Assembly (NCBI RefSeq): GCF_037975245.1
Contig: NC_092577.1
Location: 13,757,013 to 13,821,012 of the forward strand
Length of the DNA stretch: 64,000 bases
Reading direction: 5' to 3'
From: Apostichopus japonicus
Lineage: Eukaryota > Echinodermata > Holothuroidea > Aspidochirotida > Stichopodidae
Positions 1 through 64,000 of this stretch are shown here, in pieces (position 1 is the stretch's first letter; every line of letters begins with the position of its first letter). The notes under the pieces are model-generated. The model had not been told where the DNA came from. It searched no databases and worked only from the letters and a program-made list of their open reading frames with translations. A program made the position numbers and the translations under genes.

Positions 1-140
1 AGTTACCTGTATTCTGTATTGCTATTTCTTGGAAATAGAAAACAGCTGTAAATAAAGAAAGATCCTTGTCTGAAGACTGTACAACAGATTTCATAGAAAT
101 TAGCATATTGCATAGACATATGGACATTAGTTGGACCCTT

Positions 141-386
141 TTAAAGGGTGTGAAGACTCGCTCAAAAAGAAACGTCTAATGCCGGTAATTTGACCTAGTT
201 TTGAATGAAGTGTAACAGAAGTGTTAAACACCACCATCAAGCCCAGAAAATACACACACAGCTTGCTACCGTCGGTAATTAGACACAAGTGTACAGTCAG
301 TACATACAGCTACAGTCAATACCCACGGCACAGTATATATACAAACGACACAGCGATGGACATTTCAGGTCCAGCTAAAGATTGTA
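141..386 (+). mobile_element. Truncated MITE-like element (same family as 9991-10345)
   Basis: It starts TTAA-AGGGTGTGAAGACTCG and is clearly similar, in inverted orientation, to 10345-10100. Shared stretches include the segment around GGACATTTCAGGTCCAGC near 358-376. Similarity stops near 386, so the other terminal inverted repeat is missing. The open frame at 221-529 runs through it and is not a gene. Confidence 0.7.
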
Positions 387-3108
387 TTCTAATTAGGTTA
401 AAGTCAAGGTTATTATTAACACCTGCAAAGACAACAATCACATATATATTTTGTACACAAAGTTTGGGTCAAGACAATCTAGTCTTCGAACTTGAAAGGG
501 ATTTTGAAAACAAAAGTCAAGAAACTTGATGGACTATAAGTTTAGAGCTTCAATTTTGGTGACTGTTGTTTGCAAATAAGTGACATACGAAAGTATCCAG
601 ATTTCCAGAGGGTGAAAGTACAACCAGACATTGATGATAAGAAACTAAAACATTAAAAAAAGAATGATGCTAAGGGAGAGTCTAAACTTGGACCTTCCAT
701 AGATCTAGAAAAAGAACTGAAAAAATCTTCCCCTTCCATATTTAATAATTGTGAAGATGATGAGAAGCCACACGAATTAGTGAGCTGTTTATTTGAATGA
801 TTAGAAAATGACTAAATATTTTGCTTCTTTCAAAGGCTAATCCGGACTCCATATTGGTGAGGTACTATACGTACAGTAGTGTATATGGTATCAGTATAAT
901 GTTAACTGGTTGTTCCGTGGCGTGTCTGATAGTAAAAAGCTTCGTTCTGTGTTCCATGACATGGTTTAATAAACCAGCAGTATTATTGTTGTGTAGTGAG
1001 TAGTATGTACAGCAGTCTATCATATTCGGACTGAAGTCATTTAATGTTAACAGTTTTCATGTAACGTGTTTGACAATGTTCGTAGCAAAAGGGGAGTCTA
1101 TGGGTTCGTTCAGATTTTGTCTTCACGTCATTCAACGGTCACTTTATAATCGTTTATGAGAGGAAGTTTCATTTTGGCTTGTACCCTCTGTTGTTCTTTG
1201 GTAAATATAATGGTTCACTCAAATTTTATAATCACGAGACAAAAAATTAAATTCGTCTTTACGATTGTCTTATTATTCTCCAAAAATTCAAATGTCAACA
1301 AAAGAAAGAAAAATTCTTGCAAAGAGTGTACGTATCCACCTATGGCAACAAAAGGCATTAAGTAGCCATGTGTCTGATATTATAGCTAGTTCCTTGTCAT
1401 AGTCAATTTGAAACACTCTTCTTGCAATTTTCATAGCATTGAAATTGCTAACAATTTTTGCTTCCATCGTTATGTGTGGGAAATTTTAGCCCTGTGAATT
1501 GTTGAAAGAAACAAGGTTCAGCTTTTTTTTTAGTCACGTTGGTCCGTTAGATCTTAGCAGCTAATCTTTTGGATGGATGAGCTGCAAAGTTCTGGTGAAA
1601 TTCTAGTTTTATGTAAAAAAGTGAGATTCTTCTCAATTTTCCTTTAATAGCCTGTGTCAGCATGTTTGGTAAATGCTTGTAGTACTATAGCAAGGAGAGA
1701 GATATTAAGTGTTTTCTTTTACTGTATAGATCTGATTTTTGGGAGAAAAAGTTCTGTAAAAAATTATCTCACTTTGTTCCAAACTTCACTCAATCTTAAT
1801 TGTGTTCAATATGGAAAAGATTGAATATGCTTGTGATATGTCGTCCTTATAGGATGCATTTGACGGTGAACTAAACAGAACATGCTGTATTGAGTTCCTA
1901 CTACGATAGGTTCAACAATGAATATGGTTGGTGGCTTCTGAAATAGATTAAATCTGCTAGGAATTATAAACATTATCAAAGAAGAAGAAAGATATCCAGA
2001 AATAATAAGCAGAAAGATTCAATTGCATTTGACCAATAAGATGGTAGTTAAGAACCTTTACCTATTAAAGATGTTGTGATACAGGAGATGTGAGCACTGA
2101 TTATAGCATGTATTGCACAGTAGTGGCTGCAGGTAGACATAGTAAGATTTATTTTGTGTCATTTTAGGGTAAGCCAAAACAACTAATTTAGGAACTTGGA
2201 ACAGCTAGTTATCACTGGGCACTCCAAAAGCCAACCGCCTTTGTGATAGCAACATTAAAGCCATTTTCGGTACTACTACTTACTGCATTTCATTTATTGT
2301 GCTTGTTCGTATACCTTGTTCTTCAACTGTATTAATACCAAAGTACAATTTTCTTTGACTTGATAGGTTCGTAACACTGAACAATGTTGATGATAGTGGC
2401 CATCTAAGTGCAGATTTGTTTGTTATGAAAACTGTCATCCTGTTGAGCTGCTGCTCAACCTTGTGTCAGTTTTATACTGCATTAAACTGCAATATTAGCC
2501 ATCACCTGTTATAACATCATTTACTTTCATTTTGTTTCTCCATAGTCATTCTCTGTCCTTTACATGTAATTCTTGTCTAACCATCACATTGGTATTTCAT
2601 ATATATATATAGTTTTGTTATTCATCCATCAATGTCAACATTTGCATGCTGATTGGCCCTTTGGTTTTGTGGTTTTAAACCTACATGTTCCGTCATTTCT
2701 TCCTTACTTTTGTTTTTCAGGTGAAAAACTTGTTAACCTAATTCTTTCCGTGTAGTATTCGTTGTGTATGAAACTACGTCCAAGTGTTTTGGGATTTCAT
2801 ACATGTGGAAAAAATATGATCTCAGGGTATCACGGGCCAGTTGAATAGCTTGTTATTGTGTGATAAAGGATGTCTCTCTTGTTAGTGCAAGCCACCAACA
2901 AAAACACAAGAGTTGCAAAAAGAAAGAAAAAAAAAGGAAATAAAAAGACAGTTAAGAAACATATATAGTTCTACAGTTAAAATAAAAAACATATCATAAT
3001 TATTTCTAGACGTTGAACAGCCTACAATATTTAAAAAGGTCTGCCTCTGTATTTAACAAAAATGTCCTAATAAAGCATTTACATATGGAAATTCAAAACA
3101 TCTCTGTA

Positions 3109-3151
3109 CATTTACAAATACATTTACAAATACATTATACATTTACAAATA
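3109..3151. repeat. 12-bp tandem repeat (CATTTACAAATA)
   Basis: Two perfect adjacent copies (3109-3120, 3121-3132), a 7-bp partial unit and a third copy (3140-3151). Confidence 0.85.
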
Positions 3152-3404
3152 TGTGTATATCGAGAATAGTTGGAAGAGAGCATATTAGGTATAATTAATA
3201 AACATATTTTGTATAATTTTTAGGGGGTAATTGGGCAAATATATGATTGAAAATGCTTTTTTCTGTTGTTTAGTATGCATTAAATGTGGAGTACAATATG
3301 TGTTTTTTGTTAATTTTGTTATATCTTGCAAAATTGATTTGTATTCATTTTGTTTGCATTGGCTACTGTGTTAATGCTCTGAATCAAATGGATGTGATAT
3401 TGGT

Positions 3405-3541
3405 GTGAATATGTAACATGTTGTTCAATATGTTATATTTGTGCATATATGTATTATTTGTTTGAATATACATGTATATTTTGTTTGAATATGTATTATC
3501 TGTTTGAATATGCAGAATTTGTTGTAAATATGTAATACTTT
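3405..3541. repeat. Degenerate TTTGAATATG-type minisatellite
   Basis: Repeated variants of GTTTGAATATGTATTAT occur five or so times in AT-rich DNA. The unit is imperfect, so the boundaries are approximate. Confidence 0.6.
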
Positions 3542-4739
3542 GTCAGTTGGTAAGAAAATATCTCTGCTGCTGGTTCATGTCTTTTTGTGAAAATTGTTGT
3601 TGCTTTTGACCACACCTGCTTGTTCAGTGTTAAATTTATAATAGCAGCTGGGAGAGTTGTATCATGTTTATACCATTTATCACTTTGCAATCAGAGTCAC
3701 TTTAATCATAACCAGTGCAAAAAGTATAATTTATGACCAAATACTTTAAAATATTCTGTCTAGCTCTGTCAGCTAGTGAGTAGACTAACCATACAGTTAC
3801 ATACTACAAAATATTGCCTGCTGCCCAAGATCTGCAAAGGAGCACTCTAAAGATTATCTGAGGGCTTGACAATGTTTTTTGAAAAGGAAGATAAACAGGA
3901 ATTTCAACTTAAGTTTGTTTTCAAAATGGCTCAGTTGGTACAGTTTCCCTGTTTGCTGTTATATGTTCCAAAGGCAATGAAGCAATACAAATATAGATGT
4001 CCAGATTTTCAGATTTAATCTGTGGTTACCATGTAACTAAATTTTCGAGTACCCAGCACTTTTCGGGATTGCTCTCTTGATCATGATGTACAGACTACAA
4101 TCTGTTTACAAAACAAATCTACTGTCCAAGCCTTGGATTGAGTAAAAGTCAAAGGGTTGTAGTCTCTAAGGTAATAAGGGATCGCAGCATTTGTACCTGT
4201 ACATATGGGCACAGTGGCAATTTGCAGAACAAATAGTGGGATTTGTCTCTCACTGAGAGACTTCAAATAAAGTGACAGTTTTACAACTATGTTAACATCT
4301 CCAGCTTGTGTGATTGTGGGGTGTAACATGAGAAAATCTTAACCAGCTGCTTGCACTAGTTATAGGCTTACAAATTAGTATAGGCTTAAGATAGGATAAC
4401 CCAATTTAGGCCTATAATATGTTACAATCAGTAATAACCTGACTCGAAATATCCTCTTTTGGTTAAATACAATGTTAATTGTTTAGAATTCTGTATTGTA
4501 ATGACATGTCATGGATTTTAATTGAAGGCATTGAAATGTGACCATCATATATGGTTAAAATATGCTTACAGCCAAAGTGCACTTGATAACAGCATAGATG
4601 ATACTAGATGTGGACATAATGATGCTGATATTTTTCTGGCTTGTTCTAATACTTATTTTAGGAGGAATCTAAGTATATTAATTTATCTTTCTTAGTTTGG
4701 CATTATTCAATATTAAAGTAGTTTTCAAGATCAACAATA

Positions 4740-4752
4740 CCCCCCCCCCCCC
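4740..4752. repeat. Poly-C run of 13
   Basis: Thirteen consecutive C bases. This is a likely site of length error in sequencing or assembly. Confidence 0.95.
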
Positions 4753-5047
4753 AAATATGCAAGAAATTGAAGTAATGGACACTCATGTTCAAACTTCCAA
4801 ACCATTCCAATTATTCTTCCTCACTGTGGTGTAATTAAACACTCGTTGATCTGTATGGAAAATTGAGAGAGTCCAGAATGTCCAGAATATAAGGTTTAAT
4901 ATTTTTTTAGACTCACTAACATTTGTGGACGATACTATTGACCTTTGTATAAAAATGACATTGTGTCTATCAACTAGTAGGTTTTGTTTTTTCGAATTTA
5001 CACTTCTGAAAGACATGTTCAGTCAAGTTTCTTAATGATTATTTAAT

Positions 5048-5110
5048 TAATAATAAGCTATTAATATTAAGCTCATTAATAATAAGCTAGTAATGATAAT
5101 AAGCTATAAG
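5048..5110. repeat. AT-rich tandem repeat (AATAATAAGCTA-like)
   Basis: Several imperfect copies of TAATAATAAGCTA lie between about 5048 and 5110, roughly 150 bp before the first recognised exon. Confidence 0.7.
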
Positions 5111-5261
5111 ACAAAGATTGGTTTGCCGAAAGCTTCAAGTAGGCAATATCTGTTAAATTCCATCATATCCTATTTATAGAACTTTAGGACGATAACAATC
5201 AGCTATGATTTCTATGAGGAAACAAAAAACTCATACCATATTTTCTGGTTTATCCGCACAG

Positions 5262-5500
5262 GTGAGTGTTACGGCTATGGTGACCCTCATTACTTTGACT
5301 TCGCTGGTCAACACTTTGATAACCAAGGCGTTGGGACATACATACTCAGTAGGGATCTCAGCCAGGACCCTCCATTGTATATGGTTTTAATTGACAATAT
5401 ACCGTGTGAAGCATATCCAACCACTAGTTGTCCTCAGCAACTGATTGTTGAAACTATGGAACACAGGATACAGCTCTTTGGAAATCTCACCGACATTTTC
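5262..5500 (+). CDS. Exon: first half of VWD domain 1
   Basis: The acceptor is ...ccgcacag at 5251-5261 and the donor gtaagt at 5501. Length is 239 bp, entering in phase 1 and leaving in phase 0. The translation opens GECYGYGDPHYFDFAGQHFD, the start of a von Willebrand factor type D domain with the GDPH motif, and continues with GTYILSRD and a Cys-containing strand (IPCEAY, TSCPQQLIVE). In some mucin D domains the Asp-Pro bond of GDPH is cleaved autocatalytically. Whether that happens here is unknown. A potential N-glycosylation site (NLT) lies near the end. Exon 18810-19048 is its paralogue with exactly the same length. The preceding exon was not found. Confidence 0.92.
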
Positions 5501-8500
5501 GTAAGTTAATATTCATCCACAGTATATTTGCTTTGGTTTCATAGTTTCGAAGAGGGAAAAAACAATATACTTTGAGTCCATAGAAAAACAAAATTAGAAT
5601 AACGAAAGCACTTGCTTATATAACATTTTCTAGCGTATACCCAGATTGTTATGGCAAAAGTAAAAAAGTGATAAATAAAATTCCAAGTAATTAAATGAAA
5701 TTTTCTATCTAGAGCAGAGGTAATGAAGTGAAGAAAATATAATTAATGCATCTGACTTGATTCATGAAAGCACAGCAGTTCAATTCCATAATTCACAGAA
5801 AAGATCAATGCTTTATCTGGTACTGTTCCAGATGAATATAGCAATATTTAATTAACTACTTTGGAACTTTTCTTCTTTTTTTACTCGCCATAAAACAAAT
5901 CCGTATCAAGGCTAGAGAATGTTAATACAGTGGAAATTATTTTCATTATTAAATTATGTAAAATTGAACCTGTGTGCATTATTGTGCCTAATTAATACAT
6001 CCACTTATAATAATTCACTGTAAACAAAGAGATTTTGTGGGAGACTATAAGCTACGGTACTCAGACAGTCACACTTTTGGTAAGTTGGAGAATGCTTTCG
6101 CTTCTTTCTACTGCATTACAGACTTCATTGTTGGTCTACAGTCTGTAGAGTTAACAAAGTACATACATACAATATATTGGCAGATTATTCGTTAACTGTA
6201 AAATGAGCTAAGATAGTAGAACAGCTTGTGAATATAGTTCTTGAAATGCTGTTTGATAAGTCGGCATGTGTTTCAATTATGAGATATCACCATCTAGACT
6301 AAAACAATGGCTGCATTTTAAAATCTATCAATTTTGTTAACAGTAGGATGCTACTGCATGCTGCTGCAGCAGCTTGTGCTATTGATATGGTGCCTTACTC
6401 TTAGCTGTATGCTTCTTCAAATGTCAGTTCATTTGATGATATGGTATTTTTGGCAAAATAGTTGGTTCCCTGCATTTAATGTAGGACAATTTTGTATTTC
6501 TATTAATAGAGTTATCTATATGGCCTATTCATCAAAGACATCTTAAATGGGACATTCTCCTTCTCTCAGTGCTTAGTGACACTTTCAATGTTTCTTGTGT
6601 TTGTTTGTCTTCCTTTTCAGAGACCACAAGCAGCCATCGACGGTCAACTTGTAACACCTCCATACCAGGATGATGACTTTACCATATTTGCTAGTGGTAT
6701 ATTCATGGTACTGGTGGTGCCAGATATTGGACTGGAAGTTCGATTCTTTCCTCAAGGTTACAATTATTTTAGAGTGGTGGTACCATTAGCTGTATACTAC
6801 AATAATACTGATGGTCTCTGTGGTAAGTATTTATGTAGCTCTGGCAAAGTACTGTACATCTTAAATATATTCCTAGTACCTTTAGCTTATATAAATGGCT
6901 ATCCTAGCTTTAACATCTTTGGGTAGATGGCCTCTCCTGACTAAGCTATCAGAGTGCACGGGGTAAATGACATCCTAGGATGAGCTGTTGAAATTGGTGA
7001 TGTGTTTAACAAACTCTGCTAAAGTGCAATGGATGGTGAAATAGTAGAAATAGAATAGTAGGAGGGCGTTGTGGTCAAGTGGTTAAGGCAGTGGACTTGT
7101 GATCTAAGGATTACAGGTTCGAGCCCTGGCCAGATCATTGCGTTGTGTCCTTGGGCAAGGTGCTTTATCTCCATTGCCTCTCTTCACCCAGGTGAATAAA
7201 TGGGGACCTGCGAGGTAACTTGTAAATATAGTTGCGTGCGCCGGTTTGTGGCTGCACCCTATGGGAAGTCCTCCGGGGGACACGTGGTTGTGGTGCACTG
7301 TGGTGCCCCAGGAGAGATGGATTGAATTGTGCACACTTTGGTGTGTGGGTGTGACAAGTTACCAATGACCAGGGGTTATGTTGTAAAGTCGTGTGAGGAG
7401 GCATTAGCCTCATACAAGACTGTAAACCTTCAACTTTTTTTTAACTTCAATCAGCAATGTGACAATGGAGGAAGGTTGATGGGGGAGGAGAGGGGATGCA
7501 GTGATGTTATTAACTTTGAAAGGATAACTAGACATTTTAGTTATTTGTTTGAAAGGGAGGTTTAAAGGGGTTTAGAAGAAGCTGAGGTGATGAACCACCT
7601 ATATAAAGTTAACAGCATTTGTACTATTTCAAGCTAGATGGGCATAATTGTTGGCATAAAGTTTAACCAGATTGATCTGTGAAGCTTTGTTTTTAGTTAT
7701 TTGATTACTAGATTTATGTTAAAATTTATCCTTATTTAATATTCGCAAAATGACTTTGTAGACACAAAAGCTGTTCACTTTGGCATTTTTGTTTGATGTT
7801 GAATCAAATCATTTTCCTGGTGATCCAAATCACATTAAATCTCACATGTAAATTCCAAGTTTTCATGAGCGCTTAAAGCATGTGAATGGGTGATTACTGT
7901 CAATTTGATACATGGCGGAGTGAAAAATGTTGTGTGTTTCTGCGTGTGGCAAGCCTGACACAATCAGTACCAACAATAATATCCTGTCACACAAAAGAGC
8001 TAGTTCACACATTAGATCTCTTTCCAAAGGCTTTTCAATGTCTTTGTTCTGCGGTTTCTACGCTTGTTTGTAGGAAAAACCCTGCGACGAATGTGACAAA
8101 GGGAGAAAACTGGCACATTTGTTTCAATTCATGTCAAAGTACCAAGCAGTAATGCATTGGTAAACTTGTAGGATCTTTAGGGATAATGGCAGGTTTTCCA
8201 CAATGAAAACCTGGAACACATGATACAGGCTGGGTTATTTTTGGCTAATGGTATTGACTTGCTTCAATAAATCTCACATGTAAATTCCAAGTTTTCATTT
8301 GCGCTTAAAGCATGTCAAATGCATGATAACTGTCAATTTTGATACATGGCAGAGTGAAAAATGTTGTGTGTTTCTGCGTGTGATAAGCCTGACACAATCA
8401 GTACCATGTATAACATTTTTTGCACAGGATGGTGTGGCTTAAACGAAACCAATTGCCAAGAAGACAGCAGCTGCTGCGAAAAGTACCTGTACCCAAATGA

Positions 8501-11500
8501 CCCTGAAAAGTGTCACAATGACACGGTGACTACACCATGTGGACCACCGGATTGGTGTGACAATCTCTTCTTACCGATCTTTGAGCCCTGCTGGGATAAA
8601 GTGGACCCTTGTGACTTTTACGACACATGCACCACGGACATATGTGCTTCCAATCAGACGGAAAGTTGTTGGTCCTTAGAAGCTTATGCCATGCAGTGTA
8701 CTTCCCATGGGATCTGCCTGGAATGGAGGAATGATACCTTTTGCCGTAAGTTTTGCCATGTTTTATCATGTAATATATATATATACGCCAATGTCCCGAA
8801 ACGGGCAACATACCAAAGAATGAAAATGAAAATGAGAACAGTATACAATAAACAAAAAACACAATTACAACAAAAATTAGCTTAACTGGTGACGTCTCTG
8901 TCTCTTCTTGACGTTTTCCTCCCTCCTGTACTGATCCATCTCGACAGCAGTGCCAAAGATTCTGACGCCAGCTTGATCTGTCATTGACCACTTCGCTCCA
9001 TGTGTGAAGGACATCACCTTTTTTGCCATAACATGTAATGACATATTAAAATCTCTGTTTACACTGGTCAATGGTTTGGTGGCCTTTTTCAGCACATTTG
9101 TTCAAGACCAATACAACTATACTGAAATGTTATCAGAGTTTTCTTTGTTATTGTTCAGTTTTTGAGAGAAAAGTATGGCTGAGTATTGTTTTGTAAGATG
9201 AAGCTCTTGTCACAGAAATCTGTGAAAAACCATGTTTTGAATGGATCATAAGTTAGAAGCGACTTTTCATTTGTAGGGTTAGGTGTGGGGAGGATAGGCT
9301 CAAGGTTCAAATCATTTTGTGATCTATTTTGTTCATTGTGTCAGTAAAATCTAATTGAACACAGGGCAATCTATCTTATTAAGTTTATGTTTTAATGTCA
9401 TTATGTTTTTGGAGATGTTTTTGTTTGTGAGATGTATATTATTTACATCACTTTTTGTGTGTACACCCCTTTTAGATGAAGAATGTCCTGAAGGCAAAGA
9501 ATTTAGAGAATGCGTCTGTCCAGATAACCTTGATGGTGATGCTACCTGTTACGAAGATTGGTATCATGGTGGCAAAGAAAACTGTGACCTAGATCCAGTG
9601 GAGGGTTGCTATTGCCCTCCGGGTACCAGAGAAGATGAAAATGGGGAGTGTGTCCCATGCTGTAAGTCACACCAATTATATTGTTACAAGGTTCGAGTCT
9701 CAATAAAATGAGCCCTTTAGTGATGCATTATAAGGCTTACAACAATAGATTGATGAAGTTTTTTTTGGATTGAAAGTAATAGGAGACAATGTGTTAAACA
9801 ATTTCTTGCCATAATTTAGGTAAACTCTTTAATTTTGAAAATAGCTCTTGACAAACTGTTTTAAGTACCCATTAAATCTTTAAATACTATGTAACAAAAA
9901 TTTAATATCAAAGTTAATACAAAATGCTTTCCTAAAGCAACTTTTTAAGTTCTCATTGAGTCACAATGAAGCATCAAATGTTCAGTTTCATTAAAGGCAT
10001 TGAAGACTCGCCCAAACCGTGTGCCACGCTCTGAAAAAATTAACTTTCCATTGCTTGCAAGTGCTTGTCGCTACATAATGCAGACTGTAATGAAACGTGA
10101 TCCCTTTGCTATCTTTAGCTGGACCTGAGATGTCCATCGCTGTATCGTTTGTACACTGTGTTGTGGGTATTGACCGCAGCTGTATGTACTGACTGTACAC
10201 TAGTGTCTTATAACCAAAGGTAGCAAGCTGTGTGCGTATTTTCTGGGATCGATGGTGGTGTCTAACACCTCTGTTACACCTCATTCGAAACTAGGTCAGA
10301 TTACCGACAAACGTTTCTTTTTGAGCGAGTCTTCACACCCTTTAAAAAATGAAGTAAAAAGACAAAGGAGATGGGATATCTTTGCAATCTTGTCTGTATG
10401 TTTGTGACTAATTCTAAAGTAAGAAAGTGTCTATATCGACCAGTGAATCAAACTCATTGATAAGTTTTTTTCATTTGTGGCTAAAATGTATGAGATTCTT
10501 TGCTTGATCAATTGTAATGATTTTGTTAGGTTTGTTTAATATAAATGTTGAACAAATGCAAAAACAACGCTCAAATGCTATATTAAATTTGGTGTGTACA
10601 ATAAGAAAACTGCAATCAGTCTAGCTTGTTTCCACAACACTTTCATTTGTGAGTTCTAGTCACCATTTAAGCATCTGAGGCTCATCAAGTAAAGTGACTG
10701 GCATATATAGTCTAATACACAGACCCTTAGATCAGTACCTGAGCAGATGCAATTACCAAACTCAATGCTACTTACTGTATATGGCCTCATATGTTCAAAA
10801 TGCATGACACATTTTTCAAGGACAAATGTAATTGAATGTAATTGGAGGGTGCTCTGTTGGTTCTAAGAAGATGAAAGAACATATTTGGGGTAGAGTATTA
10901 AGTTATAGAAGCCTACATCAACTACCTTTCACCCTAAACGTCACATGTGTTTATGTTGCAAAGGAAGTTCATGATTTAAGTAGTAAATATAAATTTACAG
11001 CCTTGCAGTCTAAATCAGCTCACAGGGTATGCACTAAACTGAATTTTGAAAGACAAAAGTAATTTGCAACAGATTAACAGATTTGTGAATAAGACTTTAT
11101 TTTTGAAATTTTTCTTTTGAATATATACAGAATGGAAATATTTTTAATATGTTTTTTAAACTATTAAAATTTGTATAATTATATGTAAGAGAAAAGTAAA
11201 ACTTGCTTGACAAATACTGGGTTTACTGTTTGTGTCTCTTTTCAGTTTGCCGTGGATCAGATGAGACATGGGTTATTTTGTAGTAGAAATATAATATTTA
11301 ATGCAACTTTCTTAGTAACTACTATCTTTACTATAAAAACAGGATATTTAATGGATTTTAGTCAAGAGAGTGGCAAGTTTTTGTTTTGTTTTATAGTGAT
11401 AGTTTGTTTATGTCAATTATGAGTATTATGATTGTTTTTTTTTTAGGTTTTCAGATTTTCAGAAAGTGGATACATGCGGGAATAACAGTTATGTGACACA

Positions 11501-14500
11501 TGAAGCTCACATATGCAATTTTAACGTATAAAATGACTGCCTCATATTTTTGTCGTAAATACATTATGATCTTGTATTTTGTTGAGCTTTATATGTTAAT
11601 AAAGCAAAAAAAAGAGGTAATGAATTATCAATTATTTTTCCAAATTCAGCTGGCATTATTCATGATCCATCCATCCAAATGTTTGCCTTTTTAATTGGTT
11701 TGTACTGTTTTGCATGCATATGTGACAAAAAATTTCATTGTCATTATTGAATTATTGCATGTCGTTGATACATCGTCAGTACTGCATAAGAGTTCGACAA
11801 TTGTTTCGTACCGAATATGTGTGAATGGAATGGTCCAAAGTTTTTGACCCGTCCTTTTGAACTTTTTTGTAATTTTGTTGTCAATTGCTTTAGTCACTAC
11901 TCCAGTTCCCTCAACAACTGGCACAAAGGTTACATCAGAGGTAACCTCTACAGGTCCACCTGAAACCACTACCTCGGGTCCATCTTCAACAGTAACCACA
12001 GGTGCCTCTACCACAGGACCAACCACCATTGTGAGTGGAGGAACTCCCAAGGAAACTACTGCACCAACAACTCCAACTCCTCCCATATTTACTGAATTAA
12101 CTACTAGTAAGTTTCACCATGAAACTTTTGCTTTGGTGAAATTCTTTTGAACTGTAGACAATGGTGTTTACCTTTCCCTACATAAATGTGACATTCACTT
12201 CATCCATCCCATCCAAGAGAAGATACTGCATTACTTACGAGGTCTTTCAATGTAAACTATTTCCTAATCTCAATAGCCAAAATTCAGCAGCTCTTGATAA
12301 CGTGCAGATACAGTATATCATATGTTTTGCATGTGCTTTGATAAGCCAATGATGTCTTCTTCGCAAGTTCCTGCTTGCAGGAGGATCTAAAATACATACA
12401 TACATGTGTTCTTATCTTCTGTCAGTCTGTGAAAGCAATTGTCAAGAAATTTCATTTACTGTTTCTTTTTGTTTACTTTTCTATTTAGGAAGTCATGTTA
12501 TGATAACTCCATAAATTCCTTGAAATTTATGGTTTAGCATTTAGCAACAGCTTCTTCTTTCTAAAAAATAAAATGTTTAAACACGAGAGAAATATTATGT
12601 TGCATGTAGCCAAGTTTGTTGGTAACGTGGTTGTCAAGCAATTGAGATAAATTAAAAAAACAAAATTGCAAGCATTTGGTGATGTTATGCATGATATTTT
12701 TGCAAATGACTAATGACACTGGTGGTGTTTACTTTGCATTGTAAAAAAAAAGTGATGCACTTGCACAAATTCATTTTTTTCACACATGCACCAGTATTTT
12801 CCTCAGAAGGTCACCATTTTATTATTTTGAAGGAAATTTAAAACATATTTTATGATTGTATTCTGAATTTCTAATAGTGGGCTGAACTTATAACCATTGG
12901 TAATGATGACTGCTGTTACATTCTTTAGTATGTAGAATCATTTGCACAGATGCAGTCACTATTTTAGCCTTAGAACTTTTCATATTTAGTGAAACAAGGT
13001 GATAAGTAACATAAATTGCAGTTGCGAATATCAGCAAAAGAAATTATGTCTTGTTAACAGAAGACAGCTTGTTCGGATGCTATTAACCAAAACGTTGTTG
13101 GACCTGTGCTTAATATGAATTCTGTGTTAAGGTCAACTGATATATACAGGGATGTGCCCCGCTGGGCAGCACAGGGCGGCCCGCCCAGCACTAAAAATTA
13201 CCGCCCAGCACTGTCCTGAAAATCGTGAATCCCGCCCAGCACTATTTTAATCTAACATCCCGACATTCCTAACAATATATTTTACAAACAAAATTTATAA
13301 ATGTTAATTGTTAGCAAAACTAGTGTATGTGCTTAAAAAGCTACACAAGTGCCAGCATTTGGCATCTGAGCACCTTCAAAAATCGAAAAAATGTCTCAAA
13401 GGGGAGGGGAACAACTCCTACCTCTTAGACCCTTCCCCCAGGATGGCGATCAGTATACCTGGCACTCAGGAAATCCTGGGCACACCCCTGTATATATATA
13501 TATGCAAATTTGTGATTAATTCAATCAGTAAAGAGGATTGGAATACTAACCACAGTGTAAAATGGTACTTGATAGATGCAGTACAGTACAGTATGTGCTG
13601 TCATAAGAATATGGACATTTCAAACAAACATATTGTATTCCTTGAGGCAGCTAGATTAAGTAAACTTGAATTCACATTAATTGATTTGTTTAAAGGTTTG
13701 TAAGATTTTATCAACCCTTCAAAGGGGGGGTTAAGTGATATTTTCTGTTTCTTATTCCTGATGCTTTGTTGTTCTTAATGTTTCTCCACTCAATTTTCTT
13801 CTGCATTCTTCTCTTTTTCCCCTTTTTCCCCTTTTTCCCCTTTTTCCCCTTTTTATAGCTCCATCACCTCCATGTAAGTACACAAATATTTATTAATATA
13901 TAATTTAGTGAAAAGTAGATAACTTATAAGGCACAAATAACTGTTTATGACTCCGATAATAGCTACTCACAATTTTGACTTATTAGTTAAAGCCAATAAT
14001 TCAAATCTCCAAAAAGGGGTGGTGGGGAGGGGGGGGGGGATCAACTATGGTCTGATATATCAGTTATTCCTTCACAAGTTTCCAATTTTTTGTTTGTTTG
14101 TGTGATCATGCCGTTGGTTTTTTGTCATGGATAGAACTATCGAAACAATCCTGACCTTCGTTACAGAGAATTTTTGGTCAATTCATCAGCTTTCAACAGA
14201 TCTGTGTTTTGAATGTCACATTTTGTACGATTCAACATCAATCCCATTTTTCATGACAGATATACTCTGTAGTATTAATTATAACATTTAGTCGATATGA
14301 TAATCTCATTTTTTTTCTCAAATTATTGCCAGTCCCCACACCATTGATGAGAGTTATTCCATTAGTCTCTCTGGATTATTTATCACATTAGATTATGTTA
14401 TATCTCATGTTATTTGTATACAGTGCAGCTAATATCTATATCACTTTGCATGCCTCGTTTATAATAGTTATATATAGTTATAATATATAGTTATAAGTTT

Positions 14501-17500
14501 ATATTTCGAATTGTTCACTTTATAACAATCCTGCACCCCAGGTTCTTGATAACAAACTGCAAACACTTGCACCTAATGGCTCAACTGTGGTGTCCATGCA
14601 TGTAGAAAGAGTATTAGATTGATCATGAGATATCATCAATATAGTTTTTACAGTGGAACGGATGCTACACCTACAGTTAAACAAAAATTAAAACTTTCTC
14701 TCTTTTAATTTAATGAATCATGTTTTTCTTGAGTCCTTCCAAAGTTTTTACAATGTATCTATTCTAAACTGAACCGCTGACCTTCTGTTGTCATCAGACA
14801 GGTCAATCTCTTTTCTTAGCAGATGGCACTAGATGTCATATGTCTCTGTTTGTCCGTATGGCTGCACAGTTTATAAATTTGTTTCTTTTTGAGGAGGAAA
14901 AAGTAACTTGCTTTGTTGCAAAAACAATGTGATGTTGACTGTGCTGATATGCAGTAAACATACAAATCATGTCTCTTCTTTGTAGAAGTGAAATCATTCC
15001 ATAGCTTGTCTTACATAAGCAGGGAAGAAAAAGTGCCTTTGTAGCAAGTTAGTTCTTTTTAGTTTCTAGAAGCTGTAAGCTAGACAGGATAATATCATAT
15101 TTGAAACAGTCTATAAGAACTTCCTATTTCAGTAAAACCTTACAAAATAATGACACAAGTTGTAATTAAGAGAAATATGTCCCTGCAAAGTTCAAGCAGT
15201 TTGTCCTAAAGCTAGTGCCAGATCTTCCTGGTGTAGCCCGAGAAAGTTCACTTCCTTTACCAACCTTGTTCTGAATTAGCTGCTCTATGGTGCTCCTCTC
15301 TGCTCCACCAATCACATTTGACATAGCCTCACATTTTAAAAATAATGATTCCAATGAGTGTAGAGTTACTCAAAATCATTGACACACCACAGAAGAGGTT
15401 TGTGTGAGCATCTTTAAGAATACTCAGATTTTGGCTTATGTTGGAGAATTTCTTAGTATTGAAAGTCCCTTGGTGTCACACGACATTTCTCAGAAAACTA
15501 TTGCTAGCTTTCACTAAATCAAGAAAAGCACATATTGAAGCAACTTTTAGATGCTATGAGAATATTTTCAGTAAGTTTAAATTCACTCAGCTCCTAGATA
15601 GCTGCCCTCAAAGCTAATAAAACATGCATTGATATAATAGTTTTGCCTTGTTATCTCAATATGTCCATAAGAAAAGGATGGTTGGTATGTTTAGACTTTT
15701 TTGAGAATGACCATATACTGTACCAGTAAAACAGAATTGAGTCTAGCTTGGTCTAAAATCCATAATTGCCCCTTTTATTTCTTGTGTGACAATTTAGGGC
15801 CAAACCCAGCTGTTACAACACAGCATACTTAAAACAGCCTTTATTCCTTTTCTAAAATTCACAAACGATGACTTTGCATATTTCCTAAAATAGGTGTGCA
15901 GGGTTTGCTGACATAAAGTGATGTAAGATAGTGACTCTGCCTACCCTAAACTGCAACTTTCACAAACTTCATTTCTCAAAAACTATGTATAGCTTTATAT
16001 CCAATAAGCTATTAGGTAACTTCTCTCTGAGCTATGAAACACATATTGATGTATCATTTTTGTGTTCTCAATGTATGTACATGCTTTTCCCAGCATATGA
16101 GCAGGCTGCTCCAAGCTGCTCCAAGCTGCTCTTGCTCAAATCCTGACAGCATTTCAACTCATTGCAGACTTATCTAGATGCATAAGTGGTGTTTTGATCT
16201 GTGACATACTGCCCAAGAGATTAAAATATTTGAAGAAAAGAAAAAGTATCAGAGTTTATTTATGAAGGAAGAGAGGGTGTCAAGAAATCATAAAGAAAGA
16301 AACTCTATATCTTGAGAAACATGTCACAAATTAGGCCAAAAAAAGGGGAACAAAAGAAAGAAAGAAAATTGTTGCAATTTAGACCTGATGGCAATTTTTG
16401 ATATGAAGGTTTCTCGAATAGAAGCTATACCACATGAGTAGAATATAACTATCGTATGATTGCAAATAGTATACTTGGTCTGGTGTAGTTGGATAAAAAC
16501 AAATCTGTTGGTAACGTTGATATGTGTCTGTGGTATGTTGATGATGTGTGTGTGTTAGTGCGGGGGTTGAGTAGCCAAAGTTTGTAGTCATATATGGTTT
16601 GCAATCATCCTCGAGGCTATGCCGCTGCCTACAATGAGGGACATATCGCTTCACAATATTTACCTACCTCGTGGCTGTTAGATACTTTCATACCACTGCT
16701 ACGACTGCCTTTATGGTCAACATGTTTACACGTGCCACCAATTGCAGAATTGTAGAAACTCGTCACCACCTTCAAGCCCATCTCATGAATATGACTGTAA
16801 GTATGTCTTCATCCTTCCTCCATTATTCCTTTACCATACTGCTTCATAAGAAACCTATATGCATATATATGATTTAAGGTGCTTTAGCAAGCTGCTTTCA
16901 ACAGGTTTGCAATCAAATCCAAAAGAGCAATAAACCCTTTAGAAACCGATTAAACAACCTAATCAAAATTATCTTTCACTTTAATTTAAAAATTCCAACC
17001 GTCCCTTTTACTAAGGGTACAATATTTTGTTTTCCTGCACGGTACATTCCATCAAATGTCGGCTATTTCTTTTTTTGCTAGCTTTGTAGTGGAAAATATG
17101 ATGACTGATTACCTAAAACATAACAAAATAAAAATGATTTTCATTGAATGGTAATCAAACATGAATTACATCCAAATTGTCTCTTTCTGTACGTCCATGA
17201 ATGCAAATTAGCCGAGAAACATCGGAATCTGTTCCACTTTGAATTTTGTACAAATATCCAGAAACACATTAATAAAATAGTTTAGATAAAAGAAAAACGA
17301 TTATTGGAATGTACTTAATGCATCTTAAAACCGAAAGGAATTTGATAACAAAGGAGGAGAAACTCACAATTTCTGATATAAATATGAGATGGTTTACTTG
17401 TCTGTCATTGACATTGATAAGTTATCTTTGTACAGGAGAGAATGAAGGAATGCGTGCTAACTTAGCTCAAAGCTTTGCCTCAAAAGTGTCAATTTGCTTT

Positions 17501-20500
17501 TGAAAGTTATTTGAATACATTCCTTACCAAGCAGTTTGCTATCACCTTAGTTACTATTTGCATTTATATACAGTTTGATAGGCTTCCATTTTATAGATAC
17601 ATGTCATGTTAGCTTCTCTCATACCGCAGTTGTACTAACCATTTTAGATTAACCTCTTCCCTACTGTATATTTTTAGGTTAGGCACTTTTCTGTATATTT
17701 CATACTAGCTTTGTGCATACCACAGTCTTACTGTACTTAACCATATTAGTTTTATTTCCTACAAGAGTACATAGGAAACAGTGTGAAAGTTATCTCTTAT
17801 ACTGTAGCTTATTGTTATGCAGTAAGAAATCTTTGTACGTATTTGTAGTATGAGGCCTTTGAATGATAGCTGCTGTAGGTGTTAACAAATACAATTTTTT
17901 AAGTTCATAAGTTGAGGTAAGAGGTATGGTATCTTACATAAGAAACTACATGGTAGGAAGTACAATGATTTGCTGCTGGTATCAAAGAAGCCATTTATGG
18001 AGGGCATGATTAAAGGAAGTATAATCTTATATTTTATCTGTGTTGCCAAATTACTATACAATTTACTGCTATCAGAGATCAGACTTGTTCTTTGAGACTT
18101 TTGTTGAACCTGTTTTAATTGTCTTCTAGTAAGTTGCACCTCATTAACAATTTTTTTCCAAAAACAGTTATGTGACAATCTAAAAGAGGGTGCATTTTTA
18201 TCAAGTGGCACATCTATAAACATATCAACATCACGGTCGGAGGTCTACATACCATTTGCCGAAATATGAAATGAATATTTCCTGATATTTAACTTTGAAA
18301 GTTACATCATCAAAGTAAAAAAAAAACACAAAGATATGGTTCAATTGAATAGGTACTGCTTCAGTAAGGTCCCCAATTTTCATTTACTGCCCCTGGAAGT
18401 TTCCTGAATAAGCAAAGAAATCAGACAAAAATAGCGATGCAATAGAATAATCTGCTTTTCAACATTGGCTAGCAACTTCGAATTGACAACAAGAAAAGAA
18501 GAAAAAGGAATGGAAAAGCAAAAAGAAAAGAAAACAGCTGCTCCCACCCTCCTACTGGCTTGATGATTGGATGAGCCATACTATAAATAATAGCTGTAAA
18601 TTAAAAAAAAAATAGCTATAAATAATAGCTATAAATTATAGCTGCAGTATTTTCAAAAGTGTATAACTTGTGATTTCAAATGGTAAGATATCTTTATTGA
18701 CTATAGACATGCCATAAGGATCTTGAAAGCTGGAGATATTACTGCAGATATACGTTACATCTCAACAATTTAGGATTATATGAAGCTAACCATTTTATTT
18801 TACTTTTAGGTGAATGCATGGGCTATGGTGATCCCCATTATTATGACTTCAATGGAAATCATTTCGATCACCAGGGAAATTGTACATATGTATTGGCCCG
18901 TGACACAAGCCAGAACCCCCCACTGTACTCGGTTTATATCAACAACGTTCCTTGTGTTGACTTTCCTGGAACAACATGCCCAAAGGAGTTGATTGTAGAA
19001 GCTCTCGGACATAGGATTTATATGCTACCAAATTTCACAGAGAATTATGTAAGTAAATTGGAATGTTTGTTTGCCTTGAATGAAAACAGTAGGGTAAAAT
19101 GATTTACAGGAAAGAGTCTTGTATTCAATTATCTGTGAAGTTTAAAAGAGTGGTATGCTATGGTTTTCATTGGTAAGAGTTACCATACCCTGGATTGACA
19201 GCTGGAAGAGCTAAATCGACTGACTGATGAAGTAGCTAAGGAGACATTTTACCCAGATGTAAGAAACAAAAGGTCCAAGTATTACCTTTAATACCCAATT
19301 ACTTGGACCTAATCTGAAACTAATACATATACAACTATTAAAGAGGAGACAAAAACCCTATTATCAGTAAAAAAAAATTCACTAAAAACTCTTGCTTATA
19401 GAAATCTTGCTCAGTTTGTGAGATATCCTAGCTGAATGGTCAAGTCTGGTGGCTCTCATATTGTAAACCTGTGTTTTCAAGGTGCCACTAGGGTCTAAAT
19501 TCTTTTACTCCCCCAGTCCCCCCCTCCCCCAGTACCACCTCTCCCTTATTTGTAAGTGTGGATTGGAAGCTTTATTCATAATATTGGTAGTGGGCTTCCT
19601 GGGCATATCCAAATAAGATACCTTTTGATAAATTTGATGGATTGTAGGTCTTTGTTGGTGACAGCGCAGTGCAGGCTGTATATGTTACATACGGTTGAGA
19701 GGTATGATGGTTTAACTGTGTATGGTTTAATGTATGTGTCTGTTTTACAGGAACCCCATGTCAGAGTGGATGGTAAGGTGAAGATACCTCCCTTAGAAGC
19801 AGAGGATTTTAGTATCATCAGTGGCGGCCTATTTACCGTTGTTTACTTTCCATCGATTGAACTGGAGGTCCGATTTGTGCCTGTTGACTTCCATTATTTC
19901 AGAGTGGTTGTTCCTGGAAAATTCAGGGGTTACACAGAAGGCCTTTGTGGTAAGCAGTTTTGTTTTGTTTTCTGAAACCTTGTATCATAACATTCCTAAA
20001 AAAAGTTTGGACTTGTAGTAGGTGATCAAACATTCTAATGATGTGACCATGCGTCATAATCAATGTTACCCTTCTTTTAGTTTTAACAACTAGTTTTCTT
20101 TCTCATATATGAGATCATTGAAGAATGGTTGGTAACTTGGTTCTCTTCTCAGATCTGCATTGGTACTACTCACTTATTCCAACATGGATGGATACTATTC
20201 AAACTGAAATTGAGAACTTTTGTAATTATTATACCGTTTAAGCAAAAGAAAATGTTTACATGTCCACACATTTCTTTATTTCTTCTAATTCACAAATATT
20301 GAAAATTTCATATTGTCAGAAAACAAACCCCCATATACACTGCACATCTGGAGATATGAGAGCTAAGGTCAATGGTTCTTCAGTTGTTTGCTGGGATTCT
20401 GACTTTTAACTCATTTTTGACAGACACTAGATAGCTACCCATCATTTATCTTTGTCTCACTTTTAACATTTCATCTCAAATGTTGCAATTTTACTTAGTA

Positions 20501-23500
20501 CTCAGTGTTGTATTGCTGTGATTTCATCTGATAGGAAATTGCGGGGTAAATGACACATCCTGTGAAGTCGATGACACATGTTGCGATTGGATCCATCCCC
20601 CGGAAGATAAAGCCAGATGTTGTGGAGGAGAGGCACCTCCGCCATGTGTGCCCGATGAGGGGCAAAGAGAGTGGTGCACAAACATACTCCAACCCATCTT
20701 TGAGGAATGTTGGGAGTTTGTTGACCCAAACCCTTACATTGAGAATTGTTTGACTGATACATGTATTTCAAGCAATATGACCTGCTGGGGATTTGAACAG
20801 TATGTGGAAGAATGCAGCTATCATGGTGTCTGTGTCGACTGGAGAAACGATACATTCTGTCGTGAGTGATTTAAGATATTTGTTCTTTTGCAAAATTATT
20901 CTGCTTTCTCTGTAAAGTGCCTTGAGCAGTGACATTTGTCTACTGATTTGGCGCTATATAAGTCTCATTTATTATTATCATTATTATTTGTCGAACATGC
21001 CTGCAGTTTACTTTTTAAAACCATGCTGTGATGTAGGGAAATGTTGTAGCCTCTCCTGATTAACAAACGAGGAGAATTGCCATAAATATTTCTGTAATTC
21101 TAGAACTGGTCAAAACATGATTGAATGCTTTACTTTTGGCGCCAATGCATCTTTTTATAGAGCTACATTATTATAGATTATTTGAGCAGAAATAGGCCTA
21201 CAGTAGCTGCCCAAACTAATATGAATTTTTCAATTTTTTTCAATTATGTCTTTTTCAATACATCTCACTATCTACAAGACACGGATTGTCACATGTACAG
21301 TTGTGAATTTTAGATTGATGTATCAACGTTTTACCTTCAAAACTTCACTGCATTTCCCAACAATCATGGCTAGTGTTAGTGTTTGTTGCATTTTTGGTAA
21401 AAAAAAAAGGAAACAAGTATCACATTTCTCTAGGTAGGGGTATGTGGGCATTACAGTCACATATGATTGGCTAAGTATGTTCTTTTAATGTTTTAAAAGC
21501 GATTGGAATTTCGGTATTATTGATGTGGAAATGGAGGGTTCACTCAAAAAACCCTGTAAATTTTTTCTGTATCTAGGTCCCATTTTCTAAATATATTCCA
21601 TAACACATGTAGTCATATCACAATAGAACTTAAATCAATACTCTCTAGGAAGCCATCCTTATTACTTTACATTGTAAATCTGTATTGTTCAATATTGTTT
21701 CTTTGTTGTCTTCTTGTATGTTTAGCTTGGGAATGCCCACCCGGTCAAATTTTCAGAGAGTGTGTGTGTCCCGAGGAAGACCCCTACCGTACCTGCTCTG
21801 ATTGGGAGCATGGAAATCTAGAAGAGTGTCACACTAGTCCAGTCGATGGATGTTTCTGCGAAACTGGAACTTTCTTGGATGAAAACGATAATTGTGCTCC
21901 ATGTCGTGAGTATTGTTATACATCATTGTACTAAATATAATTATTAGCTTATGCCATAAATTACGGTGTATCACTGGTTATGAGGATGATGATGATGATT
22001 TAGGAATATCATTAGGGAAGCCTCACATTGATGCTCTTGTATCATCACCGCACAACAGGATTAATGAAACTGGCCGCTATGCACTTATTATTTGCTTCTG
22101 TTTGATCAATTAGAACAAAAACTAATGCATTTTCAAACACCATCTGAGTTATGCTGTATAACTATAACCCTGAAATTTTAAACCGCATTTAAACTAGAGA
22201 GGAGATAAATAGACATTTCTTTGGACCTACTTGCGAGTGTGCAAGCATACATATATTATAGGTCCTTTTAATGAGTGCATTGTATCTTCAGCAACCTCTA
22301 TTAAACTATACGAGATGATAGACCATATGCTGAAAACACAGTGGTGTAAGATCAATCTAGGTTCGTTAATTCAGATTGCTCACAGAAAAGGGATAGTGTA
22401 CGGTGAGATATAATAGATGCATATATATTTACTTCACACTTAATCCTCGAGACAATTTCAAAAGTTAAATAGCCAAGTAAAATGCTGAATGGATTTGTTA
22501 TTGTTTGCATACCACTGATCCAAATGGATTTGCAGTTCCTAGCATTGAAGATTAAATGTGGAGATACATGGACTGCCCAGGGAAAACACCAAAAACTATA
22601 TAGATTAGTATCAATATCTTACAATAGGTAGGCCTCTGCAAATTATGACTAACAATATATATTTAATAACAATCCAGACTTAAGTTTTAATTCTAATACC
22701 AGATATTAATATTTTCTTGCCACAATGGTTGACAGATGATTTCTGATGATTTTATTGTCTTCAACGTTAAGTACTTCTTGGAAAAATTGCGGCATTTTCA
22801 TATATACTGGTTGTGCAAAGAGTTTGCCGTCAAATGTCGATTGCTGGTAACATTAATTATACCCTTTAAAGGTAGTGTACTGTTTGTACTATAGGGTAGC
22901 ATATAGATTGTGTTATCATCCTAACTGTATGCCCCTTGTTGCTCATCTCTGACTATGGACAATTTAAATTGTACTTGAAACAACCTCAATCATTTCATTA
23001 TTTCGGACACTAAAATCAATTGCAATACTCCTAAATATAATAGGGTTCAAACAGAGTGTTCACTTGGAAGTAATCTGGTTAATAGGTATCTAGATTCTGA
23101 TTCTGATATCTCTGCTCTGTGTCTTTCTGAGAGCTGGATGTCATACATACAATGTTCAATGCAGCAGACAAACATTACATTTAGCCTGTGAATTATTTTC
23201 CCCAAATCTTTGATTTCACCACTTACTGCAAAATTTCTTCTACAAAAGACATGTTCACTATGCTGGTATTTCATGAATGACATTTCATAGATTAGGAGGA
23301 TTTACACATGGTTTCATGACCACATGGCATTTATGGCTTATAACAGTGAAAGACATGACATATAGCACTAGTAAACTAGATTGGTAATGTATGTAGAACA
23401 TCCAGCGACAATGTCTGCAAAAATGCCCATCTGAAGTACATTGTAGAACTCCATTAAACTTTAATATCTCCTTCCAGTCTCATGAACTTGAATTATAAAA

Positions 23501-26500
23501 TTCTATTCTGAAGTTTATGTAGCTTTTCATCACAGCCTTTTTACACAATAGTGACATGAATGTTGTCTTTAGTGCTAACTGAGTTGTTTAAATTGGGAAT
23601 ATACCTGTGTAATGTCTCTGGGATCCTTGCGTGCATGTGAGTGTGACTCACTATGAAACTTTTTCACTGTGCATTACAATGGGTCGCGGCAATCATGGGA
23701 GGATCATCAATGAGTGTCTTTGTGAGGCTTGCCTTAGCCTATTGTTACAGTTATAATTGCTTTCTTCTGAAGTATGTCAAGTGGTGAAAGATTTATAACT
23801 GTTAGTGTCTGACTGATCATATGACTCCATGTTGCAAACCATGTCATAACAATGAGAAATTCTAGGCAGTTACCATGGCTATCTTTCAAATGAATACCAT
23901 ACATTTCATTTTTGATTGCGAATGGTACAAGAGAAAAACATTCTAAAACATCAGCCAGTACCACCTATCATTCTTGGAAAGTTGCAATGGGAAGTAAATG
24001 CTAAGTACAACAGTGCATTTGAATATCCTTTTATATACATATGAAATTTTAAAGTGAAGATTGTGTATCCATCCAATAAAACCTGCCTGTACAACTGTGA
24101 TGACATGTTTTCATTGTTTTACTATTTTTGGCAGAGCAGTTAGACCACTGAAATCATTTTAGAGCTTTTACTTGTGCCCTGACTGATCAATTTCTCAAAC
24201 ACAGCTGTATTAAAGTTATAGTCTGTTTTGATACCATTTGAAATATAACCAATACATACTCCTCAAAATTTGCATCAGTGTTTCAGAGTATATCACAAGT
24301 TAATATTGTAGACTTAAGTTTCATTTCTTGTGAAAAATGCTGAATAGATATATTTCGATACATTGGTCATATTGTGCTATCAGTCTTTTGCATCAAATAT
24401 TTTATCTTCTTTCAATATGTTAAGAATGTTTATAAGTAACAATATGCAAGCAAGCTATTCAAACATTTGCATACCATAAAAAAGTTGCTATTTTACAGCA
24501 TTACATTAGACCAAACCCATTACTTACAGAGATAACAAATTGTATTCCTTTATGATCATTGGAGTGGAAATGTCCAAATCTAATCACTTGTAGCTGCTTG
24601 TTGTGGCGGTATCTAACCTTATGCACTCTCACCTAAAGGTTGCAAGTAATAGCTTATTTGCGTATGTCATAGGTTACGGAAGTATAATAAAAGTTAATAT
24701 CAATTTATGTCTGTTACACATTTGTAGAAATATAATAAATATTCTGTTCTCAAACTTTATAGCAGTCCATTGAAGGAGTGCAGTGTTCTACTTTTTTGTT
24801 TGTCTAAATTGTATCTTTTATGTATTTTCAAGCTGAAAGTTGTGTTACTTGAAACAGAAGAGATTATTTGTTCTTACAAGTAGTGTACAACTTTTCAAAG
24901 TTTTGTACATAACTTTGTGTCAGGGTGGTATGGACACTAGCTCCTGTTGAAATTGTTTAAAACTTCTCTTACTAGTTCTGCTTCACTTGGCTTCATCAAA
25001 TTTAAAAAAAAACAAAGATAGACTTGTGGAATAACGATAAGCTTGACTTATGGTTACACAAATGTACATGATCAATGGTATTTAGCAACAAAATGTAAAA
25101 GATCTATTCTTCTGAACAGAAAAGCACTATTCATTCTCCTGAAATTGATGCTTTCTGAAACCATCTAATTCTGTTAACATTTAAATATTTCCACTATTTT
25201 TTGGGGTTCTGGTTTTGACACAATAGGATGATTTAAAATTTGAGAATGTCTATTGTTGATTTATTAACGGTGTAAACATGTCACAAACTATGCAACTTAA
25301 GCAGGTAGCTTAAACAAAAGCAACATGTGTATGAAAAATTGATATTTTTCATCAAAGCTTCATAAAAAAGAACTCAAAAATATACATGTGATTCTACTTA
25401 TATGCTGATCCTACTTATATGCTTGTTATACATGGAGAATTGCGTACATATTGTTAATAGCCATAGAAGGAAGGCAGATATTTTTCTGGCTCAGCTTGGT
25501 GTTGGTTAGTAAAGTTCTTTAGGTTAATATATTGAAGAAACAAGTAACATCTTATTTTGGTATTTTGAAATTTCAAGAAGAAGTGTGTCAAGAACTAAGA
25601 AGTGTGTCAAGAACTTCTTTACATCAAAACAAGTTGCTTTTCCCTTTGTTAAATTTCACTCTTTTTCTGTTAAAGCTATATCAAGTACTTTAGCACCTGT
25701 CGTGACTCTAACAGGACCCGTGAAAACCGAACCACAACAAGGCAAGGCAACATTCTTTTCATGCATAATCCACTTCATCATCAGTGATCATCTTTAATAT
25801 TGGAAACTTTAATTTCTTTGCTCTATATTCTTTTAAACCATTTTAACCATTTTACCCATTTATGATGTCCATTACTAAGGCAAGGTTTTCTTTATGGCTT
25901 CAGTAGTTAACATCATCAGTAAAATGAAGCAGTAGCATCCCATGCAAAGCTGCCTTTGGTAACAAGGTAAACTGGGCTATAATTTCCATTCTCTTACCTA
26001 CCCTACAAACCGTTGCTGTTAAATCATATTTGATAATGATACTTTCATTATTTGGGAAGTGTATAGAGCCAATTACTAGCATCTATAGACAAATTGCAGT
26101 TGAAAGTGCCCCTGCATGGTTATCTTGTGATATGTACCGCAGTAAAGAGAACGCTGTCACCTATTCTGCTGGTGAGAGTGGGATGCAAACTGTTGTACAC
26201 ATGGTTCTGATTTGTTTGTGTGATCCTCTGGTGATTTCTGTTTATTTTCTGTATATTTCTCAATGTATATCCTCACAGGGATACGAACATCAACAGCAAC
26301 TGAAGAATACAACACCCCTTCACCGTCCAGCTTGGTATCAACTTCTACAAGATCAACATCATCCTCAACATCATCATCAACATCAACTTCCCCTTCATTT
26401 ACCTTGACTTCTTTTACTAGTATTTCTGAAACGTCACCAGCTACTTTTACGCTGACATCCCCGATATCCTTTACCCAAACATCCCCAAAAGGCACATCAT

Positions 26501-29500
26501 TCACCAGCCGAGCATCGACGAGTACATCACAAACTCCATCTTCCCCATTCTCTCCTAGCCATTTCAGTCCAGGGACATCACTTTCAAGTAGTCCCTCACC
26601 AGAGCTAAGTACAACTATCAACAAGATAAGTACTACAATGACATCACATGAGACAACATCGGTATCTAAAACAGAATCCACCCCAGGACCTTCATCTACA
26701 TCTGGAACATCAGTATCAGGCACTTCAGTTTCTAAGGAACCAAGTACAACATCTGTAACCGGTACAAGTCCTACAGTGACTTCACATGAAACTACATCAG
26801 TATCTGAAACAAGTCCCGAATCCACTCCAGGACCGTCATCTACATCTGGAACATCAGTATCAGGCACTTCTGTTTCTAAGGAACCAAGTACAACATCTGT
26901 AACCGGTACAAGTCCTACAGTGACTTCACATGAAACTACATCAGTATCTAAAACAAATCCGGAATCCACTCCAGGATCTACATCTGGAACATCAGTATCA
27001 GGCACTTCTGTTTCTAAGGAACCAAGTACAACATCTGTAACCGGTACAAGTCCAACAGTGACTTCACATGAAACTACATCAGTAACTGAAATAAGTCCCG
27101 AATCCACTCCAGGACCTTCATCTACATCTGGAACATCAGTATCAGGCACTTCTGTTTCTAAGGAACCAAGTACAACATCTGTAACCGGTACAAGTCCAAC
27201 ATTGACTTCACATGAAACTACATCAGTATCTGAAACAAGTCCCAAATCCACTCCAGGACCTTCATCTACATCTGGAACATCAGTATCAGGCACTTCTGTT
27301 TCTAAGGAAACAAGTACAACATCTGTAGCCGGTACAAGTCCTACAGTGACTTCACATGAAACTACATCAGTATCTGAAACAAATCCGGAATCCACTCCAG
27401 GATCTACATCTGGAACATCAGTATCAGGCACTTCTGTTTCTAAGGAACCAAGTACAACATCAGTTACTGGTACAAGTCCAACATTGACTTCACAAGAAAC
27501 TACATCAGTATCTGAAACAAGTCCCGAATCCACTCCAGGACCTTCATCTACGTCTGGAACATCAGTATCAGGCACTTCTGTTTCTAAGGAACCAAGTACA
27601 ACATCTGTAACCGGTACAAGTCCTACAGTGACTTCACATGAAACTACATCAGTATCTAAAACAAATCCGGAATCCACTCCAGGATCTACATCTGGAACAT
27701 CAGTATCAGGCACTTCTGTTTCTAAGGAACCAAGTACAACATCTGTAACCGGTACAAGTCCAACAGTGACTTCACATGAAACTACATCAGTAACTGAAAT
27801 AAGTCCCGAATCCACTCCAGGACCTTCATCTACATCTGGAACATCAGTATCAGGCACTTCTGTTTCTAAGGAACCAAGTACAACATCTGTAACCGGTACA
27901 AGTCCAACATTGACTTCACATGAAACTACATCAGTATCTGAAACAAGTCCCAAATCCACTCCAGGACCTTCATCTACATCTGGAACATCAGTATCAGGCA
28001 CTTCTGTTTCTAAGGAAACAAGTACAACATCTGTAGCCGGTACAAGTCCTACAGTGACTTCACATGAAACTACATCAGTATCTGAAACAAATCCGGAATC
28101 CACTCCAGGATCTACATCTGGAACATCAGTATCAGGCACTTCTGTTTCTAAGGAACCAAGTACGACATCAGTTACTGGTACAAGTCCAACATTGACTTCA
28201 CAAGAAACTACATCAGTATCTGAAACAAGTCCCGAATCCACTCCAGGACCTTCATCTACATCTGGAACATCAGTATCAGGCACTTCTGTTTCTAAGGAAC
28301 CAAGTACAACATCAGTAACCGGTACAAGTCCTACAGTGACTTCACATGAAACTACATCAGTATCTGAAACAAGTCCGGAATCCACTCCGGGACCTTCATC
28401 TACATCTGGAACATCAGTATCAGGCACTTCTGTTTCTAAGGAACCAAGTACAACATCTGTAACCAGTACAAGTCCTACTCAAACTTCACATGAAAGAACA
28501 ACTTCGACAGTATCAAAGGAACAAACTACATTGAAGCCTACTGTAACTAGTATTAAGATTTCGACTATTGGATCAAGCAGCGAACAAACAGGAAGTGTTA
28601 CACCATCTACATTTACAGAGTTTAGCTCAACAATCAACCAAACACCATCAACACCGGAGTCAACTACTTCATCGACTGATGAAGGTACCACACCTGTTGT
28701 GATTGTTACTGGAAGTGTTAGTCAAACAACTCAAGAAGGTAGTACTCCAACACAACCAACCGTTACTCCCAGTCTCACGTCAAGCTCTCCTTTAACAACC
28801 ACTTCTGCTCTAACAGTTGGTACTACCCTTCCAGTCACAGTAATTTCATCAGTTGAAACTTCTACACCAGTTCCTGAAGTAACAACTACAGGTATGACAC
28901 CTTCAAGTAGTTTTGTTACAGCTCCACCTGAAATGTCAACTATCATTTCAAGTGTGGGTACACCAGCAACACCTGTAAGTACTACAATAACAGGCCATAC
29001 TGATGAAACAGTACCTAATACAACAGGCATTACACCCAGTACAAGTACAGGTATAGTATCTTCAGCAGAACCCACAAGTACAACAAAAAGTACATCCTCG
29101 AAGAGTGTATCAACTCCATTGTCGACCTCTGTCACAAATGTTCCAACAACAAGTAAAGTATCTACCTCAATTTCAACTGTTACAATAGCAAGTAGTGAAA
29201 CACCAATATCAACAAGTACATTAACAACATTAACTCTTGCTTCTGTTCCTACACAAATACACACAACTGAAACTACAACAACTGAGGAATGTGAAACAAC
29301 GACACTACCATCGGTTACCCCATCTACCATTGGTGAAAGCAGTACATCAACACATACTCCTTTTACTCCCAGTTCAACCATCAGTACTATTTCGAATACA
29401 CCACCTGTGATCACAATAGCTACAGAAGGCACAACACCTAAGGAAACAAGTCCATCCATTCTATCAACAGAGACAGCACCAACAACTTTCAGCACACGAA

Positions 29501-32500
29501 CACCACAAGAAGGAACTACACCATTCACATCTATATCACAGCAACCAAGCACTACATCTATCACTAGAACAAAACCTACAGAAACATCAGAAACAACTAC
29601 ATCAGTCTCTGAAACAAGTCCCGAATCCACTCCAGGACCTTCATCTACATCTGGAACATCAGTATCAGGCACTTCTGTTTCTAAGGAACCAAGTACAACA
29701 TCTGTAACCGGTACAAGTCCTACAGAAACATCAGAAACAACTACATCAGTCTCTGAAACAAGTCTCGAATCTACTCCAGGACCTTCATCTACATCTGGAA
29801 CATCAGTATCAGGCACTTCTGTTTCTAAGGAACAAAGTACAACATCTGTAACCGGTACAAGTCCAACAGTGACTTCACATGAAACTACATCAGTATCTGA
29901 AACAAGTCCCGAATCCACTTCAGGACCTTCATCTACATCTGGAACATCAGTATCAGGCACTTCTGTTTCTAAGGAACCAAGTACAACATCAGTTACTGGT
30001 ACAAGTCATACAGTGACTTCACATGAAACTACATCAGTATCTGAAACAAGTCCGGAATCAACTCCAGGACCTTCATCTACATCTGGAACATCAGTATCAG
30101 GCACTTCTGTTTCTAAGGAACCAAGTACAACATCAGTAACCGGAACAAGTCCAACAGTGACTTCACCTGAGACTACATCAGTATCTGAAACAAGTCCGGA
30201 ATCTACTCCAGGACCTTCATCTACATCTGGAACATCAGTATCAGGCACTTCTGTTTCTAAGGAACAAAGTACAACATCTTTAACCGGAACAAGTCCATCA
30301 TTGACTTCACATGAAACTACATCAGTATCTGAAACAAGTACAGAATCCACTCCAGGACCTTCATCTACATCTGGAACATCAGTATCAGGCACTTCTGTTT
30401 CTAAGGAACCAAGTACAACATCAGTAACTGGAACAAGTCCAACATTGACTTCACAAGAAACTACATCAGTATCTGAAACAAGTCTGGAATCTACTCCAGG
30501 ACCTTCATCTACATCTGGAACATCAGTATCAGGCACTTCTGTTTCTAAGGAACCAAGTACAACATCAGTAACTGGTGCAAGTCCTACAGTGACTTCACAT
30601 GAAACTACATCAGTATCTGAAACAAGTCCGGAATCTACTCCAGGACCTTCATTTACATCTGGAACATCAGTATCAGGCACTTCTTTTTCTAAGGAACAAA
30701 GTACAACATCTGTAACCGGAACAAGTCCATCATTGACTTCACATGAAACTACATCAGTATCTGAAACAAGTAAAGAATCCACTCCAGGAACTTCATCTAC
30801 ATCTGGAACATCAGTATCAGGCACTTCTGTTTCTAAGGAACCAAGTACAACATCTGTAACCGGTACAAGTCCAACAGTGACTTCACCTGAGACTACATCA
30901 GTATCTGAAACAAGTCTGGAATCTACTCCAGGACCTTCATTTACATCTGGAACATCAGTATCAGGCACTTCTGTTTCTAAGGAACCAAGTACAACATCAG
31001 TAACTGGTACCAGTCCAACATTGACTTCACAAGAAACTACATCAGTATCTGAAACAAGTCCGGAATCCACTCCAGGACCTTCATCTACATCTGGAACATC
31101 AGTATCAGGCACTTCTGTTTCTAAGGAACCAAGTACAACATCAGTAACTGGTACAAGTCCAATATTGACTTCACAAGAAACTACATCAGTATCTGAAACA
31201 AGTCTCGAATCTACTCCAGGACCTTCATCTACATCTGGAACATCAGTATCAGGCACTTCTGTTTCTAAGGAACCAAGTACAACATCAGTAACCGGTACAA
31301 GTCCTACAGTGACTTCACATGAAACTACATCAGTATCTGAAACAAGTCCCGAATCCACTCCAGGACCTTCATCTACATCTGGAACATCAGTATCAGGCAC
31401 TTCTGTTTCTAAGGAACCAAGTACAACATCAGTAACCGGTACAAGTCCAACAGTGACTTCACATGAAACTACATCAGTATCTGAAACAAGTCCCGAATCC
31501 ACTCCAGGAACTTCATTTACATCTGGAACATCAGTATCAGGCACTTCTGTTTCTAAGGAACAAAGTACAACATCTGTAACCGGTACAAGTCCTACAGTGA
31601 CTTCACATGAAACTACATCAGTATCTGAAACAAGTCCCGAATCCACTCCAGGACCTTCATCTACATCTGGAACATCAGTATCAGGCACTTCTGTTTCTAA
31701 GGAACAAAGTACAACATCTGTAACCGGTACAAGTCCAACAGTGACTTCACATGAAACTACATCAGTAACTGAAATAAGTCCCGAATCCACTCCAGGACCT
31801 TCATCTACATCTGGAACATCAGTATCAGGCACTTCTGTTTCTAAGGAACCAAGTACAACATCTGTAACCGGTACAAGTCCAACATTGACTTCACATGAAA
31901 CTACATCAGTATCTGAAACAAGTCCCAAATCCACTCCAGGACCTTCATCTACATCTGGAACATCAGTATCAGGCACTTCTGTTTCTAAGGAAACAAGTAC
32001 AACATCTGTAGCCGGTACAAGTCCTACAGTGACTTCACATGAAACTACATCAGTATCTGAAACAAATCCGGAATCCACTCCAGGATCTACATCTGGAACA
32101 TCAGTATCAGGCACTTCTGTTTCTAAGGAACCAAGTACGACATCAGTTACTGGTACAAGTCCAACATTGACTTCACAAGAAACTACATCAGTATCTGAAA
32201 CAAGTCCCGAATCCACTCCAGGACCTTCATCTACATCTGGAACATCAGTATCAGGCACTTCTGTTTCTAAGGAACCAAGTACAACATCAGTAACCGGTAC
32301 AAGTCCTACAGTGACTTCACATGAAACTACATCAGTATCTGAAACAAGTCCGGAATCCACTCCGGGACCTTCATCTACATCTGGAACATCAGTATCAGGC
32401 ACTTCTGTTTCTAAGGAACCAAGTACAACATCTGTAACCAGTACAAGTCCTACTCAAACTTCACATGAAAGAACAACTTCGACAGTATCAAAGGAACAAA

Positions 32501-35500
32501 CTACATTGAAGCCTACTGTAACTAGTATTAAGATTTCGACTATTGGATCAAGCAGCGAACAAACAGGAAGTGTTACACCATCTACATTTACAGAGTTTAG
32601 CTCAACAATCAACCAAACACCATCAACACCGGAGTCAACTACTTCATCGACTGATGAAGGTACCACACCTGTTGTGATTGTTACTGGAAGTGTTAGTCAA
32701 ACAACTCAAGAAGGTAGTACTCCAACACAACCAACCGTTACTCCCAGTCTCACGTCAAGCTCTCCTTTAACAACCACTTCTGCTCTAACAGTTGGTACTA
32801 CCCTTCCAGTCACAGTAATTTCATCAGTTGAAACTTCTACACCAGTTCCTGAAGTAACAACTACAGGTATGACACCTTCAAGTAGTTTTGTTACAGCTCC
32901 ACCTGAAATGTCAACTATCATTTCAAGTGTGGGTACACCAGCAACACCTGTAAGTACTACAATAACAGGCCATACTGATGAAACAGTACCTAATACAACA
33001 GGCATTACACCCAGTACAAGTACAGGTATAGTATCTTCAGCAGAACCCACAAGTACAACAAAAAGTACATCCTCGAAGAGTGTATCAACTCCATTGTCGA
33101 CCTCTGTCACAAATGTTCCAACAACAAGTAAAGTATCTACCTCAATTTCAACTGTTACAATAGCAAGTAGTGAAACACCAATATCAACAAGTACATTAAC
33201 AACATTAACTCTTGCTTCTGTTCCTACACAAATACACACAACTGAAACTACAACAACTGAGGAATGTGAAACAACGACACTACCATCGGTTACCCCATCT
33301 ACCATTGGTGAAAGCAGTACATCAACACATACTCCTTTTACTCCCAGTTCAACCATCAGTACTATTTCGAATACACCACCTGTGATCACAATAGCTACAG
33401 AAGGCACAACACCTAAGGAAACAAGTCCATCCATTCTATCAACAGAGACAGCACCAACAACTTTCAGCACACGAACACCACAAGAAGGAACTACACCATT
33501 CACATCTATATCACAGCAACCAAGCACTACATCTATCACTAGAACAAAACCTACAGAAACATCAGAAACAACTACATCAGTCTCTGAAACAAGTCCCGAA
33601 TCCACTCCAGGACCTTCATCTACATCTGGAACATCAGTATCAGGCACTTCTGTTTCTAAGGAACCAAGTACAACATCTGTAACCGGTACAAGTCCTACAG
33701 AAACATCAGAAACAACTACATCAGTCTCTGAAACAAGTCTCGAATCTACTCCAGGACCTTCATCTACATCTGGAACATCAGTATCAGGCACTTCTGTTTC
33801 TAAGGAACAAAGTACAACATCTGTAACCGGTACAAGTCCAACAGTGACTTCACATGAAACTACATCAGTATCTGAAACAAGTCCCGAATCCACTTCAGGA
33901 CCTTCATCTACATCTGGAACATCAGTATCAGGCACTTCTGTTTCTAAGGAACCAAGTACAACATCAGTTACTGGTACAAGTCATACAGTGACTTCACATG
34001 AAACTACATCAGTATCTGAAACAAGTCCGGAATCAACTCCAGGACCTTCATCTACATCTGGAACATCAGTATCAGGCACTTCTGTTTCTAAGGAACCAAG
34101 TACAACATCAGTAACCGGAACAAGTCCAACAGTGACTTCACCTGAGACTACATCAGTATCTGAAACAAGTCCGGAATCTACTCCAGGACCTTCATCTACA
34201 TCTGGAACATCAGTATCAGGCACTTCTGTTTCTAAGGAACAAAGTACAACATCTTTAACCGGAACAAGTCCATCATTGACTTCACATGAAACTACATCAG
34301 TATCTGAAACAAGTACAGAATCCACTCCAGGACCTTCATCTACATCTGGAACATCAGTATCAGGCACTTCTGTTTCTAAGGAACCAAGTACAACATCAGT
34401 AACTGGAACAAGTCCAACATTGACTTCACAAGAAACTACATCAGTATCTGAAACAAGTCTGGAATCTACTCCAGGACCTTCATCTACATCTGGAACATCA
34501 GTATCAGGCACTTCTGTTTCTAAGGAACCAAGTACAACATCAGTAACTGGTGCAAGTCCTACAGTGACTTCACATGAAACTACATCAGTATCTGAAACAA
34601 GTCCGGAATCTACTCCAGGACCTTCATTTACATCTGGAACATCAGTATCAGGCACTTCTTTTTCTAAGGAACAAAGTACAACATCTGTAACCGGAACAAG
34701 TCCATCATTGACTTCACATGAAACTACATCAGTATCTGAAACAAGTAAAGAATCCACTCCAGGAACTTCATCTACATCTGGAACATCAGTATCAGGCACT
34801 TCTGTTTCTAAGGAACCAAGTACAACATCTGTAACCGGTACAAGTCCAACAGTGACTTCACCTGAGACTACATCAGTATCTGAAACAAGTCTGGAATCTA
34901 CTCCAGGACCTTCATTTACATCTGGAACATCAGTATCAGGCACTTCTGTTTCTAAGGAACCAAGTACAACATCAGTAACTGGTACCAGTCCAACATTGAC
35001 TTCACAAGAAACTACATCAGTATCTGAAACAAGTCCGGAATCCACTCCAGGACCTTCATCTACATCTGGAACATCAGTATCAGGCACTTCTGTTTCTAAG
35101 GAACCAAGTACAACATCAGTAACTGGTACAAGTCCAATAATGACTTCACAAGAAACTACATCAGTATCTGAAACAAGTCCGGAATCTACTCCAGGACCTT
35201 CATCTACATCTGGAACATCAGTATCAGGCACTTCTGTTTCTAAGGAACCAAGTACAACATCAGTAACCGGTACAAGTCCTACAGTGACTTCACATGAAAC
35301 TACATCAGTATCTGAAACAAGTCCCGAATCCACTCCAGGACCTTCATTTACATCTGGAACATCAGTATCAGGCACTTCTGTTTCTAAGGAACCAAGTACA
35401 ACATCAGTAACCGGTACAAGTCCAACAGTGACTTCACATGAAACTACATCAGTATCTGAAACAAGTCCCGAATCCACTCCAGGAACTTCATTTACATCTG

Positions 35501-38500
35501 GAACATCAGTATCAGGCACTTCTGTTTCTAAGGAACAAAGTACAACATCTGTAACCGGTACAAGTCCTACAGTGACTTCACATGAAACTACATCAGTATC
35601 TGAAACAAGTCCCGAATCCACTCCAGGACCTTCATCTACATCTGGAACATCAGTATCAGGCACTTCTGTTTCTAAGGAACAAAGTACAACATCTGTAACC
35701 GGTACAAGTCCAACAGTGACTTCACATGAAACTACATCAGTATCTGAAACAAGTCCGGAATCCACTCCAGGACCTTCATCTACATCTGGAACATCAGTAT
35801 CAGGCACTTCTGTTTCTAAGGAACCAAGTACAACATCAGTAACTGGTACAAGTCCTACAGTGACTTCACATGAAACTACATCAGTATCTGAAACAAGTAC
35901 AGAATCCACTCCAGGACCTTCATCTACATCTGGAACATCAGTATCAGGCACTTCTGTTTCTAAGGAACCAAGTACAACATCAGTAACCGGAACAAGTCCA
36001 ACAGTGACTTCACCTGAGACTACATCAGTATCTGAAACAAGTCTGGAATCTACTCCAGGACCTTCATCTACATCTGGAACATCAGTATCAGGCACTTCTG
36101 TTTCTAAGGAACCAAGTACAACATCAGTAACCGGAACAAGTCCAACAGTGACTTCACCTGAGACTACATCAGTATCTGAAACAAGTCTGGAATCTACTCC
36201 AGGACCTTCATCTACATCTGGAACATCAGTATCAGGCACTTCTGTTTCTAAGGAACCAAGTACAACATCAGTAACTGGTACAAGTCCAACATTGACTTCA
36301 CAAGAAACTACATCAGTATCTGAAACAAGTCCGGAATCAACTCCAGGACCTTCATCTACATCTGGAACATCAGTATCAGGCACTTCTGTTTCTAAGGAAC
36401 CAAGTACAACATCAGTAACCGGAACAAGTCCTACAGTGACTTCACATGAATCTACATCAGTATCTGAAACAAGTCCCGAATCCACTCCAGGACCTTCATT
36501 TACATCTGGAACATCAGTATCAGGCACTTCTGTTTCTAAGGAACAAAGTACAACATCTGTAACCGGTACAAGTCCTACAGTGACTTCACATGAAACTACA
36601 TCAGTATCTGAAACAAGTCCTGAATCCACTCCAGGACCTTCATCTACATCTGGAACATCAGTATCAGGCACTTCTGTTTCTAAGGAACAAAGTACAACAT
36701 CTGTAACCGGTACAAGTCCAACAGTGACTTCACATGAAACTACATCAGTATCTGAAACAAGTCCAGAATCCACTCCAGGACCTTCATCTACATCTGGAAC
36801 ATCAGTATCAGGCACTTCTGTTTCTAAGGAACCAAGTACAACATCTGTAACCGGTACAAGTCCTACAGAAACATCAGAAACAACTACATCAGTATCTGAA
36901 ACAAGTCCAGAATCCACTCCAGGACCTTCATCTACATCTGGAACATCAGTATCAGGCACTTCTGTTTCTAAGGAACAAAGTACAACATCTGTAACCGGTA
37001 CAAGTCCTACAGTGACTTCACATGAAACTACATCAGGATCTGAAACAAGTCCCGAATCCACTCCAGGACCTTCATCTACATCTGGAACATCAGTATCAGG
37101 CACTTCTGTTTCTAAGGAACAAAGTACAACATCAGTTACTGGTTCAAGTCCTACAGTGACTTCACATGAAACTACATCAGTATCTGAAACAAGTCCAGAA
37201 TCCACTCCAGGACCTTCATCTACATCTAGAACATCAGTATCAGGCACTTCTGTTTCTAAGGAACAAAGTACAACATCTTTAACCGGAACAAGTCCAACAT
37301 TGACTTCACATGAAACTACATCAGTATCTGAAACAAGTACAGAATCCACTCCAGGACCTTCATCTACATCTGGAACATCAGTATCAGGCACTTCTGTTTC
37401 TAAGGAACCAAGTACAACATCAGTAACTGGAACAAGTCCAACATTGACTTCACAAGAAACTACATCAGTATCTGAAACAAGTCCGGAATCTACCCCAGGA
37501 CCTTCATCTACATCTGGAACATCAGTATCAGGCACTTCTGTTTCTAAGGAACCAAGTACAACATCAGTAACTGGTACAAGTCCTACAGTGACTTCACATG
37601 AAACTACATCAGTATCTGAAACAAGTACAGAATCCACTCCAGGACCTTCATCTACATCTGGAACATCAGTATCAGGCACTTCTGTTTCTAAGGAACCAAG
37701 TACAACATCAGTAACCGGAACAAGTCCAACAGTGACTTCACCTGAGACTACATCAGTATCTGAAACAAGTCTGGAATCTACTCCAGGACCTTCATCTACA
37801 TCTGGAACATCAGTATCAGGCACTTCTGTTTCTAAGGAACCAAGTACAACATCAGTAACCGGAACAAGTCCAACAGTGACTTCACCTGAGACTACATCAG
37901 TATCTGAAACAAGTCTGGAATCTACTCCAGGACCTTCATCTACATCTGGAACATCAGTATCAGGCACTTCTGTTTCTAAGGAACCAAGTACAACATCAGT
38001 AACTGGTACTAGTCCAACATTGACTTCACAAGAAACTACATCAGTATCTGAAACAAGTCCGGAATCAACTCCAGGACCTTCATCTACATCTGGAACATCA
38101 GTATCAGGCACTTCTGTTTCTAAGGAACCAAGTACAACATCAGTAACCGGAACAAGTCCTACAGTGACTTCACATGAAACTACATCAGTATCTGAAACAA
38201 GTCCCGAATCCACTCCAGGACCTTCATTTACATCTGGAACATCAGTATCAGGCACTTCTGTTTCTAAGGAACAAAGTACAACATCTGTAACTGGTACAAG
38301 TCCTACAGTGACTTCACATGAAACTACATCAGTATCTGAAACAAGTCCCGAATCCACTCCAGGACCTTCATCTACATCTGGAACATCAGTATCAGGCACT
38401 TCTGTTTCTAAGGAACAAAGTACAACATCTGTAACCGGTACAAGTCCAACAGTGACTTCACATGAAACTACATCAGTATCTGAAACAAGTCCAGAATCCA

Positions 38501-41500
38501 CTCCAGGACCTTCATCTACATCTGGAACATCAGTATCAGGCACTTCTGTTTCTAAGGAACCAAGTACAACATCTGTAACCGGTACAAGTCCTACAGAAAC
38601 ATCAGAAACAACTACATCAGTATCTGAAACAAGTCCAGAATCCACTCCAGGACCTTCATCTACATCTGGAACATCAGTATCAGGCACTTCTGTTTCTAAG
38701 GAACAAAGTACAACATCTGTAACCGGTACAAGTCCTACAGTGACTTCACATGAAACTACATCAGGATCTGAAACAAGTCCCGAATCCACTCCAGGACCTT
38801 CATCTACATCTGGAACATCAGTATCAGGCACTTCTGTTTCTAAGGAACAAAGTACAACATCAGTTACTGGTTCAAGTCCAACAGTGACTTCACATGAAAC
38901 TACATCAGTATCTGAAACAAGTCCAGAATCCACTCCAGGACCTTCATCTACATCTAGAACATCAGTATCAGGCACTTCTGTTTCTAAGGAACCAAGTACA
39001 ACATCAGTAACTGGAACAAGTCCAACAGTGACTTCACCTGAGACTACATCAGTATCTGAAACAAGTCCGGTATCTACTCCAGGACCTTCATCTACATCTA
39101 GAACATCAGTATCAGGCACTTCTGTTTCTAAGGAACCAAGTACAACATCAGTAACTGGTACAAGTCCAACATTGACTTCACAAGAAACTATATCAGTATC
39201 TGAAACAAGTCCGGAATCTACTCCAGGACCTTCATCTACATCTGGAACATCAGTATCAGGCACTTCTGTTTCTAAGGAACCAAGTACAACATCAGTAACT
39301 GGTACAAGTCCAACATTGACTTCAAAAGAAACTACATCAGTATCTGAAACAAGTCCGGAATCTACTCCAGGACCTTCATCTACATCTGGAACATCAGTAT
39401 CAGGCACTTCTGTTTCTAAGGAACCAAGTACAACATCAGTTACTGGTACAAGTCCTACAGTGACTTCACATGAAACTACATCAGTATCTGAAACAAGTCC
39501 GGAATCCACTCCAGGACCTTCATTTACATCTGGAACATCAGTATCAGGCACTTCTGTTTCTAAGGAACAAAGTACAACATCAGTAACCGGTACAAGTCCA
39601 ACAGTGACTTCACATGAAACTACATCAGTATCTGAAACAAGTCCCGAATCCACTCCAGGACCTTCATCTACATCTGGAACATCAGTATCAGGCACTTCTG
39701 TTTCTAAGGAACCAAGTACAACATCTGTAACCGGAACAAGTCCTACAGTGACTTCACATGAAACTACATCAATATCTGAAACATCAGTATCAGGCACTTC
39801 TGTTTCTAAGGAACCAAGTACAACATCTGTAACCGGTACAAGTCAAACATTGACTTCACATGAAACTACATCAGTATCTGAAACAAGTCCCGAATCCACT
39901 CCAGGACCTTCATCTACATCTGAAACTTCAGTATCAGGCACTTCTGTTTCTAAGGAACCAAGTACAACATCTGTAACGGGTACAAGTCCAACATTGACTT
40001 CACATGAAACTACATCAGTATCTGAAACAAGTCCAATATCCACTCCAGGACCTTCATCTACATCTGGAACATCAGTATCAGGCACTTCTGTTTCTAAGGA
40101 ACAAAGTACAACATCTGTATCCGGTACAAGTCCAACAGTGACTTCACATGAAACTACATCAGTATCTGAAACAAGTCCAATATCCACTCCAGGACCTTCA
40201 TCTACATCTGGAACATCAGTATCAGGCACTTCTGTTTCTAAGGAACCAAGTACAACATCTGTAACCGGAACAAGTCCTACAGTGACTTCACATGAAACTA
40301 CATCAATATCTGAAACAAGTCCCGAATCCACTCCAGGACCTTCATCTACATCTGGAACATCAGTATCAGGCACTTCTGTTTCTAAGGAACAGAGTACAAC
40401 ATCTGTAACCGGTACAAGTCCTACAGAAACATCAGAAACAACTACATCAGTCTCTGAAACAAGTCCCGAATCCACTCCAGGACCTTCATTTACATCTGGA
40501 ACATCAGTATCAGGCACTTCTGTTTCTAAGGAACAAAGTACAACATCTGTAACCGGTACAAGTCCTACAGTGACTTCACATGAAACTACATCAGTATCTG
40601 AAACAAGTCCGAAATCCACTCCAGGACCTTCATCTACATCTAAAACTTCAGTATCAGGCACTTCTGTTTCTAAGGAACCAAGTACAACATCAGTTACTGG
40701 TACAAGTCCAACATTGACTTCACATGAAACTACGTCAGTATCTGAAACAAGTCCAATATCCACTCCAGGACCTTCATCTACATCTGGAACATCAGTATCA
40801 GGCACTTCTGTTTCTAAGGAACCAAGTACAACATCTGTAACCGGTACAAGTCCAACAGTGACTTCACATGAATCTACATCAGTATCTGAAACAAGTCCGT
40901 ATTCTACTCCAGGACCTTCATTTACATCTGGAACATCAGTATCAGGCACTTCTGTTTCTAAGGAACAAAGTACAACATCTGTAACCGGTACAAGTCCTAC
41001 AGTGACTTTACATGAAACTACATCAGTATCTGAAACAAGTCCCGAATCCACTCCAGGACTTTCATCTACATCTGGAACATCAGTATCAGGCACTTCTGTT
41101 TCTAAGGAACCAAGTACAACATCTGTAACTGGTACAAGTCCTACAGAAACATCAGAAACAATGACATCAGTCTCTGAAACAAGTCCCGAATCCACTCCAG
41201 GACCTTCATTTACATCTGGAACATCAGTATCAGGCACTTCTGTTTCTAAGGAACAAAGTACAACATCTGTAACCGGTACAAGTCCTACAGTGACTTCACA
41301 TGAAACTACATCAGTATCTGAAACAAGTCCTGAATCCACTCATGGACCTTCATCTACATCTGGAACATCAGTATCAGGCACTTCTGTTTCTAAGGAACAA
41401 AGTACAACATCTGTAACCGGTACAAGTCCTACAGTGACTTCACATGAAACTACATCAGTATCTGAAACAAGTCCAGAATCCACTCCAGGACCTTCATCTA

Positions 41501-44500
41501 CATCTGGAACATCAGTATCAGGCACTTCTGTTTCTAAGGAACCAAGTACAACATCTGTAACCGGTACAAGTCCAACAGTGACTTCACATGAAACTACATC
41601 AGTATCTGAAACAAGTCCAGAATCCACTCCAGGACCTTCATCTACATCTGGAACATCAGTATCAGGCACTTCTGTTTCTAAGGAACCAAGTACAACATCT
41701 GTAACCGGAACAAGTCCTACAGTGACTTCACATGAAACTACATCAATATCTGAAACAAGTCCAGAATCCACTCCAGGACCTTCATCTACATCTGGAACAT
41801 CAGTATCAGGCACTTCTGTTTCTAAGGAACAAAGTACAACATCTGTAACCGGTACAAGTCCAACAGTGACTTCACATGAAACTACATCAGTATCTGAAAC
41901 AAGTCCAGAATCCACTCCAGGACCTTCATCTACATCTGGAACTTCAGTATCACATACTTCAATATCACTGACATCAACTTCTACTTCTGTAAGTGTTACA
42001 AGCACCTCTCAAACTTCAGAAAGAACAACTTCGACAGTATCAGAGGAACAAACTACATTGAAGCCTACTGTAACTAGTGTTAAGATTTCAACCATTGGAT
42101 CAAGCAGTGAACGAACAGGAAGTGTTACACCATCTACATTTACAGAGGTTAGCTCAACAATCAACCAAACACCATCAACACCGGAGTCAACTACTTCATC
42201 GACTGATGAAGGTACCACACCTGTTGTGATTGTTACTGGAAGTGTTAGTCAAACAACTCAAGAAGGTAGTACTCCAACACAACCAACCGTTACTCCCAGT
42301 CTCACGTCAAGCTCTCCTTTAACAACCACTTCTGCTCTAACAGTTGGTACTACCCTTCCAGTCACAGTAATTTCATCAGTTGAAACTTCTACACCAGTTC
42401 CTGAAGTATCAACTACAGGTATAACACCTTCAAGTAGTCTTGTTACAACTCCACCTGAAATGTCAACTATCTTTTCAAGTGTGGGTACACCAGCAACACC
42501 TGTAAGTACTACAATAACAGGCCATACTGATGAAACAGTACCTAATACAACAGGCATTACACCCAGTACAAGTACAGGTATAGTATCTTCAGCAGAACCC
42601 ACAAGTACAACAATAAGTACATCCTCAAAGAGTGTATCAACTCCATTGTCGACCTCTGCCACAAATGTTCCAACAACAAGTAAAGTATCTACCTCAATTT
42701 CAACTGTTACAATAGCAAGTAGTGAAACACCAAAATCAACAACAAGTACATTACCAACAGTAACTCATGCTTCTGTTCCTACACAAATACACACAACTGA
42801 AACTACCACAACTGAGGAATGTGAAACAACGACACTACCATCGGTTACCCCATCTACAATTGGTGAAAGCAGTACATCAGTACATACTCCTTTTACTCCC
42901 AGTTCAGCCATCAGTACTATTTCGAATACACCACCTGTGATCACAATAGCTACAGAAGGCACAACACCTAAGGAAACAAGTCCATCCATTCTATCAACAG
43001 AGACAGCACCAACAACATTCAGTACACAAACACCACAAGAAGAAACTACACCAATCACATCTATATCACAGCAACCAAGCACTACATCTATCACTAGAAC
43101 AAAACCTACAGAAACATCAGAAACAACTACATCAGTCTCTGAAACAAGTCCTGAATCCACTCCAGGACCTTCATCTACATCTGGAACATCAGTATCAGGC
43201 ACTTCTGTTTCTAAGGAACCAAGTACAACATCTGTAACCGGTACAAGTCCTACAGTGACTTCACATGAAACTACATCAGTCTCTGAAACAAGTCCCAAAT
43301 CCACTCCAGGACCTTCATCTACATCTGGAACATCAGTATCAGGCACTTCTGTTTCTAAGGAACAAAGTACAACATCTGTAACCGGTACAAGTCCTACAGT
43401 GACTTCACATGAAACTACATCAGGATCTGCAACAAGTCCCGAATCCACTCCAGGACCTTCATCTACATCTGGAACATCAGTATCAGGCACTTCTGTTTCT
43501 AAGGAACCAAGTACAACATCAGTAACCGGAACAAGTCCAACAGTGACTTCACCTGAGACTACATCAGTATCTGAAACAAGTCCGGTATCTACTCCAGGAC
43601 CTTCATCTACATCTGGAACATCAGTATCAGGCACTTCTGTTTCTAAGGAACCAAGTACAACATCAGTTACTGGTACAAGTCCTACAGTGACTTCACATGA
43701 AACTACATCAGTATCTGAAACAAGTCCAGAATCCACTCCAGGACCTTCATCTACATCTGGAACATCAGTATCAGGCACTTCTGTTTCTAAGGAACCAAGT
43801 ACAACATCAGTAACCGGAACAAGTCCAACAGTGACTTCACCTGAGACTACATCAGTATCTGAAACAAGTCCGGTATCTACTCCAGGACCTTCATCTACAT
43901 CTGGAACATCAGTATCAGGCACTTCTGTTTCTAAGGAACCAAGTACAACATCAGTAACTGGTACAAGTCCAACATTGACTTCACAAGAAACTACATCAGT
44001 ATCTGAAACAAGTCCGGAATCCACTCCAGGACCTTCATCTACATCTGGAACATCAGTATCAGGCACTTCTGTTTCTAAGGAACCAAGTACAACATCAGTT
44101 ACTGGTACAAGTCCTACAGTGACTTCACATGAAACTACATCAGTATCTGAAACAAGTCCGGAATCCACTCCAGGACCTTCATTTACATCTGGAACATCAG
44201 TATCAGGCACTTCTGTTTCTAAGGAACAAAGTACAACATCTGTAACCGGTACAAGTCCAACAGTGACTTCACATGAAACTACATCAGTATCTGAAACAAG
44301 TCCCGAATCCACTCCAGGACCTTCATCTACATCTGGAACATCAGTATCAGGCACTTCTGTTTCTAAGGAACCAAGTACAACATCTGTAACCGGAACAAGT
44401 CCTACAGTGACTTCACATGAAACTACATCAATATCTGAAACATCAGTATCAGGCACTTCTGTTTCTAAGGAACCAAGTACAACATCTGTAACCGGTACAA

Positions 44501-47500
44501 GTCAAACATTGACTTCACATGAAACTACATCAGTATCTGAAACAAGTCCAATATCCACTCCAGGACCTTCATCTACATCTGGAACATCAGTATCAGGCAC
44601 TTCTGTTTCTAAGGAACAAAGTACAACATCTGTATCCGGTACAAGTCCAACAGTGACTTCACATGAAACTACATCAGTATCTGAAACAAGTCCAATATCC
44701 ACTCCAGGACCTTCATCTACATCTGGAACATCAGTATCAGGCACTTCTGTTTCTAAGGAACCAAGTACAACATCTGTAACCGGAACAAGTCCTACAGTGA
44801 CTTCACATGAAACTACATCAATATCTGAAACAAGTCTGGAATCCACTCCAGGACCTTCATCTACATCTGGAACATCAGTATCAGGCACTTCTGTTTCTAA
44901 GGAACCAAGTACAACATCTGTAACCGGTACAAGTCCTACAGAAACATCAGAAACAACTACATCAGTCTCTGAAACAAGTCCCGAATCTACTCCAGGACCT
45001 TCATTTACATCTGGAACATCAGTATCAGGCACTTCTGTTTCTAAGGAACAAAGTACAACATCTGTAACCGGTACAAGTCCTACAGTGACTTCACATGAAA
45101 CTACATCAGTATCTGAAACAAGTCCGGAATCCACTCCAGGACCTTCATCTACATCTAAAACTTCAGTATCAGGCACTTCTGTTTCTAAGGAACCAAGTAC
45201 AACATCAGTTACTGGTACAAGTCCAACATTGACTTCACATGAAACTACATCAGTATCTGAAACAAGTCCAATATCCACTCCAGGACCTTCATCTACATCT
45301 GGAACATCAGTATCAGGCACTTCTGTTTCTAAGGAACCAAGTACAACATCTGTAACCGGTACAAGTCCAACAGTGACTTCACATGAATCTACATCAGTAT
45401 CTGAAACAAGTCCGTATTCTTCTCCAGGACCTTCATTTACATCTGGAACATCAGTATCAGGCACTTCTGTTTCTAAGGAACAAAGTACAACATCTGTAAC
45501 CGGTACAAGTCCTACAGTGACTTTACATGAAACTACATCAGTATCTGAAACAAGTCCCGAATCCACCCCAGGACCTTCATCTACATCTGGAACATCAGTA
45601 TCAGGCACTTCTGTTTCTAAGGAACCAAGTACAACATCTGTAACTGGTACAAGTCCTACAGAAACATCAGAAACAATGACATCAGTCTCTGAAACAAGTC
45701 CCGAATCCACTCCAGGACCTTCATTTACATCTGGAACATCAGTATCAGGCACTTCTGTTTCTAAGGAACAAAGTACAACATCTGTAACCGGTACAAGTCC
45801 TACAGTGACTTCACATGAAACTACATCAGTATCTGAAGCAAGTCCTGAATCCACTCATGGACCTTCATCTCCATCTGGAACATCAGTATCAGGCACTTCT
45901 GTTTCTAAGGAACAAAGTACAACATCTGTAACCGGTACAAGTCCTACAGTGACTTCACATGAAACTACATCAGTATCTGAAACAAGTCCGGAATCCACTC
46001 CAGGACCTTCATCTACATCTGGAACATCAGTATCAGGCACTTCTGTTTCTAAGGAACCAAGTACAACATCTGTAACCGGTACAAGTCCAACAGTGACTTC
46101 ACAAGAAACTACATCAGTATCTGAAACAAGTCCCGAATCCACTCCAGGACCTTCATTTACATCTGGAACATCAGTATCAGGCACTTCTGTTTCTAAGGAA
46201 CAAAGTACAACATCTGTAATCGGTACAAGTCCTACAGTGACCTTACATGAAACTACATCAGTATCTGAAGCAAGTCCTGAATCCACTCATGGACCTTCAT
46301 CTACATCTGGAACATCAGTATCAGGCACTTCTGTTTCTAAGGAACAAAGTACAACATCTGTAACCGGTACAAGTCCTACAGTGACTTCACATGAAACTAC
46401 ATCAGTATCTGAAACAAGTCCGGAATCCACTCCAGGACCTTCATCTACATCTGGAACATCAGTATCAGGCACTTCTGTTTCTAAGGAACCAAGTACAACA
46501 TCAGTTACTGGTACAAGTCCAACATTGACTTCACAAGAAACTACATCAGTATCTGAAACAAGTCCGGAATCCACTCCAGGACCTTCATCTACATCTGGAA
46601 CATCAGTATCAGGCACTTCTGTTTCTAAGGAACCAAGTACAACATCAGTAACTGGTACAAGTCCTACAGTGACTTCACATGAAACTACATCAGTATCTGA
46701 AACAAGTCCGGAATCCACTCCAGGACCTTCATTTACATCTGGAACATCAGTATCAGGCACTTCTGTTTCTAAGGAACAAAGTACAACATCTGTAACCGGT
46801 ACAAGTCCAACAGTGACTTCACATGAAACTACATCAATATCTGAAACAAGTCCCGAATCCACTCCAGGACCTTCATCTACATCTGGAACATCAGTATCAG
46901 GCACTTCTGTTTCTAAGGAACCAAGTACAACATCTGTAACCGGAACAAGTCCTACAGTGACTTCACATGAAACTACATCAATATCTGAAACATCAGTATC
47001 AGGCACTTCTGTTTCTAAGGAACCAAGTACAACATCTGTAACCGGTACAAGTCAAACATTGACTTCACATGAAACTACATCAGTATCTGAAACAAGTCCA
47101 ATATCCACTCCAGGACCTTCATCTACATCTGGAACATCAGTATCAGGCACTTCTGTTTCTAAGGAACAAAGTACAACATCTGTATCCGGTACAAGTCCAA
47201 CAGTGACTTCACATGAAACTACATCAGTATCTGAAACAAGTCCAATATCCACTCCAGGACCTTCATCTACATCTGGAACATCAGTATCAGGCACTTCTGT
47301 TTCTAAGGAACCAAGTACAACATCTGTAACCGGAACAAGTCCTACAGTGACTTCACATGAAACTACATCAATATCTGAAACAAGTCCCGAATCCACTCCA
47401 GGACCTTCATCTACATCTGGAACATCAGTATCAGGCACTTCTGTTTCTAAGGAACCAAGTACAACATCTGTAACCGGTACAAGTCCTACAGAAACATCAG

Positions 47501-50500
47501 AAACAACTACATCAGTCTCTGAAACAAGTCCCGAATCTACTCCAGGACCTTCATTTACATCTGGAACATCAGTATCAGGCACTTCTGTTTCTAAGGAACA
47601 AAGTACAACATCTGTAACCGGTACAAGTCCTACAGTGACTTCACATGAAACTACATCAGTATCTGAAACAAGTCCGGAATCCACTCCAGGACCTTCATCT
47701 ACATCTAAAACTTCAGTATCAGGCACTTCTGTTTCTAAGGAACCAAGTACAACATCAGTTACTGGTACAAGTCCAACATTGACTTCACATGAAACTACAT
47801 CAGTATCTGAAACAAGTCCAATATCCACTCCAGGACCTTCATCTACATCTGGAACATCAGTATCAGGCACTTCTGTTTCTAAGGAACCAAGTACAACATC
47901 TGTAACCGGTACAAGTCCAACAGTGACTTCACATGAATCTACATCAGTATCTGAAACAAGTCCGTATTCTACTCCAGGACCTTCATTTACATCTGGAACA
48001 TCAGTATCAGGCACTTCTGTTTCTAAGGAACAAAGTACAACATCTGTAACCGGTACAAGTCCTACAGTGACTTTACATGAAACTACATCAGTATCTGAAA
48101 CAAGTCCCGAATCCACCCCAGGACCTTCATCTACATCTGGAACATCAGTATCAGGCACTTCTGTTTCTAAGGAACCAAGTACAACATCTGTAACTGGTAC
48201 AAGTCCTACAGAAACATCAGAAACAATGACATCAGTCTCTGAAACAAGTCCCGAATCCACTCCAGGACCTTCATTTACATCTGGAACATCAGTATCAGGC
48301 ACTTCTGTTTCTAAGGAACAAAGTACAACATCTGTAACCGGTACAAGTCCTACAGTGACTTCACATGAAACTACATCAGTATCTGAAGCAAGTCCTGAAT
48401 CCACTCATGGACCTTCATCTACATCTGGAACATCAGTATCAGGCACTTCTGTTTCTAAGGAACAAAGTACAACATCTGTAACCGGTACAAGTCCTACAGT
48501 GACTTCACATGAAACTACATCAGTATCTGAAACAAGTCCGGAATCCACTCCAGGACCTTCATCTACATCTGGAACATCAGTATCAGGCACTTCTGTTTCT
48601 AAGGAACCAAGTACAACATCTGTAACCGGTACAAGTCCAACAGTGACTTCACATGAAACTACATCAGTATCTGAAACAAGTCCAGAATCCACTCCAGGAC
48701 CTTCATCTACATCTGGAACATCAGTATCAGGCACTTCTGTTTCTAAGGAACCAAGTACAACATCTGTAACCGGAACAAGTCCTACAGTGACTTCACATGA
48801 AACTACATCAATATCTGAAACAAGTCCAGAATCCACTCCAGGACCTTCATCTACATCTGGAACATCAGTATCAGGCACTTCTGTTTCTAAGGAACAAAGT
48901 ACAACATCTGTAACCGGTACAAGTCCAACAGTGACTTCACATGAAACTACATCAGTATCTGAAACAAGTCCAGAATCCACTCCAGGACCTTCATCTACAT
49001 CTGGAACTTCAGTATCACATACTTCAATATCACTGTCATCAACTTCTACTTCTGTAAGTGTTACAAGCACCTCTCAAACTTCAGAAAGAACAACTTCGAC
49101 AGTATCAGAGGAACAAACTACATTGAAGCCTACTGTAACTAGTGTTAAGATTTCAACCATTGGATCAAGCAGTGAACGAACAGGAAGTGTTACACCATCT
49201 ACATTTACAGAGGTTAGCTCAACAATCAACCAAACACCATCAACACCGGAGTCAACTACTTCATCGACTGATGAAGGTACCACACCTGTTGTGATTGTTA
49301 CTGGAAGTGTTAGTCAAACAACTCAAGAAGGTAGTACTCCAACACAACCAACCGTTACTCCCAGTCTCACGTCAAGCTCTCCTTTAACAACCACTTCTGC
49401 TCTAACAGTTGGTACTACCCTTCCAGTCACAGTAATTTCATCAGTTGAAACTTCTACACCAGTTCCTGAAGTATCAACTACAGGTATAACACCTTCAAGT
49501 AGTCTTGTTACAACTCCACCTGAAATGTCAACTATCTTTTCAAGTGTGGGTACACCAGCAACACCTGTAAGTACTACAATAACAGGCCATACTGATGAAA
49601 CAGTACCTAATACAACAGGCATTACACCCAGTACAAGTACAGGTATAGTATCTTCAGCAGAACCCACAAGTACAACAATAAGTACATCCTCAAAGAGTGT
49701 ATCAACTCCATTGTCGACCTCTGCCACAAATGTTCCAACAACAAGTAAAGTATCTACCTCAATTTCAACTGTTACAATAGCAAGTAGTGAAACACCAAAA
49801 TCAACAACAAGTACATTAACAACAGTAACTCATGCTTCTGTTCCTACACAAATACACACAACTGAAACTACCACAACTGAGGAATGTGAAACAACGACAC
49901 TACCATCGGTTACCCCATCTACAATTGGTGAAAGCAGTACATCAGTACATACTCCTTTTACTCCCAGTTCAGCCATCAGTACTATTTCGAATACACCACC
50001 TGTGATCACAATAGCTACAGAAGGCACAACACCTAAGGAAACAAGTCCATCCATTCTATCAACAGAGACAGCACCAACAACTTTCAGTACACGAACACCA
50101 CAAGAAGAAACTACACCAATCACATCTATATCACAGCAACCAAGCACTACATCTATCACTAGAACAAAACCTACAGAAACATCAGAAACAACTACATCAG
50201 TCTCTGAAACAAGTCCTGAATCCACTCCAGGACCTTCATCTACATCTGGAACATCAGTATCAGGCACTTCTGTTTCTAAGGAACAAAGTACAACATCTGT
50301 AACCGGTACAAGTCCTACAGTGACTTCACATGAAACTACATCAGTCTCTGAAACAAGTCCCAAATCCACTCCAGGACCTTCATCTACATCTGGAACATCA
50401 GTATCAGGCACTTCTGTTTCTAAGGAACAAAGTACAACATCTGTAACCGGTACAAGTCCTACAGTGACTTCACATGAAACTACATCAGGATCTGAAACAA

Positions 50501-53500
50501 GTCCCGAATCCACTCCAGGACCTTCATCTACATCTGGAACATCAGTATCAGGCACTTCTGTTTCTAAGGAACCAAGTACAACATCAGTTACTGGTACAAG
50601 TCCTACAGTGACTTCACATGAAACTACATCACTCTCTGAAACAAGTCCAGAATCCACTCCAGGACCTTCATCTACATCTGGAACATCAGTATCAGGCACT
50701 TCTGTTTCTAAGGAACCAAGTACAACATCAGTAACCGGAGCAAGTCCAACAGTGACTTCACCTGAGACTACATCAGTATCTGAAACAAGTCCGGTATCTA
50801 CTCCAGGACCTTCATCTACATCTGGAACATCAGTATCAGGCACTTCTGTTTCTAAGGAACCAAGTACAACATCAGTAACTGGTACAAGTCCAACATTGAC
50901 TTCACAAGAAACTACATTAGTATCTGAAACAAGTCCAATATCCACTCCAGGACCTTCATCTACATCTGGAACATCAGTATCAGGCACTTCTGTTTCTAAG
51001 GAACCAAGTACAACATCAGTAACTGGTACAAGTCCAACATTGACTTCACAAGAAACTACATCAGTATCTGAAACAAGTCCGGAATCTACTCCAGGACCTT
51101 CATCTACATCTGGAACATCAGTATCAGGCACTTCTGTTTCTAAGGAACCAAGTACAACATCAGTAACTGGTACAAGTCCTACAGTGACTTCACATGAAAC
51201 TACATCAGTATCTGAAACAAGTCCGGAATCCACTCCAGGACCTTCATTTACATCTGGAACATCAGTATCAGGCACTTCTGTTTCTAAGGAACAAAGTACA
51301 ACATCTGTAACCGGTACAAGTCCTACAGTGACTTTACATGAAACTACATCAGTATCTGAAACAAGTCCAGAATCCACTCCAGGACCTTCATCTACATCTG
51401 GAACATCAGTATCAGGCACTTCTGTTTCTAAGGAACAAAGTACAACATCTGTAACCGGTACAAGTCCTACAGAAACATCAGAAACAACTACATCAGTCTC
51501 TGAAACAAGTCTGGAATCCACTCCAGGACCTTCATTTACATCTGGAACATCAGTATCAGGCACTTCTGTTTCTAAGGAACAAAGTACAACATCTGTAACC
51601 GGTACAAGTCCTACAGTGACTTCACATGAAACTACATCAGTATCTGAAACAAGTCCTGAATCCACTCATGGACCTTCATCTACATCTGGAACATCAGTAT
51701 CAGGCACTTCTGTTTCTAAGGAACCAAGTACAACATCAGTTACTGGTACAAGTCCTACAGTGACTTCACATGAAACTACATCAGTATCTGAAACAAGTCT
51801 GGAATCCACTCCAGGACCTTCATCTACATCAGGAACATCAGTATCAGGCACTTCTGTTTCTAAGGAACCAAGTACAACATCTGTAACCGGTACAAGTCCT
51901 ACAGTGACTTCACATGAAACTACATCAGTATCTGAAACAAGTCCTGAATCTACTCCAGGACCTTCATCTACATCTGGAACATCAGTATCAGGCACTTCTG
52001 TTTCTAAGGAACCAAGTACAACATCAGTAACTGGTACAAGTCCAACATTGACTTCACAAGAAACTACATCAGTATCTGAAACAAGTCCGGAATCTACTCC
52101 AGGACCCTCATCTACATCTGGAACATCAGTATCAGGCACTTCTGTTTCTAAGGAACAAAGTACAACATCTGTAACCGGTACAAGTCCTACAGTGACTTCA
52201 CATGAAACTACATCAGTATCTGAAACAAGTCCCGAATCCACTCCAGGACCTTCATCTACATCTGGAACATCAGTATCAGGCACTTCTGTTTCTAAGGAAC
52301 CAAGTACAACATCTGTAACTGGTACAAGTCCAACATTGACTTCACATGAAACTACATCAGTATCTGAAACAAGACCCGAATCCACTCCAGGACCTTCAAC
52401 TACATCAGGAACATCAGTTTCAGGCACTTCTGTTTCTAAGGAACCAATTACAACATCTGTAACTGGTACGAGCCCTACATTGACTTCACATGAAACTACA
52501 TCATTATCTGAAACAAGTCCTGTATCCACTCTAGGACCTTCAACTACATCAGGAACATCAGTATCAGGCACTTCCGTTTTTAATGAACCAAGCACAACAT
52601 CTGGTACTGGTACTAGTGTTACTTCTGGATCCTCTCGTACATCTGTAGGATCAGTATCATATACTTCCCTATCAGTATCAGAGACCAGTCCTGTTTCCAC
52701 TCCTATTACTTTTAGTGAAAGCACTACAACATATACACCGATGACTACTCCACTGACTTTACCATCAAAGCCAGATACAAGTTCTATTACTTTAATAACA
52801 AATACACCTATCTCAGATCTGACCACAAATGTATCCAACCCCCTTCCAACATCAGCTGGCTTGACTACAATTACATCTGCTGCATCAAGCAGCGACATCA
52901 CAAAAGCACCAACACCATCCATGATTTCAACAACTGCAGTCAGGTTAAGCAGTGTAATGTCCTCATCAGAGGGTAGTACCATCACATCCAAACCAACAGT
53001 CACATCAGTAACAAAAAAACCAACCACAGAAGTATCAGCTACACTGACAAGTGAAACTACAACACCAGAGGGAGGTATTTCCACTATTAGCACAAGTGGT
53101 AAGTCAACCTTATTTTCTCTAAGTACAATATTAAATTCTGCCTCTTCAGGTATTAGTACAGATTCAAGAACAGAAGAAACATCTTCCTCTTCATTGACTT
53201 CCAGTGATTTGACACACAGACCATCAACTCCAGCTAGTTTCACACTCACAGCGACACTAGCTCCCTCAAATACAGGTTACACAATTACACCAACTCCACT
53301 GTCCACTCCAACCAGTTCAGTTACTAATGAAGTAACAGAAATGCTCACTAGTAAACTTAGACCTGAGGTAAGTACCACTAATAATGTTCCTTTGATTAGC
53401 ACAACGTCCTCTATTATAACTCAAACTACTGAAAGACTGTTCCCTCCAGATGCAGTTTACACCGAAATCACACAATCATCAGATGTTTTGGTAACTGCAT

Positions 53501-56500
53501 TACCGTTCCACTCTTATCACACAACAAACCAAGTATCAACCCATAGCACAACACCATTGCCTCACACTCATTTACTCAGTGAAGGAGTCCCAACAGAAGA
53601 AATACCTTCTACTTCAAATAATGAAACATCACTATCTACAAGTAAGACATCATCTTCAATATCCAATTCACTCACTGAAATGAGCCCAGAATCTACTGCA
53701 GGACCTTCATCTACATCTGGAACTTCAGTATCAGGCACTTCTGTTTCTGAGGAACCAAGTACAACATCTGTAACTGGTACAAGTCCGCATACAACACATG
53801 AAGAAACTACATCAGTATCTGAAACAAGTCCCGAATCCACTCCAGGACCTTCATCTACATCTGGAACAACAGTATCAGGCACTTCTGTTTCTAACGAACC
53901 TAGTACAACATCTGTAACCGGTACAAGTCCTACAGTGACTTCACATGAAACAACATCAGTATCTGAAACAAGTCCACAATCCACTCCAGGATCTTCATCT
54001 ACATCCAAAATATCGCTATCAGGCACTTCTGTTTCTAAGGGTTCAAGTACAACCTCTCTAACTGGAACAAGTCCTACAGTGACTTCACATGAAACTACAT
54101 CAGTATCTAAAACAAGTCCACAATCCACTCCAGGATCTCCATATACGTCAGGAACTTCGGTATCAGGCACTTCTGTTTCTAAGGAACCAAGTACAACACC
54201 TGTAACTGGTACAAGTCCTACGATTACTTCACATGAAACTACATCATTATCTGAAACAAGTCCAAAATCCACTCCAGGACCTTCATCTGGAACATCAGTA
54301 TCAGGCACTTCTGTTTCTAAGGAACCAAGTACAACATCTGTAACCGGTACAAGTCCTACTGTGACTTCACATGAAACTACATCAGTATCTGAAACAAGTC
54401 CAGAATCCACTCCAGGACCTTCATCTGGAACATCAGTATCAGGCACTTCTGTTTCTAAGGAACCCAGCACAACATCTGTAACTGTTACAAGTCCTACAGA
54501 GACTTCACATGAAACTACATCAGTATCTGAAACAAGTCCCGAATCCACTCCAGGACCTTCATCTACATCTGAAACTTCAGTATCAGGCACTTCTGTTTCT
54601 AACGAACCTAGTACAACATCTGTAACCGGTACAAGTCCTACAGTGACTTCACATGAAACTACATCAGTATCTGAAACAAGTCCAGCATCCACTCCAGGAT
54701 CTTCATCTACATCTAGAATATCGCTATCAGGCACTTCTGTTTCTAAGGGTTCAAGTACAACCTCTCCAACTGGAACAAGTCCTACAGTGACTTCACATGA
54801 AACTACATCAGTATCTAAAACAAGTCCACAATCCACTCCAGGATCTTCATATACGTCAGGAACTTCAGTATCAGGCACTTCTGTTTCTAAGGAACCAAGT
54901 ACAACATCTGTAACCGGTACAAGTCCTACAGTGACCTCACATGAAACTACATCATTATCTGAAACAAGTCCCGTATCCACTCCAGGACCTTCATCTGGAA
55001 CATCAGTATCAGGCACTTCTGTTTCTAAGGAACCAAGTACAACATCTGTAACAGGAACAAGTCCTAAAGTGACTTCACATGAAACTACATCAGTATCTAA
55101 AACAAGTCCACAATCCACTCCAGGATCTTCATCTACGTCAGGAACTTCGGTATCAGGCACTTCTGTTTCTAAGGAACCAAGTACAACACCTGTAACTGGT
55201 ACAAGTCCTAAGTTTACTTCACATGAAACTACATCAGTATCTGAAACAAGTCCAGAATCTACTCCAGGACCTTCATCTGGAACATCAGTATCAGGCACTT
55301 CTGTTTCTAAGGAACAAAGTACAACATCAGTAACTGGTACAAGTCCAACAGTGACTTCACATGAAACTACATCAGTATCTGAAACAAGTCCGGTATCCAC
55401 TCCAGGACCTTCATCTACATCTGGATCATCAGTATCAGGCACTTCTGTTTCTAAGGAACCAAGTACAACATCTGTAACCCAAACAAGTCCAACAGTGACT
55501 TCACATGAAACTACATCAATATCTGAAACAAGTCCAGAATCCACTCCAGGACCTTCATCTACATCTGGAGCATCAGTATCAGGCACTTCTGTTTCTAAGG
55601 AACCAAGTACAATATCTGTAACCGGAACAAGTCCAACATTGACTTCACATGAAACTACATCAGTATCTGAAACAAGTCCAATATCCACTCCAGGACCTTC
55701 ATCTACATCTGGAACATCAGTATCTTCAGTTTCTAAGGAACCAAGTACAACATCTGTAACCCGAACAAGTCCTACAGTGACCTCACATGAAACAACATCA
55801 GTATCTGAAACAAGTCCCGAATCCACTCCAGGACCTTCATCTACATCTGGAGCATCAGTATCAGGCACTTCTGTTTCTAAGGAACAAAGTACAACATCTG
55901 TAAGCGGTACAAGTTCTACACTGACTTCACATGAAACTACATCAGTATCTGAAACAAGTCCAGAATCCACTCCAGGACCTTCATCTACATCTGAAACTTC
56001 AGTATCACATACTTCAATATCACTGTCATCAACGTCTACTTCTGTAAGTGTTACAAGCACCTCTCAAACTTCAGAAAGAACAACTTCGACAGTATCAGAG
56101 GAACAAACTACATTGAAGCCTACTGTAACTAGTGTTAAGATTTCAACCATTGGATCAAGCAGCGAAAGAACAGGAAGTGTTACACCATCTACATTTACAG
56201 AGTTTAGCTCAACAATCAACCAAACACCATCAACACCGGAGTCCACTACTTCATCGACTGATGAAGGTACCACACCTGTTGTGATTGTTACTGGAAGTGT
56301 TAGTCAAACAACTCAAGAAGGTAGTACTCCAACACAACCAACCGTTACTCCCAGTCTCACGTCAAGCTCTCCTTTAACAACCACTTCTGCTCTAACAGTT
56401 GGTACTACCCTTCCAGTCACAGTAATTTCATCAGTTGAAACTTCTACACCAGTTCCTGAAGTATCAACTTCAGTTATAACACCTTCAAGTAGTCTTGTTA

Positions 56501-59500
56501 CAACTCCACCTGAAATTTCAACTATCTTTTCAAGTGTGGGTACACCAGCAACACCTGTAAGTTCTACAGTAACAGGCCATACTGATGAAACAGTACCTAA
56601 TACAACAGGCATTACACCCAGTACAAGTACAGGTATAGTATCTTCAGCAGGACCCACAAGTACAACAATAAGTACATCCTCAAAGAGTGTATCAACTCCA
56701 TTGTCGACCTCTGCCACAAATGTTCCAACAACAAGTAAAGTATCCACCTCATTTTCAACTGTTACAATAGCAAGTAGTGACACCCCAATATCAACAACAA
56801 GTACACTAACAACAGTAACTCATGCTTCTGTTCCTACACATATACACACAACTGAAACTACAACAACTGAGGAATGTGAAACAACAACACTACCATCGGT
56901 TACCCCATCTACCATTAGTGAAAGCAGTACATCAACAAATACTCCTTTTACACCCAGTTCAACCATCAGTACTATTTCAAATACACCACCTGTCACAATA
57001 TCTACAAAAGATACGACACCTAAGGGAACAAGTCCATCCATTCTACCAACGGAGACAGTACCAACAACTTTCAGCACACGAACACCACAAGAAGGAACTA
57101 CACCAATCACACCTATATCACAGAAACTAAGCACTACATCTATCACAACTGAAACTACAACAACTGAGGAATGTGAAACAACGACATTACCATCGGTTAC
57201 CCCGTCTACTATTCATGAAAGCAGTACATCAACAAATACTCCTTTTACTCCTAGTTCAACCATCGTTACTATTTCAAATACACCACCTGTCACAATTTCT
57301 ACAAAAGATACGACACCTAAGGGAACAAGTCCATCCATTCTACCAACGGAGACAGCACCAACAACTTTCAGCACAAGAACACCACAAGAAAGAACTACAC
57401 CAATCACACCTATATCACAGCAACCAAGCACTACATCTATCACTCAAACAAAACCTACAGAAACATCAGAAACGACTACATCAGTATCTGAAACAAGCCC
57501 AGAATCCACTCCGGGGCCTTCATCTACATCTAGAACATCAGTATCAGGCACTTCTGTTTCTAAGGAATCAAGTACAACATCTGTAACCGGTACAAGTCTT
57601 ACAGCGACTTCACATGAAACTACATCAGTATCTGAAACAAGTCCCGAATCCACTCCAGGACCTTCATCTACATCTGGAACTTCAGTAACAGGCACTTCTA
57701 TTTCTAAGGAATCAAGTACAACATTTGTAACTGGTACAAGTCCTACAGTGACTTCACATGAAACTACATCAGTATCTGAAACAAGTCCCGAATCCACTCC
57801 AGGACCTTCATCTACATCTGGAACATCAGTATCAGGCACTTCTGTTTCTAAAGAACAAAGTACAACATCTGTAACCCGTACAAGTCCAACAGTGACTTCA
57901 CATGAAACTACATCACTATCTGAAACAAGTCCTGAATCCACTCCAGGATTTCCCTCTACATCTGGAACATCAGTATCAGGCATTTCTTTTTCTAAAGAAC
58001 AAAGTACAACATCTGTTACCGGTACAAGTCCAACAGTGACTTCACATGAAACTACATCAGTATCTGAAACAAGGCCCGAATCCACTCCAGGACCTTCATC
58101 TACATCTGGAACTTCAGTATCAGGCACTTCTGTTTCTAAGGAACCAAGTACATCATCTGTAACCGGTACAAGTCCTACATTGACTTCACATGAAACTACA
58201 TCAGTATCTGAAACAAGTCCTGAATCCACTCCAGGATTTTCCTCTACATCTGGAACGTCAGTATCAGGCACTTCTGTTTCTAAGGAACCAAGTACAACAT
58301 CTGTAACCGGTACAAGTCTTACAGGGACTTCACATCAAACTACATCAGTATCTGAAACAAGTCCTGAATCCACTCCAGGATTTCCCTCTACATCTGGAAC
58401 ATCAGTATCAGGCATTTCTGTTTCTAAAGAACAAAGTACAACATCTGTTACCGGTACAAGTCCAACAGTGACTTCACATGAAACTACATCAGTATCTGAA
58501 ACTAGTCCTGAATCCACTCCAGGATTTCCCTCTACATCTGGAACATCAGTATCAGGCATTTCTGTTTCTAAGGAACAAAGTACAACATCTGTAACCGGTA
58601 CAAGTCCTACAGTGACTTCACATGAAACTACATCAGTATCTGAAACAAGTCCCGAATCCACTCCAGGACCTTCATCTACATCTGGAACTTCAGTAACAGG
58701 CACTTCTGTTTCTAAGGAACCAAGTACATCATCTGTAACCGGTACAAGTCCTACAGGGACTTCACATCAAACTACATCAGTATCTGAAACAAGTCCCGAA
58801 TCCACTCCAGGACCTTCATCTACATCTGGAACTTCAGTATCAGGCACTTCTGTTTCTAAAGAACCGAGCACAACATCTGTAACTGGTACAAGTCCAACAG
58901 TGACTTCACATGAAACTACATCAGTATCTGAAACAAGTCCCAAATCCACTCCAGGATTTTCATCTACATCTGGAACATCAGTATCAGGCACTTCTGTTTC
59001 TAAGGAACCAAGTACAACATCTGTAACCGGTACAAGTCCTACAGTGACTTCACATGAAACTACATCAGTATCTGAAACAAGTCCAGAATACACTTCAGGG
59101 TTTTCATCTACATCTGGAACATCAGTATCAGGTACTTCTGTTTCTAAGGAACCAAGTACAACATCTGTAACCGGTACAAGTCCTACTGTGACTTCACATG
59201 AAACCACATCAGTATCTGAAACAAGTCCAGAATCCACTTCAGGACTTTCATCTGGAACATCAGTATCAGGCACCTCTGTTTCTAAGGAACCCAGCACAAC
59301 ATCTGTAACTGTCACAAGTCCTACAGAGACTTCACATGAAACTACATCAGTATCTGAAACAAGTCCCGAATCCACTCAAGGACCTTCATCTACATCTGGA
59401 ACTTCAGTATCAGGCACTTCTGTTTCTAAGGAACCAAGTACAACATCTGTAACAGGAACAAGTCCTAAAGTGACTTTACATGAAACTACATCAGTATCTG

Positions 59501-62500
59501 AAACAAGTCCTGTATCCATTCCAGGACCTTCATCTACATCTGGAACTTCAATATCAGGCACTTCTGTTTCTAAGGAACCAAGTACAACATCTCTAACCAG
59601 AACAAGTCCTACAGTGACTTCACATGAAACTACATCAGTATCTGAAACAAGTCCCGAATCCACTCCAGGACCTTCATCTACATCTGGAACTTCAGTATCA
59701 GGCACTTCTGTTTCTAAGGAACAAAGTACAATATCTGTAACCAGAACAAATCCAACATTAACTTCACATGAAACTACATCAGTATCTGAAACAAGTCCAA
59801 TATCCACTCCAGGACCTTCATCTACATCTGGAACATCAGTATCTTCAGTTTCTAAGGAACCAAGTACAACATCTGTAACCCGAACAAGTCCTACAGTGAC
59901 CTCACATGAAACAACATCAGTATCTGAAACAAGTCCGGTATCCACTCCAGGACCTTCATCTACATCTGGATCATCAGTATCAGGCACTTCTGTTTCTAAG
60001 GAACCAAGTACAACATCTGTAACCCGAACAAGTCCTACAGTGACCTCACATGAAACTACATCAGTATCTGAAACAAGTCCAGAATCCACTTCAGGAACTT
60101 CATCTACATCTGGAACATCAGTATCAGGCACTTCAGTTTCTAAGGAACCAAGTACAACATCAGTAACTGGTACAAGTCCTACAGCGACTTCACATGAAAC
60201 TACATCAATATCTGAAACAAGTCCAGAATCCATTCCAGGACCTTCATCTACATCTGGAGCATCAGTATCAGGCACTTCTGTTTCTAAGGAACAAAGTACA
60301 ATATCTGTAACCGGAACAAGTCCAACATTGACTTCACATGAAACTACATCAGTATCTGAAACAAGTCCAATATCCACTCCAGGACCTTCATCTACATCTG
60401 GAACATCAGTATCTTCAATTTCTAAGGAACCAAGTACAACATCTGTTACCCGAACAAGTCCTACAGTGACCTCACATGAAACAACATCAGTATCTGAAAC
60501 AAGTCCGGTATCCACTCCAGGACCTTCATCTACATCTGGATCATCAGTATCAGGCACTTCTGTTTCTAAGGAACAAAGTACAACATCTGTAACCGGTACA
60601 AGTCCTACAGTGACCTCACATGAAACTACATCAGTATCTGAAACAAGTCCGGTATCCACTCCAGGACCTTCATCTACATCTGGAACATCAGTATCAGGCA
60701 CGTCTGTTTCTGCGGAACCAAGTACAATATCTGTAACCGGAACAAGTCCTACAGTGACTTCACATGAAACTACATCAGTATCTGAAACAAGTCCAGAATC
60801 CACTCCAGGACCTTCATCTACATCTGGAACATCAGTATCAGGCACTTCAGTTTCTAAGGAACCAAGTACAACATCAGTAACTGGTACAAGTCCTACAGTG
60901 ACTTCACATGAAACTACATCAGTATCTGAAACAAGTCCCGAATCTACTCCAGGACCTTCATCTACATCTGGAACATCAGTATCAGGCACTTCTGTTTCTA
61001 AGGAACAAAGTACAACATCTGTAACCGGAACAAGTCCTACAGTGACTTCACATGAAACTACATCAGTATCTGAAACAAGTCCCCAATCCACTCCAGGACC
61101 TTCATCTACATCTGGAGCATCAGTATCAGGCACTTCTGTTTCTAAGGAACCAAGTACAACATCTGTAACCCGAACAAGTCCTACAGTGACCTCACATGAA
61201 ACAACATCAGTATCTGAAACAAGTCCCCAATCCACTCCAGGACCTTCATCTACATCTGGAGCATCAGTATCAGGCACTTCTGTTTCTAAGGAACCAAGTA
61301 CAACATCAGTATCTGGTACAAGTCCAACATTGACTTCACATGAAACTACATCAGTATCTGAAACAAGTCCAATATCCACTCCAGGACCTTCATCTACATC
61401 TGGAACATCAGTATCTTCAGTTTCTAAGGAACCAAGTACAACATCTGTAACCCGAACAAGTCCTACAGTGACCTCACATGAAACAACATCAGTATCTGAA
61501 ACAAGTCCGGTATCCACTCCAGGACCTTCATCTACATCTGGATCATCAGTATCAGGCACTTCTGTTTCTAAGGAACAAAGTACAACATCTGTAACCGGTA
61601 CAAGTCCTACAGTGACCTCACATGAAACTACATCAGTATCTGAAATAAGTCCGGTATCCACTCCAGGACCTTCATCTACATCTGGAACATCACTATCAGG
61701 CACGTCTGTTTCTGCGGAACCAAGTACAATATCTGTAACCAGAACAAGTCCTACAGTGACTTCACATGAAACTACATCAGTATCTGAAACAAGTCCAGAA
61801 TCCACTCCAGGACCTTCATCTACATCTGGAACATCAGTATCAGGCACTTCAGTTTCTAAGGAACCAAGTACAACATCAGTAACTGGTACAAGTCCTACAG
61901 CGACTTCACATGAAACTACATCAATATCTGAAACAAGTCCAGAATCCACTCCAGGACCTTCATCTACATCTGGAGCATCAGTATCAGGCACTTCTGTTTC
62001 TAAGGAACAAAGTACAATATCTGTAACCGGAACAAGTCCAACATTGACTTCACATGAAACTACATCAGTATCTGAAACAAGTCCAATATCCACTCCAGGA
62101 CCTTCATCTACATCTGGAACATCAGTATCTTCAATTTCTAAGGAACCAAGTACAACATCTGTTACCCGAACAAGTCCTACAGTGACCTCACATGAAACAA
62201 CATCAGTATCTGAAACAAGTCCGGTATCCACTCCAGGACCTTCATCTACATCTGGATCATCAGTATCAGGCACTTCTGTTTCTAAGGAACAAAGTACAAC
62301 ATCTGTAACCGGTACAAGTCCTACAGTGACCTCACATGAAACTACATCAGTATCTGAAATAAGTCCGGTATCCACTCCAGGACCTTCATCTACATCTGGA
62401 ACATCAGTATCAGGCACGTCTGTTTCTGCGGAACCAAGTACAATATCTGCAACCGGAACAAGTCCTACAGTGACTTCACATGAAACTACATCAGTATCTG

Positions 62501-64000
62501 AAACAAGTCCAGAATCCACTCCAGGACCTTCATCTACATCTGGAACATCAGTATCAGGCACTTCAGTTTCTAAGGAACCAAGTACAACATCAGTAACTGG
62601 TACAAGTCCTACAGTGACTTCACATGAAACTACATCAGTATCTGAAACAAGTCCCGAATCTACTCCAGGACCTTCATCTACATCTGGAGCATCAGTATCA
62701 GGCACTTCTGTTTCTAAGGAACAAAGTACAACATCTGTAACCGGAACAAGTCCTACAGTGACTTCACATGAAACTACATCAGTATCTGAAACAAGTCCCC
62801 AATCCACTCCAGGACCTTCATCTACATCTGGAGCATCAGTATCAGGCACTTCTGTTTCTAAGGAACCAAGTACAACATATGTAACCCGAACAAGTCCTAC
62901 AGTGACCTCACATGAAACAACATCAGTATCTGAAACAAGTCCGGTATCCACTCCAGGACCTTCATCTACATCTGGATCATCAGTATCAGGCACTTCTGTT
63001 TCTAAGGAACAAAGTACAACATCTGTAACCGGTACAAGTCCTACAGTGACCTCACATGAAACTACATCAGTATCTGAAATAAGTCCGGTATCTACTCCAG
63101 GACCTTCATCTACATCTGGAACATCACTATCAGGCACGTCTGTTTCTGCGGAACCAAGTACAATATCTGTTACCGGTACAAGTCCTACAGTGACTTCACA
63201 TGAAACTACATCAGTATCTGAAACAAGTCCCGAATCCACTCCAGGACCTTCATCTACATCTGGAACATCAGTATCAGGCACTTCTGTTTCTAAGGAACCA
63301 AGTACAACATCTGTAACCCGAACAAGTCCTACAGTGACCTCACATGAAACAACATCAGTATCTGAAACAAGTCCCCAATCCACTCCAGGACCTTCATCTA
63401 CATCTGGAGCATCAGTATCAGGCACTTCTGTTTCTAAGGAACCAAGTACAACATCAGTATCTGGTACAAGTCCAACATTGACTTCACATGAAACTACATC
63501 AGTATCTGAAACAAGTCCAATATCCACTCCAGGACCTTCATCTACATCTGGAACATCAGTATCTTCAGTTTCTAAGGAACCAAGTACAACATCTGTAACC
63601 CGAACAAGTCCTACAGTGACCTCACATGAAACAACATCAGTATCTGAAACAAGTCCGGTATCCACTCCAGGACCTTCATCTACATCTGGATCATCAGTAT
63701 CAGGCACTTCTGTTTCTAAGGAACAAAGTACAACATCTGTAACCGGTACAAGTCCTACAGTGACCTCACATGAAACTACATCAGTATCTGAAATAAGTCC
63801 GGTATCCACTCCAGGACCTTCATCTACATCTGGAACATCACTATCAGGCACGTCTGTTTCTGCGGAACCAAGTACAATATCTGTAACCAGAACAAGTCCT
63901 ACAGTGACTTCACATGAAACTACATCAGTATCTGAAACAAGTCCAGAATCCACTCCAGGACCTTCATCTACATCTGGAACATCAGTATCAGGCACTTCAG
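5262..64000 (+). CDS. Mucin-like secreted glycoprotein gene, (VWD-C8-TIL)x2 plus giant Thr/Ser/Pro repeat domain, partial at both ends
   Basis: Gene-level entry. Twelve exons can be joined in frame: 5262-5500, 6621-6822, 8428-8745, 9476-9661, 11894-12106, 13859-13873, 18810-19048, 19751-19949, 20535-20861, 21726-21905, 25676-25741 and 26279 to the window edge. Every junction is phase 1 except the two inside the VWD domains, which are phase 0. All donors are GT except a probable GC donor after 25741. Domain order is VWD, C8, TIL, short Thr-rich linker, VWD, C8, TIL, short linker, then a mucin (PTS) domain. This order is known from gel-forming mucins, zonadhesin, tectorin and IgGFc-binding-type proteins. 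The 5' exons with the signal peptide and the C-terminus are not seen. Role as an extracellular mucus or matrix polymer is inferred from the domain families. No specific orthologue is claimed. Confidence 0.88.
5501..6620 (+). other. Intron within VWD domain 1
   Basis: GT-AG intron (gtaagt...ccttttcag), phase 0, AT-rich. No repeat family or RNA gene was recognised. The open frame at 6334-6546 has no support. Confidence 0.85.
6621..6822 (+). CDS. Exon: second half of VWD domain 1
   Basis: The acceptor is tccttttcag at 6611-6620 and the donor gtaagt at 6823. Length is 202 bp, phase 0 to phase 1. It encodes RPQAAIDGQLVTPPYQDDDF, then strands ending in YNYFRVVVP and TDGLCG, the usual C-terminal signature of a VWD domain. 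The family normally continues GLCGNYNG with acidic residues that bind calcium. Here the next exon gives GLCGWCG, so the NYNG loop is replaced and a CGWC pair spans the exon junction. NNTD is a potential N-glycosylation site. The paralogue is 19751-19949 (199 bp). Confidence 0.9.
7061..7432 (+). mobile_element. tRNA-derived SINE
   Basis: The 5' head has an A box (TGGTCAAGTGG, about 7072-7082) and a B box (GGTTCGAGCCC, 7116-7126) spaced as in a tRNA promoter. Then come a body with TTGTGTCCTTGGGCAAGGTG (7144-7163) and a CACCCAGGTG...AAATGGGGACCTG block (about 7187-7210), and a T-rich end. Conserved central blocks of this kind are known from widespread animal SINE superfamilies. I cannot assign the exact superfamily without a database. 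It is intronic and has no apparent effect on the coding exons. The right end is approximate. Confidence 0.8.
7838..7972 (+). repeat. Intronic direct repeat, copy 1
   Basis: Starts AATCTCACATGTAAATTCC and ends ...CACAATCAGTACCA. It matches 8270-8406 closely, with small differences such as GAGCGC versus TTGCGC. It contains the shared core GAGTGAAAAATGTTGTGTG. Confidence 0.85.
8270..8406 (+). repeat. Intronic direct repeat, copy 2, abutting an acceptor site
   Basis: Second copy of the 7838-7972 segment. After it the sequences diverge: this copy runs straight into the polypyrimidine tract and acceptor (taacattttttgcacag) of the C8 exon at 8428. Confidence 0.85.
8428..8745 (+). CDS. Exon: Cys-rich linker and C8 domain 1
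   Basis: The acceptor is ttttttgcacag and the donor gtaagt at 8746. Length is 318 bp, phase 1 to phase 1. The first 35 or so residues form a Cys-rich linker (WCGLNETNCQEDSSCCEKYL, then two more Cys) where typical relatives have the calcium-binding loop. From about residue 37 comes a C8 domain: DWCDNLFLPIFEPCW, VDPCDFYDTCTTDIC, ESCWSLEAYAMQC, GICLEWRNDTFC. The spacing of Cys and the WR..TFC ending fit the C8 family, which sits after VWD in mucins, zonadhesin and von Willebrand factor. There are several potential N-glycosylation sites (NET, NDT, NQT). The paralogue is 20535-20861. Confidence 0.93.
8746..9475 (+). other. Intron between C8 1 and TIL 1
   Basis: GT-AG intron, phase 1. It contains a TA microsatellite and a decayed LINE 3' end on the minus strand (8773-9030). 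Nothing else was recognised. Confidence 0.85.
8773..9030 (-). mobile_element. Remnant of a LINE (non-LTR retrotransposon) 3' end
   Basis: On the minus strand, one frame reads WSEVVNDRSSWRQNLW and a second, shifted by one base, continues EMDQYRREENVKKRQRRHQ to a stop near 8880. A W..VV.DR..WR block followed by an Arg/Lys-rich tail is typical of the C-terminus of endonuclease/reverse-transcriptase ORFs of LINEs. A short 3' UTR follows and ends in a TA microsatellite at 8773-8785. The element is a fragment with a frameshift. The family assignment is tentative. Confidence 0.5.
9476..9661 (+). CDS. Exon: TIL domain 1
   Basis: The acceptor is acaccccttttag (ends 9475) and the donor gtaagt at 9662. 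Length is 186 bp, phase 1 to phase 1. It encodes EECPEGKEFRECVCP, then Cys residues in TCYEDW, ENCDLDPVEGCYCPPGT and ECVPC. This is the trypsin-inhibitor-like Cys-rich fold that follows C8 in mucin and zonadhesin D assemblies. VEGCYCPPGT is the classic TIL core. The loop with DWYHGGKEN is shared in form with module 2 (DWEHGNLEE). It has a structural, disulfide-bonded role; inhibitor activity is not implied. The paralogue is 21726-21905. Confidence 0.92.
9662..11893 (+). other. Intron after TIL 1
   Basis: GT-AG intron of 2.2 kb, phase 1, AT-rich. It contains a complete TTAA-flanked MITE-like element (9991-10345). A good acceptor at about 11241-11245 followed by 11 sense codons and a stop was examined and not accepted as an exon. 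Confidence 0.85.
9991..10345 (-). mobile_element. MITE-like DNA transposon with TTAA flanks
   Basis: The left end reads TTAA-AGGCATTGAAGACTCG. The right end, on the opposite strand, reads TTAA-AGGGTGTGAAGACTCG. The two ends are therefore imperfect terminal inverted repeats of at least 16 bp, and TTAA is present on both sides as a target-site duplication. Length is about 350 bp with no transposase. TTAA targets are typical of piggyBac-type and some other DNA transposons; the superfamily is not certain. A truncated relative is at 141-386. Strand is given relative to that copy. Confidence 0.75.
11894..12106 (+). CDS. Exon: short Thr/Pro-rich mucin linker
   Basis: The acceptor is aattgctttag and the donor gtaagt at 12107. 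Length is 213 bp, phase 1 to phase 1. It encodes about 71 residues rich in Thr, Ser and Pro with no Cys, for example TTPVPSTTGTKVTSEVTSTG and PETTTSGPSSTVTTG. Dense Thr/Ser next to Pro indicates a mucin-type O-glycosylated linker separating the two VWD-C8-TIL modules. Unlike the giant exon it has no regular repeat. An overlapping minus-strand frame (11691-12086) is a shadow. Confidence 0.88.
13147..13490. mobile_element. Non-autonomous hAT-like DNA transposon
   Basis: The left end is CAGGGATGTGCCCCGC and the right end, reverse complemented, is CAGGGGTGTGCCCAGG, giving terminal inverted repeats with 12 of the first 13 bases identical. The flanking 8 bp are GATATATA and TATATATA (7 of 8 match), as expected for an 8-bp hAT target duplication. 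The CAGGG terminus also fits hAT. The body has three copies of CCGCCCAGCACT near its left end. No transposase frame is present; the open frame 13308-13703 crosses the right end and is not a gene. Confidence 0.72.
13811..13854 (+). promoter_or_regulatory. Tandem (CCCCTTTTT)n polypyrimidine tract before the microexon
   Basis: Four to five perfect tandem copies of a 9-bp pyrimidine unit run into TATAG at the acceptor of the 15-bp exon. An all-pyrimidine tract of this length should bind U2AF or PTB-type factors and may be needed to define so short an exon. The regulatory role is inferred. Confidence 0.6.
13859..13873 (+). CDS. 15-bp microexon (Ser/Pro linker)
   Basis: The acceptor is ctttttatag (ends 13858) and the donor gtaagt at 13874. 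Fifteen bases, CTCCATCACCTCCAT, enter in phase 1 and leave in phase 1, joining upstream A and downstream GT to give T-P-S-P-P-C before ECMGYGDPHY. Phase, frame and splice consensus all fit. The Cys produced at the 3' junction puts a CxC in front of the GDPH motif, as in many VWD domains. Transcript evidence would be decisive. Without this exon the 11894-12106 and 18810 exons would still join in frame, so it could also be alternatively used. Confidence 0.65.
14016..14039. repeat. G-rich low-complexity run
   Basis: GGGGTGGTGGGGAGGGGGGGGGG on the + strand. It has four or more G-runs and could in principle form a G-quadruplex, but only a sequence-level statement is possible. Confidence 0.8.
16105..16130. 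repeat. 10-bp tandem repeat (GCTGCTCCAA)
   Basis: Two perfect copies and a partial third copy. Confidence 0.85.
18581..18645. repeat. AT-rich tandem repeat (TATAAATAATAGC-like)
   Basis: Three or four imperfect copies of CTATAAATAATAGCT, interrupted by a poly-A run. Confidence 0.75.
18810..19048 (+). CDS. Exon: first half of VWD domain 2
   Basis: The acceptor is ttacttttag and the donor gtaagt at 19049. Length is 239 bp, identical to 5262-5500, phase 1 to phase 0. It encodes GECMGYGDPHYYDFNGNHFD, then CTYVLARDTSQ, a Cys in VPCVDF, and TTCPKELIVEALGHRIYM. This copy keeps the Cys of the family pattern (GNCTYVLA), which module 1 has lost (GVGTYILS). NFT is a potential N-glycosylation site. Minus-strand frames in the same place are shadows. 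Confidence 0.93.
19049..19750 (+). other. Intron within VWD domain 2
   Basis: GT-AG intron, phase 0. It contains an inverted repeat (19271-19310). Nothing else was recognised. Confidence 0.85.
19271..19310. repeat. Short inverted repeat (hairpin)
   Basis: AGGTCCAAGTA and TACTTGGACCT form a perfect 11-bp stem around an 18-base loop. It is intronic; function is unknown. Confidence 0.8.
19751..19949 (+). CDS. Exon: second half of VWD domain 2
   Basis: The acceptor is ctgttttacag and the donor gtaagc at 19950. Length is 199 bp, phase 0 to phase 1. It encodes EPHVRVDGKVKIPPLEAEDF, a hydrophobic strand (GGLFTVVYFPSIELEVRF), HYFRVVVP and TEGLCG. With the next exon it becomes GLCGNCG, so again the NYNG calcium loop is replaced and a CGNC pair spans the splice junction. 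This is the close counterpart of 6621-6822, shorter by one codon. Confidence 0.92.
19950..20534 (+). other. Intron between VWD 2 and C8 2
   Basis: GT-AG intron, phase 1, AT-rich. No repeat family recognised. Confidence 0.85.
20535..20861 (+). CDS. Exon: Cys-rich linker and C8 domain 2
   Basis: The acceptor is tctgatag and the donor gtgagt at 20862. Length is 327 bp, phase 1 to phase 1. The linker reads NCGVNDTSCEVDDTCCDWIH, then a second CC (KARCCGG) and PPPCVP. The C8 domain follows: EWCTNILQPIFEECWEFVDP, NPYIENCLTDTC, MTCWGFEQYVEEC, GVCVDWRNDTFC. The VDWRNDTFC ending is nearly identical to that of module 1. NDT and NMT are potential N-glycosylation sites. Minus-strand frames at 20495-20855 are shadows. 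Confidence 0.93.
20862..21725 (+). other. Intron between C8 2 and TIL 2
   Basis: GT-AG intron (gtgagt...tttag), phase 1. It holds a LINE/SINE-type 3' tail (20911-20988). Nothing else was recognised. Confidence 0.85.
20911..20988 (+). mobile_element. LINE/SINE-type 3' tail with TTATTA repeat
   Basis: TGTAAAGTGCCTTGAGCAG, then TTTGGCGCTATATAAGTC and an (ATT)n-like end. A GTAAAGCGCCTTGAG...GGCGCTATATAA block followed by ATT repeats is a widespread 3' end of L2/CR1-related LINEs and of the SINEs that use them in aquatic animals. Only the tail is present here. Confidence 0.6.
21726..21905 (+). CDS. Exon: TIL domain 2
   Basis: The acceptor is cttgtatgtttag and the donor gtgagt at 21906. Length is 180 bp, phase 1 to phase 1. 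It encodes WECPPGQIFRECVCPEEDPY, then TCSDWEHGNLEECHTSPVDG, CFCETGTFLDENDNCAPC. The TIL core (VDGCFCETGT) and the Cys spacing match the exon at 9476-9661. The next coding sequence is the short linker at 25676. Confidence 0.92.
21906..25675 (+). other. Intron after TIL 2
   Basis: GT-AG intron of 3.8 kb, phase 1, AT-rich. No mobile element, RNA gene or exon was recognised. Short open frames on both strands (for example 22231-22413, 23047-23283, 23734-23964) show no domain. Confidence 0.8.
25676..25741 (+). CDS. Exon: short linker before the giant exon, GC donor
   Basis: The acceptor is ctttttctgttaaag and the donor is CAAG|gcaagg at 25742. Length is 66 bp, phase 1 to phase 1. It encodes ISSTLAPVVTLTGPVKTEPQQ, a Thr/Pro-containing linker without Cys. 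No GT donor in a useful place closes the frame, but G|GCAAGG fits the known GC-AG intron class and gives the phase the next exon needs (G + GG = Gly). An alternative acceptor at tactttag (ends 25693) would start the exon 18 bp later in the same frame. Confidence 0.6.
25742..26278 (+). other. Probable GC-AG intron before the giant exon
   Basis: Starts gcaagg and ends tatcctcacag. The open frames 25900-26082 and 26030-26407 overlap it and are not supported. Confidence 0.6.
26279..64000 (+). CDS. Giant exon: Thr/Ser/Pro mucin domain of at least 12,570 residues, open to the window edge
   Basis: The acceptor is tatcctcacag (ends 26278), entering in phase 1. The frame with codons starting at 26281 (GIRTSTATEEYNTP...) has no stop in any segment I translated, including the spacers, the unique region and the last bases of the window, where it is still in phase. 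After about 120 residues of irregular Ser/Thr-rich sequence it becomes a tandem array of a 48-residue unit with 28 Ser+Thr and 5 Pro by count, almost no Met, and Cys only in the spacers. Such PTS domains are O-glycosylated on Ser/Thr and make stiff, hydrated rods. This length would be extreme even for gel-forming mucins. The C-terminal domain lies beyond the window. Long minus-strand frames opposite it are shadows. Confidence 0.9.
26640..28476 (+). repeat. PTS repeat block 1 (144-bp units, 708-bp higher-order repeat)
   Basis: The unit opens TSHETTSVSETSPESTPGP and continues with SSTSGTSVSGTSVSKEP and STTSVTGTSP. Successive starts at 26770 and 26914 give 144 bp. Some units lack 6 bp (PGSTSG instead of PGPSSTSG). 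A five-unit set carrying two such short units recurs at an offset of 708 bp (26953 and 27661). Confidence 0.92.
28477..29580 (+). repeat. Spacer S1 in the mucin domain
   Basis: About 370 residues of non-tandem Thr/Ser-rich sequence, starting after TQTSHERTTSTVSKEQ and ending before TETSETTTSVSETSPES. It includes hydrophobic patches (TPVVIVTGSV) and one Cys (TTEECETTT, Cys codon at 29290). S2 is an identical copy, and S3-S5 are close relatives. Confidence 0.9.
29581..32451 (+). repeat. PTS repeat block 2
   Basis: About 20 units of 144 bp with subtypes KEPST or KEQST, SSTSG or SFTSG, TVTSHE, TLTSQE or TVTSPE. It spans the junction of the 3,975-bp tandem duplication near 31666. Confidence 0.92.
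32452..33555 (+). repeat. Spacer S2 (copy of S1)
   Basis: Identical to S1 in every part I compared, as expected from the 3,975-bp duplication. It carries the same single Cys. Confidence 0.9.
33556..41950 (+). repeat. PTS repeat block 3, longest uninterrupted array
   Basis: About 8.4 kb of 144-bp units (around 58). It contains a 1,728-bp (12-unit) internal duplication and one unit with a 42-bp deletion at 39780. All length changes are multiples of 3, so the frame is kept. Confidence 0.92.
35880..38960 (+). repeat. 1,728-bp (12-unit) duplication within block 3
   Basis: The rare variant ACATCAGGATCTG occurs at 37033 and again 1,728 bp later at 38761, with matching unit order on both sides (for example the GTACAGAATCC units near 35896 and 37624). 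Ends are approximate. Confidence 0.75.
41951..43110 (+). repeat. Spacer S3
   Basis: Same spacer family as S1 with small changes (TSTSQTSERTTSTVSEEQ; 3-bp insertion near 42740) and an extra lead-in encoding SVSHTSISLTSTSTSVSVTS. It keeps the single Cys (ECE near 42816). Confidence 0.9.
43111..49015 (+). repeat. PTS repeat block 4
   Basis: About 41 units. Two more copies of the 42-bp-deletion unit occur near 44440 and 46990, 2,550 bp apart, and the sequence after each is a near copy of the other. Confidence 0.92.
49016..50175 (+). repeat. Spacer S4
   Basis: Near-identical to S3 at an offset of 7,065 bp. It keeps the single Cys (ECE near 49885). Confidence 0.9.
50176..52615 (+). repeat. PTS repeat block 5
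   Basis: About 17 units. The last few (from about 52380) become increasingly irregular (ACGAGC, AACTACATCAGG, TCCGTTTTTAATG) as the array grades into the unique segment. Confidence 0.9.
52616..53685 (+). CDS. Unique non-repeat segment of the giant exon
   Basis: The frame stays open through about 356 residues that are Thr/Ser-rich but not tandem. They are more varied than the rest, with aromatic and charged residues (LFPPDAVYTEITQ, ALPFHSYHTTNQ). No Cys was seen and no domain is recognised. Two strong donor-like sites lie inside (53099 and 53368). Confidence 0.8.
53686..56004 (+). repeat. PTS repeat block 6, diverged units
   Basis: About 16 units on the same 144-bp plan but with many more substitutions and short indels (PSSGTS without STSG, KGSST, SNEPST, SRISLSG). 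The array looks older or less homogenised than blocks 1-5. Confidence 0.9.
56005..57460 (+). repeat. Spacer S5 with internal 297-bp duplication
   Basis: Same spacer family as S1-S4, but the part around the Cys motif is duplicated: ACTGAAACTACAACAACTGA recurs at 56851 and 57148, 297 bp apart. S5 therefore has two ECE cysteines, near 56876 and 57173. Confidence 0.9.
57461..64000 (+). repeat. PTS repeat block 7 with 714-720 bp higher-order repeat, open to window edge
   Basis: Units continue to the last base. From about 59.7 kb a multi-unit pattern recurs, marked by ACGTCTGTTTCTGCGGAACC at 60700, 61702, 62416, 63136 and 63850 (spacings about 1002, 714, 720 and 714). Units lacking 6 bp (SVSSVSKEP) explain the departures from multiples of 144. 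Confidence 0.9.

Follow-up and report, generated by a model that had tools for sequence, protein, structure and literature searches.

A putative 52-kb Pro/Thr/Ser exon in a predicted secreted gel-forming mucin gene of Apostichopus japonicus

The giant exon and its repeat array

We have analysed a window of 64,000 nucleotides of the Apostichopus japonicus genome (C17:13757013-13821012, plus strand of NC_092577.1); coordinates outside 1-64000 lie beyond the window, and all features of this locus described below are on the plus strand. Genome-wide searches covered 671,581,487 bases in 35 contigs. The window carries two modules with VWD, C8 and TIL-like exons, followed by a predicted giant Pro/Thr/Ser exon that occupies 26279 to 64000 and continues to 78481 (C17:13783291-13835493).

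Translation of the window placed the last stop of the sense frame at 26221. The frame is open from 26224 and contains no stop up to 64000, whereas over 26000-64000 stops interrupt the other two plus frames 495 and 788 times. The original prediction had described a frame open from 26279 to the window end and had proposed following it further. The first point was borne out, and translation of the next 40 kb showed that the frame stays open until a stop at 78652. A separate six-frame genome search with the protein derived from the repeat unit returned, for every listed unit match, one stop-free frame of 17,476 codons.

The start at 26279 is preceded by a polypyrimidine-AG acceptor (CCTCACAG, then GGATAC) and the end at 78481 is followed by a donor (CCATCAG/GTATGA, slash at the exon boundary). 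The sequence in between measures 52,203 bp (3 x 17,401), has phase 1/1 and translates into 17,400 whole codons with 0 stops. The predicted lower bounds of 37.7 kb and 12,500 residues were hence exceeded, the values now being 52,203 bp and ~17,400 residues. With splice-compatible ends in phase 1/1, a single very long exon coding for a mucin domain appears to be the best reading of this stretch, as had been proposed. A gene model built with strict thresholds, which comprised 24 exons and missed many of those coding for domains, left the giant exon unchanged.

The translated exon contains 5,091 Ser, 4,670 Thr and 1,617 Pro among its 17,400 residues (65% Ser/Thr/Pro) and only ten cysteines, all of them in a motif of the spacers, TTTTEECETTTLPSV. 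Over the exon, measured at 26001-64000 of the window, strand asymmetry is strong: the GC skew per kb ranges from about -0.24 to -0.38, and the AT skew is positive. Codons for Thr, Ser and Pro, ACA and TCA among them, would be expected to have this effect.

The array is built of a 144-bp unit coding for 48 residues, with the consensus SVSKEPSTTSVTGTSPTVTSHETTSVSETSPESTPGPSSTSGTSVSGT. Anchors of this unit were found 276 times in the giant exon and 207 times within the window, in good agreement with the predicted number of about 210. Pairwise alignment of 275 units gave a mean identity to the consensus of 0.956, with a minimum of 0.882. The array is interrupted by eight longer intervals, namely seven spacers and one unique segment. 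Measured from anchor to anchor, two spacers have 415 residues, two have 463 and three have 561, the unique segment having 389. Spacers 1 (28429-29673) and 2 (32404-33648) aligned without any difference. Spacers 3 (41815-43203) and 4 (48880-50268) were also placed by alignment, as was the spacer of the third family (55870-57552), which recurs past the window end at 66151-67833 and 73558-75240. The unique segment (52573-53739), delimited by the unit alignment and included in the stop test, is not repeated and is in frame. The window thus holds the five spacers and the unique segment that had been predicted, the two further spacers lying outside it.

Among the aligned units we have counted 23 deletions of 6 bases, 4 insertions of 3 and 3 deletions of 42, while one unit carries a deletion of 1 and a deletion of 2 that sum to 3. 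The claim that every indel is a multiple of three holds for the net changes, but not for the two single deletions of that unit. The in-frame stop or frameshift that would have spoken against the array was looked for; there was no stop, and all net length changes were multiples of three.

Searching the genome with the unit protein yielded 154 matches, and those listed were all inside the giant exon. A search with spacer DNA yielded 73 matches, again all on this chromosome sequence and inside the giant exon, with four of the six candidates scored and the query's own place not listed; it cannot show absence of spacer copies elsewhere in the genome.

Domains and predicted gene around the exon

The open reading frames upstream of the window's modules all matched VWD, C8 or TIL above the cut-off (10 of 10), in the order D1 (VWD-C8-TIL), D2, D' (TIL) and D3. 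Compared with solved structures, the predicted D'-D3 region matched Mucin-2 best (111.8 bits for the best single stretch; E of 1.9e-114 when seven stretches are summed), and 33 distinct sequences were found at E of 0.001 or below, including Mucin-2, MUC5AC, MUC5B, FCGBP and VWF. D'-D3 is followed by a 6,669-bp Pro/Thr/Ser exon, then by the two extra VWD-C8-TIL modules and the giant exon.

Eight open reading frames of the extra modules within the window matched VWD, C8 or TIL. Five were above the cut-off (three VWD halves and two C8), and both TIL-like exons and one VWD half were below it. In the first module, the two VWD halves were placed by hand, at 5262-5500 (PF00094, 38.7 bits; phase 1 in, 0 out) and 6621-6822 (28.6 bits; phase 0 in, 1 out). 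They are followed by two exons of the gene model, a C8 exon at 8428-8745 (PF08742, 53.4 bits) and a TIL-like exon at 9476-9661 (PF01826, 19.1 bits against a curated cut-off of 24.5). After a short Pro/Thr/Ser exon of phase 1/1 at 11894-12106, the second module comprises, again as model exons, the VWD halves at 18810-19048 (49.3 bits) and 19751-19949 (21.2 bits, slightly short of the 22.9 cut-off), a C8 exon at 20535-20861 (58.9 bits) and a TIL-like exon at 21726-21905 (18.1 bits, cut-off 24.5), the last one before the giant exon.

On the downstream side, 20 of the 25 scored genome matches to CysD (Mucin2_WxxW) fall just beyond the giant exon, at C17:13838590-13910544, all above the cut-off, and CysD matched Mucin-5B with an E of 1.6e-19. 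The CysD exons are of phase 1/1 and each has a Pro/Thr/Ser tail. Seven near-identical CysD exons in tandem at 142716-150564, with seven PF13330 matches of 42.8 bits each, are a recent amplification. Two longer downstream Pro/Thr/Ser exons have 3,936 and 14,172 bp. The larger one (122033-136204) has 70 cysteines in its 4,748-codon open frame, compared with the ten of the giant exon.

At the far end, two predicted terminal exons, a probable cystine knot, weakly matched PF03045 (22.5 bits, cut-off 22) and the CTCK domain of VWF (E of 0.05) when joined. Taken singly, the two halves matched no Pfam family, and PF00007 had no match at the locus and three elsewhere in the genome. With the best candidates scored, the 147 C8 matches listed include none downstream of the giant exon, and the 83 VWC matches listed include none within C17:13.70-13.93 Mb. 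A first exon coding for a signal peptide was not found, a simple upstream scan giving loose candidates only.

The mucin identity, originally deduced from composition and repeats, was shown by these flanking VWD, C8, TIL and CysD exons. A membrane mucin of the SEA type, defined by a SEA domain and a transmembrane helix, is hard to reconcile with the VWD, C8 and CysD surroundings.

The gene model was obtained ab initio by chaining exons through dynamic programming on the basis of splice sites and codon scores, and the two hand-placed VWD exons were then added. It comprises 57 exons from -30493 to 157253, with 98,351 nt coding for 32,782 residues (3.3 MDa; 60.7% Pro/Thr/Ser) and one terminal stop; its 5' end is missing. 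In the automatic model, 40 of the 55 exons were of phase 1/1, and its one internal stop, at a junction, vanished once the VWD exons at 5262 and 6621 had been placed. Since the chain is chosen to be in phase, the absence of internal stops from it is not independent evidence. The model also keeps weak pieces, such as -22155 to -22127 and the last exon, with scores below 0. We infer a single gene containing D1-D3, the giant exon and the probable cystine knot from the common strand, the phase and the fact that no other N- or C-terminal module lies between them.

If this gene is transcribed and the giant exon is spliced as one piece, its product may work as a polymeric mucin. The N-terminal D1-D2-D'-D3 region and the C-terminal cystine knot would form disulfide links and give rise to long polymers, while the Ser/Thr units would be glycosylated and their O-glycans would hold water. 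Further contact points could come from the CysD domains and from the spacers' ten single cysteines, the outcome being slime or gut mucus. Altogether, we consider it likely (probability of roughly 0.8) that the 52,203 bp are the main Pro/Thr/Ser exon, and one exon, of a secreted gel-forming mucin gene.

Array growth, open frame and a candidate intron

Inside the giant exon we have identified nine block pairs, each block exceeding 1.5 kb, with about 98% identity or more, lying 1,728 to 17,688 bp apart, with all nine distances divisible by three. These pairs fit an exon that probably grew, and still grows, by copying whole units and blocks of 1.5-4.4 kb, the frame-breaking products being removed by selection. 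Near-identical tandem arrays are also a classic cause of assembler failure, and such block pairs, together with a longest exact repeat of 3,433 bp, would be what a false expansion or collapse leaves behind, in which case the true length could be very different. However, all 5-kb stretches (and 98.3% of the 3-kb stretches) are unique within the giant exon, which means that HiFi reads of ~15 kb could resolve the array. The presumed source assembly was made from HiFi reads averaging 14.7 kb at 64x (PMC10344927), and the 214 kb of joined sequence around the locus contain no N. A collapse, moreover, would merely make the true exon longer. We thus regard an array that is partly an assembly artefact as highly improbable, and the length of the giant exon as credible if the source assembly is the published one.

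The open frame had been taken to imply selection on the protein. Copying of 144-bp units keeps the frame by itself, and therefore an open array alone proves little; to this extent frame retention is partly automatic. What does speak for selection are the substitutions and the non-repeated parts. We have computed the numbers of stops and non-synonymous changes expected in the units from the rates at synonymous sites. Among ~1,700 substitution copies there were 0 stops, against about 129 expected, and 0 against 7.0 when distinct variants were counted. Non-synonymous changes numbered 858 against 2,020 expected as substitution copies, which share ancestry and are not independent events, and 119 against 141 as distinct variants, a small deficit. 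A GAA to TAA variant in 3 copies, flagged as a stop, was rejected, as the translation has no stop there but reads SPYST or SPYSS in three units. The dN/dS ratios between the three spacer families were 0.42-0.78, pointing to weak to moderate constraint; within families there are at most 4 differences per pair, and the ratio carries little meaning.

The four non-repeated stretches of the exon (1,173 codons) contain 0 stops against 58.8 expected, and their other two frames contain 5-25 stops each. The absence of stops from both the substitution copies and the non-repeated parts implies selection on the protein. Tandem copying of an open unit whose length is a multiple of three, with no selection or no translation, would explain why the array remains open, and antisense frame -2 is also open in long runs of up to 5.9 kb. 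Such an account does not explain the stop-free substitutions, nor the fact that spacers, head, tail and unique segment are all open, nor the phase-matched splice sites with mucin context on both sides, and we find it scarcely tenable.

A scan for splice sites inside the giant exon returned three donors scoring at least 3.2 (53099, 53368 and 78170) and twelve acceptors scoring at least 2.7. The unique segment, the sole one in the middle of the exon, contains a candidate GT-AG intron of phase 1 and 51 bp (53099-53149), in frame and stop-free if retained. Its donor, GTG/GTAAGT, scores 4.08, above the exon's own donor (3.2), its acceptor, CTCTTCAG, scores 2.94, and 20 of its 51 bases are T. Splicing at this pair would yield two giant exons of 26,820 and 25,332 bp. 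In a softer version, the segment would be retained or exitron-like, or what is left of an intron that formerly separated two Pro/Thr/Ser exons. Phase 1 is that of most introns here, and a second strong donor lies at 53368. When five intron stretches totalling 29,255 bp and two other Pro/Thr/Ser exons totalling 20,841 bp were scanned by the same criteria, neither set gave a pair. On the other hand, the introns of the model have at least 372 bp (median 972), and a stop-free segment whose length is a multiple of three is sufficiently explained by coding use. The pair was also noticed after the fact, in a unique T-rich sequence that raises the odds of such sites. A gene with two giant exons is accordingly unlikely, and we read 53099-53149 as probable coding sequence, possibly a relic of an intron between two Pro/Thr/Ser exons.

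Strong splice sites were otherwise scarce in the giant exon. Donors of at least 3.2 occurred at 0.057 per kb, compared with 0.292 in introns and 0.109 in synonymous-codon permutations (n = 30), and acceptors of at least 2.7 at 0.23 per kb, compared with 1.72 in introns and 0.91 in the 30 permutations. We have rejected this avoidance as proof of a single exon, because the some 270 repeats of one unit count as a single observation; when the unit was recoded synonymously at random 2,000 times, 6.6% of the versions had donor and acceptor maxima no stronger than those of the consensus.

Comparison with known genes and the scale of the exon

The locus shares with vertebrate gel-forming mucins the D1-D2-D'-D3 region and repetitive Pro/Thr/Ser sequence in one or more large exons; the C-terminal cystine knot of those mucins would be a further common trait. 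CysD domains are common to this locus and to MUC2, MUC5AC and MUC5B, and both D'-D3 and CysD match solved human mucins. Unlike in the vertebrate genes, the CysD domains here lie in a chain of separate phase-1 exons with Pro/Thr/Ser tails, two extra VWD-C8-TIL modules stand between Pro/Thr/Ser exons, and neither D4 nor VWC turned up downstream among the listed matches. D4 and VWC are absent from some gel-forming mucins, and their lack recalls MUC6. FCGBP and von Willebrand factor, both among the D'-D3 matches, share the VWD-C8-TIL assemblies; to our knowledge, neither has giant Pro/Thr/Ser exons. A giant Ser/Thr-rich tandem-repeat exon, of about 21.7 kb, is known from MUC16, a membrane mucin with SEA domains, which differs from the present gene with its VWD, C8 and CysD domains and probable cystine knot. 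By its sequence, the gene is a gel-forming mucin with an unusual domain order and an exceptional exon length.

Large repetitive exons also occur outside mucins, the repetitive centre of the Chironomus Balbiani ring genes being a single exon. BR1, BR2.1, BR2.2 and BR6 code for insect salivary silk-like proteins, not VWD mucins, and are shorter than 52 kb: the genes have about 40 kb and their repetitive central part about 35 kb (PMC4192438). The giant exon, if one exon, would be half as long again as that centre. It would also be about four times the largest printed mucin-domain exon of the human gel-forming mucins, since those of MUC2, MUC5AC, MUC5B and MUC6 range from 3,009 to 13,470 bases over the assemblies compared in PMC9712336, against 52,203 bp here. 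The prediction that it is among the largest coding exons of any animal therefore stands with respect to these cited comparators, to which the comparison is limited. A literature search, conducted largely outside subscription journals, returned no paper describing the gene and no printed 52-kb coding exon, and the text of the Holothuria glaberrima genome paper (PMC13228809) mentions neither mucin nor mucus nor VWD. As far as we have checked, the kind of gene is known and the scale was not known before.

Going further, the largest coding exon of any animal, an mRNA of ~100 kb, a polypeptide of ~33,000 residues and length alleles within the species arising by in-frame copying of blocks could all be combined here, a proposal to which we give slightly less than even odds. 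About 33,000 residues would be near the size of titin. A single 52-kb exon would offer a test of how such an exon is defined and kept without internal splicing, and would raise the question of how a core protein of >3 MDa is made from a ~100-kb mRNA, packed and glycosylated. It would likewise be a test case for the growth of tandem arrays under selection on the frame, and the allele lengths of the giant exon are directly measurable. In this commercially farmed species, a giant-exon mucin would offer a specific candidate for what forms the backbone of slime and of mucus in the gut.

Some observations concern other parts of the genome. Contig 35 is the 16,099-bp mitochondrial genome, with a gene order as in sea urchins and sea cucumbers, and besides it five COX1 pieces were found on C29 (14745-16086 and 30842-31219), their spacing of about 16 kb being suggestive of a misassembled or repeated mitochondrial copy. 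A dense run of VWD and C8 matches at C15:15.81-15.95 Mb perhaps represents one or more very large VWD-repeat genes. Clusters of VWD and C8 with matching scores and spacing at C10:6.68, 6.80 and 6.93 Mb and at C1:17.14, 17.24 and 21.45 Mb look like recent whole-gene copies. Finally, seven VWD matches each lie in an uninterrupted open frame of 1,205-1,285 codons at C19:7.75-7.85 Mb and C8:20.82-20.90 Mb, which are apparently intronless VWD genes.
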